Origin: Chryseobacterium sp. 3008163 | GTDB taxonomy: Bacteria; Bacteroidota; Bacteroidia; Flavobacteriales; Weeksellaceae | Assembly: GCF_003669035.1 (NCBI RefSeq) | Contig: NZ_CP033070.1 | Span: 744,001 to 808,000 of the forward strand | Length of the DNA stretch: 64,000 nt | Reading direction: 5' to 3' | In this document: one piece after another, positions 1 to 64,000 of the stretch | Position numbering within the stretch: position 1 is the first letter of the stretch | Layout: each line of letters opens with the position of its first letter | The notes under the pieces: model-generated | Databases searched by the model: none | The model's input: only the letters and a program-made list of their open reading frames with translations | Told to the model about the DNA's origin: nothing | Position numbers and translations under genes: made by a program

Positions 1-844
1 CGTCATCAAAGTCAAGGATAACCACTTTCACAGTTTGTCCGTCTTCTAAGATTTCAGATGGATGGTTCACTCTAGACCAAGAAAGGTCTGTAATGTGGAT
101 CAATCCGTCTACACCACCAAGATCTACGAATACACCGTAAGAAGTAATATTCTTAACAGTACCTTCAAGAACCTGACCTTTTTCAAGTTGTGCGATGATT
201 TCTTTTTTCTGACCTTCGATATCTGCTTCGATCAATGCTTTGTGAGATACAACTACGTTTTTGAACTCAGGGTTGATTTTCACAACTTTGAACTCCATAG
301 TTTTACCTACGAACTGATCGTAATCTTTAATTGGCTTAACGTCGATTTGAGAACCTGGTAAGAATGCTTCGATACCGTGTACGTCAACGATCATACCTCC
401 TTTAGTTCTAGATTTTACAAAACCGTTAACGATTTCTCCAGTTTCGTGAAGTTCGTTTACTCTATCCCAAGCTTTAAGCGTTCTAGCTTTTCTGTGAGAT
501 AATTGTAATTGACCAGTTTTGTCTTCTCTTCTGTCTACCATTACTTCAACATCATCACCTACTTTAAGGCCCGGGTTGTAACGGAATTCGTTAAGAGAAA
601 TAACACCTTCAGATTTGAAATCGATGTCTACGATAGCTTCTTTGTCAGTCAATCTTACAACTTTACCAGTGATAACGTCGTTATCATTTAAGCTGCTAAG
701 AGATCCGTTATAGATTTCTTCAAGATCGCTTTTTTCTTTTCTAGCATCTGCATCAAGACCAGATTCGAAAGAATCCCAGTCAAATTGTTCTGGTGCTACG
801 TTTTGGTTAAGAATAACCTCTGCTGAATTTGTCTCTTTTGACAT
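1..844 (-). CDS. rpsA: 30S ribosomal protein S1 (5' part, runs off the window start)
   Basis: S1 binds mRNA on the 30S subunit and helps start translation. The reading frame starts at an ATG at 844 and stays open to base 1, giving 281 codons. After an acidic N-terminal stretch, three S1-type OB folds are visible: about residues 50-115 (DNDVITGKVV), 130-200 (GEIVNGFVKSRTKGG) and from 215 (GQVLEGTVKNITSYGVFVDL, then GLIHITDLSW). The third is cut by the window edge. S1 proteins of this phylum are about 600 residues, so roughly half is present. Codon use fits a highly expressed gene. A promoter about 120 bases upstream gives a long leader, where S1 autoregulation could act; that is known for S1 elsewhere and only inferred here. 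The family call is firm. Confidence 0.97.
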   Translation of the reverse strand, partial: MSKETNSAEVILNQNVAPEQFDWDSFESGLDADARKEKSDLEEIYNGSLSSLNDNDVITGKVVRLTDKEAIVDIDFKSEGVISLNEFRYNPGLKVGDDVEVMVDRREDKTGQLQLSHRKARTLKAWDRVNELHETGEIVNGFVKSRTKGGMIVDVHGIEAFLPGSQIDVKPIKDYDQFVGKTMEFKVVKINPEFKNVVVSHKALIEADIEGQKKEIIAQLEKGQVLEGTVKNITSYGVFVDLGGVDGLIHITDLSWSRVNHPSEILEDGQTVKVVILDFDD

Positions 845-1153
845 TTTCTAATAAAATTTGTATTCCAATTCTTACAGACCTCGGCTTTGCTGTGAATCCT
901 GAAAAATATGGAAGTTGTTAATTGCTAATGTTTTACTTCGCCGAAAGTACGTTCACAAAAGTGAGTGCAAAAGTACGATTTTTTTAATAGTAACAATGAT
1001 TTTCTTTCCTTCCCATTCGAAAATATATAAATTTTTGATAACCTTCATTGCCCTGCATTAATTGAGTTTTAAATAAAAATAAAATTTTCAAAAAAAACTT
1101 TAACAAAATCATTTTTTTGTAATCAAAACATCAATATTTATAAAAACTACATA
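845..1153. other. Divergent intergenic region, rpsA leader and promoter
   Basis: This 309-base AT-rich stretch separates two divergent genes. It holds the rpsA leader and promoter on the minus strand. I see no small gene, repeat or clear -7 box for the rightward gene. Confidence 0.6.
968..996 (-). promoter_or_regulatory. rpsA promoter
   Basis: On the minus strand a TACTTTTG box (968-975) matches the Bacteroidota -7 consensus TAnnTTTG. A TTG (994-996) lies 18 bases upstream as the -33 element. It implies a leader of roughly 115 bases before the rpsA ATG. Confidence 0.7.
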
Positions 1154-2421
1154 ATGTATAAACATTTCCTTTTAATTTTTATCACCATAATTTCAGCTGG
1201 TATGAATCCGGTAAAAGCCTGCACTATATTTTCCTGTTCAAGAGGTGGAGAAACATTCGTTGCGGCTAATGAAGATGACATGACTCCTTTTACAAGAATC
1301 TGGTATAATCCTGCCACTAAGGACCGATACGGATCCATTAGCTTCGGAGCTCCGGATATGCAGTCCGCCGCAGCAATGAACGAATACGGACTATTCTATG
1401 ATTTTGCAGCAGCCAATTACGATTTGAGTAAACTGAACCTAAAAAATCCTTACAAAGGGGATCTGATGTGGGAAATATTAGGAAAATGCAAAAATGTAAA
1501 AGAAGCTATGGTTCTATTGAAAAATATGATTATGCAATATCTGCCAAAGCTTTATTAGCTGACAAAGAAGGAAATTCTATTGTGATTACTCCCGGAGGAA
1601 TCATAGAAAAGAAAGGTGACTTCCAAGTGAATTCAAACTGCAATATGATCAATGGAAAACTCTCATGCAGACGACCTGACATAGCCAATGAAATGCTTGC
1701 TGCTTCCAAGGAAAACAATATTGGGTTTTTAAAAACCATTTTAGATAAAACCCACCAGGAAGGAGAATTGAATACTTTATATTCTACCATCTGCGACCTT
1801 AAAAAGGGAATTATCTACGTCTATCTTTTTCACGACTACAATACAGTATATAAAATTGACTTAAAATCCGAACTCAAAAAGGGCTACCATATTGAAAATC
1901 TGGCTGATCATTTTCCTGCTTCATTTGCCTATGAACATTTCTCTAAGAATCATTCTTTATATCTTAAAGAATCTATTTTTCAGGAAATGATGAATAAAGG
2001 AATAGAAACTACAGTCGACCGATATATTGCAGAAAGCGAAAAATCGGATCCCAAAAATAAAAACCTAGACCCTGCTCTTCTAGAAGTAGCTTTACAGCTG
2101 ATAAAATATTCATGGAACGAGCACAATAATGGCGCCATGTGGGATTATTGGTTCAGCAAGCCCAACGGATATGACATCAAACCATACAAAGATACCCGTC
2201 TGACTTCGGCTGAAAACCTTTTAAAATATCTATCCGCCAAAGAAGAAAAAGATCTCAAGCTACGTAATTTCATGTACGAAATATCGGGTTTTATCAATTT
2301 TACTCAGGGAGATACTGATAAAGCCAAATATTTTTACGAAAAATCTATTTCCAATTCCGATGAAGCCTACCCAATCACTTTATTAAGGGGGAAAGAGATG
2401 TTGAGCAGGTTGCCAAAGTAG
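1154..2421 (+). CDS. Secreted Ntn-hydrolase (linear amide C-N hydrolase/C45 type), frameshifted
   Basis: A signal peptide (residues 1-22) is followed directly by Cys23 in ACTIFSC. An exposed N-terminal Cys is the nucleophile in choloylglycine-hydrolase and C45 acyltransferase-like enzymes, and the following GGETFVAANEDD fits the family's GRNxD region. Substrate unknown. The C-terminal third (about 300-422) is helical and TPR-like. Frame 2 runs to 1558 and frame 1 continues from the same place to 2421. Adding one A to the A5 run at 1520-1524 joins them as LLKKYDYA, a 422-residue protein. The break could be a real inactivating deletion or a sequencing error; nine similar breaks in this window favour error. 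It stands alone between divergent rpsA and a convergent operon. Confidence 0.7.
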
Positions 2422-2571
2422 ATGACAGATAACATTCTTTTTAATTTAGATAATAATTTTACAATTCAATTTCTACAAAATGAGTCTACATTCCCTTGGA
2501 AATCAAAGATTCAACATAGTCAATAACAATAGTTATTGTGTCTGATTAAAAGAATGCCAAACAAGTAATAT

Positions 2572-2608
2572 GGTAAAAAATAAAACGGATGGCATAAAGC
2601 ACATCCGT
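2572..2608 (-). terminator. Rho-independent terminator of the secreted-protein operon
   Basis: Read on the minus strand, ACGGATG pairs with CATCCGT (2585-2591 and 2602-2608), followed by a T-rich tract. It lies just past the stop of the gene ending at 2646. Confidence 0.7.
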
Positions 2609-2645
2609 AACTAAAAACACATATCATGATAAAAATCACTTTTTT

Positions 2646-3479
2646 TTAGTCTAACGATTCTACAATGGTTGTACTTAGGGAGATTCTAGACAAGAAATTA
2701 CTCATATTATCACATGGAGGATTTCCTGAGTTTGAACTATTTGCAATGCCACCATAGATAATCTTTTGCGTGGGACTATTAGTTGTAGAAGCTATATTCC
2801 TTGCCATCACTTTTATTGTATGACTTCCTATCGAAAGATTATTGACTACGCCATTCAAAACAAACTTATGCCAAGAACAGGTAAAATCTTCTCTTTGCTT
2901 GTGATATTTTCGTACCACCACTAGTTGATCATCTACAAAAATACCGATTGCATATTGAAAATATTCACCTACAGATCTATCTATCTGTGCCATGCCTTCT
3001 AACGTAAAAGCAAAAGAATTATTGGCTCTGGTGAAGGTTTTAGAATCTGTGATTCCCAGCGAGGTCCAGTTGGCTATCCCAGTACCTAAAGTGATTGCTC
3101 CAGGTGTAAAACCTGTCACACTAATACCTCCTGCTGAAGAGATAGAACTTGTATTGACCAAATCTAACTGTGACTGAATCTGCTCTTTCGTAAAAAGTGC
3201 ATTCCATTTATTGTCATCAAAATAAGCAAGGGTTTGAGGTAAGCTCGTTGTAGGATTGGTATTAAAAACAATATTTCCGTTTTGAGGTGAAGAAATTGTA
3301 GCAATATCCACATTTGAAGTCAACGGAATTCTTGGTAGTAAAACTCCTTTTTTATCAGAATCTAATTTTAATGCTGCTGTAGCATCTAATATTGGTGTTG
3401 TTCTATCTGTCATCACAACTTGTGAAAAAGACAGATTGGGAATAATTAACAAAACAAATATTTTAAATATATTTTTCAT
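2646..3479 (-). CDS. Secreted protein, third of a paralogous trio
   Basis: A 277-residue protein with a signal peptide ending near residue 19 (LSFSQ). Next comes the motif LKLDSDKKGVLLPRIPL, common near the N-terminus of exported Bacteroidota surface proteins. A second short block (FDDNKWNALF) resembles the YWDGxxW segment of the two upstream paralogs. The C-terminal half (about 115-275) is beta-rich and shares IGIFVDDQLV, NLSIGSHTIKV and a YGG segment with both. No T9SS tail and no lipobox are seen, so its final location is unclear. It starts two bases after the stop of the middle paralog, so the three are surely co-transcribed. Function unknown; a beta-sandwich binding module is a guess. 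Confidence 0.75.
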   Translation of the reverse strand: MKNIFKIFVLLIIPNLSFSQVVMTDRTTPILDATAALKLDSDKKGVLLPRIPLTSNVDIATISSPQNGNIVFNTNPTTSLPQTLAYFDDNKWNALFTKEQIQSQLDLVNTSSISSAGGISVTGFTPGAITLGTGIANWTSLGITDSKTFTRANNSFAFTLEGMAQIDRSVGEYFQYAIGIFVDDQLVVVRKYHKQREDFTCSWHKFVLNGVVNNLSIGSHTIKVMARNIASTTNSPTQKIIYGGIANSSNSGNPPCDNMSNFLSRISLSTTIVESLD

Positions 3480-3481
3480 AA

Positions 3482-4324
3482 TTAATAAGGTAAAGGTTGG
3501 TTAACTAGTACAATTGCACTTACTTTGGCTTCATCATTAGAGATATTTGAGCAGCTTGCTCCTTTTTGCCCGTAATACATTGTTGTAGTGGTGGTACTAG
3601 ACCTATTCATCACTGCCAACCTGATACTGTGAGTTCCTACAGAAAGATCGTCAATAAGACCAGTTATAGTAAACTCTTGAAAAGCGCATGTGTTATCTAC
3701 ATTCATAGAAGCAGATTTTGAAGAGATAAGTTGATCGTCCACAAATATCCCCAGACCGTAGGTAACACTTGCGCTGCTTGACGAAACATTATTAAGCTGA
3801 AGCATTCCGGTAAACGTTATCACCGCATTATTCTCTGGTCTTTCAATTGTAAAAGTAAATGGTGCAGGATCTGTAATTTCTACCCAGGGTGATGAAAGTA
3901 CAGTTCCGTTTACAAATTTTGAAACCGAAACAGCATCAGAAGGATAGTTATTGGTTGAAACACCTGTATTATAGATTTTAGAATAATATTTTGTAATTCC
4001 CAGCAACAAATTGATGTTCGCAGAATTAAAATAAAAAACCCACTTAGTTCCTTCCCAATAATACAAACCCTTTCCTCCCGGAAAACTTGCATTGGTATTA
4101 TAAACAAGCAAAGATACCGTTGGTTGCGAAACCATAAAACTATAGTCAGAAATATTATTTTGATTAAGCGAAACCTTTGGAATCATAAGTCCTTTATTTG
4201 TAGATACTAAATCCAATATTGCAGAATTGTTGGGAGCAGAAGTTCCAATCCCTACCGATCCATTTTGAGCAAAAACATTTACCCCTAAAAATAATAGAAG
4301 GAAATTCACAACTAATTTTTTCAT
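3482..4324 (-). CDS. Secreted protein, second of a paralogous trio
   Basis: A 280-residue protein with a signal peptide (residues 1-19, ending VFAQ). The export-associated motif ILDLVSTNKGLMIPKVSL follows, then YYWEGTKWVF. The C-terminal domain shares LGIFVDDQLIS and DLSVGTHSIRL with its neighbours, and ends in a MYYGQKG segment with a Cys pair region (SCSNIS). It lacks a T9SS C-terminal domain. It begins 11 bases after the stop of the first paralog and ends two bases before the third. The three have diverged well in sequence, so the duplication is old. No function can be assigned from sequence alone. Confidence 0.75.
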   Translation of the reverse strand: MKKLVVNFLLLFLGVNVFAQNGSVGIGTSAPNNSAILDLVSTNKGLMIPKVSLNQNNISDYSFMVSQPTVSLLVYNTNASFPGGKGLYYWEGTKWVFYFNSANINLLLGITKYYSKIYNTGVSTNNYPSDAVSVSKFVNGTVLSSPWVEITDPAPFTFTIERPENNAVITFTGMLQLNNVSSSSASVTYGLGIFVDDQLISSKSASMNVDNTCAFQEFTITGLIDDLSVGTHSIRLAVMNRSSTTTTTMYYGQKGASCSNISNDEAKVSAIVLVNQPLPY

Positions 4325-4335
4325 TGCTTGTGTAT

Positions 4336-5142
4336 TTATGATTTTTCTGTTAGCTTAATAAACATATTGATTTTAGACATATCAGCGTTTACTGAAGCTG
4401 ATGTAGCTCCACCAAATCTCCAAGATGTAGTACTAGAGTTGTTATTTACCCTCATCGTAACGTATGTTCTAATATCATGGCTTCCCACGCTCAAATTTTT
4501 GAAAAGTGTATTAATTGAGAAGAAATCATATTGATTAGAACGACCATAGTTGGCAGAATAGTTTCTTACTCCCATCAATTTTCCGTCTACAAAAATGCCT
4601 ATGGCATATGTATATGTATTGGCAGCGTTTACAGAACTATTGTTTGCTTGCACCATGCCTTCTGTAACAACAAAAATATTATTATTTGCTTGCGTAATGT
4701 CTATTGTTTTTGAAAGACCAGGAACAAATGTCCACACAGTTCCCGGAACAGAATCCTCTACATAATTGAGCGCACCGGATAATGTAGTAAGATCTACAGA
4801 AGAAGAATTGGATGTACTGTAAGAGATTGATAGACCCAAAACAGAATAAACATTACTTGTATCTACTAACTCATTCCATTTTGCACCATCCCAAAAATTA
4901 AAGCCTTTTTTTCCGGTTGCATTATTGTAAGCAAGCAGTCCTAGGGCAGGATTTGTAACAGGCGACGCTAAACTTAGATTAGGTATTGAAAGATTAGGAA
5001 TCAATATTCCTTTGTTAGATGAAGAGATTTTTAGAAGTAAATCATTCTCAATGGTAGTCGTTCCTATCCCTACTTGAGCGAGTGTTTTGAAAGAAAATAG
5101 CAGACAAGATGCCGCTATTAGGTAGAGGTTTTTTTTCATCAC
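4336..5142 (-). CDS. Secreted protein, first of a paralogous trio
   Basis: A 268-residue protein with a signal peptide (residues 1-22, ending TLAQ) and a shorter GIGTTTIENDLL start. The motif LKISSSNKGILIPNLSI comes next, then FNFWDGAKWNELV. The C-terminal half holds AIGIFVDGKLMGVR and NLSVGSHDIRTYV, the same blocks as the two downstream copies. No membrane segment, catalytic motif or sorting tail is apparent. It is promoter-proximal: a TATATTTG box lies 49 bases upstream. The N-terminal motif is widespread in secreted proteins of this phylum, but the C-terminal domain is not one I can name. Confidence 0.75.
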   Translation of the reverse strand: MMKKNLYLIAASCLLFSFKTLAQVGIGTTTIENDLLLKISSSNKGILIPNLSIPNLSLASPVTNPALGLLAYNNATGKKGFNFWDGAKWNELVDTSNVYSVLGLSISYSTSNSSSVDLTTLSGALNYVEDSVPGTVWTFVPGLSKTIDITQANNNIFVVTEGMVQANNSSVNAANTYTYAIGIFVDGKLMGVRNYSANYGRSNQYDFFSINTLFKNLSVGSHDIRTYVTMRVNNNSSTTSWRFGGATSASVNADMSKINMFIKLTEKS

Positions 5143-5191
5143 AGTAGTTTATATAAGTGTTTCTATTAAATAATCTGACGATTATCTTAGA

Positions 5192-5199
5192 CAAATATA
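5192..5199 (-). promoter_or_regulatory. -7 box for the secreted-protein trio
   Basis: TATATTTG on the minus strand matches TAnnTTTG and lies 49 bases before the ATG at 5142. No convincing TTG -33 element is seen at the right distance. Confidence 0.5.
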
Positions 5200-5395
5200 A
5201 AACAATAATTTGAAAAAAAAGTTAAAACATTAAAAAATAACGGTTTACGGTTACAAATATTTATATAATGAAATTAAAAACATTAATCTATTACTCATTG
5301 ACAAGTGATAATATCAATTAAAAGTCACTTTTATTAGAATTTTAAAAGCCTTTCAATTTTCATTTCTGATATAAATCATAAAAAATAATATCTAA

Positions 5396-6118
5396 TTAAT
5401 CGAAGGTTTTTGTGGAGCCATCAAGCATCAAATTCAGTTCTGATAACTCATCTGCAGTTAAATCTCTCCATTTACCCAAAGGTATATCTAATTTTATATT
5501 CATAATTCTGATACGCTTCAGTTTTTTCACCTCATAGCCTAGAAATTCACACATTCTTCTGATCTGTCTGTTAAGACCTTGCGTCAAAACAATTCGGAAA
5601 GTCATATCATCAATTCTCTCAACTTCACACTTTTTGGTAACGGTATCCAAGATTGGGACTCCATTTCGCATTTTTTCGAGAAACTTTGAGTTTAGAGGTT
5701 TGTCAACTCTTACTAAATATTCTTTTTCGTGGTTGTTTTTTCCTCTCAGAATTTTATTGACGATGTCGCCGTCGTTTGTCAGTAAAATTAAACCCTCACT
5801 TGGTTTATCTAATCTTCCGATGGGAAAAATTCTTTTCGGATGGTTGATGTATTCAATGATATTATCAATTTCACGCTTTGTATCTGTAGTACAAACGATT
5901 CCAACGGGTTTGTTGAAAGCTATATAAATTGGACTTTCCTCACTTTCACGAATGGGTTTCCCGTCAACTTCTACTACATCTTCATCAGAAACCTTAGTTC
6001 CTAGTTCAGGAACTTTACCGTTGATTTTTATTCTTCCTTCTTCCAAAAGTTTATCTGCCGCTCTTCTTGAGCAGAAACCTACTTCCGAAAGATATTTATT
6101 GATACGTGTCTTTTCCAT
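5396..6118 (-). CDS. rluF: 23S rRNA pseudouridine synthase, RluF type
   Basis: It turns a uridine of 23S rRNA into pseudouridine; RluF acts at U2604 in E. coli. An N-terminal S4 RNA-binding domain (about 3-60, RINKYLSEVGFCSRRAADKL) precedes the catalytic domain. The RsuA/RluF signature GRLDKPSEGLILLTNDGD carries the catalytic Asp104. GLNRQIRRMCEFLGYEVKKL near residue 180 is the second family motif and favours RluF over RluB or RsuA. At 240 residues it is slightly shorter than the E. coli enzyme. It lies 27 bases downstream of a small secreted-protein gene and may share its transcript. Confidence 0.88.
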   Translation of the reverse strand: MEKTRINKYLSEVGFCSRRAADKLLEEGRIKINGKVPELGTKVSDEDVVEVDGKPIRESEESPIYIAFNKPVGIVCTTDTKREIDNIIEYINHPKRIFPIGRLDKPSEGLILLTNDGDIVNKILRGKNNHEKEYLVRVDKPLNSKFLEKMRNGVPILDTVTKKCEVERIDDMTFRIVLTQGLNRQIRRMCEFLGYEVKKLKRIRIMNIKLDIPLGKWRDLTADELSELNLMLDGSTKTFD

Positions 6119-6145
6119 TAGTCTATTCCTTCTATTGTATAATTT

Positions 6146-6469
6146 TTAATTACTAAAAATAGTAATTCCATAACTGATTCCTATAAATACAGCACTCGTG
6201 TTGGAGATTGCAAAGTTAGGAAGAAAATTGCAACCTCCTATTGCCGAGATTCCGTAAGTAAAATCATTAGGCAGAAAAGGTGCAACATTCTGTTGATAAC
6301 CGTAAGAATCTTTATTTTGATTTTCTTTAATTCTGTTTCCTAAATTATAACCGACATTTAGATTTGAATTAAAATAGAAATCCATTTTTGTTTTTTTTGT
6401 AAGATTTACTTGTGAAAATAACTGTAGAGAAATCATTAAGAATGATACTAAAAATAAATTTCTCATCAT
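6146..6469 (-). CDS. Small secreted protein of unknown function
   Basis: A 107-residue protein with a clear signal peptide (residues 1-19, ending LFSQ) and then a short, aromatic, beta-prone body (DFYFNSNLNVGYNLGNR, FTYGISAIGG). It looks like a fragment or mini-version of an outer-membrane beta-barrel, but that is only an impression. Its ATG overlaps the truB stop as ATGA (6466-6469), so translation is probably coupled to truB. I cannot name a family. Confidence 0.6.
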   Translation of the reverse strand: MMRNLFLVSFLMISLQLFSQVNLTKKTKMDFYFNSNLNVGYNLGNRIKENQNKDSYGYQQNVAPFLPNDFTYGISAIGGCNFLPNFAISNTSAVFIGISYGITIFSN

Positions 6470-7164
6470 AAGTTTTCAAATCTGTAATCATTTTCTAAAA
6501 AATCACTTGTAGCATCTTCAACGTTGTAATCACCGATTTTCGTTCTTCTTAATTGGGTTAAATAAGCTCCAACTCTTAATTCCTGACCAATATCGTGCGC
6601 TAAACTTCTGATGTATGTTCCTTTTGAACAGCCTACCGTAAAGCTCGCCAGCGGAAAATTGATTTCCACATCTTTTATATAAGTAATGGTTGTTTTTCTT
6701 GATTTCATTTCAACCTCCTGCCCTGCTCTTGCCATGTCATAAGCTCTTTTTCCATCAATTTTAATTGCTGAAAAAATGGGTGGCTTCTGTTCAATTTCGC
6801 CTAAAAATTTTCTTAAAGCTTCTTTTACATTCTCTTCTGTAATATGAGCAATATCTTGTTGAAGAATCTCAGGTTTTTCGGTGTCGTAAGATTCTGTCTG
6901 AACTCCGATTTTAATCTCCGTCCAGTATTCTTTCGGAGCATCTTGTATCTCAGGGATTTTTTTGGTGAATTTACCCGTACAAACAATCAAAAGACCTGTT
7001 GCTCTCGGATCTAAAGTTCCTGCATGACCGATTTTAAATTTTTTAGGAAGACCAAACTCGCTTTTGAGTTTGTATTTCATTTTATTGACTGCCTGAAAAG
7101 AAGTCCAATCCAGAGGTTTGTCTAAAAGAAAGATATGTCCTTCGAGAAGCTGTTCTGCTGTCAT
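6466..7164 (-). CDS. truB: tRNA pseudouridine-55 synthase
   Basis: TruB makes pseudouridine 55 in the T-loop of most tRNAs. The protein opens with the family motif LDKPLDWTSFQAVNKMK, and the catalytic motif HAGTLDPRATGLL follows with Asp52 as nucleophile. KRAYDMARAGQEVEMKSRKT and the late GTYIRSLAHDIG are also classic TruB blocks. It has 232 residues, with little or no C-terminal PUA domain, as in other members of this phylum. It follows uppP on the same strand after a 194-base gap holding a GC-rich repeat-like element. Call is firm. Confidence 0.96.
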   Translation of the reverse strand: MTAEQLLEGHIFLLDKPLDWTSFQAVNKMKYKLKSEFGLPKKFKIGHAGTLDPRATGLLIVCTGKFTKKIPEIQDAPKEYWTEIKIGVQTESYDTEKPEILQQDIAHITEENVKEALRKFLGEIEQKPPIFSAIKIDGKRAYDMARAGQEVEMKSRKTTITYIKDVEINFPLASFTVGCSKGTYIRSLAHDIGQELRVGAYLTQLRRTKIGDYNVEDATSDFLENDYRFENL

Positions 7165-7244
7165 TTTTAGTTGTTGAGTTGAAAGTTATACAGTTTACAG
7201 TTGATTAGTTAGCAAATTAGTTCAGTTTTTTTTGCGATGAATCT

Positions 7245-7330
7245 CTCGCAGCCCGACTTGAACGGAGCTCTTTTTGCCAGAGCGAAGCGGAGGCAAAAAA
7301 GCGGGAGTGGAAGGCGGAAATAGCTGCCCC
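7245..7330. repeat. GC-rich fold-back intergenic element
   Basis: This block is strikingly GC-rich next to its AT-rich flanks. It has nested inverted repeats: GCAGC (7248-7252) with GCTGC (7323-7327), CCG (7253-7255) with CGG (7315-7317), and TTTTTGCC (7271-7278) with GGCAAAAA (7292-7299). From memory such blocks recur in intergenic regions of Chryseobacterium genomes. Only one copy is in this window, and its role is unknown. Confidence 0.5.
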
Positions 7331-7358
7331 AAAAATCAGCAATTATTAATGAATAATC

Positions 7359-8177
7359 TTATTTGAACCAATAGAAATAAACCAGCAAAGCAATTCCCAC
7401 AATAATTCTGTACCAGCCCCAAGGCTTGAAACCATACTTATTTAATACTCCGATAAATGCTTTGATTGCGATTAGTGCAACAATGAATGCTACAATATTC
7501 CCGACAATGAAAATCATGATGTGATCTTGTGATGAAAAAATCATCTCGTAACCTTTCATCGGATTTGCTGTTTCTTTACCCCATGTTTTTACAAAAACCG
7601 AATAAACCGTAACCGCCAACATCGTTGGTACAGCAAGGAAAAATGAAAATTCTGCTGCAGCTTTTCTTGTCAAACCCTGTGTCATCCCACCGATGATTGA
7701 AGCCGCACTTCTACTCGTTCCCGGCATCATTGCCAAACATTGCCAAAAGCCAATGATCACTGCTTTTTTTATAGATAATTCTTTCTCGTCGTGAATGACA
7801 GGATTCTTAAACCATTTGTCCGCAAATAACAGAACAACACCTCCCAAAACCAAAACTGAAGAAATGGCAATCTGATTTCCCAAAACTGCCTCAATTTTAT
7901 CATCAAAGATATATCCTAAAACCAAAGCCGGAATTACAGCAAACCCTAACTTGAAATAAAACTGAAGGTTTTTCAGGTCAAAAAACTTTTTCCAGTAAGC
8001 TACCACAACTGATAAAATTGCCCCAAACTGTATGGAAACCTGAAACATTTTTAAAAATTCTGTTTCTTCTAAACCCATCAGGTTGGCAGCAAAACCCATG
8101 TGAGCTGTTGATGAAATGGGTAAATATTCTGTAAGTCCTTCTACAATCGCAATGATGATTGCCTTGATTAAATCCAT
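7359..8177 (-). CDS. uppP: Undecaprenyl-diphosphatase (BacA family)
   Basis: This integral membrane enzyme removes one phosphate from undecaprenyl diphosphate, recycling the lipid carrier for peptidoglycan and surface polysaccharide; overproduction is known to give bacitracin resistance. Both family signatures are present: EGLTEYLPISSTAHM (13-27), and MPGTSRSAAS (151-160) with the key Arg156. At 272 residues it has the usual length, with about seven or eight hydrophobic spans. It lies between the DUF3098 gene and truB on the same strand, the usual Bacteroidota order, placing it in a cell-envelope cluster. Confidence 0.96.
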   Translation of the reverse strand: MDLIKAIIIAIVEGLTEYLPISSTAHMGFAANLMGLEETEFLKMFQVSIQFGAILSVVVAYWKKFFDLKNLQFYFKLGFAVIPALVLGYIFDDKIEAVLGNQIAISSVLVLGGVVLLFADKWFKNPVIHDEKELSIKKAVIIGFWQCLAMMPGTSRSAASIIGGMTQGLTRKAAAEFSFFLAVPTMLAVTVYSVFVKTWGKETANPMKGYEMIFSSQDHIMIFIVGNIVAFIVALIAIKAFIGVLNKYGFKPWGWYRIIVGIALLVYFYWFK

Positions 8178-8289
8178 AATTTATGGGTAATTGGTAATGA
8201 TTAATATTGGTTTTTAGCGTTTTTAATTTATACAAAAAGTCAATTGCAATGCAACCGACTTTTGTAATTAAATCTTTTTACCAGATTTT

Positions 8290-8589
8290 TTATTTCTTTC
8301 TTTTCAAGATTGCATATATTTCGATTACAAAACCGATCACGATGAGTAAAGGTGCAATTCTGATTCTTCTGATTGAAAAGATATCGTCGTTCCATACATT
8401 CGGGTCTAGTTTTCCGTCAACGGTGTTGGCGTCTGGCCCCATCATTAAAAGAAATCCGACAACGATGCAAGCTAAACCAATCAGCATCCATTTGTAATTT
8501 TCCTTTCCGAAGTAGAATGTTTGCTCTTTTGAAACTTCTGTTTCCGTTCCAAAATCTGATGCGGAAAATTTATGCGTTTTTTTGCCCAT
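8290..8589 (-). CDS. DUF3098 family membrane protein
   Basis: Starting at the ATG at 8589 (MGKKTHKFSA), it encodes 99 residues. A longer frame exists from 8619 but would begin inside the end of ftsX, so the shorter start is preferred, leaving four bases after the ftsX stop. The N-terminus is hydrophilic and cytoplasmic in character. Two membrane spans follow (about 34-52 and 74-92), separated by a polar loop with a conserved look (GPDANTVDG, then IFSIRRIRIAP). DUF3098 is found almost only in Bacteroidota, next to ftsX and uppP as here. Its function is unknown; a role with the division or envelope machinery is a guess from context. Confidence 0.85.
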   Translation of the reverse strand: MGKKTHKFSASDFGTETEVSKEQTFYFGKENYKWMLIGLACIVVGFLLMMGPDANTVDGKLDPNVWNDDIFSIRRIRIAPLLIVIGFVIEIYAILKRKK

Positions 8590-8593
8590 TTTT

Positions 8594-9489
8594 TTAAGAG
8601 TAATATAAGTCGTCAACATTTGATCTCAAGAACCTCCATGTTGCAACGATTGTACTTAATATTGTGATGAAAATACCAACTCCAAATATCAAAAGAACTA
8701 ACCAGAAATATTGGTTGGTATCTTGTACGAAAGGAGTTTTTATAGTAGTTGTAAAGTAATACCAAAGTCCTGATAATGCAATCAATGCCAATACCGCACC
8801 CAATAAACCAAGAATTAATGCTTCTTTGATGAAAGGTGTTAAAATAAATCGTCTTTTGGCACCTACCAACTGCATGGTTTTGATAATAAATCTTTTTGAG
8901 AATACTTTCAGTCTGATTGAGTTATTAATTAAAACAATAGCAAGAACTAAAAACAGTACACAAAACGCTAAAATCCACTTTAGAATTTTATTTAATTTAT
9001 CGTATATTTTTGAGAATCTGAATCATTTTTTACGTCGATAATTCCGGGAACCGATTTGATTTGCGTAAGAACTGCTCCAATTTTAGTTGAATCTGTATAC
9101 TCCGGTTTTAAGGCTACTTCCACAGAAGCCGGATAAATATCTTCATCAAAAAGTGCTTCTGTATCTATCCCTAGACTTTTTTTGGCTTCAGCTGTAGCCA
9201 TTTTTTTAGAAATATATTTCGTACGTTTTACCGATTCCATTCCTTTGATAACTTCTACGGCAACAGCTTCCTGTTTTGCTATTTTGGCAGAATCTTTATC
9301 GTCGTAATTCTCGTCAAAGTACGCATTTACAACTAGTTGCTCTTTAAGATAGTCGGAATATTTCTGTGCATTGATTAGAATTAAACCCATTAATCCTAAT
9401 AAAAATAACACTAAGGCAATACTTATTACTACAGTAATATTGCTAGACCGAAGCCTTTTCTTATTAAACTCTTCTACAGATTTCGCCAT
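8594..9489 (-). CDS. ftsX: Cell division protein FtsX (frameshift in the sequence)
   Basis: FtsX is the membrane partner of the ATPase FtsE and controls peptidoglycan hydrolases at the septum. The N-terminal part has a cytoplasmic segment, one membrane span (about 20-42) and the extracytoplasmic domain (AYFDENYDD to KSVPGIIDV). The C-terminal part holds three more spans and the family motif MQLVGAKRRFILTPF. The first part stops at 8992 and the second is in another frame. Adding one base to the T5 run at 9007-9011 (A5 on the coding strand) joins them through KIYDKLNKILKW, giving 298 residues, the normal length. The joined gene is almost certainly intact in the cell. It is divergent from rsmA and heads the operon toward uppP and truB. 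Confidence 0.9.
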
Positions 9490-9581
9490 TAATATTAAAA
9501 TTTTTGGCTAAAATAGAAAAATTCTACCGAAATTTGGAACGAATAAGAGAAAATCATTGTTAACGAAATCATAAATAAACT

Positions 9582-10352
9582 TTGAGTGTAAGAGCAAAAA
9601 AACATCTGGGTCAACACTTTTTGACTGATGAAAACATCGCAAAAAATATTGTAGAAGGCTTAAGCTACGAAAACTACGACAACGTCATGGAAATAGGCCC
9701 GGGAATGGGTGTGCTGACAAAATATCTTCTTGAAAAAGACCAAACCATTTATCTGGCAGAAATTGATACTGAATCTATTGATTATCTTAAAAAAAACTAT
9801 GCTAAAGCTACTGAAGAAACTTTTGTAGGAGATTTCCTGAAGCAAGATTTTAATTTTATCAATGAGGAGCAAATTGCCATTATTGGTAATTTCCCGTATA
9901 ATATTTCGTCACAGATTTTATTTAAAATTATTGACTATTATCAAATAGTTCCGGAAATGGTTGGTATGTTCCAGAAAGAAGTTGCCGAAAGAACTGCAGC
10001 AGTTCCTAGGACGAAAGATTATGGAATTTTATCTGTTTTAGTACAGGCTTATTATGATGTAAAGTATCTTTTTACGGTTCACGAAAATGTATTCAATCCG
10101 CCGCCAAAAGTAAAATCCGGAGTTATCAGACTAACCAGAAACCCGAAAGAAGGTCTTGTAGGAAATGAAGTTCTTTTTAAACAAATTGTGAAAGCAGGCT
10201 TTGGGCAAAGAAGAAAAAAGCTATCTAACTCATGGAAAGTTATGAACATTCCTGAAGCATTAAAAACTCATGAATTTATGGACAAAAGAGCTGAAGAATT
10301 AAGTGTAGAAGATTTTATTCATTTTACACAACTCTGGAAAGAGAATATGTAA
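9582..10352 (+). CDS. rsmA: 16S rRNA dimethyladenosine transferase
   Basis: RsmA (KsgA) puts two methyl groups on each of two adjacent adenines near the 3' end of 16S rRNA, a late check in small-subunit assembly. The N-terminus KKHLGQHFLTD is the family hallmark. MEIGPGMGVLTKYLL (36-50) is the SAM-binding loop and NFPY (103-106) the catalytic motif IV. A basic C-terminal domain (FGQRRKKLSNSW) follows. At 256 residues the length is usual. The start is TTG at 9582; no in-frame ATG precedes the conserved N-terminus. It ends at a terminator shared with the convergent adhesin gene. Confidence 0.96.
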   Translation: MSVRAKKHLGQHFLTDENIAKNIVEGLSYENYDNVMEIGPGMGVLTKYLLEKDQTIYLAEIDTESIDYLKKNYAKATEETFVGDFLKQDFNFINEEQIAIIGNFPYNISSQILFKIIDYYQIVPEMVGMFQKEVAERTAAVPRTKDYGILSVLVQAYYDVKYLFTVHENVFNPPPKVKSGVIRLTRNPKEGLVGNEVLFKQIVKAGFGQRRKKLSNSWKVMNIPEALKTHEFMDKRAEELSVEDFIHFTQLWKENM

Positions 10353-10382
10353 AAACTTAGAACGTTTTCGTGCATCAAAAAT

Positions 10383-10420
10383 AAAATAGCCTTTCAAAAT
10401 TTGAAAGGCTATTTTATTAT
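10383..10420. terminator. Bidirectional terminator between rsmA and the adhesin gene
   Basis: AATAGCCTTTCAAA pairs with its complement about two bases on, with A-rich and T-rich flanks on the two sides. It fits termination of both convergent genes. Confidence 0.85.
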
Positions 10421-10433
10421 ATTTAACTTAAGA

Positions 10434-12779
10434 TTATTCTCTGTTTTTCAACATAATCCATCCGGCTCTATTCATTTGTACTTTCGACTTCTTGTATTCG
10501 AAATTGAATTTGTACCAATAAGTTGCTGTCGGCAATCTTTTACCAGATATAGTTCCGTCCCAGATTGGTCTTTCTTTTGAGAATTTGAATATTTCTACGC
10601 CATATCTGTCATAAATTGATCCTGTGAAATTATTGAAATCTCTTAGATTACTAAGATCTAAAACATCATTCACACCATCCTGATTTGGAGTAATTACATT
10701 ATTAATTTCAAGTGTAAAGAACTCAACTGCACCATAGCAAGTTGTCCCTTTAATTCTTACCTGAACATTGTACGTCGTATTATCTGTAAGATTTGTAAAT
10801 ACATTTGACTCTTGCCAGTTGATTCCGTCAACAGAATACTCTAAAGTTCCAAATACGTTGTTGATTGAAGGGTTTGTTGCAATTGCTGTTAATGTCCCGT
10901 TATCATAGCTTAAATTCGTAAAGAATGGCGAAGCTGCACCGTGAACTTTCACTGTAAATAATTCCTCACAAATTCCATTATTGATTTTTACTGTATAGAC
11001 TCCTAACTGAGTTGCTGTAATAGTTTGAGTTTCTGCACCAGTATTCCATAAATAAGAGTAGTTAGTTCCCGCGCCTGCATCCAAAAGAATAGTATCACCT
11101 ACACACATTTCAACATCCAGCAAAGGCGTGGTAATAGGTGCAACAGTCTCTACAGTGATTTTTGCTGGCAATAGTGATTTACAGCCTTTCGCTCCTAAAG
11201 CATATACTGTAAATGTGGTGGTTTGATTAACGGTAACAGTTTGTGTGTTTCCGTTTCCTGGGAAGTTATCCCACAAATAAGTAACACCACCATTAGCTGT
11301 AAGCGTAACTGTTTCTCCCGGGCAAACTCTAATCCTTGAAGAAGTTATAGCTGCGATTGGAGTTACCTCTTTTTGCAAAGTCAACTCTATTGTTTTGCTA
11401 CAGAAACCACCGTCTGATACTACCACATATAAAATCTGACCATCTGCACCATTATAGTTTGCTATATTGGTGATAAAAGCATTGTTTTGAGCCGCTGCAT
11501 CAGCCTGATTCACATAGAATCTGAACGTTGCATTTGGAGTAGGGCTTATAAGGGGTTTTGCATTATTTAAATCAAATGTAGTAATGTCTGGTGTGCTACA
11601 CAATAAGAAAGTAGCATCTTGAGCTAATGGTGTAAATCCACCATTAATTTTTATAGTTGCTGATCCCGGACAAGGATTTCCAGGTACACTTACTTCAATT
11701 TTATAATTTCCTGGCTGTATTGCCGTAATTGTATTTGTGTTTGCTCCTGGTATTGCAGTTCCGTTAAAAAACCATTGATATAGTAAATTTGGACCACTTG
11801 TAGAAGCTGTAATTACTTGTGGTACATTATCACAGACATTGATTTCTGCTGGTAACTGAGCTCCTGCCGGATCTAATAGACTTACTCCTATATCAAATGA
11901 ACCAGCTTCTAAAAAAACAGCAGAACCAAAGCTAGAGTCTCTTGCATCAGCAACAACCATTTTAATATGATAAGATTGTCCTGGGATTACCGTAGCTTCA
12001 GCTGTAAGTGGCGCAGTAGTACCGTTATAGTTCGTAGCATTTGGAGCTAATGACCCAAAATACTGCCCATTTACAGGACCACACGCAAAACTTGCCGGGA
12101 GAATATTTGGAACAGAAACAGGTCCTGCACCACCCGGTAGAACTGCTAAATTTGTATAGGTAGAACCTGGAGTATTAGGCTTCAGCAATAAAGCGAAAGC
12201 ATCATCAAATTGTAATGGTGGACAAGGATAGTTTCCTTCATATTCTTCAGATGCAAAAATGTATCTAAACTTCATTTGAGAGCTAGTGGGTACAAAATCA
12301 AATTCTAAAATTGCAGCGTTAGAAAGTTGCGTTGTTACACCAACAGCAGCAGCAAGATCAGGATCACTTCCTCCAGTATTACCATCACTTAAAGTAAAAT
12401 TCTCTAAAGCATTACCAGCCTTTCTTGCATAACCCGTTGTTAAAACAATACCTTCTAAAAAAGGAAAAGTTGAAGTAGTTTTATTGAAATAACCCCAAAA
12501 CCTGTCATTATTGGTAACGGGTTGATTAGGACTTACTGTAACGTTAGAAATATTTGGAGTACCACAAGAACCAGATGTACCTACCAAAACATCTGTAACC
12601 AATTGTGTAGGTGTAAAATTACTTTCAGGATAAGGAGGAACATTTACATCTATATAGTCACCTGCTTTTGCATTTGCAGATAGAGTTTCTTTGACAGGTT
12701 TTCTTGACTGATTTACCTGTGAAAAAAGATGATTAGAATTTAATATAAATAATGAAAACAACAGTAGATATCTCTTCAT
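10434..12779 (-). CDS. Choice-of-anchor L adhesin-like protein with type-B T9SS tail (copy 1)
   Basis: A 781-residue secreted protein with a signal peptide (residues 1-21, ending LFSQ). Residues about 40-300 form a choice-of-anchor L domain, with IVLTTGYARKAGN, IFASEEYEGNYPCP, FALLLKPN and AVLPGGAGPVSV. Two or three Ig-like/PKD-like beta modules follow (FYVNQADA, then VTLTANGGVTYLW and ILLDAGAGTNYSYLW). The last about 90 residues (NVITPNQDGVNDVLDLSNL to GWIMLKN) are the CHU_C / gliding-associated C-terminal domain, the type-B T9SS sorting signal. It should be exported and held at the cell surface. Ligand unknown. It is nearly the same size as the copy ending at 16660, and the three copies lie head to tail. 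Confidence 0.88.
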   Translation of the reverse strand: MKRYLLLFSLFILNSNHLFSQVNQSRKPVKETLSANAKAGDYIDVNVPPYPESNFTPTQLVTDVLVGTSGSCGTPNISNVTVSPNQPVTNNDRFWGYFNKTTSTFPFLEGIVLTTGYARKAGNALENFTLSDGNTGGSDPDLAAAVGVTTQLSNAAILEFDFVPTSSQMKFRYIFASEEYEGNYPCPPLQFDDAFALLLKPNTPGSTYTNLAVLPGGAGPVSVPNILPASFACGPVNGQYFGSLAPNATNYNGTTAPLTAEATVIPGQSYHIKMVVADARDSSFGSAVFLEAGSFDIGVSLLDPAGAQLPAEINVCDNVPQVITASTSGPNLLYQWFFNGTAIPGANTNTITAIQPGNYKIEVSVPGNPCPGSATIKINGGFTPLAQDATFLLCSTPDITTFDLNNAKPLISPTPNATFRFYVNQADAAAQNNAFITNIANYNGADGQILYVVVSDGGFCSKTIELTLQKEVTPIAAITSSRIRVCPGETVTLTANGGVTYLWDNFPGNGNTQTVTVNQTTTFTVYALGAKGCKSLLPAKITVETVAPITTPLLDVEMCVGDTILLDAGAGTNYSYLWNTGAETQTITATQLGVYTVKINNGICEELFTVKVHGAASPFFTNLSYDNGTLTAIATNPSINNVFGTLEYSVDGINWQESNVFTNLTDNTTYNVQVRIKGTTCYGAVEFFTLEINNVITPNQDGVNDVLDLSNLRDFNNFTGSIYDRYGVEIFKFSKERPIWDGTISGKRLPTATYWYKFNFEYKKSKVQMNRAGWIMLKNRE

Positions 12780-12795
12780 AATAATTTTGTTTCAA

Positions 12796-12803
12796 CAAAT
12801 TTA
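12796..12803 (-). promoter_or_regulatory. -7 box of adhesin copy 1
   Basis: TAAATTTG on the minus strand, exactly 16 bases before the ATG at 12779. The other two adhesin copies have the same spacing. Confidence 0.5.
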
Positions 12804-12847
12804 GTTTTTTTTCACATAAACATCATTAATAACTCATTTTTTTAACA

Positions 12848-12877
12848 TAAAAAAGTCTTCCACTTGGAAGACTTTAA
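12848..12877 (-). terminator. Terminator of adhesin copy 2
   Basis: AAAGTCTTCC pairs with GGAAGACTTT, followed on the minus strand by a T run. It lies directly after the stop at 12885. Confidence 0.8.
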
Positions 12878-12884
12878 ATTTTAT

Positions 12885-15800
12885 TTAATTTCTGTTTTTA
12901 AGTAAAATCCATCCGGATCTTAATTCTAGTTTTTTACTTGCAGGGTTTTCCCACTGTACCCTATACCAATAGGTTGCCGTAGGAAGATTAATAGTTTTTA
13001 AGGAACCATTCCACATTACGTTTGATTTATCTGCCTTAAATATTTCAGCTCCATATCTGTCAAAAATAGATGCCGCAAAGTTTTTATAATTGCTTACCCC
13101 CGAAAAGTCTATGAAATCATTGACGCCATCGCTATTCGGAGTGATTGCATTGCTCATAACGAAAGTAAAGAAACTTAATGTATTGCCACATTTTGCATCT
13201 TTTACTTTTACCATTAGAGTAAGATTAGTATTACTTAATACATTATAAAAGATGTTTGAAGGTTGCCATGTTATACCTCCGTCAATAGAATACTCTAATG
13301 TCCCACCAGTAGGATTGGTAGCTGATATTGTCAGTACATTATTTTCAAATACTACATTGGTAAATTGTGGAAGATCTGGGTTAATCAACTGTGCCGTAAA
13401 CAATCTAGAGCATGTTCCGTTATCAATTGTCACGGAATAAGATCCAGGAATATTTGTAGAGATCGTCTGAGTAGTAGCTCCCGTGCTCCAAAGATACGTG
13501 TAGTTAGGTCCTGCACCAGCATCTAAAATCCCGGTATCACCAGCACATGCATACACATCTTTTAATGTTGAAACAATGGCAGGTACAACCACGATTTGGA
13601 CTGTAGCCGGAGTGTTAGACACACAGCCGTTTCCACCTAAAGCAAATACTGAATAACTTGTGGTAACAGCAGGAGTAACAATTTGTGTATTTCCATGTCC
13701 GGGAAGGCCTATCCAGTTGTAAGTAAATCCTCCGCCTGCAGTTAAAGTAACAGATTCACCCGCACAAATTTTAATTTTCGAAGCAACTAATGTTGCAGTT
13801 GGCGGACCTACAACAATATTAATTACTGCAGGATTAGCAGAAATACAACCATTCGCACCTACTGCAAATACAGTATATGTTGTGTTGTTAGCCGGAGAAA
13901 CTACTTGTGTATTTCCATTTCCGGGAAGACCATTACCCCAGTTATAAGTTGCACCACCCGAAGCCGTTAAAGTAACCGATTCTCCCGGACAAATTTGTTG
14001 AAAAGTTGAAGCTAAATTTGCAATCGGTAGAACTTTATCTTCTACCACAGTAACTGTCGAAGTAAAAGTACATGTTAAGTTGGCAGGTTGTGTATTATTT
14101 GTTACTGTTAAAGTATATGTTCCAGCAGCATTTACCACAGGTGTCAGAGTCGTTGCTCCTGATACGATATTTCCACCTGTAGTCGTCCAAGCAATAGTAG
14201 AGCCTGCAGGAATTACAGATGCTGAAGCATTTAAAGTGACCTGAGCTGTAGTACATGTGATTGTTTGAGGTGCAGCAATCGTTAATGTGGTAGTCGCAGT
14301 AGTTAATAATTGTAAATTAACAACATACTTACAACCTCCATTACTTACTGAAACATAAATTGTCTGATTTCCTGTACTCGGAAATGCAGTAGGCACTGTT
14401 ATATTACTTGTATTACCAGCTATTGCATCTGCCTGATTGACATAATATGTAAAAGTAACACCAGTAGCTGTAGTTATCTGACCTTGGGCAGAAGTTAAAT
14501 CATATATTATATTTCCTTGCTGATAACATTTTAAAAGACTTGCATTCTGAGCCGTGAAAGGTTGAGAAACTTGTATTGTCAGCGTTGCAGCAGTAGTTGA
14601 CACACATCCGTTGGCACCAACTGCTGTGACTGTATACGTTGTATTAGCTGTAGGAGAAACTGTTTGAGTAGCTCCGTTTCCTGGCAAACCTCCTCCCCAA
14701 TTATAGGTTGCACCACCAGAAGCAGTTAAAGTAATGGTTTCACCGGCGCAGATAGAAATTTTGCTTGCAGTGAGCCCAGTTGTAGGAGGCGTACTATTCC
14801 CAACAACAGTTACATTGGCAACAGCGGTACATGTGACATTACCCGCAAAGGTATTTGAAATTGTTAATGTATAAGTTCCCGGAGCATTCACAACCGGATT
14901 TAATGTTGTTCCTCCCGAGACAATGTTCCCTCCCGTAGTCGTCCATGCAAATGTAGAAGTTGTAGGATATATAGAAGCAGAAGCATTCAGGGTAATTTGT
15001 GTATTTGTACACGTTAATGCCGTAGGCGCAGCAATAGTTGCGGTAATTTCGGGGGCTTTCACGAGTTGCAGCTCTGCAACCTTTGAGCAAAATCCATTTT
15101 TTACTAAAACATAAATTGTTTGGCCTCCCGCACTTGAAAAAGTGGTGGGTGCTGCAATTGTATTGGCATTTCCAGCGTTTGCATCAGCTTGATTCAAATA
15201 GTACGAAAATGTAGCTCCCGGAGTTGTACTAATTGAAGCTTGCGCTGATGTTAAATTAAATATTGCATTTCCGGCTGCGTAGCAAGTTGTTAGGGTAGCA
15301 TTTTGTACCGTTGGTGAAGTTCCTCCAACAACAGTAATCGTTGCTTTACCCGGACATGAATTTCCGGGAAGTGTAACCTCTACCGAATAAACGCCTGGTG
15401 CTACGGCAGTATACGAAGAACTGGTTGCTCCAGGAATCGCATTAGTTCCTAAAAACCATTGATATGTGGCACCCGGAATCTGTACCGACGCAGTGAAGGT
15501 CTGTGGAGCATTATCACAAACATTGATAGAAGCTGGAAGTTGTACGCCTCCAGGCCCCAGAATCTGAACACCTATATCGAAAGATCCCGCCTCTAAAAAA
15601 ACAGCAGAATCAAATCTAAAATCCTGATAATCAGCAATAACCATTTTAAAATGATATGTTTGCCCTGGAATTACGGTAGCCTTTGCAGTTAGTGGTACTG
15701 TACGCCCACTGAAATTAGTTTGAATTGCTGTAGTATTGTATCCTCCAAAATATGATGCATTAATCGCACCACAAGTAAGAACTGTATTGTCAAATTGTAC

Positions 15801-16490
15801 CGCAGGGTGAATATTCGTTACGCTTACAGGTCCGGCTCCACCTGGCAAAACTGCTAAATTAGTATAAGTAGGATCGCCCACTTTTTTTAACAATAAAGCA
15901 AAAGCATCGCTGATAGTACACGGAAAATTACCTTGATATTCTTCTGAAGCAAATAAATATCTAAATGAAACTTCTGTGGAAGTAGGAATGAAATCAAATT
16001 CTATGAAACTAGCATCATTAAGATTTACATTTGATATCCCAAGTGCATTAGCCAAATCCTGATCACCTTGTATAGGAAGTGTATCTTCCAGAGGACCTGA
16101 AATAAAAGAGTTACCTGCCTTTGATGCATGACCTGTGGTCAGTAATATTCCCTTCTCAAAAGGAAAATTGGTAGTGCCTCTATGGAAAAACCCCCAGCTT
16201 CTACTTGGATTGCTTGTTGCTAAATTTGGTGATACAACTACCCCATTTACATTTGCTGTAGAACATGCAGAACCACCAGAGATAAGAACATCTTTCACCA
16301 GTTGTGTAATGCTATATGAAGATTCTGGATAGTTTGCGGTATTCACATCAATAAAAGCACCAGCTTTCATCGTTTGAGAAGAAGCTTTCTGAATACTTTT
16401 AACTTTTTCTCTAGTCTGAGAAAATGTAAAATTTCCAATAAGAACTAAAAACAAAGCCAAAAATAAACTTCCTGCACTTTTATTTAACAT
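12885..16490 (-). CDS. Large choice-of-anchor L adhesin-like protein with type-B T9SS tail (copy 2)
   Basis: A 1201-residue secreted protein with a signal peptide (residues 1-25, ending FTFSQ). The choice-of-anchor L domain (about 45-310) shows ILLTTGHASKAGN, LFASEEYQGNFPC and VLPGGAGPVSVTN. It is 420 residues longer than its siblings. The extra length is repeated beta modules: a unit with YYLNQADA, CTNTQITLNASAS, WTTTGGNIVSGGTTL and SGGATYNWGGGLPGNG recurs as YYVNQADA, CTTAQVTLNASAS, WTTTGGNIVSGATTL and SGGATYNWGNGLPGNG. A further half unit (GGGFTYNWIGLPGHGN) follows. The tail (NAITPNSDGVNDFIDFSGV to GWILLKN) is the type-B T9SS signal. Likely a surface adhesin or matrix protein; the target is unknown. 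Confidence 0.88.
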   Translation of the reverse strand: MLNKSAGSLFLALFLVLIGNFTFSQTREKVKSIQKASSQTMKAGAFIDVNTANYPESSYSITQLVKDVLISGGSACSTANVNGVVVSPNLATSNPSRSWGFFHRGTTNFPFEKGILLTTGHASKAGNSFISGPLEDTLPIQGDQDLANALGISNVNLNDASFIEFDFIPTSTEVSFRYLFASEEYQGNFPCTISDAFALLLKKVGDPTYTNLAVLPGGAGPVSVTNIHPAVQFDNTVLTCGAINASYFGGYNTTAIQTNFSGRTVPLTAKATVIPGQTYHFKMVIADYQDFRFDSAVFLEAGSFDIGVQILGPGGVQLPASINVCDNAPQTFTASVQIPGATYQWFLGTNAIPGATSSSYTAVAPGVYSVEVTLPGNSCPGKATITVVGGTSPTVQNATLTTCYAAGNAIFNLTSAQASISTTPGATFSYYLNQADANAGNANTIAAPTTFSSAGGQTIYVLVKNGFCSKVAELQLVKAPEITATIAAPTALTCTNTQITLNASASIYPTTSTFAWTTTGGNIVSGGTTLNPVVNAPGTYTLTISNTFAGNVTCTAVANVTVVGNSTPPTTGLTASKISICAGETITLTASGGATYNWGGGLPGNGATQTVSPTANTTYTVTAVGANGCVSTTAATLTIQVSQPFTAQNASLLKCYQQGNIIYDLTSAQGQITTATGVTFTYYVNQADAIAGNTSNITVPTAFPSTGNQTIYVSVSNGGCKYVVNLQLLTTATTTLTIAAPQTITCTTAQVTLNASASVIPAGSTIAWTTTGGNIVSGATTLTPVVNAAGTYTLTVTNNTQPANLTCTFTSTVTVVEDKVLPIANLASTFQQICPGESVTLTASGGATYNWGNGLPGNGNTQVVSPANNTTYTVFAVGANGCISANPAVINIVVGPPTATLVASKIKICAGESVTLTAGGGFTYNWIGLPGHGNTQIVTPAVTTSYSVFALGGNGCVSNTPATVQIVVVPAIVSTLKDVYACAGDTGILDAGAGPNYTYLWSTGATTQTISTNIPGSYSVTIDNGTCSRLFTAQLINPDLPQFTNVVFENNVLTISATNPTGGTLEYSIDGGITWQPSNIFYNVLSNTNLTLMVKVKDAKCGNTLSFFTFVMSNAITPNSDGVNDFIDFSGVSNYKNFAASIFDRYGAEIFKADKSNVMWNGSLKTINLPTATYWYRVQWENPASKKLELRSGWILLKNRN

Positions 16491-16506
16491 TTTGTATTAT
16501 TTTTAA

Positions 16507-16514
16507 CAAAAATA
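16507..16514 (-). promoter_or_regulatory. -7 box of adhesin copy 2
   Basis: TATTTTTG on the minus strand, exactly 16 bases before the ATG at 16490. Confidence 0.5.
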
Positions 16515-16612
16515 CTATTTTTTTTGATTAAAATTTAATTCAAAAATATTTATATTATTATTAACACAATCTTACCATTTTAATTGTATTAATCTGATTG
16601 TAAAATTAAAGC

Positions 16613-16646
16613 ATAAAAAAAGACCGATTATTTATCGGTCTTTTTA
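16613..16646 (-). terminator. Terminator of adhesin copy 3
   Basis: AAAGACCGAT pairs with ATCGGTCTTT across a short loop, with a T run downstream on the minus strand, just past the stop at 16660. Confidence 0.85.
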
Positions 16647-16659
16647 GTATTAGGGAATT

Positions 16660-19005
16660 TTATTCAAAGTTTTTCAATAAAATCCAACCAGTTTTCACAG
16701 TTAATTTTTTAGTTGCAGGATCTTCGAAAGTCACCTGATACCAATAAGATGAAGTTGGAAGCTTTTTACCTTGGAAATAACCATCCCAGAACGGCCTGGT
16801 TTTTTCAGCTTTAAATACGGCCTTACCATAACGGTCAGAAATAACCGCCTGAAAATCTTTGAGATCACTAATTCCTCTGAAATCAATCATATCATTTACG
16901 TTGTCTCCGTTTGGAGTAATTACATTTTTCATAACAAATGTGAAATACTCTAAGAAACCAACACAACTTGTATTTTTCACTTTAACTCTGATAGAAACTA
17001 GTGAATTATTTAGAACATTTGTAAATACATTTGAAGATTGCCAAGTAACTCCATTATCATTAGAATATTCTAATTGTCCGTTGCTTGGATTACTTGCTGT
17101 CACAACCAAAGTTCCGCTTTCATCATAATCAACTTTGATAATCTGAGGAACAATTGCAAGCATTACCTGCGTAGTGTACACTTTAGAACAAACCCCATTA
17201 TTAATTGTTACAGTATAAGTACCTGGCGTACCTGCAGAAATGGTTTGCGTTGTAGCACCATTGCTCCACAAATATTGGTAATTTGGACCCGCACCTGCAT
17301 CTAATGTAATATTGTCACCAGCACAAATATAACCTCCAGTAAGATTTGAAGTAATTGCGGGAACAACTTCTACTGTAACAGATACGGGCTGTAGAGATTT
17401 ACATCCCTGAGCACCAATCGCATAAACTGTATAAGTTGTAGTTTGTGTAGGAGATAGAGTACGCACAGCACCCGTTCCTGAAAAACCACTCCATTCATAA
17501 GTTACACCTCCTGAAGCCGTAAGAGTTACTGACTCTCCATTACAAATCCTCACTTTCGATGCATTAAGGACCGCTACCGGAGTTGCTTCTTTTCTTAAAG
17601 TTAAAGTAACTAATTTACTACAAAAAGCACCATTAGAAACAACTACATAAATAATTTGTCCATCATTTCCGTTAAAAAGTTCAGGTGTTGTAATAAAACT
17701 TCCATTTTGGGCTACAGCATCTGCCTGGTTTACATAAAATTTAAATACTGCACCCGTTGTAGTACTGATGGAAGGTTTTGCAGAATTAAGATCAAAAGTA
17801 GAAACACTAGGTGTAGTACATAATTTTAAAATAGCATTCTGTGCCGTTGGAGTTGTACCTCCTATAATGGTAACTTTTGCTTCTGCAGGACAATTTTGGC
17901 CCGGTATAATAATTTTCACAGTATAAACACCCGGACTGGTAGCTGTATAAGTTACGTTGGTAGCACCAGGAATGGCAATGCCGTCTTTAAACCATTGAAA
18001 TGTCATCCCTGGAGTAGTAGCTACCAAAGCCTTTAAAATTTGGGGTGCATTATCACACACATTTAAAGTCTCTGGTACAGGGTTTCCTGCTTCATCCACA
18101 ATACTTACTCCAATATCAAATGATCCGGCTTCTAAAAATACTGCCGAGTCATAGATAGTATCACGCGCATCTGCTATAACCATTTTAATGTGGTATGATT
18201 GTCCAGGAACTACAGTAGCCTCAGCTGTGAGAGGTACAGTACGCCCGTTATAATTTGTTGCATTAGGTAAAAGCGATCCAAAATACTGAGCGTTTATAGG
18301 GCCACAAGAAAAACTTGCAGGCAGAATATTTGGTACGGATACAGGACCAGCTCCAGCAGGAAGTATTGCTAAATTAGTATAAGTTGATCCCGGAGTATTA
18401 GGCTTTAGCAGTAAAGCAAAGGCATCATCAAATTGTAACGGTGGGCATGGATAGTTGCCTTCATACTCATGAGATGCAAAAATGTAATTAAATTTCATCT
18501 GGCTGCTTGTCGGTACAAAGTCGAACTCCAGAACTGAAGCATTATTAAGGTTTGCAACACCAATTGCAGCACTCAAATCAGCATCACCAGTTCCTCCATT
18601 GTTATCACCCATATTGCTTTGAGCAGTGTTACCTGCTTTTTTCGCAAAACCTGTTGATAATACGATACCTTCTAAAAATGGAAAGTTGGCAGTTGCCTTA
18701 TTAAAGTAACCCCAAGCTCTGTTTTCCAGCGTGGCTGCTGTACTCGGTGTAACAGTTACATTGGAAATATTAGGAACAACACACCCTCCACCGTTACCCA
18801 CAAGAATATCTGTAACCAACTGTGTTGGAGTATAATTGCTCGCAGGATATGGAGCTACGTTGACATCAATAAAAGCTCCCGCTTTCGCATTCAGAGGAAA
18901 AACAGTTGGTTTCTGAGTTCTTACTTGAGCAAAACTAAAAGTGCTTAGAAAAGCAAAAAGAACAAAACTAATTTTAAAGTAATTTTTTAATCTATAATTT
19001 AACAT
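16660..19005 (-). CDS. Choice-of-anchor L adhesin-like protein with type-B T9SS tail (copy 3)
   Basis: A 781-residue secreted protein with a signal peptide (residues 1-27, ending FSFAQ). It matches copy 1 closely in layout and length. The choice-of-anchor L domain has IVLSTGFAKKAGN, IFASHEYEGNYPCP and AILPAGAGPVSV. In this copy the FASEEY motif is FASHEY, one acidic residue being lost. Beta modules follow (FYVNQADA, LTASGGVTYEW, ITLDAGAGPNYQYLW), then the type-B T9SS tail (NVITPNGDNVNDMIDFRGI to GWILLKN). It has its own promoter box and terminator, so the three copies are probably separate transcripts. Role in adhesion or gliding is inferred from the family only. Confidence 0.88.
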   Translation of the reverse strand: MLNYRLKNYFKISFVLFAFLSTFSFAQVRTQKPTVFPLNAKAGAFIDVNVAPYPASNYTPTQLVTDILVGNGGGCVVPNISNVTVTPSTAATLENRAWGYFNKATANFPFLEGIVLSTGFAKKAGNTAQSNMGDNNGGTGDADLSAAIGVANLNNASVLEFDFVPTSSQMKFNYIFASHEYEGNYPCPPLQFDDAFALLLKPNTPGSTYTNLAILPAGAGPVSVPNILPASFSCGPINAQYFGSLLPNATNYNGRTVPLTAEATVVPGQSYHIKMVIADARDTIYDSAVFLEAGSFDIGVSIVDEAGNPVPETLNVCDNAPQILKALVATTPGMTFQWFKDGIAIPGATNVTYTATSPGVYTVKIIIPGQNCPAEAKVTIIGGTTPTAQNAILKLCTTPSVSTFDLNSAKPSISTTTGAVFKFYVNQADAVAQNGSFITTPELFNGNDGQIIYVVVSNGAFCSKLVTLTLRKEATPVAVLNASKVRICNGESVTLTASGGVTYEWSGFSGTGAVRTLSPTQTTTYTVYAIGAQGCKSLQPVSVTVEVVPAITSNLTGGYICAGDNITLDAGAGPNYQYLWSNGATTQTISAGTPGTYTVTINNGVCSKVYTTQVMLAIVPQIIKVDYDESGTLVVTASNPSNGQLEYSNDNGVTWQSSNVFTNVLNNSLVSIRVKVKNTSCVGFLEYFTFVMKNVITPNGDNVNDMIDFRGISDLKDFQAVISDRYGKAVFKAEKTRPFWDGYFQGKKLPTSSYWYQVTFEDPATKKLTVKTGWILLKNFE

Positions 19006-19021
19006 TTTCAGATTGTTTGCC

Positions 19022-19029
19022 CAAAAATA
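19022..19029 (-). promoter_or_regulatory. -7 box of adhesin copy 3
   Basis: TATTTTTG on the minus strand, exactly 16 bases before the ATG at 19005. Confidence 0.5.
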
Positions 19030-19136
19030 ATAAAAATAATTCTAAATGCTTAAGATTTAGTCTATAGATTTGCGAATTAACATCAAATTCACAATATGGT
19101 TTAGAAATATATAAATTTGAGATTTGCAACAGAAAA

Positions 19137-19667
19137 TTAATCTTTCTTCAGCTCATCAATCATATTTTGCAGCTCTTGAATTTTATCTTTTAGTAATTTA
19201 ATTTCGTTTTTATTTGAATTTACATTGCTTTTTAAAATCGCTTTTTTCGCTTTTTCTATATGATCCTCATCATCCTCATCTTCATTGATTTCCTCAATAT
19301 CTTCCTGGATATCTTCGATATCTTCCGTGATTTCTTCAATATCTTCACTAATCTCCTCTAGGTCTTCCTGAATGTCTTCAATGTCTTCGCTGATTTCTTC
19401 AATATCTTCCTGGATATCTTCAATTTTTTCATGGCTTTTGTTTACCGACATTTGGATCAGAATTGAAAGATAAATGGCTTCCAAAGAAAGAACTGTTGTC
19501 AATACCAACAGCATTTTGTCAAAATCAACTACACCAAATGAGGGTAGTAAAAATGCAGTCAAAAAAAGTAAAGTATGAATAATAAGAGATGGTATAGAGC
19601 CAATCCAAGAGGTGATTCCATCTGCCAGTTTCTCAAGAAGTTCTATTCTTTCGTGTGATGTTTTCAT
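19137..19667 (-). CDS. DUF1003-like membrane protein with acidic heptad-repeat tail
   Basis: A 176-residue protein. Two membrane spans (about 26-46 and 52-72) with LLVLTTVLSLEAIYLSILIQ look like a DUF1003 domain, a family without known function. Residues 82-130 are seven near-perfect heptads alternating IEDIQED and IEEISED, very acidic and with Ile at a fixed position, so a coiled coil or extended acidic helix is expected. A second, basic-rich helical stretch (about 140-176) follows. It ends just before unrelated intergenic sequence and starts 10 bases after the TIGR02757 gene, so it is probably last in the rnz operon. The repeat length is probably variable between strains. Confidence 0.7.
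   Translation of the reverse strand: MKTSHERIELLEKLADGITSWIGSIPSLIIHTLLFLTAFLLPSFGVVDFDKMLLVLTTVLSLEAIYLSILIQMSVNKSHEKIEDIQEDIEEISEDIEDIQEDLEEISEDIEEITEDIEDIQEDIEEINEDEDDEDHIEKAKKAILKSNVNSNKNEIKLLKDKIQELQNMIDELKKD
19278..19424 (-). repeat. Tandem 21/42-base coding repeat
   Basis: Seven 21-base units encode the alternating heptads of the DUF1003-like protein. Pairs of units form a 42-base period. Copies differ at a few bases. Confidence 0.8.
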
Positions 19668-19677
19668 TATTTTTTGT

Positions 19678-20454
19678 TTAAAATAATTCCTTAGTTACGC
19701 CTAACCCAAATAGTGCAAAATCATATTTTGCGGGATCTTTAGGATCAAATTTCCTGATAATTTCGTCTAACTCTAAAACGGTTTTCCAATCATTCTGAGT
19801 TCTGGAAATCAAGCCCAATTTTCTTGAAATATTTCCTGTGTGAACGTCTAAAGGTATTGATAAATTTTTAGGATCGATGTTATTCCAAATTCCAAAATCT
19901 ACGCCACGCTGATCATTTCGTACCATCCAACGCAAAAACATGATGATTCTTTTTGAGGATGAATTTTTGTAAGGGGAACTGACGTGTTTGTGACTTCTGT
20001 GTTTTTCAGTCTGTAAAAAACCTAACCTGAATCTTTCGATTGCGTGATAAAAATTGGTTTCAAAATTTTTAACGAGAAATAAGTTTTCTAAACTATCATT
20101 TTCACAATAAATTCGGTTAAACTGTCTGATAAAATAAGTAAAATCTTCTCCGTTAAAAGTTCTGTGAATACTTTTTCCTTCAATAAATTTCAAATCATTT
20201 TCAGAATAATTCATCACAAAATCATAGGGAGAATTTCCCATGATGTCAAGTATTTTATCAGCTGACTTTATAATTGCTTTCCTATTTCCCCAAGAAATAG
20301 TCGCCGCCAGAAAACCAGCAATTTCAATATCTTGTTTTAAAGAAAAACGATGCGGAATCTGTATAGGATCGTCTTGAATAAATTCAGAATTATTATACAC
20401 ATCAGCCTTTTCGCTTAGAAAATCTTTTAATTCTTCAAAATTCAACATATTCAT
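19678..20454 (-). CDS. TIGR02757 (DUF2400) family protein
   Basis: A 258-residue soluble protein matching the TIGR02757 family of Bacteroidota and some Firmicutes. Typical blocks are IAGFLAATISWGNRKAII (about 43-60), HRTFNGEDFTYFIRQF, RIIMFLRWMVRNDQRGVDFG and IPLDVHTGNISRKLGL. The last segments (LDVHTGNISRKLGL, KYDFALFGLGV) resemble helix-hairpin-helix DNA glycosylases, so a link to DNA base repair has been suggested for the family, but no activity is established. It follows rnz directly with no gap, so the two are co-transcribed. Confidence 0.85.
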   Translation of the reverse strand: MNMLNFEELKDFLSEKADVYNNSEFIQDDPIQIPHRFSLKQDIEIAGFLAATISWGNRKAIIKSADKILDIMGNSPYDFVMNYSENDLKFIEGKSIHRTFNGEDFTYFIRQFNRIYCENDSLENLFLVKNFETNFYHAIERFRLGFLQTEKHRSHKHVSSPYKNSSSKRIIMFLRWMVRNDQRGVDFGIWNNIDPKNLSIPLDVHTGNISRKLGLISRTQNDWKTVLELDEIIRKFDPKDPAKYDFALFGLGVTKELF

Positions 20455-21368
20455 TTAGATTTTTACAACTTCTAAAGCCTTAGGTAAAAAAGTATTTGGA
20501 AAAACCGTTCTTGCCTCATCAGTAAATACCGTCAAATCACCATATCTGTTAGAAAAATGACCTAAAATCAATTTACCAACTTCCGCTTGCCTCGCAATTC
20601 TGGCTGCTTCTAAAGCTGTTGTGTGGCCGGTATAATCTGCCATTTCTTTCAAATCGTGTAGAAAAGTAGACTCGTGATACAATACCGTTACGTTTTTAAT
20701 AATCGGAATGACAGATTCTAAATATCTGGTATCACTGCAAAAAGCGTAAGAAACGGGCGGTGCAGGTTCTGTGGTCAAAATTTCATTTTTAAGAATATAT
20801 CCGTCACTCAATTCAAAATCTTTACCTGCTTTCAAATTGTGATAATCGCAGGTTTCAATTTCATTATATTTTGAAATTTCCTGCATATTAAGATGCCTGT
20901 CTTTTTGTTTTTCCTTAAAAAGATAACCGTTACAGTAAATTCTGTGATCTAATGGGATCGTATAGACCTCTACTCTATTGTCTTCGTAAATTTTCTCGGA
21001 ATAATCTTTATCAAGTTCATGATAAACGATTTCAAAACCACGATGGGTTTCCGTAATGGTAAAAATGGTTTCCAGCATTTTTTTTATGCCTTTCGGGCCA
21101 TAAACATGCAACGGCACATCTCTTCCCAATAAACGAAAAGACGCAATCAAACCCGGCAAACCAAAACAGTGATCACCATGAAGATGCGAGATAAATATAT
21201 GATTGATTTTGAAAATCTTGCTTTTGCTTTTCTCAGCTGCACCTGCGTTCCTTCACCACAATCGATCAGAAAACATCGCTCTTCCATCTCAAGAAGCTGC
21301 GAAGTGGGCGATGTATTAACGGTAGGAATTGCTGAATTAAAGCCTAAAATGGTTAAATAAGTACTCAA
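20455..21368 (-). CDS. rnz: Ribonuclease Z (frameshift in the sequence)
   Basis: RNase Z is a metallo-beta-lactamase-fold enzyme that trims tRNA 3' ends. The N-terminus (LTILGFNSAIPTVNTSPTSQ, FLIDCGEGTQVQL) is canonical. The zinc motif HLHGDH is present in the DNA but falls out of frame: the first frame ends at 21147 and a second runs from 21159 to 20455 (GLPGLIASFRLLGRD, later YHESTF and GHFSNRY). Adding one base to the T4 run at 21207-21210 restores ARFSKINHIFISHLHGDH and a 304-residue protein of normal length. Since RNase Z is usually needed, a sequencing error is the best reading. It overlaps or abuts the TIGR02757 gene downstream. Confidence 0.9.
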
Positions 21369-21527
21369 ATCAATAGTTTATTGGGGTAAATGTACGATAA
21401 AAGTTTGAAGTTGAGATTGAGATTAAGGCTGAGGTTTAGGTATAAGTTTTGTGGAACTTCCAATCCATAATTCATTTAAAAAATTATAGGAATATTTGTT
21501 AGTCTAAAACTTAGCCTCACCCTAAAA

Positions 21528-22103
21528 CTATCCTTTCACTTTTAAAAAATCTAAAAACAAATCTAATGCCTGTTTTCTGTGGCTGATTTGGTTTTTATCT
21601 TCAGGATTCATCTCTGCAAAAGTTTTTTCATAACCTTGAGGAACGAAAATTGGATCGTACCCAAAACCTTTGTGACCTTTATTTTCTGTAAGTAAATTTC
21701 CGTGAGCTCTACCATCAAAATATTGAGCGCCGTTTTCGTCATAATAGCACAAAACGGTAATGAAATAGGCTTTTCTGTTTTCCACACCTTCCATTTCGTT
21801 TAAAACTTTTTCAATGTTTTTTGCAAAATCATGATTTCCTGCATAACGGGCAGAGAAAATCCCAGGTCTTCCGTCTAAAGATTCAACTACCAAACCGCTG
21901 TCGTCACCCAAACTCGGAATTCCTGTTTTTTCGAAACAGTATTTTGCTTTAATTAAAGCATTGGCGTTGAAAGAATCGCCATCTTCAACGATTTCGTCAT
22001 GCAAATCATAATCTGCAAGACTTTTAACCGTAAACTGATTTCCTAAAATCTGTTGAATTTCTTCTTTCTTGTGTACGTTGTGTGTGGCAACTAATAATTC
22101 CAT
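21528..22103 (-). CDS. rdgB: XTP/dITP diphosphatase
   Basis: This Ham1/RdgB enzyme hydrolyses non-canonical purine triphosphates (dITP, XTP) and keeps them out of DNA and RNA. The N-terminus VATHNVHKKEEI matches the nucleotide-binding T/SxNxxK region. TGIPSLGDDSGLVVESL with Asp67-Asp68, GRPGIFSARYAG, GFGYDPIFVPQG and SHRKQAL are the family's fixed motifs. Length (191) is standard. It stands alone with a 158-base gap toward rnz and a gap with inverted repeats on its upstream side. Call is firm. Confidence 0.96.
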   Translation of the reverse strand: MELLVATHNVHKKEEIQQILGNQFTVKSLADYDLHDEIVEDGDSFNANALIKAKYCFEKTGIPSLGDDSGLVVESLDGRPGIFSARYAGNHDFAKNIEKVLNEMEGVENRKAYFITVLCYYDENGAQYFDGRAHGNLLTENKGHKGFGYDPIFVPQGYEKTFAEMNPEDKNQISHRKQALDLFLDFLKVKG

Positions 22104-22121
22104 GTAACTTTTATTTTTTTA

Positions 22122-22205
22122 AGCGCATAATGCGCTGTAATCTTTCTTGAAAACTAATAGCACTCATTGAATTTTGTGAAATTTATGAAGAATGTTAGTG
22201 CTATT
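22122..22205. repeat. Inverted repeats between rdgB and the CPBP gene
   Basis: A perfect palindrome, AGCGCAT-A-ATGCGCT (22122-22136), is followed by AATAGCACT (22156-22164) and its complement AGTGCTATT (22197-22205). Neither has a T tract on the coding strand, so a simple terminator is not supported. Confidence 0.45.
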
Positions 22206-22220
22206 GATGTTTGAATGAAT

Positions 22221-23051
22221 TTAAATTTCTGAATAATGTACTTTATACTTCTTCATAAATAAATAGTAAAATGAAGAAAGCAAAACAATCCCAACTCCTA
22301 AAATAACCCATTCTGAAACTTTAAAAGCATCTGCAAAGCTTTCAGATTTGGTGTAAAATATTAAGAAAGATGAGCATAAATTATTGAAACCATGCAAAAG
22401 CATCGGTAACAACAAAGATTTAGTTTTATAATAAACCAACCCCAAAACGCAGCCAAGCATTACAGCTCCTACAAACTGCCAAGGATTTCCATGAACCAAA
22501 CCGAATACAATCGATGCAAAAACAATCGCTTTCCAAGGCTGTACCCCATTATTGATTAGTCCTTTCTGAATAATTCCTCTAAAAATAATTTCCTCAAAAA
22601 TTGGCGCCATAATTACAGCCGTGATAACCATAACAATAGGATCATCAGTCATGAACTGCATTAAATCCTGAAAAAATTCATAAAACCAACCGAAAAACGG
22701 TCCTGTAGTCGGAATTTGAGAAGTAAAAAATTCACCGATAAACATCATTCCTAACATCATGGGGAAAATAAGGAGATAGGTATAAAAATTGGTAGGCGAA
22801 AAATTGAAATTCAATTTCATTTTTGTTGAAGGCCGCACGACGAAGAAATCAAAAAAAGCAATCACCAAACTAAAAACTATAGCATTGGCCAACATCATAA
22901 ACCATGGCTTTTGCATAATGTCAAACTTAAAAATAATTTTGTAGACAGTACTCGAAAATCCAACAATAATGCTTCCTGCGATATATCCGGCGAGAAGTAC
23001 CAAGCCACCAATCCAATTAAAAATAAATTTCGGATATCTGCTTTTTTCCAT
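22221..23051 (-). CDS. CPBP family intramembrane metalloprotease
   Basis: A 276-residue membrane protein with about seven hydrophobic spans. The Abi/CPBP (Rce1-like) motifs are all present: EEIIFRG with Glu153, Glu154 and Arg158, then His187 in FGLVHG, and His220 in LLHGFNN. These residues bind the metal and catalyse proteolysis in Rce1-type enzymes. Bacterial members are mostly uncharacterised; some handle peptide processing or bacteriocin self-immunity. No bacteriocin gene is nearby, so the substrate is open. It is divergent from the MFS gene across a 200-base gap. Confidence 0.88.
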   Translation of the reverse strand: MEKSRYPKFIFNWIGGLVLLAGYIAGSIIVGFSSTVYKIIFKFDIMQKPWFMMLANAIVFSLVIAFFDFFVVRPSTKMKLNFNFSPTNFYTYLLIFPMMLGMMFIGEFFTSQIPTTGPFFGWFYEFFQDLMQFMTDDPIVMVITAVIMAPIFEEIIFRGIIQKGLINNGVQPWKAIVFASIVFGLVHGNPWQFVGAVMLGCVLGLVYYKTKSLLLPMLLHGFNNLCSSFLIFYTKSESFADAFKVSEWVILGVGIVLLSSFYYLFMKKYKVHYSEI

Positions 23052-23229
23052 GCTTTTTTAGGTTTACAGAAACAAAGATAATTGATTTTGTGAGAAAGTA
23101 AAACTCTGAATTATGTGCAACACTGAATTTCAAAAGAAAACGGTCCTCTATATCCATCAAACTCATTTTAACTGATAAATTTTAGGTTTTAATTAAAACG
23201 ATAAGTCTCTTAAAATGATTTTTCCGCAG

Positions 23230-23237
23230 TATCTTTG
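23230..23237 (+). promoter_or_regulatory. -7 box of the MFS transporter gene
   Basis: TATCTTTG, a full match to TAnnTTTG, 15 bases before the ATG at 23253. It argues against the TTG start at 23235, which would lie inside the box. Confidence 0.65.
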
Positions 23238-23252
23238 CAGCTTAATTTTTTT

Positions 23253-24449
23253 ATGAATATGGATCATGCTGTTGTTCAAGAAAAAAATGTTAATTTATCT
23301 TTATTAACATACGTTGGTTTTACATTTTTAGGATATTTCATCATCGGGTTATCACTTTCTGTTCTACCGATTTTCATCAGTAAAAATTTAGGGTTTAGCC
23401 TGGTCGTTGCAGGGCTTGTTATCAGTTTACAATACGTTGCGACATTCTTCCTAAGGGCATATTCTGGAAAAATAATTGATGGAAAAGGTCCGAAATCGGC
23501 TGTCTTGTTCAGTATGTTAGGCTTTTCTTTAACAGGAATCTTTCTTATTCTGGCTTATTATTTTAAGTTCTCACCTATACTTAGTTTAGGTTTTCTCATC
23601 ATCACACGTCTTCTTACAGGCTGCGGAGAAGGAATGATTGGCGCAAGTCCCATCAATTGGGCAATTATGGCGCTTGGTGAAAAACATACAGCAAAAATCA
23701 TTTCTTATAACGGTGTTGCATGTTACGGAGCTTTGGCAATTGGAGCTTCTCTTGGAGTTATGATTGAGCATAAATTCGGACTTTACGGCATCGGTATCAT
23801 TTCTATTTTAATTGGAATTATAGGTTTTTTGTTCGCTAAAACTAAAATCAATTACACAAATACGAATACTCAGGATTCACAATCTTTCTGGAAAGTTTTA
23901 GGGAAAGTTTCACCATTCGGAATTTGTCTGGCTTTGGGCGGAATTGGTTTTGCAAGCATTTCTACTTTTATCACACTTTATTATAACTATTTTCATTGGA
24001 ATAATGGTGCGCTCTGTCTCACTGTTTTTGGTGGATTGTTTGTTGCAGGCCGATTGATTTTCAGCAACGTCATCAATAATTATGGTGGTATTAAAGTTGC
24101 TATCGCCTGTCTTTTAGTAGAAACAATAGGGTTGGTCATTATTTCCTTTGCAGCAACTTCACAGATGGCACTTTTAGGAGCCGGAGTTACCGGATTAGGA
24201 TTTTCATTAATTTTTCCCGCTCTTGGAGTGGTTGCGATTAAAAGTGTTTCGCCGTCAAGTCAAGGCTCTGCTTTGGCAGGATACGGACTTTTCATTGACC
24301 TTTCGCTTGGCGTTGCAGGCCCTTTGATTGGCGCTTTTGCTGATTTGTGTGGAATGAAATACATTTTTCCTTTCAGTGCTGGAATGGTTTTGGTAGGTCT
24401 GTGCGTTGCTTATTATCTTAAAACTAAAACCAGTTTCAACAAGTCGTAA
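23253..24449 (+). CDS. MFS transporter (YhhS-like)
   Basis: A 398-residue major facilitator with twelve predicted membrane helices. The sequence after the first helix (AGLVISLQYVATFFLRAYSG, DGKGPKSAVLF) strongly resembles E. coli YhhS and related drug/sugar exporters. Loop 2-3 holds the MFS signature region GKIIDGKGPKS. RLLTGCGEGMIGASP fits helix 5 of this group. The substrate cannot be told from sequence. ATG at 23253 is preferred because the upstream TTG lies in the promoter. prfC follows 55 bases downstream and may be on the same transcript. Confidence 0.88.
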   Translation: MNMDHAVVQEKNVNLSLLTYVGFTFLGYFIIGLSLSVLPIFISKNLGFSLVVAGLVISLQYVATFFLRAYSGKIIDGKGPKSAVLFSMLGFSLTGIFLILAYYFKFSPILSLGFLIITRLLTGCGEGMIGASPINWAIMALGEKHTAKIISYNGVACYGALAIGASLGVMIEHKFGLYGIGIISILIGIIGFLFAKTKINYTNTNTQDSQSFWKVLGKVSPFGICLALGGIGFASISTFITLYYNYFHWNNGALCLTVFGGLFVAGRLIFSNVINNYGGIKVAIACLLVETIGLVIISFAATSQMALLGAGVTGLGFSLIFPALGVVAIKSVSPSSQGSALAGYGLFIDLSLGVAGPLIGAFADLCGMKYIFPFSAGMVLVGLCVAYYLKTKTSFNKS

Positions 24450-24504
24450 ATCCGATTTTCAAAATCCGATAAAAATCACGATTTTTGCAACTTCAAAATA
24501 CACT

Positions 24505-26100
24505 ATGTCAGACTTAATCAAAGAAATAGAGAAAAGAAAAACATTCGGAATTATTTCTCACCCCGATGCCGGAAAAACCACACTTACAGAAAAATTACTT
24601 CTTTTTGGAGGTGCAATTCAGGAAGCTGGAGCCGTAAAATCGAATAAAATTAAAAAAGGAGCAACCTCCGACTTTATGGAAATCGAAAGACAGAGAGGAA
24701 TCTCGGTGGCGACTTCCGTATTGGCATTTGAATATAAAGGTTACAAAATCAATATTTTAGATACACCTGGTCACAAAGATTTTGCTGAAGACACCTACAG
24801 AACTTTAACGGCAGTAGACTCTGTAATCGTCGTGATTGACGTTGCAAAAGGAGTTGAGGAACAGACCGAAAAATTAGTGAAGGTTTGTAGAATGAGAAAC
24901 ATTCCGATGCTGGTTTTCATTAATAAACTAGACCGTGAAGGTAAAGATGCCTTTGATCTCTTGGATGAAGTTGAACAGAAATTAGGTTTAAGAGTTGTTC
25001 CGCTTTCTCTCCCGATTGGGATGGGAGCAGATTTCCAAGGAATTTATAACATCTGGGAAAACAATATTCAGTTATTTTTAGAAGAAAAGAAACAGAAAGT
25101 TGGTGAAGCCATCAAATTTGATGACATCAACGATTCTTCTATTGATGAGGTTATCGGTACTAAAGCCGCTAAGAATTTAAGAGAAGAATTGGAATTAATT
25201 CAATCCGTTTATCCTGAATTCAGCCGTGAAGATTATATGAATGGTGATTTGCAGCCTGTATTTTTTGGTTCAGCTTTAAATAATTTTGGAGTCCGTGAAT
25301 TGTTGGATGCATTTATCGAAATTGCTCCGATGCCACAACCGAAAGAAAGCGAAACCCGCATGGTAAAACCTGAAGAATCTGCATTTACAGGATTTGTTTT
25401 CAAAATTCACGCAAACATGGATCCTAAACACAGAGACCGTTTGGCTTTCGTGAAAATTGTTTCAGGAACATTTAAAAGAAATGAAAATTATCTTTTGGTA
25501 AGAGAAGGTAAAAAAATGAAATTCTCATCGCCGAATGCATTCTTTGCCGATAAAAAAGAAGTGGTAGACGAAAGTTTCCCGGGAGATATTGTCGGACTTC
25601 ATGATACAGGAAGTTTTAGAATTGGAGATACTTTGACGGGTGGCGAAAAAATCAGTTTCAAAGGAATTCCAAGTTTCTCTCCGGAACATTTCAGATACAT
25701 CAATAATAATGATCCTTTAAAGGCCAAACAATTGGCGAAAGGTATTGATCAGTTAATGGATGAAGGTGTTGCTCAATTGTTTACACTTGAAATGAATAAC
25801 AGGAAAATCATCGGTACGGTGGGTGCACTTCAGTATGAAGTTATCCAATACCGTCTTGAACACGAGTACGGAGCAAAATGTACTTACGAACCACTTTCTA
25901 TGCACAAAGCTTGTTGGGTGGAAGCTGATGAAAAATCTGAAGAGTATAAAGAATTTGCAAGATTAAAACAGCGATTTTTAGCAAGAGACAAATACAATCA
26001 ATTGGTATTTTTAGCTGATTCGTCATTTACCATTCACATGACTCAGGAGAAATTCCCAAATGTGAAACTACATTTCATTAGTGAGTTCAGACAGAATTAA
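24505..26100 (+). CDS. prfC: Peptide chain release factor 3
   Basis: RF3 is the GTPase that drives RF1/RF2 off the ribosome after termination. From the ATG at 24505 the protein has 531 residues, the normal length. The P-loop HPDAGKTT (19-26), DTPGH (86-90) and NKLD (140-143) identify the G domain, and FGSALNNFGVRELLDAF plus the C-terminal GALQYEVIQYRLEHEYG are RF3-specific. A longer frame from 24406 overlaps the MFS gene end and adds 33 unconserved residues, so it is rejected. It ends at a terminator shared with a convergent protease gene. Confidence 0.96.
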   Translation: MSDLIKEIEKRKTFGIISHPDAGKTTLTEKLLLFGGAIQEAGAVKSNKIKKGATSDFMEIERQRGISVATSVLAFEYKGYKINILDTPGHKDFAEDTYRTLTAVDSVIVVIDVAKGVEEQTEKLVKVCRMRNIPMLVFINKLDREGKDAFDLLDEVEQKLGLRVVPLSLPIGMGADFQGIYNIWENNIQLFLEEKKQKVGEAIKFDDINDSSIDEVIGTKAAKNLREELELIQSVYPEFSREDYMNGDLQPVFFGSALNNFGVRELLDAFIEIAPMPQPKESETRMVKPEESAFTGFVFKIHANMDPKHRDRLAFVKIVSGTFKRNENYLLVREGKKMKFSSPNAFFADKKEVVDESFPGDIVGLHDTGSFRIGDTLTGGEKISFKGIPSFSPEHFRYINNNDPLKAKQLAKGIDQLMDEGVAQLFTLEMNNRKIIGTVGALQYEVIQYRLEHEYGAKCTYEPLSMHKACWVEADEKSEEYKEFARLKQRFLARDKYNQLVFLADSSFTIHMTQEKFPNVKLHFISEFRQN

Positions 26101-26125
26101 ATTTTAAAATTTCATTTTTAAACAT

Positions 26126-26156
26126 AAAAAAACCGTTCAATTGAACGGTTTTTTTA
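26126..26156. terminator. Bidirectional terminator between prfC and metalloprotease 1
   Basis: AAAAAACCGTTCAA pairs with TTGAACGGTTTTTT. Its minus-strand copy and flanks recur at 29044-29073 after metalloprotease 2. Confidence 0.9.
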
Positions 26157-26172
26157 TGAATATGAATTACAA

Positions 26173-28548
26173 TTACTTCTTGTGAAGCATCAATAATTTC
26201 TTAACAATCTTTTCGTCATCTACTGTTACATGAATCATGTAAGCTTCAGTAGGAAGATCTCTTAAATCTAGTTTCTCGTCTGCTCTGTTATCAACAGTTC
26301 TTGAGAAGATGTGTCTGGTTTTCTTAGGCACCACTAATTTACCATCCATTGCATATACTTCGTATGTTACTTTGTATGGGGCAGGTTTTCTATCTCCATC
26401 AAATTTTGGAGGGAAGTCTGTTTTAATATACACATAGCCATCATTTGAAGGAACAGGATAAATCATCATTCCTTGGAAGACCGGTGATTGAGTTGCAGGA
26501 TTTCCTCCTCCTGGATTTCCACCTCCTGGATTACCGCCACCACCTGGAGGAATAACCACTGCAGAAGAATTGATTGTGAAGTTTTGTGAATTTACATTAA
26601 GAAATATATTATTCACACCCTTTACCATAATTCTTGCATTATTAGTAGTAGTTCCAAGACCACCTGGAACAGTATAACTGTATGTACCTGTATTAGGAGT
26701 ACTTGCAACCAATACTGTAGGGAATGTAAGACCCCCATCTTTTGATAAAAGAATGGTAACATTTGGTGTACTTACGGGAGCAGCTGTTGTTCCTGCTACG
26801 TTCCAAGTGATCGTCTGTGCCTGACCTTCATTCCAGACTACACCTGCAGTGTTTTGAGACGTAACTACAAATGGTCCTGCAGTAGCATTTACCGTTACTA
26901 TCATATCGTCAGAATTATTTCCTGAACCTCCCGCTCTGTTATCACGAGTTGTAAACCTGAAATTATACGTTCTAGCAACATTTGAGAGAGCTTCAACAAC
27001 AATACCTGAAGCAGTACCAACAGGACTTGAGGTGGTTGTTGCACCAGCAACTATTCGAGCTAATGGTGGAAAATATCTGTAAGGAACTGTTTGTGGAGTG
27101 TAAGATCTAAAAGTAGGTCCTGTTGCTTTTGTTGCACTTGCTGCAGAGTTAGCTCCGGTTTGAGTGTTAGATGCATTATCCATTTGCTCCCAAATATACG
27201 TTAGCGGATCACTATTTCCATCAGTACCAGAACCTGTAAGTACAAAAGGAGTACCTTTTGGAATTGTATAATCTAACCCTGCATCAGCAGTTGGAATAAG
27301 ATTTCCCGTATTTGTACTTACTGGACAGGTTTTTAACTTAATATTATTCGTAATTTGCTGAATACTAACAGCATGAAAAAATGGATCTGAATGCATTACT
27401 ACATTTTGACCTGTAATTCCTGCATAACCCATAATTGTAGATCCGGAACCAGGTTCCATATTCACTCCTGTTCCTTCGTTATTCATTGAGAATGTATGGT
27501 TTCCACCAAACTGATGTCCCATTTCGTGTGCTACATAATCAATATCGAAATTATCACCAACAGGTGCTGTGCTTTGAGTAAAGCCAGACCCTTTTGCGGT
27601 TGTAGTATTGGTAGCGGGATTTACACACACGCAACCAATACAGCCAGCATTTCCGTTATTCCCAGCTGCATTGAACACATGACCAATATCATAATTATCA
27701 TTTCCAATAACAGCTGTTAAAGTTTGTTGCAACTGTAAATTCAAATTTCCTGTGTAAGGATCTGTAGCTGCATTTGTATAAATAAGCGTATTATTGTTTG
27801 CGATAAGAACCATTCTTGCAGCAAAATCTTTTTCAAAAACTCCATTCACACGAGTCATTGTGTTATTCATTGCCGCCAATGCACCAGCTACTGTTCCTCC
27901 AAAATAGGTAGTATATTCTCCTGTACATGATAAAGCAAGTCTGAAAGTTCTTAATTTACCATCATCTGCATTTGGTCTTGCCGTAAGGTTAGAGTTATCT
28001 ATACCCTTTTGTGCAACATCAATTACTGTACATTCAAATTTATCTAAATCAGCTTTCTTATCAGATTTTTTATAAACAACATAAGTCGAAAGATCCTTTG
28101 TATAAGGCTCTATAAAAACTGCAGATTTGTTAGCGTACAACTCCATGGATGACAACCCTAGTGGTGAAATGCTAAAATAAACTGTAAACTGTGTATCTCC
28201 TAAACTCTCCCCGACATAAGATTTGATGTCTGGATATTGTGCTGCCAATTCCGGAGCAAAATTAGAATTTTCTCTTACTTTAAAATTTTCAAGAACTCCG
28301 TCTGCATTTGGAAAAGAGATAATCACATCCGATTTTCCACTTTTAGAAAAGCTTTCAGGAGCCTTAGCTAATGCATTCTTTAAACCAGAAAAGTCAAGAC
28401 TATATACTTTCGGGTGGATGATACTAGTTTTATTTTCAAATATTTCAGAATTGGTTTTAGGTGAAACCTCCTTCCAAAGTCGGTTTGTTTGTGCTAAAAA
28501 CATATTGGATATAAAAAGCACTCCCATCACTAGTAGATGTTTTTTCAT
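26173..28548 (-). CDS. Secreted reprolysin-like metalloprotease 1 with T9SS type-A tail
   Basis: From ATG 28548 the protein has 791 residues; a longer frame from 28578 adds ten residues and overlaps a TAATTTTG box, so it is rejected. A signal peptide (ending MFLAQ) and a pro-region precede the catalytic domain. The zinc motif HEMGHQFGGNH has His341, Glu342, His345 and His351, and the Met-turn MGYAG follows, as in metzincins. An Ig/fn3-like region (GNSDPLTYIWEQMD, VVWNEGQAQTITWNV) comes next, then a GGGNPGGGNP linker and a C-terminal sorting domain of type A (MMIYPVPSNDGYVYIKTDFP to KKLLMLHKK). It should be exported by T9SS and degrade protein outside the cell. It is a duplicate of the gene at 29091. 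Confidence 0.9.
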   Translation of the reverse strand: MKKHLLVMGVLFISNMFLAQTNRLWKEVSPKTNSEIFENKTSIIHPKVYSLDFSGLKNALAKAPESFSKSGKSDVIISFPNADGVLENFKVRENSNFAPELAAQYPDIKSYVGESLGDTQFTVYFSISPLGLSSMELYANKSAVFIEPYTKDLSTYVVYKKSDKKADLDKFECTVIDVAQKGIDNSNLTARPNADDGKLRTFRLALSCTGEYTTYFGGTVAGALAAMNNTMTRVNGVFEKDFAARMVLIANNNTLIYTNAATDPYTGNLNLQLQQTLTAVIGNDNYDIGHVFNAAGNNGNAGCIGCVCVNPATNTTTAKGSGFTQSTAPVGDNFDIDYVAHEMGHQFGGNHTFSMNNEGTGVNMEPGSGSTIMGYAGITGQNVVMHSDPFFHAVSIQQITNNIKLKTCPVSTNTGNLIPTADAGLDYTIPKGTPFVLTGSGTDGNSDPLTYIWEQMDNASNTQTGANSAASATKATGPTFRSYTPQTVPYRYFPPLARIVAGATTTSSPVGTASGIVVEALSNVARTYNFRFTTRDNRAGGSGNNSDDMIVTVNATAGPFVVTSQNTAGVVWNEGQAQTITWNVAGTTAAPVSTPNVTILLSKDGGLTFPTVLVASTPNTGTYSYTVPGGLGTTTNNARIMVKGVNNIFLNVNSQNFTINSSAVVIPPGGGGNPGGGNPGGGNPATQSPVFQGMMIYPVPSNDGYVYIKTDFPPKFDGDRKPAPYKVTYEVYAMDGKLVVPKKTRHIFSRTVDNRADEKLDLRDLPTEAYMIHVTVDDEKIVKKLLMLHKK
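26504..26550 (-). repeat. 15-base tandem repeat coding the GGGNP linker
   Basis: About three 15-base units encode GGGNP repeats between the protease body and the sorting domain. The matching repeat in the paralog is at 29417-29463. Confidence 0.7.
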
Positions 28549-28805
28549 GTAAATTTTATTTAGATTACGAAATTTCAAAATTAATAAAAATTAATGAAAA
28601 TTAACAACATTATAAATGATTTTTTTCACAAAACTTTTGGAAATACCTTAAAACTCTTCGCAATTATTAAAGATTCTATTTTTTATTTTTTTTTAAAAAT
28701 AAAAGAATTAAAAAAATGGACAAAAGCTAATCAACACTTAAAAATGATTAAAAAAATAGAAATAATTGTTGAAATTCTCTCAAAATCATTTTTAAAAACA
28801 CATCA

Positions 28806-28911
28806 AATTATTCACAAGCCACTGATTACACAATGATTAAAATATTATTTTAATCATACATTTCATATAAATATTTCACGGAGAATAATCGTCTATTTTA
28901 CTTCAACAAAA
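28806..28911. repeat. Diverged direct repeat, copy A
   Basis: It aligns with 32077-32184 in the same orientation with few gaps. The best-kept parts are ACTGATTAC, TCATACATTTC and TTTTACTTCAACAAAAA. The two copies flank the metalloprotease 2 operon. Confidence 0.6.
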
Positions 28912-29043
28912 AGTGATTACCTGTGGAGAAACTTGAGACTAACCAATGTAAATAAAAAAAGAATATAATTAATATCAAAAAAAAGATTTTATAATTATAT
29001 TAAACCATCTGATTGAGTGTTTAAACAGTTAGAAAGAAACACA

Positions 29044-29073
29044 AAAAACCGTTCTTATGAACGGTTTTTTTTA
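29044..29073 (-). terminator. Terminator of metalloprotease 2
   Basis: AAAAACCGTTC pairs with GAACGGTTTTT across a short loop, with T runs on both sides. It is homologous to the terminator at 26126. Confidence 0.85.
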
Positions 29074-29090
29074 TGAATATGAATTACATT

Positions 29091-31457
29091 TTACTTCTTG
29101 TGAAGCATCAGTAATTTCTTAACAATCTTTTCGTCATCCACAGTCACATGAATCATGTAAGCTTCAGTAGGAAGATCTCTTAAATCTAGTTTCTCGTCTG
29201 CTCTGTTATCAACAGTTCTTGAGAAGATGTGTCTGGTTTTCTTAGGCACCACTAATTTACCATCCATTGCATATACTTCGTATGTTACTTTGTATGGGGC
29301 AGGCTTTTTATCTCCATCAAATTTTGGAGGAAAATCTGTTTTAATATACACATAGCCATCATTTGAAGGAACAGGATAAATCATCATTCCTTGGAAGACC
29401 GGCGATTGAGTTGCAGGATTTCCACCACCTGGATTACCTCCTCCTGGATTACCTCCTCCTGGAGGAATAACTACAGCAGAAGAATTGATTGTAAAGCCTT
29501 GTGAATTTACATTTAAGAATACATTATCTATAGCTTTCACCATGATTCTAGCATTAGTTACATTTCCTAAACCACCTTGTACAGTGTAAGAATACGAACC
29601 GTTATTTGGTGTACTTGCAACTAAAACAGTAGGGAATGTAAGACCTCCGTCTTTCGATAATAAAATCGTAACGTTCGGTGTGCTTACTGGTGCTGCTGTA
29701 GTATTGGCAACATCCCAAGTAATAATTTGTGCCTGACCTTCATTCCAAACTACACCGGCAGTATTTTGTGAAGTTACCACAAATGGACCAGCTGTACTTA
29801 CTACAGTCAATTTCACATCGTCACGACCAGTTTGACCTCCTAATGCATTGTTATCTCTTACCAATACAGAGAAGTTAAGTGTTCTTGCAACAGATGGAAG
29901 AACTTCCCAAGTACTTGGTGTAGCCGGAGCAACAATAACAGGTAATTTTGGGAAATATCTGTAAGTTAACGCTGTAGGTCTAATAGATCTGAATAAAGGT
30001 CCCGCAACAAGGGTTGACGTTGGAGGTGCAGTAGCTGTAACTGCTCCCGGATCTATCTGTTCCCATGTATAAGTAAGTGAATCATTATTAGCATCTGTTG
30101 CTGATGCAGTTAAGACAAATGGTGTACTTTTAGGAATACTTTTATCTAAACCAGCATTTGCAATTGGCTCTGCATTGTTTATCGGAGTTTTTTCTCCACA
30201 AGATGAAGGCGATCCTGTACCTGTAAGTGTTGTATACATTTCGTTGATGCTAACTGCGTGGTAATAAGCATCACTATTATTTTGAACATTTGGAGCACAA
30301 ATTCCAGCATATCCCATAATAGTACTCGCGCTTCCTGGTTCAATTGATGTTGGAGCATTTCTGTTACAACCATTATTTTGCGTGTGTTTCGCACCAAACT
30401 GATGCCCCATTTCATGAGCAACAAAATCAATAACAAAAGGATCTCCTACAGGTATTACACATCCAGTAACTCCACCTGCTTTACTACTTCCGCATACGGA
30501 AGGGGTAGCTGCTAAACCATTATTATCATTAGCATTATCAACTTTAAAAAATAAATGCCCAAGATCATAATTAGTTGCACCAATAACAGAATTTGTAATT
30601 GTAATATTTTGCGACAACATTTGAGCAGCATCTGTATTATCAAATGTATCCGTGCTGATAAAAAACAAAGCATCTGTATTAGCTATCAATTGTAACCTGA
30701 TAGACATATCTCTTTCAAAAATTTCGTTAAGACGAGCAACAGCTAAATTTACTGCAGCAAGAACAGCTGCTTTTTTCTGAGCATCAGTTCCCGTACCTAC
30801 ACCTGCTTGTCCTGCAATGTATGCAGTATATTCTGTTGTTGTTGTAATTGCGAGTCTATATTTTCTTTTAAGTCCGTCAACAACAGTTTTTTGAGCGATA
30901 GAAGTTGCTGCTGTTTTCAGATCACTATTGCCATTAAAAAGACATTCAAACTGATTTAAAGAAGATGCCTTTTTTCTGTCATACATTTTATATACCTGAT
31001 TGTCTTTTGTATAAGAATCGATGTAATAAATACCATTGTCATTTCTAACCATCCCATTAAATCCAAAATAAGGATCGATGGTAAATTTTAACATTGAAGA
31101 TTTATCATCTTTTTTAAATCCGGAATAGGATCTAAGTTCAGAATATCTGCTTTGAAGATCCGGATGCATCGTTGATGATTCGTAAACTTCATACGTATCA
31201 AAACCTCCCTGAAGATTAGGCAAACTAATAAATACACCTCTTACTTTAGACGATTTGTCTATGTCGGGAGCATTTTTTAACTGATTTTGAATATCAGCTA
31301 CATTTAATGTGAAAAGAGTGTAATCAGAAAGTCTTACATTGTTCTCCCGAACCTCTGTTTCAACTTTTGAAGTCAACTTTTTCCAATTATTTTGCTGTGC
31401 AAACCCCGCTGCATAAAAAACCAGCAAACTGCTCAGAATGAGTATTTTTTTCTTCAT
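29091..31457 (-). CDS. Secreted reprolysin-like metalloprotease 2 with T9SS type-A tail
   Basis: A 788-residue paralog of the gene at 26173. It has a signal peptide (residues 1-20, ending AGFAQ), a pro-region, and a zinc motif HEMGHQFGAKH with His348, Glu349, His352 and His358, then the Met-turn MGYAG. Cys pairs around the active site (VCGSSK, GCNRNAP, ICAPN) suggest disulfides. After the beta modules (VVWNEGQAQIITWDV) and a GGGNP linker comes a type-A T9SS sorting domain almost identical to that of copy 1, down to synonymous sites. It starts 20 bases after the stop of a small secreted-protein gene and is co-transcribed with it. Likely an extracellular protease for nutrient use or virulence-like damage. 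Confidence 0.9.
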   Translation of the reverse strand: MKKKILILSSLLVFYAAGFAQQNNWKKLTSKVETEVRENNVRLSDYTLFTLNVADIQNQLKNAPDIDKSSKVRGVFISLPNLQGGFDTYEVYESSTMHPDLQSRYSELRSYSGFKKDDKSSMLKFTIDPYFGFNGMVRNDNGIYYIDSYTKDNQVYKMYDRKKASSLNQFECLFNGNSDLKTAATSIAQKTVVDGLKRKYRLAITTTTEYTAYIAGQAGVGTGTDAQKKAAVLAAVNLAVARLNEIFERDMSIRLQLIANTDALFFISTDTFDNTDAAQMLSQNITITNSVIGATNYDLGHLFFKVDNANDNNGLAATPSVCGSSKAGGVTGCVIPVGDPFVIDFVAHEMGHQFGAKHTQNNGCNRNAPTSIEPGSASTIMGYAGICAPNVQNNSDAYYHAVSINEMYTTLTGTGSPSSCGEKTPINNAEPIANAGLDKSIPKSTPFVLTASATDANNDSLTYTWEQIDPGAVTATAPPTSTLVAGPLFRSIRPTALTYRYFPKLPVIVAPATPSTWEVLPSVARTLNFSVLVRDNNALGGQTGRDDVKLTVVSTAGPFVVTSQNTAGVVWNEGQAQIITWDVANTTAAPVSTPNVTILLSKDGGLTFPTVLVASTPNNGSYSYTVQGGLGNVTNARIMVKAIDNVFLNVNSQGFTINSSAVVIPPGGGNPGGGNPGGGNPATQSPVFQGMMIYPVPSNDGYVYIKTDFPPKFDGDKKPAPYKVTYEVYAMDGKLVVPKKTRHIFSRTVDNRADEKLDLRDLPTEAYMIHVTVDDEKIVKKLLMLHKK

Positions 31458-31477
31458 ATTTAAAATAATTATTATTA

Positions 31478-31972
31478 CTATTTATTTAAATTTATTAGTT
31501 TGACACCTGACGGAGCAACTCCGTTTACTCTCAGTATCAATATAGGATCTTTTTGTTTGTTTAATAAATACTCTTCATTGCTTATTTCTTTATAATAAAC
31601 ATTCAATACAGAACCTTTCATTTCCATTTTTGTCACTTCAAAATCTCCAAAGGGTTGTTTTTTCATTATTGGCTTTAGCAACAGAAAAAATTCATTATCC
31701 TCAAGAGTTGGAATAGGCGCAGATCTAGAAAATCTTTTATCTGCTAATTTACCATATAATTTAACGGTTTCGCTAAAGTCTTTTATTATCAGAAAATCAT
31801 TTAATTGAACCTCACGATTTAATCTTCTCACCTCTGAAAACTCAACATTACCTTGGGGCTCATTCATTATTGATCCAGTTTTTAATTCATTATTTGCCAT
31901 AGAAACACTTCTACAACTGAATTCTGCAGAACCAATTAAAAACGACAAAACTAATAAGAAAGTATGTTTCAT
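31478..31972 (-). CDS. Small secreted protein in operon with metalloprotease 2 (PrcB-like?)
   Basis: From ATG 31972 (MKHTFLLV) it has 164 residues. A start at 31993 would lie inside the -7 box and is rejected. The signal peptide ends near residue 19; a Cys lies at 20 in EFSCRS but the lipobox is poor. The body reads LNDFLIIKDFSETVKLYGKL, then FFLLLKPIMKKQPFGDFEV, then MEMKGSVLNVYYKEI and DPILILRVNG. This order of strands reminds me of the PrcB_C domain seen in protease-complex subunits; low certainty. Its place directly upstream of a secreted protease suggests a chaperone or inhibitor role. Confidence 0.6.
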   Translation of the reverse strand: MKHTFLLVLSFLIGSAEFSCRSVSMANNELKTGSIMNEPQGNVEFSEVRRLNREVQLNDFLIIKDFSETVKLYGKLADKRFSRSAPIPTLEDNEFFLLLKPIMKKQPFGDFEVTKMEMKGSVLNVYYKEISNEEYLLNKQKDPILILRVNGVAPSGVKLINLNK

Positions 31973-31990
31973 TATTAAAGTCTCAAAAAG

Positions 31991-32017
31991 CAAAGGTAAA
32001 TATTATTATATTTCCAA
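31991..32017 (-). promoter_or_regulatory. Promoter of the metalloprotease 2 operon
   Basis: TACCTTTG (31991-31998) matches TAnnTTTG, with TTG (32015-32017) 16 bases upstream. The ATG at 31972 follows 18 bases downstream. Confidence 0.65.
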
Positions 32018-32076
32018 TGAATATTTTTTTTTAACATTTTTAACATTTAACATTTTTTTTGTAAAACAACTCTATT

Positions 32077-32184
32077 TATTTTACAAATAACTGATTACCA
32101 ACAATATAAAACTTTACCAAAATCATACATTTCTTTTACAAATTTCGCTGAAGATAACCTTCTAATTTTACTTCAACAAAAAAA
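32077..32184. repeat. Diverged direct repeat, copy B (upstream of the DUF4349 gene)
   Basis: It is the partner of 28806-28911. It ends nine bases before the DUF4349 ATG, so it probably holds that gene's promoter (TAATTTTA near 32163 is a weak -7 box). Three TTAACATTT copies lie just upstream at about 32030-32056. Confidence 0.6.
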
Positions 32185-32192
32185 TTAATGTT

Positions 32193-33128
32193 ATGAAAAA
32201 GTACATCTTATTATTAGCAGCAGCAACCAGTTTCACAATGTGTAAAAAAGGTGAAGCAACAAATTCTCAATTAGAAAAATCACTAAATTCTGTTGATAGC
32301 ATGACGACAGATATCAGTGATAAAGCAAAGAGCGTAAGCAATGAAGCAGAAGCTGTTTTCGATTCTGCCAGCATTAAAATTAAAGATTTCGAAAAAATAA
32401 AAAGTAATGCAACTGAAATTATAGAATCAACATCTAAAAGTGTTGACTCTATCTCAGATAAAATTGCTAATATGAAACTGGAGTCTAAAATTGAGAAGAA
32501 AGATTCTCTAAACAAAAATTCTGAAAAAATTGTAGTCAATGTTCCGGCACCGAAAATTATTAAAGAAACCAAAATCATTTACAAGGACAAACCGAAAAAT
32601 GAAAACTACGAACAAATTGTTTCAAAAAACAAAATGACAAAAACCGGACTTCTAGAATTAAAAGTAAATGATGCAGAAACCGCAAAAGAGATAGTAAAAG
32701 AACAAGTGAAAAAATATGATGGTTTCATTAAAAGTGAAAATATTTCTTTAAATAACAACGAGAAAAAAATCGCTTATCTTAAAGTAAGAGTTCCGATTCA
32801 AAAGTTTGATTATCTAATGGAAGATCTGAGCTACAACATTGGAGAAATTGAAAATAAAGGAATTTATATCAGCGGTCAGGATTTCGTGAACAATACTTTA
32901 TGTGACGTAGAAATAACTCTATATGGAGACAATGAAAGTCTTGCTGTAAAAGAAAAACCTGAAGGCTTCGGAGCACAATCTCTGGCAGCAGTTTCGTCCG
33001 GTTGGAACGTGATCACTTCAATATTCTTATTTATTCTTCCGCTTTGGCCTTTGTTTCTAATCGCCGGGATTGGTTATTATTTTTACAAAAAGAAAAACAA
33101 CAATCTCCCTGGGAATGATTCTAATTAA
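32193..33128 (+). CDS. DUF4349 domain membrane protein, probable lipoprotein
   Basis: A 311-residue protein. The N-terminal signal ends at TMCKKGE, where Cys17 could be lipidated, although the lipobox is not perfect. A Ser/Lys/Glu-rich helical region (about 25-125) follows. The DUF4349 domain (about 135-250) shows GLLELKVNDAETAKEIV, YDGFIKSENIS, KVRVPIQKFDYLMEDL and NNTLCDVEITLYG. A C-terminal membrane span (about 272-298, FLFILPLWPLFLIAGIGYYF) ends in a basic tail. DUF4349 proteins are of unknown function, sometimes tied to envelope stress. It is divergent from the metalloprotease 2 operon and convergent with the next gene. Confidence 0.82.
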   Translation: MKKYILLLAAATSFTMCKKGEATNSQLEKSLNSVDSMTTDISDKAKSVSNEAEAVFDSASIKIKDFEKIKSNATEIIESTSKSVDSISDKIANMKLESKIEKKDSLNKNSEKIVVNVPAPKIIKETKIIYKDKPKNENYEQIVSKNKMTKTGLLELKVNDAETAKEIVKEQVKKYDGFIKSENISLNNNEKKIAYLKVRVPIQKFDYLMEDLSYNIGEIENKGIYISGQDFVNNTLCDVEITLYGDNESLAVKEKPEGFGAQSLAAVSSGWNVITSIFLFILPLWPLFLIAGIGYYFYKKKNNNLPGNDSN

Positions 33129-33318
33129 TTAGAAAAGTTTTAATTAAATTTTAAGGCAAGATTTTATATTAGAATTAATATTCATACTAAATTTGTTTTA
33201 TCAAAATTTCAAAAGAGAAAAAAAATTGAACCGAGATTTTACCTTATTCAAAAATTTGAATCAAAACAATAAAGAAATTAATAGTTTTCATATATTAATA
33301 TTTGTGATTTGGTGTAAA

Positions 33319-33348
33319 GTAAAAGGCTCTCAATGCGAGAGCCTTTTA
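33319..33348. terminator. Bidirectional terminator
   Basis: AAAAGGCTCTC and GAGAGCCTTTT flank a five-base loop. It serves the convergent DUF4349 gene and the gene ending at 33352. Confidence 0.9.
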
Positions 33349-33351
33349 TGA

Positions 33352-33717
33352 TTATTTCATGTTCACTATTTTATCAACAACATACTTCGTATTCCCTCTC
33401 CAAGGTAAAGTTCCGTTGTATTCTTTGTAATGAAGATCAAAAGTTTTACCACTGTTGAGTTCCAGCTGTTTGAAAATTTCAGGATCCGTTACAGAAAATT
33501 CAAACTCGTAACTTGTTACAGTTCCGGTTTTTCCTCTTCCAAAACCTTCCTGAATTAATTTGCCCTCGTATGTTTTAAAAACATAGCCTTTATTGATGGC
33601 GTAATTGAGGTAACCAGATTTCACGCCTTCTCCGAAAACGAAGAAAAATTTATACCAGATAAAAACTCCCACAAGAAGTAAAATTACTCCCAAAGTGATT
33701 AACCAAGATTTTTTCAT
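33352..33717 (-). CDS. Conserved single-pass membrane protein, unknown function
   Basis: A 121-residue protein with one N-terminal membrane span (about 7-28, ITLGVILLLVGVFIWYKFFF) and a soluble extracytoplasmic part. That part reads GYVFKTYEGKLIQEGFG, then YEFEFSVTDPEIFKQLE and LHYKEYNGTLPWRGNTKYVV. I know such proteins as conserved and unassigned in Flavobacteriia; database names given to them are often wrong. It lies 33 bases after an acyl-CoA dehydrogenase gene on the same strand and may be co-transcribed. Confidence 0.75.
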   Translation of the reverse strand: MKKSWLITLGVILLLVGVFIWYKFFFVFGEGVKSGYLNYAINKGYVFKTYEGKLIQEGFGRGKTGTVTSYEFEFSVTDPEIFKQLELNSGKTFDLHYKEYNGTLPWRGNTKYVVDKIVNMK

Positions 33718-33750
33718 ACAAGATATTTAGTGTCTTTAAATTTAAAGAAA

Positions 33751-34890
33751 TTATTTTGCAATACTTCTAGAAATCACAATTCTTTGGATTTCAGAAGTTC
33801 CCTCATAAATTTGAGTAATTTTTGCATCTCTCATTAATCTTTCTACGTGATATTCTTTCACATATCCGTATCCACCATGAATCTGAACTGCTTCAATGGT
33901 AGTATCCATCGCAACTTGAGAAGAATATAATTTAGCCATCGCTCCTATTTCAGAAATGTCTTTTCCGGCATCTTTTTCTACAGCCGCTTTAAAACAAAGC
34001 ATTCTTGCCGCAGTAATCTGAGTTGCCATATCTGCCAATTTGAAAGCAATCGCCTGGTGATTGATAATTTCAGTTTTGAAAGCTTTTCTGGTTTTAGCAT
34101 ATTTCAGAGCCATCTCGTAAGCTCCTGAAGCAATTCCTAAAGCCTGAGAAGCAATCCCGATTCTACCGCCATTCAAAACAGCCATTGCAAAATTGAATCC
34201 GAAACCGTCTTCACCGATTCTGTTTTCTTTAGGTACTTTTACATTGTTGAAAAGCAAAGAATGCGTATCGCTTCCTCTGATTCCCAATTTGTCTTCTTTT
34301 GGTCCGATCTCAAAACCTTCCCAACCTCTTTCTACGATAAAAGCGTTGATTCCTTTATGTTTTTTCTCAGGATCTGTCTGAGCGATTACAATATAATAGG
34401 TAGCTGTACCACCATTTGTGATCCAGTTTTTCACACCATTTAAAAGATAATAGTCACCTTTGTCTTCTGCTGTGGTTTTTTGAGAAGTCGCATCAGAACC
34501 TGCTTCCGGCTCAGATAATGCAAATGCTCCGATTACCTGACCGCTTGCCAATGGTGTAAGATATTTTACTTTTTGTTCTTCAGAAGCATATTTTTCTAAA
34601 CCAGCACAAACTAATGAGTTATTTACAGACATTACAACTGCTGCAGAAGCATCAATTTTTGCAATTTCCTCCATTGCCAAAACATAAGAAACGCTGTCCA
34701 TACCGGCACCGCCATACTGAGGATCAACCATCATTCCCAAAAGTCCCATTTCGCCCATTTTCTTTACTTGCTCAGTAGGAAATTTTTGATCACGGTCTCT
34801 TTCAATTACTTCTGGTAATAGTTCGTTCTGTGCAAAATCTCTTGCTGCCTGCTGAATCATCAGCTGTTCTTCGGATAAATTAAAGTCCAT
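33751..34890 (-). CDS. Acyl-CoA dehydrogenase (short-chain/butyryl type)
   Basis: This FAD enzyme makes the alpha-beta double bond in an acyl-CoA, the first step of beta-oxidation, passing electrons to ETF. Length (379) fits short/medium-chain members. The FAD/substrate motif FALSEPEAGSDATS (about 124-137) and WITNGG, plus LGIRGSDTH, are typical. The catalytic base is Glu363 in YEGTSEIQRI, the position used by butyryl/short-chain enzymes. Chain length cannot be fixed from sequence. It is divergent from a fatty acyl-CoA ligase gene, which would supply its substrate class. Confidence 0.93.
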   Translation of the reverse strand: MDFNLSEEQLMIQQAARDFAQNELLPEVIERDRDQKFPTEQVKKMGEMGLLGMMVDPQYGGAGMDSVSYVLAMEEIAKIDASAAVVMSVNNSLVCAGLEKYASEEQKVKYLTPLASGQVIGAFALSEPEAGSDATSQKTTAEDKGDYYLLNGVKNWITNGGTATYYIVIAQTDPEKKHKGINAFIVERGWEGFEIGPKEDKLGIRGSDTHSLLFNNVKVPKENRIGEDGFGFNFAMAVLNGGRIGIASQALGIASGAYEMALKYAKTRKAFKTEIINHQAIAFKLADMATQITAARMLCFKAAVEKDAGKDISEIGAMAKLYSSQVAMDTTIEAVQIHGGYGYVKEYHVERLMRDAKITQIYEGTSEIQRIVISRSIAK

Positions 34891-35035
34891 AAAAATTATA
34901 ATTAGATGGTCGTAAATTAATACTTTTTAATCAAATCTGAAAAAAAAATTAACAATTGCGATTTGTAAACAGATTTATGTTATTTTTACAAAAATGCTTA
35001 TATTTAAAATCCTAATATTAAATATTTAACAAATT

Positions 35036-36814
35036 ATGACGATCAAAAGATTATTCGATATACCGCACCAGGCTTTAGAAAAACTCCCAAATGATGTAAT
35101 GTTCGCTACAAAACATCAAGGTGAGTGGATAAAGACGTCAACTCAGGAGTTTGTAAACCAAGGAAACAAAATTTCGAGAGGACTGTTGAAATTGGGTATA
35201 AAACCCGGAGATAAAATAGCTCTGATTACTACCAATTCTCGTACAGAATGGGCAATCATGGATCTTGGGCTTTCACAAATCGGAGTTGTTTCAGTTCCTG
35301 TTTATCCGAGCATTTCACCCGAAGATTACGAGTTTATATTTAATAATGCCGAAATAAAATATTGCTTTGTTTCTGATAAAGAACTTTTGGCTAAAGTGAT
35401 GAAAATCAAGCACAACGTTGCTTCACTACAAGGTGTTTTCACATTTGATAATATTTCCGGAGCAGCCAATTGGAAGGAAATTCTCGATTTGGGTGAAGAT
35501 GATTCTACACAAATGGAGGTGGAAGATCTTTCAAAAGCTATTAATACTCAAGATTTAGCTACTTTAATTTATACTTCCGGAACTACAGGGAAACCAAAAG
35601 GCGTGATGCTAACTCACGAGAATATTGTTTCGAATGTTTTGGGATCGCTTCCAAGAATTCCGAGACGAAAAAGTTTAGACTACAAAGACACGAGAGTTTT
35701 AAGTTTTTTACCGATTTGCCATATTTTTGAGAGAATGCTTTTTTATCTTTTTCAATACAATGGTTTTTCAGTCTATTTCGCTGAAAGTATTGAAAAAATG
35801 GGTGAAAATGTAAAAGAGGTAAAACCTCACTACATGAGTGTAGTTCCGAGACTTGTAGAAAAAGTTTATGACAAAATCTACAACACCGGTTCATCTGCAG
35901 GTGGTTTAAAACAAAAAATATTTTTCTGGGCATTGAATTTAATTCAGAAAAAGAAAGAAGTTACAAAACCTTCCGGTCTGTCTGAAATTATTGCAGACAA
36001 ACTGGTTTTCAAAAAATGGAGAGAAGGTTTAGGTGGTGAAATTATCACTTTGGTTTCTGGTTCTGCGGCTTTATCAACAAGATTAAATTTAATGTTCCAA
36101 AATGCCGGAATTCCTATTCTTGAAGGATATGGCTTAACGGAAACCTCACCTGTAATCTCTGTAAATTCATTTGCAAAAATGAAAGTGGGAACTGTGGGGC
36201 ATCCTTTGGATAACTTGACCGTTAAAATTCAGCAAGATGGCGAAATTACGGTAAAAGGACCATCTGTTTTTAAAAGCTATTTTAAAAACGAAGAACAAAC
36301 CAAAGAAACATTTACAGAAGACGGATTTTTCAAAACGGGAGACATTGGACATATCGACAGTGAAGGATTTTTGCAGATTACCGACCGTAAAAAGGAAATG
36401 TTCAAAACTTCCGGCGGAAAATATATCGCTCCTCAAACGATTGAAAATTTAGCCAAAGCTTCGAAATTTATCGAACAGGTAATGGTAGTTGGTGACGGCG
36501 AAAAAATGCCATGCGCATTTGTACAGCCAGATTTTGAATTTGCTAAAAATTGGGCAATGAGAAATAACCTCAACATCGGCTCTACTCCGCAGGAAATTGC
36601 AAGTAGCCCTGAACTGAAAGAAAGAATTGAAAAAGAAATCAACGATATCAACGAGCATTTAGGAAACTGGGAAAAGATTAAAAAAATAGAGCTTACCCCA
36701 GAAGTTTGGAGTATTGAAGCCGGACTTTTAACTCCTACCCTCAAACTGAAAAGAAAGGCGGTAAAAGAGAAGTTCAAATATCTGTATGACAAAATGTATG
36801 ATCATCACGATTAA
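35036..36814 (+). CDS. Long-chain fatty acid--CoA ligase
   Basis: An AMP-forming ligase that activates fatty acids to acyl-CoA. It has 592 residues, of the FadD15-like membrane-associated type. The P-loop-like motif IYTSGTTGKPKGVMLTHEN (178-196), the adenine motif GYGLTETSPVIS and the hinge TGDIGHIDSEGFLQITDRKK are all seen. The C-terminal lysine region TPTLKLKRKAV is intact. It is transcribed away from the acyl-CoA dehydrogenase gene, consistent with joint use of exogenous fatty acids. A terminator follows. Confidence 0.93.
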   Translation: MTIKRLFDIPHQALEKLPNDVMFATKHQGEWIKTSTQEFVNQGNKISRGLLKLGIKPGDKIALITTNSRTEWAIMDLGLSQIGVVSVPVYPSISPEDYEFIFNNAEIKYCFVSDKELLAKVMKIKHNVASLQGVFTFDNISGAANWKEILDLGEDDSTQMEVEDLSKAINTQDLATLIYTSGTTGKPKGVMLTHENIVSNVLGSLPRIPRRKSLDYKDTRVLSFLPICHIFERMLFYLFQYNGFSVYFAESIEKMGENVKEVKPHYMSVVPRLVEKVYDKIYNTGSSAGGLKQKIFFWALNLIQKKKEVTKPSGLSEIIADKLVFKKWREGLGGEIITLVSGSAALSTRLNLMFQNAGIPILEGYGLTETSPVISVNSFAKMKVGTVGHPLDNLTVKIQQDGEITVKGPSVFKSYFKNEEQTKETFTEDGFFKTGDIGHIDSEGFLQITDRKKEMFKTSGGKYIAPQTIENLAKASKFIEQVMVVGDGEKMPCAFVQPDFEFAKNWAMRNNLNIGSTPQEIASSPELKERIEKEINDINEHLGNWEKIKKIELTPEVWSIEAGLLTPTLKLKRKAVKEKFKYLYDKMYDHHD

Positions 36815-36822
36815 GGTAAATG

Positions 36823-36853
36823 AACCGTTTCAGTTTTTGAAGCGGTTTTTTTA
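36823..36853 (+). terminator. Terminator of the acyl-CoA ligase gene
   Basis: AACCGTTTCA pairs with TGAAGCGGTT (one mismatch) and is followed by a T run. Confidence 0.8.
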
Positions 36854-36930
36854 GGTTTAAACACAAATTGCACGGATTGTTTTATCCAAAATTAAATTTA
36901 AAAAGTATGAAGATTTTTCAACAGGTAAAA

Positions 36931-36960
36931 TAAAGCCACCCCTACAAAGGAGGGGAATTA
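36931..36960. repeat. Short CCCCT/AGGGG hairpin element
   Basis: CCACCCCTACAAAGGAGGGG forms a small hairpin in a gene-free gap between two terminators. Similar CCCCTCC / GGAGGGG pieces are, from memory, scattered through Chryseobacterium and Flavobacterium intergenic DNA. Only one copy is here. Confidence 0.4.
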
Positions 36961-36989
36961 TAATTTTTTCATCGAAAAGTTCAGACCTA

Positions 36990-37022
36990 AAAAAACGGCT
37001 TCAAATTTTTGAAGCCGTTTCT
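36990..37022. terminator. Terminator of the zinc-ribbon-like gene
   Basis: AAACGGCTTCAAA and its complement flank a short loop, with A and T runs on the two sides. It lies 20 bases past the stop at 37042 on the minus strand. Confidence 0.85.
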
Positions 37023-37041
37023 ATTTTGTAAAAAGTTTTAA

Positions 37042-37817
37042 TTAAAACTTGATGATAGAATTCATTTTTTCAGTTTCTTCGTTTACCAACTCGTCGTCAA
37101 CAAGAATTTTTCCCGAATGTTCATCGATGATGATTTTCTTTCTCTGAGCAATTTCCATTTGCTTTTGTGGTGGAATTGTGAAGAAAGATCCTTTCGGCGC
37201 TCCTCTTTCAAGACCTACTACTGCAAGACCTGTAGAAGAGTTTGTTCTGATTCTGTGATAAGATGCCAATAATCTCTCGTCGATTTTAGAAGCAAATTCG
37301 TCAGATTTTGTGATCAGATAATCTTCTTCTTTTTGAGTTTCAGAAATCAAACCTTCCAATTCTTCTTTTTGAATTTTAGGTGGTTTTTAAGATTTTCGAT
37401 TTTAGTATTCAACTCATTCAGAGTTTCTTCTTTGTGACCGATTTTAGCTCCAAATTCTTTGATTCTTTTGTCAGAAAGCTGAATTTCAAGTTCTTGATAT
37501 TCAATTTCTTTTCCTAAAGCTTCAAATTCTTTATTGTTTCTTACGTTATCTTGTTGAGATTTGTATTTTTCGATTAAAGATTTCGCATGATTGATAACTT
37601 CATTTTTGTTGCTGATCTGATCATTCTGCTCTTTAATCTCTGCATGAAATTTTTCCGCTCTTTTTTCTAGGCCTTCAATCTCGATTTCAAGATCTTCAAC
37701 TTCGATTGGCAATTCTCCTCTTGTATTTCGGATCTCGTCCAATCTTGAATCGATGATTTGCAAATCGTATAAAGCTCTTAATTTTTCTTCGACTGAAATT
37801 TCGGTGATTTTTGCCAT
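37042..37817 (-). CDS. C4-zinc-ribbon family coiled-coil protein (frameshift in the sequence)
   Basis: The family (zf-RING_7, CT398-like) has a long coiled-coil hairpin and a C-terminal zinc ribbon. Residues about 10-190 are heptad-rich (LRALYDLQIIDSRLDEIRN, KSLIEKYKSQQDNVRNNKEF). The C-terminal part (ERGAPKGSFFTIPPQKQMEI, IIIDEHSGKILVDDEL) aligns with the ribbon, but none of its four cysteines is present. The first frame ends at 37347 and a second goes on to 37042. One base added to the T5 run at 37366-37370 joins them through FKKEELEGL, for 258 residues. It starts two bases after the Nif3-like gene; the pair is conserved in the phylum. Function unknown. Confidence 0.85.
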
Positions 37818-37819
37818 AT

Positions 37820-38916
37820 CTATAGGAAATAATTTACTGGGTTTGTTTTTTCACTAGATTTTAAGATTGCAAATGTACTAAATTTTTGTGATAAAATTTC
37901 AAATAATTGCTGACTTACCAATTGCTCAGATTCATAATGTCCAATATCGCAAATCAGCATTTTAGATTCTGCTAAAAAATAATCGTGGTATTTGAGATCT
38001 CCCGTAAGATAGGCGTCACATCTTTTTGAGAGTGCAGACTTTATTCCGCTTGCCCCGGAACCACCCAAAACGCCTACTCTTTTGATTTTCTTTTCATTGA
38101 AATTAGAATGTTTGATGATATTCAAATTGAATTTATCTTTCACAAAATCCAAAAACTCTTTTTCATCCATTTCAGTTTCAAACTCGCCATACATTCCCAA
38201 ACCAGAATATTGATTTTCGTTTTCAAGCTGATAAATCTGATGTGCAACTTCTTCGTAAGGATGTGCAGATTTCATTGCAGCAACAATTTGATTTTGTTTA
38301 AAAGATTCAAAAATCACTGAAACCATATCTTCTTCCGCATTTTCACGTACATTTTGCTGTCCGGAAAAAGGATCAGAACCTTCAATAGGTCTGAACGTTC
38401 CTTTTCCTTCAATCTTAAAACTGCACTCGTCATAAAATCCGATGTTTCCGGCTCCGGCAGCGAAAAGGGCTTCTTTTAATGTTCCAGAATAGTCTTTCGG
38501 AACGTAAACATTTAATTGCTTTAAATTATTTTTTTAGGTTGAAGAATTTTTAAGTTTTTTAATCCCAAAAGATTGCAAATTCCGGCATTTACTCCATAAA
38601 AATCATTATCGAAAGCGGTGTGAATCGCATAGATGGCAACTTTATTTTCGATTGCTTTTAAAACTGCTCTTTCGACATAATTTTTTCCGGTCAAAGATTT
38701 TAAACCTGAAAAAATAATAGGATGAAAGCAAACAATCAAGTTACAGTTCTTGTGAATTGCTTCATCAACCACATTTTCTAAAGCATCGTGACATACAAGA
38801 ATTCCTGATACATTTCTATCCGCCAAACCACATAGAAGTCCCACGTTGTCAAAGTCTTCAGCCTGAGGCATTGCGATGTATTTTTCTATCTCTGCAATTA
38901 CTTTTTGTATTGTCAT
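37820..38916 (-). CDS. Nif3-like dinuclear metal centre protein (frameshift in the sequence)
   Basis: Nif3/DUF34 proteins form hexamers with a two-metal site; they may act as GTP cyclohydrolase-like or nucleotide hydrolases, but the function is unsettled. The N-terminal part has DNVGLLCG, VCHDALENVVDEAI, CFHPIIFSGL and AIHTAFDN, and the C-terminal part has GDLKYHDYFLAE and DIGHYESE, the metal-binding halves. A PII-like insert lies between (FESFKQNQIVAAMKSAHPYEE). The N-terminal frame ends at 38521. One base added to the T7 run at 38529-38535 restores PKKNNLKQLNVYVPKDYSG and a 365-residue protein, the usual length. It is co-transcribed with the zinc-ribbon-like gene. Confidence 0.9.
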
Positions 38917-38979
38917 ATTATTCTGTAAGTTTGTTTACGAAAATAGGGATTATTTGCTAAATTTAAAAAAACTCTGATC

Positions 38980-39807
38980 ATGGAAAGAGAACATAATCTT
39001 GTTCCCGGAGATAAGCTCTGGAAAAGATTTTTGTACCGAATTATTTACCGCTCTGATACTAAGCTCGGGAAATTGTTTGACATTGTTCTGCTTTGTCTTA
39101 TTTTGGTAAGCACCTTTATCATTATGATGGAAAGCGTCCCTAAATTGGACAAAAAATTTCACATTTATTTTATCATTTCAGAATGGGTGATTTCTGTGTT
39201 TTTTTCTGCAGAATATTTTACGAGAATTGCTGTCTTAAAAAACAAAAAGCATTACATATTCAGTTTTTTCGGAATTATTGATTTTCTATCTCTCGTACCT
39301 TTTTATTTGAGCTTCCTCTTTCCTGTGACAAAATATTTTCTGATTTTCAGAATGCTGAGAATGCTTAGAGTTTTCAGGGTATTTAATCTTCTGGATTTTA
39401 TGAATGATGGTTTTGTCATTGTGAGAGCTTTGAAAAACAGTTCGCGAAAGATTTACATTTTCCTTTTATTTTTAATTATATTTTCGGTAATCGTCGGTTC
39501 GTTGATGTTTATGGTTGAAGGCGGTAGACAAGGCTTCGAGACAATTCCTCAATCAATCTATTGGGCAGTGGTTACGGTGACAACGGTTGGTTATGGTGAT
39601 GTTTCTCCTATCACGCCGACGGGGAAATTCTTTGCAGTGATATTGATGTTGGCAGGTTATTCCATTATTGCGGTTCCTACGGGAATTGTAACAGCCGAGA
39701 TGAGAAACAAAAGACAAAACCTTGAATTAATCTGCGAACGTTGCGGAAACGAAGATATTGACGATGATGCAAGGTATTGCAAACAGTGTGGCAAGAAATT
39801 AGCATAG
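38980..39807 (+). CDS. Voltage-gated K+ channel with C-terminal zinc ribbon
   Basis: A 275-residue six-helix ion transporter. S1 to S3 lie at about 32-112. S4 is clear: LIFRMLRMLRVFRVF with Arg124, 127, 130 and 133 at every third place. The pore has the potassium filter TVTTVGYGD (199-207), followed by S6 (about 217-240). The tail carries CERC (252-255) and CKQC (267-270), a C4 zinc ribbon, in place of a usual cytoplasmic domain such as RCK. It should let K+ cross the inner membrane under voltage control. What the ribbon binds is unknown. A 53-residue membrane protein gene follows 35 bases downstream. Confidence 0.9.
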   Translation: MEREHNLVPGDKLWKRFLYRIIYRSDTKLGKLFDIVLLCLILVSTFIIMMESVPKLDKKFHIYFIISEWVISVFFSAEYFTRIAVLKNKKHYIFSFFGIIDFLSLVPFYLSFLFPVTKYFLIFRMLRMLRVFRVFNLLDFMNDGFVIVRALKNSSRKIYIFLLFLIIFSVIVGSLMFMVEGGRQGFETIPQSIYWAVVTVTTVGYGDVSPITPTGKFFAVILMLAGYSIIAVPTGIVTAEMRNKRQNLELICERCGNEDIDDDARYCKQCGKKLA

Positions 39808-39842
39808 AGTTTAATATCTATTAATCTAATACCCAAAAAATC

Positions 39843-40004
39843 ATGGAACCACAAAAGAAAAACAGACCCAACAGTTTAGTGATTATCTTATTTGCTTTAA
39901 TTATCTTGATGATTATCATCTACTTTATACTCGTGATGTTTTTCCCGACTGTATTTGATCTTATGAATACAGGAGAAATAAAACCAGTTTCACCAAACGA
40001 ATAA
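39843..40004 (+). CDS. Small membrane protein (53 residues)
   Basis: An ATG at 39843 opens a frame of 53 codons with a charged N-terminus (MEPQKKNRPNS), one long hydrophobic span (about 12-36) and a short polar tail ending in VSPNE. It follows the K+ channel gene on the same strand by 35 bases and ends before a bidirectional terminator, which supports a real gene and a shared transcript. A role as a small channel partner is possible but unproven. Confidence 0.6.
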   Translation: MEPQKKNRPNSLVIILFALIILMIIIYFILVMFFPTVFDLMNTGEIKPVSPNE

Positions 40005-40027
40005 ACTTTTTTTTAAACATAAAAAAT

Positions 40028-40058
40028 GTGACAGTCAATTGATTGCCACCTTTTTTAT
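40028..40058. terminator. Bidirectional terminator
   Basis: GTGACAGTCA and TGATTGCCAC form an imperfect stem, with an A run before it and a T run after. It lies between the small membrane protein gene and the convergent T9SS gene. Confidence 0.7.
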
Positions 40059-40070
40059 TGCTATTTAATT

Positions 40071-42047
40071 TTACTTTTTAATTATTTTTAATGATTGTTT
40101 AGAACCATCTTTCATCAGTAAACTTAAAATATACATTCCTGATTTTAATTGATCTAAATGAATAAATGAAGCCGGATTTTCAATTGTTTTTAAATGACGA
40201 CCCAACAAATCAATTACTGAAACGGATTTGATATTTTTGAAATCTGAAATATGGATACTGTCTGTAAAAGGATTTGGATAAACTTTCACTTTAGTTTTCA
40301 CCTCATCAACGTCTGTAGCTGATAAAACTCCGCTTACCATACTGATGGTGAATGCATCTTCTGCTTCATCACTAACATCATTATAATTTCCTACATTGAC
40401 ATAGTATGTCGTTCCAGCAACACTAGCTACAGATAAGACCTCTATCTCTCCATCACCGGCATCATCTACCGTATCAAAACAATTTAAAGCAGTACAGCTT
40501 CCTGTGAAAACTCCGATTTGAGGATCAAAATAACTTCCTGCAGGCATCGTAACAATGATATCGACGTTACTCCCATTTCCTACAAATGTAAACCAAGTTC
40601 CGTCATTCATTCTATCAATTGTTCCATTACTACAAGCATTTAAAAAACCAGAGTTATTCGTTGCTCCTAAAGCATCAGATTGTGTGTAAGAATACGGAAA
40701 TGATGTAGCAACCAATGCCCCAGAACAAGCATCATTAACAGGCGGCGGCGGAACTGTTCCCACACATATGTCGAAACTATTATTACTTCCTGCACCTGCA
40801 GCACTGAAAACTCTCACATAATAAGTAGAACCAACAGTCAACCCTGCTACCAAAGAGGATGCGGGTTCTGAACACAAAACACTCGTTAAATTCCCACAAG
40901 CTCCGCTGAAAACCTGAAAATCTATATCATCACTAAAATTTGTTCCAATTGACGTAATATTGTTTAATGAAATTTTGTGCGTGATTGCTGTTGCGACAAA
41001 TTTAAACCAAACATCATCATCCGGATTGCCAAAACATGAGCCTACTATTACACCAGAATCAGTCGCACCCAATGTATACCCTTGATTAAAAGCAGTACAG
41101 CTAGCATTTGGATTAATAGTTAAAGTAGTTGCGTTGGAACATTCATCATTTGTCGGCTGTCCAGGAGTAGTTGTGAACATAGTTGTTGAGCATCCTTGTG
41201 ATTCTCCTGTGGTATTCACAGCAGTTATTTTTAAATAATATACTGTGTTTGCAGATAAAGTCTGAGGAACCATAAAGCTTGTTACACTTACAGACTGCTG
41301 ATTGACTACATCGGAAGTACCCATCGTTGTTCCAATTGATACTTTATAACTTGTTGCCCCAGGAACTGCATTCCATTCAACCGTTGGCGACAAAGGTATG
41401 TATACTGCATTATTGAGAGGATAAGCAACATCTGGGCATGCAATCGTTGGGCTTGCAGCCAACCCCGTAAAAGTGATTACGGATTTTTGATCGGTTAGAG
41501 ATCCGGTCGGTGGAAATGAAGGATTTGGATTAATATTATCATCTGAGTAATACAAAACCGAATTTACATTTGAATAATATCCATAAAATGCATCATCAAA
41601 ACCATTAATATCATAATTGGGAGTATTTTCTTTCGCAGCGACAACCAGATTCCCAGTATTGTTATAAAAGAAAGGTACCGGAAAGGTAATCGTAACTATT
41701 CCATTTACATTGGTAACTGTTCCGGAAAAAACTTGATTCAGTTGTGATAAAGGAATCCAATCTACCGAAGAAGTAAAATTTGTTTTTGCGGTTGTTCCCA
41801 AATATACTACCCAACTTGAAGAGTTTGCAATAGTTGAATTGGGATTCAAATAAAATTTAATCCCCGTAATATTGCCTGCTGCATTCGCATTGATTTCATT
41901 TTTTGTAAATATTTGCTGAACATAAGAATATCCAAAAAATGTACTGACCGGAGCAACTCCCACTGTTGTACTGCCTGCACCCAAAGTAATCTGAGCATTT
42001 AGAAATATATTGAAAAAGAGAAGGCTAAAAAATAGAAGTTTTTTCAC
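40071..42047 (-). CDS. T9SS type-A sorted secreted protein with fn3-like and prepeptidase-like modules
   Basis: A 658-residue protein starting at GTG 42047 (MKKLLFFSLLFF), signal peptide to about residue 18 (FLNAQ). The N-terminal region (about 20-200) is beta-rich (GYSYVQQIFTKNEINANAAG, NLVVAAKENTP). A fibronectin-III-like unit follows (YPLNNAVYIPLSPTVEWNAV). Next come two copies of a module starting NDECSNATTLTIN and NDACSGALVA, with DDVWFKFVAT and GTYYVNV-type blocks, like bacterial prepeptidase C-terminal domains. The tail VKVYPNPFTDSIHISDF to KSLKIIKK is a type-A T9SS signal. A TAAATTTG box (42075) lies 27 bases upstream. Function unknown; likely a surface or secreted binding protein. 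Confidence 0.85.
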   Translation of the reverse strand: MKKLLFFSLLFFNIFLNAQITLGAGSTTVGVAPVSTFFGYSYVQQIFTKNEINANAAGNITGIKFYLNPNSTIANSSSWVVYLGTTAKTNFTSSVDWIPLSQLNQVFSGTVTNVNGIVTITFPVPFFYNNTGNLVVAAKENTPNYDINGFDDAFYGYYSNVNSVLYYSDDNINPNPSFPPTGSLTDQKSVITFTGLAASPTIACPDVAYPLNNAVYIPLSPTVEWNAVPGATSYKVSIGTTMGTSDVVNQQSVSVTSFMVPQTLSANTVYYLKITAVNTTGESQGCSTTMFTTTPGQPTNDECSNATTLTINPNASCTAFNQGYTLGATDSGVIVGSCFGNPDDDVWFKFVATAITHKISLNNITSIGTNFSDDIDFQVFSGACGNLTSVLCSEPASSLVAGLTVGSTYYVRVFSAAGAGSNNSFDICVGTVPPPPVNDACSGALVATSFPYSYTQSDALGATNNSGFLNACSNGTIDRMNDGTWFTFVGNGSNVDIIVTMPAGSYFDPQIGVFTGSCTALNCFDTVDDAGDGEIEVLSVASVAGTTYYVNVGNYNDVSDEAEDAFTISMVSGVLSATDVDEVKTKVKVYPNPFTDSIHISDFKNIKSVSVIDLLGRHLKTIENPASFIHLDQLKSGMYILSLLMKDGSKQSLKIIKK

Positions 42048-42074
42048 AAATTAATAAATTTAAAATATTAATTA

Positions 42075-42082
42075 CAAATTTA
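42075..42082 (-). promoter_or_regulatory. -7 box of the T9SS gene ending at 40071
   Basis: TAAATTTG, a match to TAnnTTTG, 27 bases before the GTG start. Metalloprotease 1 has the same 27-base spacing. Confidence 0.45.
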
Positions 42083-42235
42083 CAACAATTTACCAATTAT
42101 GATTTTAAATATTTAACAACACAGGATTAAAATTGCAAAATTTAACTTAAAATTCAAATTCTACAGATATTTTTTTAATCAGAAAGCCGAAAACATTGAG
42201 AACTAGTTATCAATTTTGATTTATATAACATTCCA

Positions 42236-42264
42236 TAAAAAATAGCGACCTAAAAGATCGCTAT
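42236..42264 (-). terminator. Terminator of the T9SS gene ending at 42291
   Basis: AATAGCGA pairs with TCGCTATT and is followed by a T run on the minus strand. It resembles the terminator at 44430, sharing AATAGCGACC. Confidence 0.8.
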
Positions 42265-42290
42265 TAATATTAACAAATTAAAAGAAAAAA

Positions 42291-44183
42291 TTATTTCTTA
42301 ATCGCTTTGATTGTTTGTCTAGAACCATCATTCATATTTAAAATAACCATATACATGCCTGAGTTCAATTCTCTTAATTGAAGAGACGTACTTGGTTTTT
42401 CAATAGTTTTTACTACTCTACCAGCAATATCAACAATTGAAATTGATTTAACATTTTTCACATCTGAGATGTTTAAAACATCTGCAAATGGGTTTGGATA
42501 AGCTGTAATGTTGTTTTTCGCTTGAGAAACCTCTGAAGTTGATAAACTTGCGTTATAAGCAGAAATTTGGAAAGCACCATCAAAAACAGAAGTATTCCCC
42601 CATCTCCAAATACTTACCAACAACACCTCACCTGGTGTTTGCCCTGTTAAGTTTACTAAAGAAAAAGCGCCATCGCCATCATCATCATTACATCCAGATG
42701 TTACATTTACTAACGCCCCACAAGCTCCTGAGAATACATTAATAATAGAATCAGAATATGTAGAACCAGCAGCTGCTTTAGTTTCTATTGTAAGACTCCC
42801 TGAAGCTGGCACTACCACAGAATACCAAACATTATTAATAGCATTAGTTTGACAAGATTGAGGAACACCGTCCGTAGTTGCACCTACATTAGTTGCCGTA
42901 ACTGCATTTTGAGCAAAAGTAGCCCCCGGAGTCAGTACAATCGCTCCAGAACAATTATCATTAGCTGGTGGTGGTGGTGGTGTTCCAACACAAATATTAA
43001 ATGTTGCTGCAGTTGTTACTGTTGAAGTATACGTCCATACTCTTACCTTATATTCTTGACCAATTGTTAACCCTGTAAGATCCATAATATCTGGGTCGCT
43101 ACACGAAACCTCTACTAAACCTCCACAAGCGCCACTATAAGCAGCCATTGCCATATCTGTAAATCCAGATACATTAGTAAGTGAAATTCTGTGTGCAGTA
43201 TTAGTCGCCGTAAATTTAAACCAAACATCATCATTTGTACCAGACGCACCACAAGTAGGTGCTGTTTCCGTAGACGCCGTTGCAGCTTGCGTTGCTCCTG
43301 GCGTTGTAACACCACATGAATAGTCGGGGTTTACAGTTAATACCACAGCTGCCGAACAGTTATCATTTGCAGGTGGAGCCATTGTGGTAAATGAAATCTC
43401 AGAACAACCTATAGCATCTCCTACAGCATTGTAAGGAGTAATGGTTGCATAATACACAGTACTTGCGTTTAGGTTTCCAGTTATGTTATATGTTATTACA
43501 TTACCTGCATCTACATTATTTACTATATCACTTCCTCCGGTGGTTGTCCCTACCTTTACTTTATATCCAGTAGCTGAAGCTACTGAAGTCCAATTTAAGA
43601 TACCATCTACATTTACACCAACAGCTCCGTTTGTAGGAGAAGTAAAAGATGTACATGTTGGTACAGCAGTTGGTACAGAATCTACTTTAAAAGTATCAGC
43701 ATAAATTTCAAATTGATCTGTATCAGTAGCATGAATAGCCACATATACCGTTTGCCCAACATAAGCAGACAGACTAAATGTTTTTTGAGTCCAAGCACTA
43801 GGTGCTTTTTGAGTAGCCTGAAGAACAGTTGTAAATGCAGGCTTTGTCTGATTAGTAGTTGACAGCAAAACTTCATAATCCTCAAGAAAAGATGAGGCTC
43901 TTGACTTTACATAAAACGAAATTCTATCACTTACTCCAGCAGTTACAACAATAGCTTTCGTAATTAAATAATCGTCATGCGCTGTGGCGTTGTATTCAAG
44001 TGTGGCAACATTGGCACCCGATTGTGCAGAACCAGAATCAGGAATATCAAAAAGCCATCCATTAGCTCCTCCATCGTTGATAACCGCCCACCCCGCAGGC
44101 ATTGTTGTGCCAGAATCAAAATTCTCTGTCCATTGTGAAAATCCCAGAAAAGGAATTAAGAGAAAAAATAATGCTTTTTTCAT
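42291..44183 (-). CDS. T9SS type-A secreted protein with choice-of-anchor J domain
   Basis: A 630-residue secreted protein with a short signal peptide (to about residue 16). Residues 17-170 are a choice-of-anchor J / cleaved-adhesin domain (WTENFDSGTTMPAGWAVIND, ISFYVKSRASSFLEDYEVLL, VYVAIHATD). One fibronectin-III-like unit follows (SPTNGAVGVNVDGILNW, YKVKVGTTTGGSDIV). Two prepeptidase-like modules (NDNCSAAVVLTVN, NDNCSGAIVLTPG) come next. The tail (ITAYPNPFADVLNISDVKNV to QTIKAIKK) is a type-A T9SS sorting domain nearly identical to that of the gene at 44483. Cleaved-adhesin domains in Porphyromonas bind haem or host protein; that role here is only a possibility. Confidence 0.87.
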   Translation of the reverse strand: MKKALFFLLIPFLGFSQWTENFDSGTTMPAGWAVINDGGANGWLFDIPDSGSAQSGANVATLEYNATAHDDYLITKAIVVTAGVSDRISFYVKSRASSFLEDYEVLLSTTNQTKPAFTTVLQATQKAPSAWTQKTFSLSAYVGQTVYVAIHATDTDQFEIYADTFKVDSVPTAVPTCTSFTSPTNGAVGVNVDGILNWTSVASATGYKVKVGTTTGGSDIVNNVDAGNVITYNITGNLNASTVYYATITPYNAVGDAIGCSEISFTTMAPPANDNCSAAVVLTVNPDYSCGVTTPGATQAATASTETAPTCGASGTNDDVWFKFTATNTAHRISLTNVSGFTDMAMAAYSGACGGLVEVSCSDPDIMDLTGLTIGQEYKVRVWTYTSTVTTAATFNICVGTPPPPPANDNCSGAIVLTPGATFAQNAVTATNVGATTDGVPQSCQTNAINNVWYSVVVPASGSLTIETKAAAGSTYSDSIINVFSGACGALVNVTSGCNDDDGDGAFSLVNLTGQTPGEVLLVSIWRWGNTSVFDGAFQISAYNASLSTSEVSQAKNNITAYPNPFADVLNISDVKNVKSISIVDIAGRVVKTIEKPSTSLQLRELNSGMYMVILNMNDGSRQTIKAIKK

Positions 44184-44429
44184 TTTTTTTATTTTAAATA
44201 ATTTTACACTAATTTACATTATTTAATTAAAAATAAACAACAAATCATATATAAAATAAATTTTAAACTCAAAAAAAACTTAAAAATGAATAAAATCCTT
44301 AAAATAAAAACAAATGATAATGGAAATAAAATATCAAATACAAATCAATTAAATCAAATTAACAATATAAACACAATAATAATTCATTTTTAACAATTAC
44401 AAACTAAAATCATTTACAGGTATTTATAT

Positions 44430-44459
44430 AAAAAAATAGCGACCAAAATTGGTCGCTAT
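44430..44459 (-). terminator. Terminator of the large T9SS gene ending at 44483
   Basis: ATAGCGACCAA pairs with its complement TTGGTCGCTAT, with a T run on the minus strand. Confidence 0.85.
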
Positions 44460-44482
44460 CATAATTTAAAGTTTAAAATTGA

Positions 44483-47400
44483 TTATTTTTTGATCGCTTT
44501 GATAGTTTGTCTAGAACCATCATTCATGTATAAAATAACCATATACATACCTGAGTTCAATTCTCTTAATTGAAGAGACGAACTTGGTTTTTCAATAGTT
44601 TTCACTACTCTACCAGCAATATCAACAATTGAAATTGATTTTACATTCTTCACATCTGAGACGTTTAAAACATCTGCAAATGGGTTTGGATAGGCTTTGA
44701 TTTCATTTTTATTCAAATCAACCTCAGATGTAGCCAAACCAGGACATCCTGTTGAATCAACAGTAGCAACAACCTGCTGTCTTGGCGATGAAGCACATAC
44801 AGTTGTTACATCCCAGCTGTAGAAATAATAGTATGAAGGACTTGCACTAGAAATATAACCCGAAGTAATATTTCCTGCATCTCCTAAAGAATATGGAAAA
44901 CCTCCTAAAGAACTTTCCCTGATCATATAAGGACCAGAGTTTGCCATTAACCTATATCCGGCACCTGCATTGATATCCCATCCTAAAGCTATTGTATAAC
45001 TTACAGGTGTTGTAGTTGTTCCACCAGTAGGTAAGTTAGCTGAAGGAATAGTAATAGTCTGAAGTATTGTTCCAGCACTGTTAGTTAAATTCACAACCAG
45101 GTTAGTTGTTGCATTTCTCTCTAAGAATATCTTTACTGAATTCAGTTTAAAAGACTTTGCAGCATCAAAAACTAAACCGTAATCAATCGGATCAGTAGCA
45201 CTTACCGTAGCATACGTTACTCTAGCCTGTCCTGTTAAATTATTAATATAAGATGCATCCGCATAATAAGATGTTGTTGTAGCTATAGCAGGCGTGGTAA
45301 AATTTGCACCTGTTCCTAAAGAAGTTCCGCCACTCGTTGCATTGTACCAGTTAATTGTTGCTCCTGCATCCGCTGACGCAGAAAGAGTAGCCGCCGTATT
45401 AGGACAAACGGTAGCACCCGTTGTTGATATCATAGCAGGTGGTTGACAAAGTGTCACAAATGAAACAACAGAAGTCCACGCACTTCTATCGGGACCACTA
45501 CATACTGATCTTACCCAAACATAATATAATGTAGAAGGAATTAACCCACCTATTGAAGCAGTTGTAGTAGATGAAACAACTGAATTTGTCGCATTTAAAG
45601 GCGTACTAAATGTAGGTACTGTATTAGATGTACTATAGTACACTTCATAACCATTTGAAGGCGCACTAGTAGGTGCAGTCCAAGTAGCCGTAGCTCCAGA
45701 TGATGTTACGCTCGAAGCAGTAATTGCCGGAACAGTTGGTACAAAACAAGTAACTACAGTTGTAAAGTTTCTTTCTGTACATCCTAAAGAAGTACTTGTT
45801 GCATTATAACCACTGATAGTATAAAAATATTTTATACCATTATTGAGAGGATTTGGAAGTGTATACGTAGTAACATTACCTACATCAAAAGCATTCAAAA
45901 CATCAGATCCTCCAGTAGTTGTACCGATTGTAAGTTTGTAACCAGTTGCATTTGCGTTTGCAGCCCACGTGAAAGTTGGTGTTACCGACACCCCTGTAGC
46001 AGCCGAAGCCGGAGCACTTACCGTAGGACATGCTGTAATTGTAGTAAAGTTTCTTTCTGTACATGATGCAGTAGTAGTTGTCGCATCGTAGCTATTTACA
46101 GTATAGAAATATTTTGTTCCAAGCGCCAATGGTGATGAAAGAGTATGTGTAGTAACATTCCCCACATCATAGGCATTAAGAATATTATTACCACCAGTAG
46201 TAGTACCTATTGTAAGCTTATACCCTGTAACTCCTGTTACCGCCGCCCAAGTAAAGGTAGGAGTAAGCGAAACACCAGTAGCTGCTGCAGTAGGAGCGCT
46301 TACCGTTGCACAACCCGCTGTAGTAAAGTTTCTTTCCGTACAGCTTAAAGAAGAGTTGTAAGAGTTATAAGCATTAATGGTATAAAAATATTTTGTTCCT
46401 ATCATCAATGGTGTTGGCAATGTATATGTAGTTACATTTCCAAGATCAAAAGCATTTAGTATATTATTACCACCTGCAGTAGTGCCTATGGTAAGTTTAT
46501 ATCCCGTAGCATCTGTTACAGCACCCCATGTAAAAGCAGGAGTAGTAGAAACTCCTGTTGCAGCAGAAGAAGGCGCTGTCACCGAAGGACAATTTAAGTT
46601 TTTGGTCGTAAAAGAAAATTCCGTACATCCACTAGCTGTACCGTTTGCATTAGTTGGCAAAACTGTTACATAATAAAGTTTACCGTACATTAAAGGTGTT
46701 GCAGTAGGTATCACATAAGTAAGCACATTACCCACATCAAAACTATTGAGTACATCAGTACCTCCAGGAACTGTTCCTAGATTTATTTTATACGATGATG
46801 CACCTACAGACGCAGCCCAAGTAACTGTTGGAGTAATAGAAACACCAGTTGCGTTGTTAAGCGGTGCTGTAGTAGTAGTACACGCAGGCGGAGTAGTAGT
46901 GACAATAATATTCAAATTATCAACAAAAATATCATCTGAACCATAATCTGCTGTAGCAGACAATCTAAGGATTGCATTAGCAGCAGTAGAGTTGATTACA
47001 TAAGAAGGCTTCGTCCAAGCAGAATTTGTTGTTAATGACCCAACAGAAGTAAACGTCACTCCACCATCTGTAGAATATAAAACCTCTAATTTATCTGTTC
47101 CACTGACATTTCTATAATCAAACGAAAGTACTCTTACACCTGAGCCTCCTGACGAAAGATCTACATAAAGATCCATATTACCTACTTGACCTGCAGTAGC
47201 ATAATAAGAGTGAAATCTTGCTGTAGGAGCTACTGCAGGAGCAGCAATAGTAGTAGTGGTACCTTCAGTGTTTTCATACCATCCGGATGTACCTGTATAG
47301 CCTAAATTAGCCGTTGCAAGGTCATTTTGCCTCCAACTTCCATTTCCTCGTGAAGGCCACGTTCTCCAATATGTTATATTAGGAAGATCTCCTGTCGAGT

Positions 47401-48220
47401 TTCCGTTTGCCCAGCTTGAAAAGTTTTCAGTAAAAGGTAATGTAGCATATGTAGTAGGAGCCGCAATCCAAGTTCCTGGTGTATAAGTAAATGTAAGACC
47501 ATTCGCTGGCACTGTAGTACCATTTGTAATCCCTAAAGTACAGCTTGATGAATTAGCAGTACCCGATGTAGTAGCAGTCCAATCTGTTCCTAACCTATTG
47601 TTTACATCTCCTCGTCCGTCAGCACCCCTCAAACCAACTTCTCCAGTAGTTGTTGCCGTACCAGAGACACAGTTTCCGTATACAATTTGAACAGAATTAT
47701 TGGTTATATCCAACTGAATCTGGAAATTCAACAATTGCGTCGCTGAACCACTAGTATTCTTAAGATCGGTAAACTGGACAATAAACTTTCCACTTATTGC
47801 TTCATAGGCAATTTCAGAAGTGGTTGTATTAGCATTGATTAAGTTATTAGCAAATCCAGCAACTGCACCTTCGGCAAGATTCGGTACCGCAGAGTTTGTG
47901 GACAAACCTGTATATGCAGTTGCTACAGGCGCACTACCAAAGGTTATAAATCCGTTATTACTAATGTAAATAATACTGTAAGATTTGCCATTAAACTTAA
48001 ATGGAGATGGCAAATTTATTGGTCCTGAAACACCATTAGTGGCCAGCGTCGCGCCAGATTGCCAGACTGTTTTACCAGCAGTTAAAGGCACATAAGCTCC
48101 ACTTGATTGTGCAAATCCATAACCATTGTTTGTATTTGGATTGGTACTTTGTGGAGGACCTACCTGTGCAAAAACTCCATAACTGAGAGCCAACATGCAG
48201 GTGAGTAAAAGTTTTTTCAT
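44483..48220 (-). CDS. Large T9SS type-A protein with tandem fibronectin-like repeats
   Basis: A 1245-residue secreted protein with a signal peptide (residues 1-18, ending GVFAQ). Residues about 25-250 are a beta domain (FKFNGKSYSIIYISNNGFI, IQLDITNNSVQIVYGN). A choice-of-anchor J-type domain (about 265-440; LPFTENFSSWANG, LEVLYSTDGG) follows. Then come four tandem repeats of about 95 residues (TGVSxTPxFTWAA, GYKLTIGTTTGG, TCTERNFTT), a fifth fibronectin-III unit (ATWTAPTSAPSNGYEVYYST) and an Ig-like module (CPNTAATLSASADAGATINW). The type-A T9SS tail (IKAYPNPFADVLNVSDVKNV) ends the protein. It should sit at the cell surface or outside the cell. Ligand unknown. Confidence 0.87.
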   Translation of the reverse strand: MKKLLLTCMLALSYGVFAQVGPPQSTNPNTNNGYGFAQSSGAYVPLTAGKTVWQSGATLATNGVSGPINLPSPFKFNGKSYSIIYISNNGFITFGSAPVATAYTGLSTNSAVPNLAEGAVAGFANNLINANTTTSEIAYEAISGKFIVQFTDLKNTSGSATQLLNFQIQLDITNNSVQIVYGNCVSGTATTTGEVGLRGADGRGDVNNRLGTDWTATTSGTANSSSCTLGITNGTTVPANGLTFTYTPGTWIAAPTTYATLPFTENFSSWANGNSTGDLPNITYWRTWPSRGNGSWRQNDLATANLGYTGTSGWYENTEGTTTTIAAPAVAPTARFHSYYATAGQVGNMDLYVDLSSGGSGVRVLSFDYRNVSGTDKLEVLYSTDGGVTFTSVGSLTTNSAWTKPSYVINSTAANAILRLSATADYGSDDIFVDNLNIIVTTTPPACTTTTAPLNNATGVSITPTVTWAASVGASSYKINLGTVPGGTDVLNSFDVGNVLTYVIPTATPLMYGKLYYVTVLPTNANGTASGCTEFSFTTKNLNCPSVTAPSSAATGVSTTPAFTWGAVTDATGYKLTIGTTAGGNNILNAFDLGNVTTYTLPTPLMIGTKYFYTINAYNSYNSSLSCTERNFTTAGCATVSAPTAAATGVSLTPTFTWAAVTGVTGYKLTIGTTTGGNNILNAYDVGNVTTHTLSSPLALGTKYFYTVNSYDATTTTASCTERNFTTITACPTVSAPASAATGVSVTPTFTWAANANATGYKLTIGTTTGGSDVLNAFDVGNVTTYTLPNPLNNGIKYFYTISGYNATSTSLGCTERNFTTVVTCFVPTVPAITASSVTSSGATATWTAPTSAPSNGYEVYYSTSNTVPTFSTPLNATNSVVSSTTTASIGGLIPSTLYYVWVRSVCSGPDRSAWTSVVSFVTLCQPPAMISTTGATVCPNTAATLSASADAGATINWYNATSGGTSLGTGANFTTPAIATTTSYYADASYINNLTGQARVTYATVSATDPIDYGLVFDAAKSFKLNSVKIFLERNATTNLVVNLTNSAGTILQTITIPSANLPTGGTTTTPVSYTIALGWDINAGAGYRLMANSGPYMIRESSLGGFPYSLGDAGNITSGYISSASPSYYYFYSWDVTTVCASSPRQQVVATVDSTGCPGLATSEVDLNKNEIKAYPNPFADVLNVSDVKNVKSISIVDIAGRVVKTIEKPSSSLQLRELNSGMYMVILYMNDGSRQTIKAIKK
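45755..46893 (-). repeat. Four tandem ~285-base coding repeats
   Basis: Inside the large T9SS gene, four units of about 95 codons follow one another and encode fibronectin-III-like domains. The last three are most alike, in DNA as well as protein, so they arose by recent tandem duplication. Confidence 0.75.
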
Positions 48221-48259
48221 ACTTAGTTAAATTAAAATTAGAGGGTGAAATTACTAAAT

Positions 48260-48274
48260 ATTTGCATTGCAAAT
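48260..48274. promoter_or_regulatory. 15-base palindrome upstream of the large T9SS gene
   Basis: ATTTGCA-T-TGCAAAT is a perfect 7+1+7 inverted repeat, 39 bases before the ATG at 48220. It could be a transcription-factor operator; no regulator is assigned. Confidence 0.4.
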
Positions 48275-48470
48275 CAAAAAATATCATAATTTTTTATACA
48301 AAAAGTCTTAAAACCATTTAAATAATTAAATAATTATTAAACAATCATTTAATTATTCCCAATTTTAAATATACTTAAACACACAAAACACTTACTTTCA
48401 ATAATTTAAATCACACACAGATTCAATATTCAAACTGAAAATACTTTTAATTATAATTATTATAAATACA

Positions 48471-48497
48471 AAAAAAGTGACCAAAAGCCACTTTTCA
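48471..48497 (-). terminator. Terminator of dnaE
   Basis: AAAAGTG pairs with CACTTTT across a nine-base loop, followed by a T run on the minus strand, 20 bases past the dnaE stop. Confidence 0.8.
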
Positions 48498-48516
48498 ATA
48501 TCTAAAACATCAAGTT

Positions 48517-51500
48517 TTAGTTAAGATAAAACTCATATTTATTCAACAATTGAATTTCTTTAATCAAATCTCCATTCAAATCAACAGAATATCTCATTGA
48601 TTGTAATTCCATATCTGAATTTTCTTCTGAATTTTTGATTAAAAATTTGAATTTTTGATTTCCTTTATTTTGGTCGAGAACATTTCTGAAAAACTCTAAA
48701 TCTTCTCTCCTGAAATCCATAACATCCATGACCAGCGAAATACTTTTTGCAAACTTTTCAAACGCTTCCTGAAGTTCGATTACATCAACTACATTGACGA
48801 AAACACGCCCGTCTTTTACCTGAGCAAATTTTATTTTTAATATAACAAAACGTTGCACTTCCAATTTCTCTTTCAACCTCATATAATCACGATCTCCTAA
48901 TCTGAAAGAATACGAACCCGAATAATCTTCCAAAGTTAAAAACGCCACTTTTTCACCACTTTTAAAACCATCTTTCACTACATATTCCGTTATCAAACCA
49001 GCAACAGTATATTCTTTTCCGCTACCGCCATTTTCTCTTTCTTTCTGAAGGGTTTTCCAGTCTTTCTTTTTTTCTTCAAACAATTCTGCAGGTTTATTAG
49101 CAAAAGCCTGTTCTTTATAAGCATCAACCTCATCGAGGTTTAAAAATCCAAAGTTCCCTTTTGGCTCTGCTTTTTTTGTAACTTCTTCTATGATTTCTTC
49201 TTCACCGGCAACAATATCATCTGAAATAATTTCTGTAATATCTACTGCTTCATCTTTATCGTCTGCTTCCAAAATCGGAACAACTTCATCGATTACTACT
49301 TTTACCTCATCTTCTTTTTCCAAAACCGCTTTTTTAGAAAGCTTACCCTGCATAAACTGATAATGATATTTAAATTCATCGAGCGGATGCGCAGAAAGAT
49401 AGAACCCAATAATTTCTTTTTCTTTATTTAATTTGTGCATGTTTGGCCATTCCGGACAAGGCAATAATTTGGGTTGCTCAATTTGAACTTCTTCAGCAAA
49501 ATCAGCAAAAAGAGAATTTTCCATCTCATTTTTACTTTCCTGAAAACTCTGTCCGTATCTGATTAATCGCTCAAGATTTGTTCTTCCCGCCATATCAATA
49601 TCAAAATACTGACCTCTGTGATACATATTAAACTCATCAAAAGCTCCAGCCAAAACCAAACTTTCTGCTACTCTTTTATTCATTTGAGACGGTAAGATTC
49701 TTTCAAAAAAATCATAAATATTTTTAAATCTTCCGTTTGTTCTTTCTTTCGTAATCCCTTCACTCGGTCCTTCTCCGATTCCTTTTATTGCCCCCAATCC
49801 AAAGCGGATCTGCCCTTTTTCATTTACCGAAAATTTATAGTGAGATTCATTCACATCCGGTCCCAAAACATCAACGCCAATACTTTTACAATCTTCCATG
49901 AACATGGTAATCGATTCTGTATTGTTAATGTTGTTGCTCATTACACTCGCCATATATTCTGCGGGATAATTTGCCTTTAAGTATGCCGTTTGATAAGCAA
50001 TCAGAGCATAACAGGTTGAGTGTGATTTATTGAAGGCATATTCTGCAAAGGCTTTCCAGTCATTCCATATTTTTTCTAAAGGTCCTTCATCAAGATTATT
50101 TTTTCTACCGCCTTCGATGAATTTCGGGTACATTTTATTCAGAACTTCAATCTGCTTTTTACCCATCGCTTTCCTCAAAGTATCAGCTTCACCTTTTGTG
50201 AAATTGGCTAATTTTTGAGACAAAAGCATTACCTGCTCCTGATAAACTGTAATTCCGTAGGTTTCTTTTAAATATTCTTCCGTTTCCGGTAAGTCATAAA
50301 TAATTTCTTCAATTCCGTGCTTTCTATTGATAAAATTTGGAATATACTTGATGGGGCCAGGACGATACAATGCGTTCATGGCAATCAAATCGGCAAAAAC
50401 AGTTGGCTTCAGTTCACGCATATACTTTTGCATTCCCGGACTTTCATATTGGAAAATCCCTACTGTTCTACCCTCCTTAAACAACTGATAAGTTTTAGCA
50501 TCATCCAGCGGAATCTCATCAGGATTAATATCAATATTATGCCTTTGCTTTACCAGTTTTAATGCATCTTTAATAATTGTCAGTGTTCTCAGACCCAAAA
50601 AGTCCATTTTCAGAAGCCCTGCGCTTTCCGCCACCGAGTTGTCAAACTGAGAAACCAAAATATCGGCATCTTTTGCCGCAATCGTTACCGGAACCAGATT
50701 ACTCACATCTTCTGGCGTAATAATCACTCCACAAGCATGAATTCCGGTGTTTCTGATACAACCTTCCATCTTTTTGGCACTTGCCAAAACATTGTGACGG
50801 TTATCATCAGGTGTATTAAGAACATACTTCATCTCGTCGACAAGCTGCTGATCTTCTGGTTTTAGCTTATCATATTTAGATAAAGCTTTCGCAATATTCA
50901 TCCCCGGACTTGGAGGAATCAATTTCGCAATATTATTGGTATCAGGAATTGGAAGATCTAAAACTCTTCCAGCATCTTTAATAGCCGATTTTCCACCCAA
51001 AACCGAATACGTGATAATTTGCGCAACCTGATTTTTCCCATATTTCTCAACTACCCACTTGATAATTTTATCACGACCTTCATCGTCAAAATCAATATCA
51101 ATATCGGGCATTGAAATCCTTTCCGGATTCAGGAATCTCTCAAATAGCAAATCATATTTAATAGGATCAACATTGGTAATTCCTGTGCAGTAAGCAACTA
51201 CAGAACCTGCTGCAGAACCACGACCGGGGCCAACCCAAACCCCCATATTTCGGGCTTCATTACAAAAATCCTGAACAATCAAGAAGTACCCCGGATAACC
51301 GGTGTTGGCAACTACTTCAAGCTCGAAATCAAGACGCTCTTTGATTTCATCTGTAATTCCGGTTTCAACATATCTTTTTTTTGCGCCTTCGTAAGTTAAA
51401 TGCGTTAAATACGCCATCTCGCCCCGTTTACCTCCATCAACTTCATCCTCTTCATGTAGAAATTCCTCAGGAATGTCAAATTTTGGCAAGAGAACATCTC

Positions 51501-53185
51501 TTTTTAAAGTATAAGGACTAAATTTTGCCGTAAACTCTTCGTAGGCATCAAACGCATCAGGATAATTCAGAAAAGTTTCCTTGATTTCGTGAGCATTTTT
51601 AATGTAATATTCTCCTCCAGCTAAGCCTCTTCTCTTCCCAAAGCCCTTACCAACGGGCGTTGTCAGTTTTTCACCATCTTTTATACAGCTTACAATATCC
51701 TGAATATTAGAATCGTCTTTATTGGTATAATAGGTTTGATTTTGTGCTAAAATTTTAACGTTATATTTATCTGCAAAATGTAAGAGAACATCATTCAAAT
51801 GCTCCTCTTCAGGAAGTTTATGATTTTGAATCTGAACATAAAAATCATCTTCAAAAGTTTCTTTCCACCATTTGAAAAGCTCTTCTCCTTTTTGCTCACC
51901 AGTATTTAAAATCGCATCTGGAATATCTCCGTTGATTCCTGAAGTAAGAGCGATTAATCCTTCTTTATATTCAGCAATCAATTCACGGCTGATCCTCGGA
52001 ACTCCGAAATAAAATCCTTTAAGAAAACCTATACTTGAAAGTTTTGCCAAATTTTTATATCCGTTAAAATCTTTTGCCAGCAAAACAACCTGCGTTCTTC
52101 TATCGGGATCATCTTTGGTAAATTGTTTTTGCTCATAACGGTCTGAAATATAAAATTCACAACCTACGACAGGAATTAAAGACTCAGAAACCGGTTCCAT
52201 TTCGTTAAATTCAGTTCCGTTTTCTTCCGCTTCCTGTTTTTTAGCTAAATATTCTTTATGTTTTTTGAACGGTCAGAATTGGTAGACTCAACAGCAGAAA
52301 CAAATTTGAAAGCTCCCATCATATTCCCCAAATCCACCATTCCAACTGCAGGAAATTGATCTTCTGTAGCCTTGTTGATTAAATCATTAATGCTCGAAGT
52401 CGCCGTTAATGTTGAAAAAACACTTTTATTATCGAAATTGAAATATCTTCCTAATTCAATATCATCAATACTGCCGACATCGGATTGCTTTTTCTTATTA
52501 TTAAAATCTGCAACCTGCCTTCTGATTATAATTCCAAAAGGTTTTATCGGATCTGGATGCAACGTTTTGAAATATGCCAACTGATCTTCCGATGTCTTCA
52601 AAACTTCTGCAGGAATAATTCCGATACGCATCATTTCGAAGAAAACCTGAGCCGTGGCATTTACGTCGGCTGCTGCATTATGCGCTTCATCGAATTTGTG
52701 CCCATACAATTTTTCATACAATTCTTCCAATTTTGGAGACTTGTATCTTCCTCCTCTTCCACCGCCAAGCTGACAATAATCTGTTCCCAGAATCATCGTG
52801 TCCGCTTTCGGTTTTTCCTGAAGATTGTCTTGAATATTTTTTCTGAAAATTCTGCTCCAACGATGTTGTAATCGAATTCCACATTATGTCCGGAAACTAC
52901 TCTGACTTTTTCTAAAACTTTGGCAAATTCCTTTAAAATCTCTTCAAGATCACGACCTTCTTCATTGGCAATTTTAGTTGTAATTCCGTGAATTCTTGCG
53001 GCGTTAAATGGTATATCATAACCTTCCGGTTTAATTATATAATCTTGATTTTCAAGCAAATTACCATCATCATCATGCAATTGCCAGGCAATCTGAACCA
53101 TTCTTGGCCAATTGTCTGAATCTGAAAGCGGTGCGTTGAAATTTTTCGGTAAACCTGTGGTTTCTGTGTCAAAAACTAAATACAT
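48517..53185 (-). CDS. dnaE: DNA polymerase III alpha subunit with fused exonuclease (two frameshifts in the sequence)
   Basis: The replicative DNA polymerase. Joined, it has about 1556 residues. An N-terminal DEDDh proofreading exonuclease (about 1-185) shows FDTETTGLP, HNVEFDYNIVGAEF and HNAAADVNATAQVF. The PHP domain follows but its metal motif is degraded: the usual HxHxxYS is FNFDNKSVFS, and DHG is DLG in VDLGNMMG. The polymerase has PDIDIDFDD and LLKMDFLGL with the catalytic Asp residues, then HhH and OB domains. Frames end at 52793 and 52245. One base added to the A4 run at 52846-52849 (giving EFFRKNIQDNLQEKPKADT) and one to the T6 run at 52261-52266 (giving DRSKKHKEYLAKKQ) repair it. 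It is essential, so the breaks are taken as errors. Confidence 0.93.
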
Positions 53186-53392
53186 GTATTTTTTCTAACT
53201 TTTTAATGAGAAAATAGTCAGTAAAGTTACTGCATTTTTTTGTTTTTTAATGAGTTTTTGGAAATTGATATTAACTATAAACTGAATCATTTTTCCTGAA
53301 ATAATGTTTAAAACTTTGTTATTATAAATATTTAATTAACTAACATTCAAATAATTGATTCAACTACCTATCAATTGTTAGGCTTTTATTTT

Positions 53393-53419
53393 TTGAAATC
53401 CAAATTATGTTTATCTTTG
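53393..53419 (+). promoter_or_regulatory. Promoter of the E1 dehydrogenase gene
   Basis: TATCTTTG (53412-53419) matches TAnnTTTG, with TTG (53393-53395) 16 bases upstream. The ATG at 53426 follows only six bases later, so the mRNA should be almost leaderless. Confidence 0.65.
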
Positions 53420-53425
53420 CTTTCT

Positions 53426-55498
53426 ATGGAAAATACACTTCACGAAAAAGTTTCTCAGGATATTTTACTTAAGGCTTATAATCATATGATGCTTGCAAAA
53501 GCAATGGCCGACATCTATGAGGAAAACAGAAATGTTTGCAAATATGTACATAGTACTTCTAGAGGTCACGAAGCAATTCAATTGGCAACGGCTTATCAGT
53601 TAAAAAAAGAAGACTGGGTTTCTCCATATTACAGAGATGAAAGTATTTTGTTGGGAATTGGTTTTGAGCCTTATCAATTGATGCTTCAATTGTTGGCTAA
53701 AGCTGATGATCCTTTTTCTGGTGGAAGATCGTATTATTCTCACCCTTCGAGCAGAAACGAAAATATGCCGAAGATCATTCACCAAAGTTCCGCGACCGGA
53801 ATGCAGACTATTCCTACGACTGGTGTTGCACAAGGAATCAAATATATTCAGGATTTTAATTTAGAACAATTTGAAAATAATCCTGTCGTAATCTGCAGTT
53901 TGGGAGATAATTCTGTTACGGAAGGTGAAGTAAGTGAAGCATTTCAGTTTGCTGCTTTACACCAACTTCCTATTATTTTTCTCGTTCAGGACAACGAATG
54001 GGGAATTTCTGTAACCAAAGAAGAAGCGAGAACTTGTGACGCTTATGACTTCGTAGCCGGGTTTGAAGGTTTAGGAAGAATGAGAGTTGACGGAACCGAT
54101 TTCGTTGAAAGTTTTGACGTAATGAAAAAAGCTGTTGATTTTGTGAGAACCGAAAGAAAGCCTTTGGTTGTTTGCGCAAAAACAGTGTTAATCGGTCATC
54201 ATACTTCGGGAGTGAGAAGAGAATTCTATAGAGATGAAGATGATTTAACCAAGCACAGAGCAAAAGATCCGGGAGAAATCCTTAGAAATCAATTGCTGGA
54301 GTCTGGTAGCGATGAAGAATTATTAAAGCAAATCACAAAAAAGGCAAGATTAGAAGCTGAAGAAGCATTTGAAAGAGCTCAAAAAGCTGAAGACCCGAAA
54401 CCTGAAACTGTGATGCAGCATATTTTCGCACCGACTCCGATCACCGAAGAAGTGGGAACACGTGAACCTGAAGGTGGAGAAAAAATCGTAATGGTTGATG
54501 CAGCAATTCACGCCATCCAGGAAATTATGTGGAAACATCCTGAAGCTTTATTGTACGGACAGGACGTGGGTGAAAGAATCGGTGGAGTTTTCCGTGAGAC
54601 GGTGACTTTGGGTAAAAAATTCGGAAGCAAAAGAGTTTTCAACACCGCTATTCAGGAAGCTTATATCATCGGTTCAACAACGGGAATGAGTGCAGTTGGT
54701 TTAAAACCAATCGTTGAGGTTCAGTTTGCCGATTATATTTATCCTGGAATCAATCAGCTGATTACGGAGATTTCAAAATCAAATTATTTAAGCAACGGCA
54801 AGTTTCCTGTAAGCAATATCATCAGAGTTCCGATTGGAGCTTACGGCGGCGGCGGACCTTATCACAGCGGAAGTGTGGAAAGCATTTTAGCGAATATTAA
54901 AGGGATAAAAATCGCTTATCCAAGTAACGCAGCTGATTTTAAAGGTTTATTGAAAGCGGCTTATTACGACCCGAATCCGGTTGTGATGCTGGAGCATAAA
55001 GGTTTGTATTGGAGCAAAGTTCCGGGAACTGAAGATGCAAAAACCATCGAACCTGCAGAAGATTACATCTTACCTTTCGGAAAAGGAAAAGTAGTTATTG
55101 AAGCTGACGAAAACGAAGTTAAAAAAGGAAACACTGTTGTCGTTATCACTTACGGAATGGGAGTTTACTGGGCAAAAGAAGCCGTGAAAAATTTTGGAGG
55201 TAAAGTGGAAGTAATCGATTTGAGAACCATTATTCCTTTGGATGAAGAATTGGTTTTTGAACGAGTAAAAGCACACGGAAAATGTATCGTTCTGACAGAA
55301 GAACAATTGAATAATTCTTTTGCAGAAGCTTTTGCACACCGTATTTCTAAAAACTGCTTTAAATATCTTGATGCTCCGGTTGAAACGATGGGATCGCTTG
55401 ATACTCCGGCAGTTCCGATTAATTTAATTTTAGAAAAGGAAATGCTTCCCAACGCTGAAAAGCTCTCGAAAAAAATCGACGAAATGTTGAAATATTAA
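53426..55498 (+). CDS. Fused alpha/beta E1 component of a branched-chain or 2-oxo acid dehydrogenase
   Basis: This thiamine-diphosphate enzyme decarboxylates a 2-oxo acid and passes the acyl group to E2 lipoate. Alpha and beta subunits are fused in 690 residues. The alpha half (1-330) has the ThDP motif GDNSVTEGEVSEA (160-172) and a closing NEW segment (VQDNEWGISVT). The beta half (about 348-690) has YGQDVGERIGGVFRET, VEVQFADYIYPG, RVPIGAYGGGGPYHSGS and PSNAADFKGLL. Fused E1 genes of this kind are usual in Bacteroidota; 2-oxoisovalerate (leucine/valine breakdown) is the likely substrate, but pyruvate is not excluded. ATG 53426 is preferred over the longer frame from 53375, which crosses the promoter. 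A terminator follows. Confidence 0.9.
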   Translation: MENTLHEKVSQDILLKAYNHMMLAKAMADIYEENRNVCKYVHSTSRGHEAIQLATAYQLKKEDWVSPYYRDESILLGIGFEPYQLMLQLLAKADDPFSGGRSYYSHPSSRNENMPKIIHQSSATGMQTIPTTGVAQGIKYIQDFNLEQFENNPVVICSLGDNSVTEGEVSEAFQFAALHQLPIIFLVQDNEWGISVTKEEARTCDAYDFVAGFEGLGRMRVDGTDFVESFDVMKKAVDFVRTERKPLVVCAKTVLIGHHTSGVRREFYRDEDDLTKHRAKDPGEILRNQLLESGSDEELLKQITKKARLEAEEAFERAQKAEDPKPETVMQHIFAPTPITEEVGTREPEGGEKIVMVDAAIHAIQEIMWKHPEALLYGQDVGERIGGVFRETVTLGKKFGSKRVFNTAIQEAYIIGSTTGMSAVGLKPIVEVQFADYIYPGINQLITEISKSNYLSNGKFPVSNIIRVPIGAYGGGGPYHSGSVESILANIKGIKIAYPSNAADFKGLLKAAYYDPNPVVMLEHKGLYWSKVPGTEDAKTIEPAEDYILPFGKGKVVIEADENEVKKGNTVVVITYGMGVYWAKEAVKNFGGKVEVIDLRTIIPLDEELVFERVKAHGKCIVLTEEQLNNSFAEAFAHRISKNCFKYLDAPVETMGSLDTPAVPINLILEKEMLPNAEKLSKKIDEMLKY

Positions 55499-55503
55499 AA
55501 ATT

Positions 55504-55535
55504 AAAACCTCTAAATTATTTTTAGAGGTTTTTTT
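55504..55535 (+). terminator. Terminator of the E1 dehydrogenase gene
   Basis: AAACCTCTAAA pairs with TTTAGAGGTTT, followed by a T run. Confidence 0.88.
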
Positions 55536-55578
55536 GTACAGTTTTTGTTAACTTGGTTCTACAAATGTTTATATACAA

Positions 55579-56613
55579 ATGATCACAACCAAATACGTCA
55601 ACTATAAAAAGGTTCTCAACTTATCCGGATTCCATTTACTCATCATTTCTTTTTGGTGCTCGCTTATCGCTGTACTTTTTCATGTTTTTCACTGGGACTG
55701 GATGATTATTCCATGGGTTCCGGTAGCTCTGATTGGCACAGCAGAAGCTTTTTTGGTAGGTTTTAAAAATAACCAGGCTTATGAAAGATTATGGGAAGCA
55801 AGAAAAATCTGGGGTGGCATCGTTAATGCGAGCCGCTCATTTGCCGCGATGGTTTATGCTTTCGAAATAGATAATAATGAGGTAGGAAAATTTGATCTTG
55901 AAGAACGCAGAAAAAAAATTGTTTATCGTCATATTGCCTGGTTATATGCATTCCGCGAACAAATCTTGGTGCCTGTAGAATGGGAACATATAAAATTTGA
56001 AGAAGATAAATTAAAAAACACAGATAAAAAGAGACATAGAATCATCAGAGCTGGATTTCCGGATTATGGAAGAACACCTATATTCCTCAAAAAATATCTA
56101 TCTGAAGAAGAATGCGAGCTGCAGTCTTCGTACAACAATTTTGCAACTTTTCTTGTTTCACAGCAGGCGAAAGATGTGAATGAATTAAAAAACATGAAGG
56201 CAATTTCTGATTTTAACCAAATGCAACTACAGGATTGTCTTACAGAATTTTACACACTACAGGGGCAGGCAGAAAGAATTAAAAAATTTCCGCTTCCCAG
56301 ACAGTTTGCAAGTACAGCTTTTGTCTTCAATATTATCTTTATTATGTTGCTTCCTTTAGGTTTAGTGAGCGAATTTTCTAAACTCGGCGATTGGGGAATA
56401 TGGGTATCGGTTCCTTTCTGCATTATAATTGGCTGGATTTATATCATTATGGAATTGGTAGGAGACTACTCCGAAAACCCTTTTGAAGGATTAATGTTTG
56501 ATATTCCAATGTTATCAATATGCAGAAGCATAGAGATCGACCTTCTTCAAATGATTGGCGAACATGAAGACCTTCCGGAACCGATTGCTTCTAAGAATGG
56601 GGTTTTAGTTTAA
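55579..56613 (+). CDS. Bestrophin family ion channel
   Basis: A 344-residue membrane protein of the bestrophin / UPF0187 (YneE) family. Bacterial homologs such as KpBest form pentameric cation channels, while animal ones pass chloride. The N-terminal blocks FHLLIISFWCSLIAVLF, NNQAYERLWEARKIWGGIVN and the later QFASTAFVFNIIFIMLLPLG fit the family, as do WIYIIMELVGDYSENPFEG and the conserved DIPML. Four membrane spans are predicted (about 18-38, 42-60, 245-262 and 268-285). Ion and gating are unknown. It converges with an Lrp-type gene with only five bases between them. Confidence 0.88.
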   Translation: MITTKYVNYKKVLNLSGFHLLIISFWCSLIAVLFHVFHWDWMIIPWVPVALIGTAEAFLVGFKNNQAYERLWEARKIWGGIVNASRSFAAMVYAFEIDNNEVGKFDLEERRKKIVYRHIAWLYAFREQILVPVEWEHIKFEEDKLKNTDKKRHRIIRAGFPDYGRTPIFLKKYLSEEECELQSSYNNFATFLVSQQAKDVNELKNMKAISDFNQMQLQDCLTEFYTLQGQAERIKKFPLPRQFASTAFVFNIIFIMLLPLGLVSEFSKLGDWGIWVSVPFCIIIGWIYIIMELVGDYSENPFEGLMFDIPMLSICRSIEIDLLQMIGEHEDLPEPIASKNGVLV

Positions 56614-56618
56614 ATACA

Positions 56619-57077
56619 TTACAATACCAATTCGGTCGTATTTTTCACTTCAGAAATTGTGAACGAACTTTGGGTACTTGCAATATGCTGAATCGTTGTG
56701 AGTTTGGTCAGCATAAAATTACGGTAATCTTCCATGTCTTTTACACAGATTTTAAGAATATAATCGTAATCACCACTCACATGGAAACATTCCGTCACCT
56801 CATCTAAAGTCATCACTTCTTTTTCAAAACGAAGTACATATTCTTTTTTATGCTGAGTCAATTTTACATGACAAAGAATAATGAAATTTTTATCAATTTT
56901 TGTTTTATCTAAAATGGCCACGTATTTTGAAATTACCCCATTGTTTTCAAGCTTTCTGATACGTTCATAAACTGCAGTAATTGACAAACCGAGTTTGTAA
57001 GACAGTTCTTTGGTGGTTTGCTTACAGTCTTGTTGTAGAAAAAGCAGCAGTTTTTTATCCGTTTCGTCAAATTGCAT
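56619..57077 (-). CDS. Lrp/AsnC family transcriptional regulator
   Basis: From ATG 57077 (MQFDETDKKLL) it has 152 residues. An N-terminal winged HTH (TTKELSYKLGLSITAVYERIR) is followed by the effector-binding RAM domain (YVLRFEKEVMTLDEVTECFH, VSGDYDYILKICVKDMEDYR). A longer frame adds 19 AT-rich unconserved residues and is rejected. It is divergent from a methionine-gamma-lyase-like gene, the layout of mdeR and mdeA in Pseudomonas, so it probably controls that gene in response to an amino acid; this is inference. Confidence 0.92.
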   Translation of the reverse strand: MQFDETDKKLLLFLQQDCKQTTKELSYKLGLSITAVYERIRKLENNGVISKYVAILDKTKIDKNFIILCHVKLTQHKKEYVLRFEKEVMTLDEVTECFHVSGDYDYILKICVKDMEDYRNFMLTKLTTIQHIASTQSSFTISEVKNTTELVL

Positions 57078-57148
57078 AGAAAAATTTTTGGTCAAATTTA
57101 TTAAATTTAAATTGAATAGACTTTTTATCATCAAAATTTAATTTAAAT

Positions 57149-57163
57149 AGATTTAAAATCTAA
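57149..57163. promoter_or_regulatory. Candidate Lrp operator
   Basis: TAGATTT-A-AAATCTA is a perfect 7+1+7 palindrome in the AT-rich gap between the Lrp gene and its divergent neighbour. Lrp-family sites are often AT-rich palindromes of this size. Confidence 0.45.
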
Positions 57164-57220
57164 ATATTGAATATTTTGTTGTAATAAAATATAAAAAGAT
57201 TCACTTTTAAAACAAAAAAT

Positions 57221-58447
57221 ATGGATCATTTTAATGCGGCAAACGAAATTCAAGACTTACAATATTTTGGAGAATTTGGAGGAGTAAATCCGTCAATTTC
57301 AGACAGCTCTACCTACACTTTCCTTTCTGCAAAAACCATGTTTGATACTTTTGAAGGAAATGCAGATGGCTGTTATTTATATTCAAGACATTCTTCTCCG
57401 ATGAATCTGTATCTTTCTCAGGCATTGGCAAAGATGGAAAATACAGAAATGGCCAACGTAACCGCTTCCGGAATGGGTGCCATCACCTCTGTGCTGATGC
57501 AGGTTTGCAAAAGTGGCGATCATATCATCTCCAGCAGAACAATATATGGCGGAACGTATGCTTTTCTAAAGAACTTCCTTCCCCCGTTCAATATTGACAC
57601 AACTTTTGTTGATATCAATAATTTTGAGTCGATTGAAAATGCCATCAAGCCAAACACAAAAATAATATATTGCGAAAGTGTGAGCAATCCACTTTTAGAG
57701 GTTGCCGACCTTAGAAAGCTTTCTTCAATTTGTAAGAAACATAACTTAAAACTTATAGTAGACAATACTTTTTCTCCGCTTTCCATTTCACCAAGTCTTT
57801 TAGGTGCTGATATTGTCATTCACAGTTTAACCAAATTTATTAATGGTAGCAGTGATACGGTTGGCGGAGTTTATTGTGGTACCCAAGAATTTATTAATGA
57901 TACCAAAAATGTAAACAACGGAGCTTGTATGCTTCTTGGCCCTACGATGGACAGCTTCAGGTCTGCAAGCATTCTTAAAAACCTGAGAACGCTTCACATT
58001 CGAATGAAACAGCACAGCTACAACGCACTATATCTTGCTGAAAGATTTGAAAATGATGGTTTAAAAGTTTCTTATCCAGGTTTGCCATCTCACAAAAACC
58101 ATGAACTGATGAAGAGTATGATGCAGAAAGAATATGGTTTTGGTGGTCTTCTCACTGTGGACGCCGGAACAACCGAAAAAGCCAATGAATTAATGGAAAT
58201 GATGCAGCACGAAAATCTTGGATATCTTGCTGTAAGTTTAGGATTTTATAAAACATTATTCTCATGCTCCGGAAGCTCAACTTCATCTGAAATACCTGAA
58301 GAAGAAAGAGAAGAAATGGGAATCTCAGACGGACTCATACGATTTTCTATAGGCCTCGACCACGACATCGAGCGAACTTATAAAAAAATGAAAGAATGCA
58401 TGATAAAAACAGGCGTTCTACACCATGAAACTATTTTTACATCTTGA
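57221..58447 (+). CDS. Cys/Met metabolism PLP enzyme (methionine gamma-lyase or gamma-synthase like)
   Basis: A 408-residue fold-type I PLP enzyme. The PLP lysine is Lys205 in IHSLTKFINGSSD, with Asp181 in VDNTFSP contacting the ring and YSRHSSP (54-60) from the neighbouring subunit. Family members are methionine gamma-lyase, cystathionine gamma-synthase and homocysteine-forming sulfhydrylases. The active-site Cys typical of Pseudomonas methionine gamma-lyase (in YGCTFAF) is Gly here (YGGTYAF), so lyase activity is not certain. The divergent Lrp regulator favours a catabolic, methionine- or cysteine-linked role. A terminator follows. Confidence 0.88.
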   Translation: MDHFNAANEIQDLQYFGEFGGVNPSISDSSTYTFLSAKTMFDTFEGNADGCYLYSRHSSPMNLYLSQALAKMENTEMANVTASGMGAITSVLMQVCKSGDHIISSRTIYGGTYAFLKNFLPPFNIDTTFVDINNFESIENAIKPNTKIIYCESVSNPLLEVADLRKLSSICKKHNLKLIVDNTFSPLSISPSLLGADIVIHSLTKFINGSSDTVGGVYCGTQEFINDTKNVNNGACMLLGPTMDSFRSASILKNLRTLHIRMKQHSYNALYLAERFENDGLKVSYPGLPSHKNHELMKSMMQKEYGFGGLLTVDAGTTEKANELMEMMQHENLGYLAVSLGFYKTLFSCSGSSTSSEIPEEEREEMGISDGLIRFSIGLDHDIERTYKKMKECMIKTGVLHHETIFTS

Positions 58448-58451
58448 TTAA

Positions 58452-58488
58452 TAAATGCTGTTGAACTTTCAACAGCATTTATTTTTTT
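58452..58488 (+). terminator. Terminator of the PLP enzyme gene
   Basis: AAATGCTGTTGAA pairs with TTCAACAGCATTT around a two-base loop, followed by a T run. Confidence 0.88.
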
Positions 58489-58515
58489 AGAAATATTTTT
58501 GAATAATTAAATCTA

Positions 58516-59519
58516 TTAATTTTTATGAAAATGTTTCGGGAAAGCATTTTCAGGTTTCATTCTGAAAACATTTAGCAAAATCCACGATTTTAAAAAACCG
58601 TAGCCATAAGAAAACATTTGAATATAAGTCGAAATAACCGCCATTCCTGCAATTGCGATATTCTTAGTGACAATCGTGGCATGTATCAAAACCATGAAAG
58701 TATAGAGTCCGTAAAAAGCCAGAATAATTCCTCGTCCAAGAATAAAATATTCGATAAAACCTAAAACATATCCCAGCAGAAACAAAGTTGGAAAAGCAAA
58801 AGAGATTTTCACATATTTCGGATGTCTTTGGTTTAAAATAGGTCTTGCGCAACCAAATTGATACACCTGTTTTGAAAACTTACCGAAATCGACACGACGT
58901 TTATGATACACTGCAATATCATCAAAAATGCAGTTGAAAAACCATTTTCCCAAAGCGTCATCGATAAATCCGGATCTTCACCAATTCTCATTTCGGAAAA
59001 ACCTCCTACTTTCTCAAAAACTTCCTTCTTCACTCCCATATTGAAACTTCTGGGCTGAAATTTTGAAACTGCTTTTTTATTCCCTCTGATTCCGCCAGTC
59101 GTAAAAACGGAAGTCATAGAGTAAGAAATTGCTTTTTGCATCAGATTAAAGCCTTTATGTGCCTTGTCTGCACCACCAAAAGCATCACAAGGAATCGTGA
59201 GAATATCTTTTTTGATGTTTTGAATATAATCTTTCTCCACAATCACATCGCTGTCTACAAAAACAAGCCATTCATTCGAAGCTCTTTTTGAACCGTAATT
59301 TCTTGATAAACCCGGACCTGAATTATCTTTTCTAAAATATTTAATATCTAAAATTCCATCAAAATTCTTGATTGTCGGTTTCAAATCTATGAGAGAACCA
59401 TCATCGACAATAATGATTTCAAAAGCTTTATCCGTTTGAAAAGTCAATGAATTGAGAAGTTCGAAAAGCTCATCTTTTCGGTTAAATATGGCGACAACAA
59501 TGGAAATGGTAGGATTCAA
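58516..59519 (-). CDS. Family 2 glycosyltransferase, membrane-linked (frameshift in the sequence)
   Basis: A GT-A fold transferase using a nucleotide sugar, probably for surface polysaccharide or glycolipid. It starts at TTG 59519, since a stop lies just upstream in frame. The N-terminal domain has VVAIFNRKDEL, IIIVDDGS (Asp39, Asp40) and the DxD motif FVDSDV (Asp89, Asp91), then MGVKKEVFEKVGGFSE and GEDPDLSMTLWENG. The C-terminal part has about two membrane spans (FLLGYVLGFIEYF, ILAFYGLYTFMVLIHATIV). The first frame leaves the family sequence at 58924-58928; one base added to that A5 run restores STAFFDDIAVYHKRRVDFGK and a 334-residue protein. Acceptor and sugar are unknown. Confidence 0.88.
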
Positions 59520-59530
59520 TTTATTCTAAT

Positions 59531-59931
59531 TTAAATACTAAACAAATTTGATTTAAAATACACATACAAAACAAGTGCAATCATTAATAAAATGAACGTT
59601 CCGCTGAAAAGCAGAAACTCAAATACACTCCTGAAATAATAAAGACCTAAGTGAAATAGAGAAAAAAACACAATAAAGAAAGCACTAAACCTATCAGAAC
59701 ACAAACCAAAATGCTCTGTACAAAATCTTTATCTGGTAAAGGATTTTTAAATATAATAAAAAACAAAATGGAGGCAATTAGCAAAAAGCCTCCACTCCAC
59801 AATTTTACTGTGTATTTTGATTTTTTTCTGAATTTTTTGCCGTTATTATTAGAATCTGACGAAGTATAATCTGTCAAAAGACAAATGAAATCGACGATAC
59901 CTTCAATAATCTCAAAAATATTCAGGGACAT
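59531..59931 (-). CDS. Small multi-pass membrane protein (frameshift in the sequence)
   Basis: The readable frame (59647-59931) gives 94 residues with two spans and stops early. Adding one base to the A7 run at 59662-59668 lets the frame go on through FHLGLYYFRSVFEFLLF to a TAA at 59531, adding a further span (FILLMIALVLYVYF). The repaired protein has 133 residues, an N-terminal helix (LNIFEIIEGIVDFICLLTD), a basic loop (GKKFRKKSKY) and about four spans. This repair matches the other homopolymer breaks here, but no homolog is recognised, so it is less sure. It starts two bases before the RNA methyltransferase gene ends and is probably co-transcribed with it. Function unknown. Confidence 0.6.
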
Positions 59932-59933
59932 TT

Positions 59934-61103
59934 TTACTCTTCTTTATTCTCCAGTTTATGTAACTTTTTCGTTCCTTCATACATTTCGTACTGCAAAAAT
60001 CTGGTTTCCAGTTTTCCGTTGAAAAGTTTTATTTTTCTCGAAGGTCTCAATCCTATTTTCTTTGGAGCATCAAGATCTGAAGAAATCAGCCAAGCCAAAG
60101 TATTTGGGTAACTTGTCTTAAACGTATCTCCTATTTTCTTGTAGAAATCGTCATCATTAATCGAAATTCTCTCATCGTAAGGCGGGTTGAAAACCATCAA
60201 CAAAGGGAAAAGGTCTTTTTTTGTATCAAAGAAGTTCTCTCTTCTTACCTCGATCACATCTTCCATTTCTGCAGATTCTACATTGGTTCTTGCAGCATCC
60301 AGCATTCTTCCGTCGATATCGTAACCAACGATCTTCCCGTGAAATTCTCTGATTCTGTCAACACGATGCTGCTTTATCGTAGCAAACAAATCATCATCAT
60401 AATTTTTCCAGTTTTGGAAAGCAAATCTTCTTCTGTAAAGCTGTGCCGGTAAATCCATAGCAATCATCGCAGCTTCTATCAAAAGCGTTCCAGAACCGCA
60501 CATCGGATCAAGGAAATTTCCTTTTCCATCCCAACCTGCCAACTGAAGCATTCCGCTTGCTAACACTTCATTGATTGGTGCTTCACCCTGCTCTCTTCTG
60601 TACCCTCTTTTAAATAAAGCATCACCAGAAGAATCTAAAGAAATCGTTACCAATTCTCTGTCAATATGAAGGTGGAATTTAATATCCGGAGATTTTGTTT
60701 CAATACTCGGCCTTCTTCCGTACTTATTTTGGAAATAATCTACAATTGCATCTTTCATTTTGAAAGTCATGAACTGAGAATGACTGAATCTTTCAGAATT
60801 TACCGTAGAATCTATGGCAAAAGTCTGGTTCACATCCATAAACTCATCCCATTCAAATTTGAAAAGTCTGTCGTAGTATTTTGTTTCGTTGTATGCTTTA
60901 AATTCATCAATCGGCACAAGAATTTTCAAAGCCGTTCTTGCCGAATAATTGATTTTATAAAGAAAACCTAAATCTCCTTCACAATTGACTGCACGATTTT
61001 TAAGTTCAACGTTTCTTCCACCCAGTTTTTTGATTTCTTCACCCAAAACTGTTTCTAATCCGAAGAATGTTTTTATCTGAATTTTAATATTTTCTGTATC
61101 CAT
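59934..61103 (-). CDS. THUMP-domain RNA methyltransferase (RlmL/TrmN-like)
   Basis: A 389-residue SAM-dependent enzyme that methylates guanine N2 in 23S rRNA or tRNA. The N-terminal ferredoxin-like/THUMP region (about 5-160) has FFGLETVLGEEIKKLGG and IKFHLHIDRELVTISLD. The Rossmann domain has LDPMCGSGTLLIEAA (SAM site) and the catalytic FNPPYDER motif typical of N2-guanine methyltransferases. RGYRREQGEAPINEVLASGM links the two. It resembles the N-terminal half of RlmL; a C-terminal RlmK domain is absent. Exact target base is open. Confidence 0.92.
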   Translation of the reverse strand: MDTENIKIQIKTFFGLETVLGEEIKKLGGRNVELKNRAVNCEGDLGFLYKINYSARTALKILVPIDEFKAYNETKYYDRLFKFEWDEFMDVNQTFAIDSTVNSERFSHSQFMTFKMKDAIVDYFQNKYGRRPSIETKSPDIKFHLHIDRELVTISLDSSGDALFKRGYRREQGEAPINEVLASGMLQLAGWDGKGNFLDPMCGSGTLLIEAAMIAMDLPAQLYRRRFAFQNWKNYDDDLFATIKQHRVDRIREFHGKIVGYDIDGRMLDAARTNVESAEMEDVIEVRRENFFDTKKDLFPLLMVFNPPYDERISINDDDFYKKIGDTFKTSYPNTLAWLISSDLDAPKKIGLRPSRKIKLFNGKLETRFLQYEMYEGTKKLHKLENKEE

Positions 61104-61227
61104 AAGTTATAATTAAAAGATTTAACTATTTAAAAATTAAAGAATTAGCGTTTCATTTTATTAATAAATTGAATTTTTCAATACCTTAATATTTAAAATA
61201 CTTTTCTTTTAACACCGCAAATTTAGT

Positions 61228-61235
61228 TATTTTTG
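61228..61235 (+). promoter_or_regulatory. -7 box of the SAM methyltransferase gene
   Basis: TATTTTTG matches TAnnTTTG and ends four bases before the ATG at 61240, implying a leaderless or nearly leaderless mRNA. Confidence 0.5.
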
Positions 61236-61239
61236 CATT

Positions 61240-61964
61240 ATGGAATGGTTTGAATCTTGGTTTGATACGCCTTATTATCATTTGCTTTACAGTAACAGAG
61301 ACTATACGGAAGCAGAAAACTTTATCACAAAACTCACTCAGGAGCTTCAGCTGCCTCAATCTTCAAAATAATTGACCTTGCGTGCGGAAAAGGAAGACAC
61401 TCTGTTTTTCTTAATAAATTGGGCTATGATGTGCTTGGTTTAGACCTTTCTCAGCAAAGTATTGAGTTTGACAAGCAGTTTGAAAATGAAGGTTTAACTT
61501 TCAAAGTTCATGATATGAGAAATCCTATCGATTCTGAACCTGTAAATGCAGTTTTCAATCTTTTTACCAGCTTTGGGTATTTTGATAACGAGACAGATGA
61601 CAGAAATGTTTTTAAATCAGTTTACAATGCCTTAAAACCGGAAGGTTTTTTTGTTCTAGATTATCTGAATGAAGAATTTGTAACAAGAACTTTGGTTCCG
61701 GAAACTACGATTCACCGTGAAGGAATTGATTTTCATATTTCTAAAAAAATTGAAGACAGACACATCATTAAAGACATTCGTTTTGAGATTGATGGAGAGC
61801 CCAAGCATTTTTTCGAAAAGGTAAAACTTCATACTTTAGAAACCATTGAAAACTACGCTTCAGAATGTGGATTTGAAAGAGTGAAAATTTGGGGAGATTA
61901 TCAGCTGAATGATTTTGAAAAGGAAATTTCACCACGTTGCATCAATTTGTTTAAGAAAAAGTAA
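61240..61964 (+). CDS. Class I SAM-dependent methyltransferase (frameshift in the sequence)
   Basis: The frame opens at ATG 61240 (MEWFESWFDTPYYHLLYSNR) and stops early at 61371. A second frame covers the rest to 61964. One base added to the A4 run at 61365-61368 joins them as SSKIIDLACGKGRHSVFLN, the SAM-binding motif I of small-molecule methyltransferases. The protein then has 241 residues with GYDVLGLDLSQQSIEF (motif II) and FNLFTSFGYFDNETDD (motif IV). Substrate unknown; such proteins are common and unassigned. The stop overlaps the ATG of the ZIP gene (TAATG), so the two are translationally coupled. Confidence 0.85.
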
Positions 61965-62683
61965 TGATTTTCATTTTATTAATTTTAAGTGTAGTTGCCG
62001 GTGTTTTTCTCGGAAAACTCTTTGGTAAAAAAGAACAGTTTGCAAAAAATCTGTTGATTTTAAGTGCCGGTTTTCTGATTACCATCTGCCTCAATGAAGT
62101 TTTTCCACAAGTTTACACTTCTGATGTAAGTGAAAATCTGGGAATCTTTGTGATTGGCGGAGTTTTGCTGCAAATGATTTTAGAAGCTTTGACGAAAGGT
62201 TTTGAGCACGGGCATTTCCATCATCATAATGAAAGCAGCAATATTTTACCTGTCGCATTGATGGTCGGATTGTTTATTCATGCGTTCATAGAAGGAATTC
62301 CTTTGGCAAATGAAACAAATCCTCTGTCGCCTTATCTTTTAGGGATTTTGTTTCACAATCTTCCTATTTCGTTTATTTTGGGTGCTTTCTTGTTTAACCG
62401 TTCAGGTTCAAAAGCATCTTATCCTTCCTTATTAATTGTGGCTTTATTCGCTTTAGCTTCCCCGATGGGAATGTTACTTGGAAATTATTTCAACCCTGAA
62501 TGGCAACCTTACTTTTTGGCAATTGTGGGTGGTATTTTTCTTCATATTTCATCGGTCATTATTTTCGAAAGCAATAAAAATCACAACATCAACTGGTCGA
62601 AGATTGGTTTAGTTATTTTAGGCGTTTCTCTAGCATTATTGATGCATTTATTTCATACACATCCGCATGGTCATCATCATTAA
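61964..62683 (+). CDS. ZIP family metal transporter
   Basis: ZIP proteins bring Zn2+ or Fe2+ into the cytoplasm. The 239-residue protein has about seven or eight spans. The metal-site helices are seen: GLFIHAFIEGIPLA (helix 4, HxxxEG) and GILFHNLPISFILG (helix 5, HNxP). A His-rich loop (HGHFHHHNES) after helix 3 and a His-rich C-terminus (HTHPHGHHH) would bind metal. It overlaps the methyltransferase gene by one base and is co-transcribed. It ends before a bidirectional terminator. Confidence 0.9.
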   Translation: MIFILLILSVVAGVFLGKLFGKKEQFAKNLLILSAGFLITICLNEVFPQVYTSDVSENLGIFVIGGVLLQMILEALTKGFEHGHFHHHNESSNILPVALMVGLFIHAFIEGIPLANETNPLSPYLLGILFHNLPISFILGAFLFNRSGSKASYPSLLIVALFALASPMGMLLGNYFNPEWQPYFLAIVGGIFLHISSVIIFESNKNHNINWSKIGLVILGVSLALLMHLFHTHPHGHHH

Positions 62684-62797
62684 ATAGCTTTTTTGCTGCA
62701 ATTAAAAAACAATCGTTTAAGATATTAAAGCTTCCATTAATACTTTATAAAATCTTCTTGATTAGCTTAATCTGCGAGAAAAAATTTAAATAAAACA

Positions 62798-62830
62798 AGA
62801 AAGGCTTCGAATTATTCGAAGCCTTTTATA
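62798..62830. terminator. Bidirectional terminator
   Basis: AAGGCTTCGAA pairs with TTCGAAGCCTT with a three-base loop and T-rich sequence after it, between the ZIP gene and the convergent porin gene. Confidence 0.85.
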
Positions 62831-62848
62831 TTTAAGAAAAATCAATGA

Positions 62849-64000
62849 TTAGAATTTCCAGCCTACAGTAAGGAAGAAATTATTTCTCACATTTTTCACA
62901 TCAGATACTACAGAATTTGGCGTTGTAACGTCGAAATCTCCTGAGTAATATCCTGTATTATAATCATCAAATTGATATCCTGCCAAAAAAGGATTTTTGT
63001 ATTCTGAAGTAATATTCTGATAAGCCGCATCAATGTAAAACTTACCAAAATCGTATCCGACACCTGCACCAATCGTATTTCTATCTCCTAAAATGAAGTT
63101 GCTGTAGTTGGTATTTGCAACAGTTCCCGTATTAGAAAATGCACTGATTGTTGTACTGTCAAACGGACTTGATGCATAAGAATAACCTCCTCTCAATCTC
63201 AAAGCTTTGATTCTGTATTCGGCACCTACTTTAATTTCAGATAAATTTTTGTAGTTATCGCTGAAGAATGAATTTAATTCAGATTCGGCATTTCCTTGCA
63301 CTTTATATTTTGGCTTAGTTAAACCTAAAGTATAGTCAACGTTGATTGCGAAATTCTTGTTGGGTACAAAAGCACCACTCAAAGTCGCTTTCATTGGAGA
63401 TCTGAATGTTCTGTCTTCAGCAAAATTATCATAGTAGATTCCATCTGCACCATCATAATAATCTCTATATACTCGATCAACCGACCACCAAGTAGGTGAC
63501 TCAATTGAAGCACCCAATCGCAGCTGATTGCTAACTTTTCCAATAGCCCCTAAAGTACCCGAGAAACCACTTGATTTTTCAGAATATGGCGTGTATTGCT
63601 TATCAAAATTAGTTACAGAATTATCTAAATCTAATCCGAAAACAGCACTGTCAAATTGCTCTAGATCTACACTGTGCATATTTAAACTTGCACCAAAGTA
63701 CAAAGCATTATTATAATTAGCACCTACACCAACATTGAACTTAGTCTGAGTTCCATATCTGTTGTAAGCGTGTCCTAAATAAGACATATTTCCCACAACG
63801 TTATTTCCTCCTGAGTCAACAAGATTTTTAGCAATAGAAACATTTGAGTTTCCTGGTGATTCTACATAGTTTTCAATAGATGATGTAGAAATATTGGCTG
63901 CAACGTTAATAAACTTCCAAGGTGTTTCTGTCATCAACTGAAAAACAGCAACTCCATTGGCATTACCGATATCAACTTTATTAATATCATAATTTAAAGA
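62849..64000 (-). CDS. OmpP1/FadL family outer-membrane porin (3' part, runs off the window end)
   Basis: The frame is open to base 64000, so the N-terminus, including signal peptide and plug, is outside. The visible 383 residues are beta-strand after beta-strand with aromatic ends, e.g. TKFNVGVGANYNNALYFGAS, NFAINVDYTLGLTKPKY, KVGAEYRIKALRLRGGYSYA and NNFFLTVGWKF at the C-terminus, whose final Phe is the outer-membrane insertion signal. The pattern and motifs such as GAGVGYDFGKFYIDAAYQ fit FadL/OmpP1/TodX transporters of hydrophobic compounds. Fatty-acid genes elsewhere in the window (35036, 33751) would suit such uptake, but no direct link is shown. Confidence 0.88.
   Translation of the reverse strand, partial: SLNYDINKVDIGNANGVAVFQLMTETPWKFINVAANISTSSIENYVESPGNSNVSIAKNLVDSGGNNVVGNMSYLGHAYNRYGTQTKFNVGVGANYNNALYFGASLNMHSVDLEQFDSAVFGLDLDNSVTNFDKQYTPYSEKSSGFSGTLGAIGKVSNQLRLGASIESPTWWSVDRVYRDYYDGADGIYYDNFAEDRTFRSPMKATLSGAFVPNKNFAINVDYTLGLTKPKYKVQGNAESELNSFFSDNYKNLSEIKVGAEYRIKALRLRGGYSYASSPFDSTTISAFSNTGTVANTNYSNFILGDRNTIGAGVGYDFGKFYIDAAYQNITSEYKNPFLAGYQFDDYNTGYYSGDFDVTTPNSVVSDVKNVRNNFFLTVGWKF

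Follow-up and report, generated by a model that had tools for sequence, protein, structure and literature searches.

Ten apparent single-base frameshifts interrupt nine genes within a 64,000-nucleotide stretch of the Chryseobacterium sp. 3008163 genome (the window; positions 744001-808000 of a single contig of 4,558,636 bases with 35% GC), and the question they raise is whether the breaks belong to the organism or to the record. A first-pass annotation had assigned each of them to a short run of A or T and had favored systematic under-calling of homopolymers over gene decay or programmed frameshifting. We compared the window sites with open reading frames from 27 relative sequences, which served as reference frames, and called breaks by frame tracking on blastn alignments; this procedure replaced a tblastn-based finder that had recovered only 3 of the window sites. 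The closest relative genome compared, G011, is syntenic with much of the window, at 79-88% DNA identity in most long syntenic pieces (extremes 72 and 98%).

From at least 589 loci in named genomes the best 80 were retained; among these, the nearest dnaE relatives are Chryseobacterium records, with up to 91% protein identity. In three records, two named as Chryseobacterium gleum MAGs and one as a Limnohabitans MAG (L024, L032 and L051), dnaE is only 58% identical to that of the window, the level of Flavobacterium and other genera within this set, and these records are probably misnamed or misbinned. Two further features of the window emerged from the alignments. Among neighboring large open reading frames at 10434-19005 and 44483-48220 (781, 1201 and 781 aa), each also aligns with relatives of the others, at about 64-69% DNA identity; offset matches around 45756-46852 suggest internal repeats within a 1245-aa open reading frame carrying fn3, Ig_7 and Por_Secre_tail domains.

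All ten runs were found where they had been reported, the count of ten breaks in nine genes was correct, and comparison with relatives, the check that had been proposed, called a frame break at 10 of 10 sites (Table 1; sites are numbered 1 to 10 in coordinate order). The relatives that call a site, 2-20 sequences per site, are intact there. The proposal that one added base repairs each break holds for 75 of 79 calls, which were net -1; the other four differ in size, with three net -4 calls at site 2 and, at site 6, one from a distant relative with nine gaps and a net change of +14. Site 9 is the weakest of the ten. It lies in a poorly conserved 130-aa protein in which a Pfam scan gave no match, and no long alignment from G002, G003 or G010 spans it.

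Table 1. Split genes of the window, with the position of each break and the number of relative sequences that call it.
Gene	Extent	Strand	Break	Calling sequences	Remarks
Split gene without Pfam match	1154..2421	+	1520-1524	7	ORFs 1154-1558 and 1468-2421 overlap, in different frames
ftsX	8594..9489 (low end approximate)	-	9007-9011	4	
rnz (ribonuclease Z)	20455..21368 (high end approximate)	-	21207-21210	4	
CdsZ-like zinc-ribbon protein gene	37042..37817	-	37366-37370	5	two ORFs, in different frames
NIF3/DUF34 gene	37820..38916	-	38529-38535	5	
dnaE (Pol III alpha, N-terminal exonuclease domain)	48517..53185	-	52261-52266; 52846-52849	20; 20	
Family 2 glycosyltransferase gene	58516..59519	-	58924-58928	7	
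Small protein gene	59550..59931 (ends approximate)	-	near 59662-59668	2	G001 and G011 call net -1, with several gaps
SAM-dependent methyltransferase gene	61240..61964 (low end approximate)	+	61365-61368	5	

Domain matches fall on the separate pieces of several of these genes. The two pieces of the NIF3/DUF34 gene match positions 1-128 and 128-256 of the PF01784 profile, and the intact gene matches TIGR00486 above its cut-off. FtsX_ECD is found in the first piece of ftsX, with the FtsX permease domain also present in the intact G011 gene; PF00535 is found both in the first piece of the glycosyltransferase gene and in its intact G011 counterpart; and Methyltransf_31/11/25 match the second piece of the methyltransferase gene. 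The intact G011 gene matches ribonuclease Z (TIGR02651) above cut-off for rnz and NF047363 below cut-off for the CdsZ-like gene. Motifs that the first-pass annotation had cited as restored by repair do adjoin the breaks in rnz (HLHGDH, in the second frame and closely following the break), the methyltransferase gene (DLACGKGRH, just downstream) and the glycosyltransferase gene (FDDIAVYH). At site 1, the seven calling relatives (G004, G005, G030, G025, G009, G007 and G022) have an open frame of 422-474 codons; neither the pieces of this gene nor its G030 counterpart had a Pfam match.

In dnaE, each of the two breaks was called by 20 of 20 dnaE sequences, which represent 19 genomes because G001 entered twice, and the open frame is 1251 codons here against 1558-1595 in 11 same-genus genomes. 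The Pol III alpha of this clade is about 1555 aa long (1555 aa in G011), with an RNase_T exonuclease domain fused before the PHP domain. Gene fission into an exonuclease and a polymerase was considered and ruled out, as the breaks lie inside domains, cutting the PHP domain (profile positions 5-53 and 56-164) and the RNase_T domain (1-109 of 164), and the pieces are thus not natural separate proteins.

The same method gave a measure of the chance level. Applied to the orthologous stretch of other genomes it returned 0 (G002), 2 (G003), 5 (G010) and 0 (G001) raw events, against 9 in the window itself, where site 1 has no orthologue in that reference. One of the two G003 events is a clean -1; the other, and the five in G010, have several gaps, involve several bases or fall where similarity is low. 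An additional window event near 53607 was called by G003 alone and is more plausibly explained by a break in that genome. G003, which is from the same genus, also has a split mutS and a one-base break in its orthologue of window 53375-55498 (C2:3164625-3167176 and L103), and may carry similar errors.

If the breaks reflect a systematic fault, more split genes should lie beyond the window, as had been forecast. The window and 54 further stretches of 20 kb, together 1.14 Mb or about one quarter of the Chryseobacterium sp. 3008163 genome, were surveyed against 889 kb of G011. Coding sequence totaling 473,650 nt was aligned with intact G011 open reading frames; as G011 is another species, some of the events may represent natural divergence. 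Events were dropped if fewer than 60 nt aligned on a side, if the net change exceeded 2, or if the reference frame was not the longer one. This left 55 of 73 raw breaks, distributed over 44 genes that include housekeeping ones, and 46 of the 55 lie outside the window, as the forecast had it. Single-base loss dominates, which an under-call artefact requires: 53 breaks are net -1 and 2 are net +2, so that the frame changes in the same direction in 55 of 55. The 18 dropped events comprise 8 net -1, 4 net +1, 4 net +2, 1 net +4 and 1 net +5. A mirror search for breaks in G011 (359,856 nt) kept 7 of 37 raw events, four of them net -1 and one each +1, +2 and -2, and all seven have one flank of only 61-141 nt. 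Flanks of at least 150 nt on both sides were present for 37 of the 55 kept breaks and for 0 of the 7 in the mirror search. The kept set consists of 50 events of a first set and five added later (413978, 418405, 3519298, 3526053 and 3526233), which are weaker and lie in poorly conserved stretches; 803677, 2520131, 2519690 and 695368 are weak members of the first 50, and event 2569600 was called in both search directions.

Measured against a different species and not against reads, the break rate is about 1.2 per 10 kb of coding DNA, which extrapolates to a total of about 340-620 breaks per genome if 85-90% is coding. The window contributes 9 of the 50 first-set events in 46,940 nt, a density not significantly different from that elsewhere (p=0.11).

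We then related the breaks to the runs in which they occur. Expressed per 1000 coding runs, A/T runs are broken at rates of about 0.02 (length 1-2), 0.04 (3), 0.6 (4), 2.5 (5), 4.1 (6), 8.2 (7) and 9.4 (8); these rates are relative only, as they were computed over every coding run in the 764 kb sampled. This climb with run length is again what an under-call artefact requires. The observation that every break lies in an A/T run is true of the ten, and it is a composition effect of a 35% GC genome. The window holds 1665 A/T and 73 G/C runs of at least 4, which gives a probability of 0.65 that all ten breaks fall in A/T runs. Among 46 of 50 events that could be classified, 36 are in A/T and 10 in G/C, and for runs of at least 4 there are 31 A/T events per 19,121 A/T runs against 3 G/C events per 741 G/C runs. 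G/C runs of this length are thus about 26 times rarer and, in these small numbers, broken at least as often per run, which makes the A/T pattern one of composition. Similarly, a restriction to runs of 4-7 holds for the window ten and does not extend to the survey, where 12 of the 46 events that could be classified were assigned to runs no longer than 3. Relative to G011 there is only a slight deficit of long A/T runs (309 of 32,988 runs of at least 4 are 8 or longer here, against 280 of 24,825 there), too small to count.

Runs of A and runs of T are typical places for slippage, and the position of the breaks in such runs is what programmed frameshifting or transcriptional slippage, by which full proteins would be made from the shorter DNA, has in its favor. 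Such a site should be conserved, whereas the calling relatives are intact at all ten; 44 genes would have to be involved; and of the 46 events that could be classified, 26 fall in A/T runs only 4-6 long and 12, as already mentioned, in runs of at most 3. We regard this explanation as extremely improbable.

The identity of the broken genes bears on whether the breaks could be real. Intact G011 counterparts were scanned for 38 of the 44 broken genes, together with the G030 counterpart of the site 1 gene, and 28 of the 38 match some NCBIfam or Pfam model. The list includes mutL, a Clp-type ATPase, argB, an argD-like gene, menD, msrA and ftsX, as well as murF-alr (2 breaks, at residues 50 and 258 of 815), rplU (residue 76 of 125), secDF (residue 543 of 969), an ftsW/rodA-type gene (residue 143 of 413) and rnz (residue 54 of 304). 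Judging from model bacteria, these last five should be indispensable. The argument from essential genes, first made for dnaE, ftsX and rnz, stands for rnz and others and is weaker than it appears for dnaE, where a single open piece (48517-52200) still holds all the polymerase modules and both breaks are upstream of them. It is strongest for murF-alr, rplU and secDF, whose breaks fall inside conserved protein. The gene ftsZ has three breaks (residues 394, 460 and 538 of 635), all beyond the FtsZ match at residues 17-331; they lie within 431 bases (genome 2542145-2542575), in a C-terminal extension. That the breaks in dnaE spare the polymerase modules and those in ftsZ lie beyond the FtsZ match counts against an artefact.

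Ordinary gene decay, in which the strain would have acquired many recent pseudogenes, is compatible with intact copies in relatives and with the fact that several broken genes (argB, the argD-like gene, msrA and the glycosyltransferase gene) are dispensable in principle. Decay would be expected to yield insertions, deletions and stops and to spare essential genes, whereas here there is a single frame direction, there are few stops, and housekeeping genes are broken. The broken genes are also still under constraint on both sides of the breaks, with a third-position excess of 5.7 downstream and 4.4 upstream, against 6.2 in intact genes. There is next to no chance, in our estimate, that decay accounts for these breaks.

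The mutL gene is itself split in two frames, at residue 81 of 593 (genome 2553085-2554859), and is whole in 11 other genomes compared and in G011. A real mismatch-repair mutator therefore had to be weighed, in which loss of mutL would have allowed replication slippage to shorten runs genome-wide and truly inactivate genes. The run-length trend fits this as well, and does not discriminate error from slippage, because the homopolymer indel rate of mutL/mutS mutators rises exponentially with length, according to the part of PMC3764201 drawn on here. Several observations argue against it. The mutL break shows the same -1 signature as the others, mutS is whole in Chryseobacterium sp. 3008163, and murF-alr, rplU and secDF, which should not be losable, are broken. 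A mutator is expected to gain bases as well as lose them, and the excerpted text of PMC8510543 describes gains in A/T runs for mismatch-repair-defective B. subtilis; no net +1 is present among the 55 kept breaks. Of the four among the dropped events, three have a flank of 30-38 nt and one lies where this genome has the longer frame.

Base substitutions provide a second means of distinguishing the two. In mismatch-repair-minus E. coli, 30,061 substitutions were recorded against 5,324 indels, as given in the same excerpt of PMC8510543, and at that ratio 55 frame breaks should be accompanied by about 6 nonsense mutations (if all changes are transitions) to about 16 (if all changes are equally likely). 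A strict scan of 130,408 aligned codons gave 6 in-frame stop columns. Five of these occur in a single open reading frame that is itself aligned out of frame, and the sixth lies in a gene that also carries a kept break; in the reverse direction, 128,582 codons yielded 3. At most 1 credible nonsense mutation thus compares with the 6-16 expected (P=0.02 and 3e-6), a test that is good and not perfect, as the reference is another species. A looser count (13 here, 20 in reverse) was dominated by misaligned codons and was discarded in favor of the strict one. We consider a mutator very unlikely. A combined account, in which the short runs are real, MutL has been lost, and the cell survives through RNA-polymerase or ribosome slippage that makes enough MurF, L21, SecDF and DnaE, we regard as barely credible.

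Break density is uneven along the genome. The dnaA gene is at 618 kb, and the region around it (504001-868000, counted outside the window) has 7 breaks in 178,496 nt, against 34 in 208,262 nt at 2.27-2.67 Mb (2268001-2668000, about 1.7-2 Mb away; p=1e-4). Run content, compared between these two regions, does not account for the difference. The unevenness counts against an artefact, as a uniform error would not produce it, though read depth could; higher depth near the origin is possibly one reason for the lower density near dnaA. The window, about 125-190 kb from dnaA, is nevertheless off this trend.

Taken together, these comparisons indicate that the ten breaks are very probably consensus errors in the assembled record and not biological features, and that the cell itself most likely carries the split genes whole. 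The first-pass reading of a systematic under-call is borne out by the single frame direction of 55 of 55 breaks, the rise of the rate with run length, the breakage of genes of an essential type and the intact frames of relatives. Its rejection of decay and of programmed shifts likewise agrees with the constraint retained, the paucity of nonsense mutations and the ten sites that are intact in the calling relatives. A base-caller or consensus step would shorten short homopolymer runs, and some mixed spots, by one base, and would do so more often in longer runs and in every stretch of the genome that was sampled. The most likely source is long reads, of the nanopore type, assembled without polishing by accurate reads. 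The assembly has a contamination figure of 2.57, against rounded values of 0-2 in 11 same-genus genomes; this figure may stem from the same breaks, as split marker genes can count twice.

This is an ordinary quality fault and not new biology, and it matters little as biology. It could nonetheless mislead users who draw on the record to infer protein lengths, the loss of genes or a mutator phenotype; taken at face value, the split mutL would suggest a mutator strain.

Two kinds of known system resemble the pattern described here. The mutS/mutL hypermutators, as described in the excerpts of PMC3764201 and PMC8510543, share with it homopolymer indels at a rate that rises with length, and mutL is broken here; unlike them, this genome has no kept insertion and almost no nonsense mutation, and housekeeping genes are broken. 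The second kind is the bacterial assembly made from long reads only. In the portion of PMC12007338 drawn on, the Kastor nanopore assembly of a 59% GC genome has deletions that peak after runs of 4-5, mostly of A and T, and in that of PMC9262707, which compares R9.4.1 with R10.4, homopolymer indels cause frameshifts in nanopore consensus sequences that lack short-read polishing. Our rate differs from those in the cited portions of these reports in being measured against a different species and not against reads, and that the platform here was nanopore is our inference. In other respects the resemblance to the assemblies in these parts of PMC12007338 and PMC9262707 is close: single-base deletions, mostly in runs of about 4-5 or more, with A and T prominent, split genes throughout the genome.
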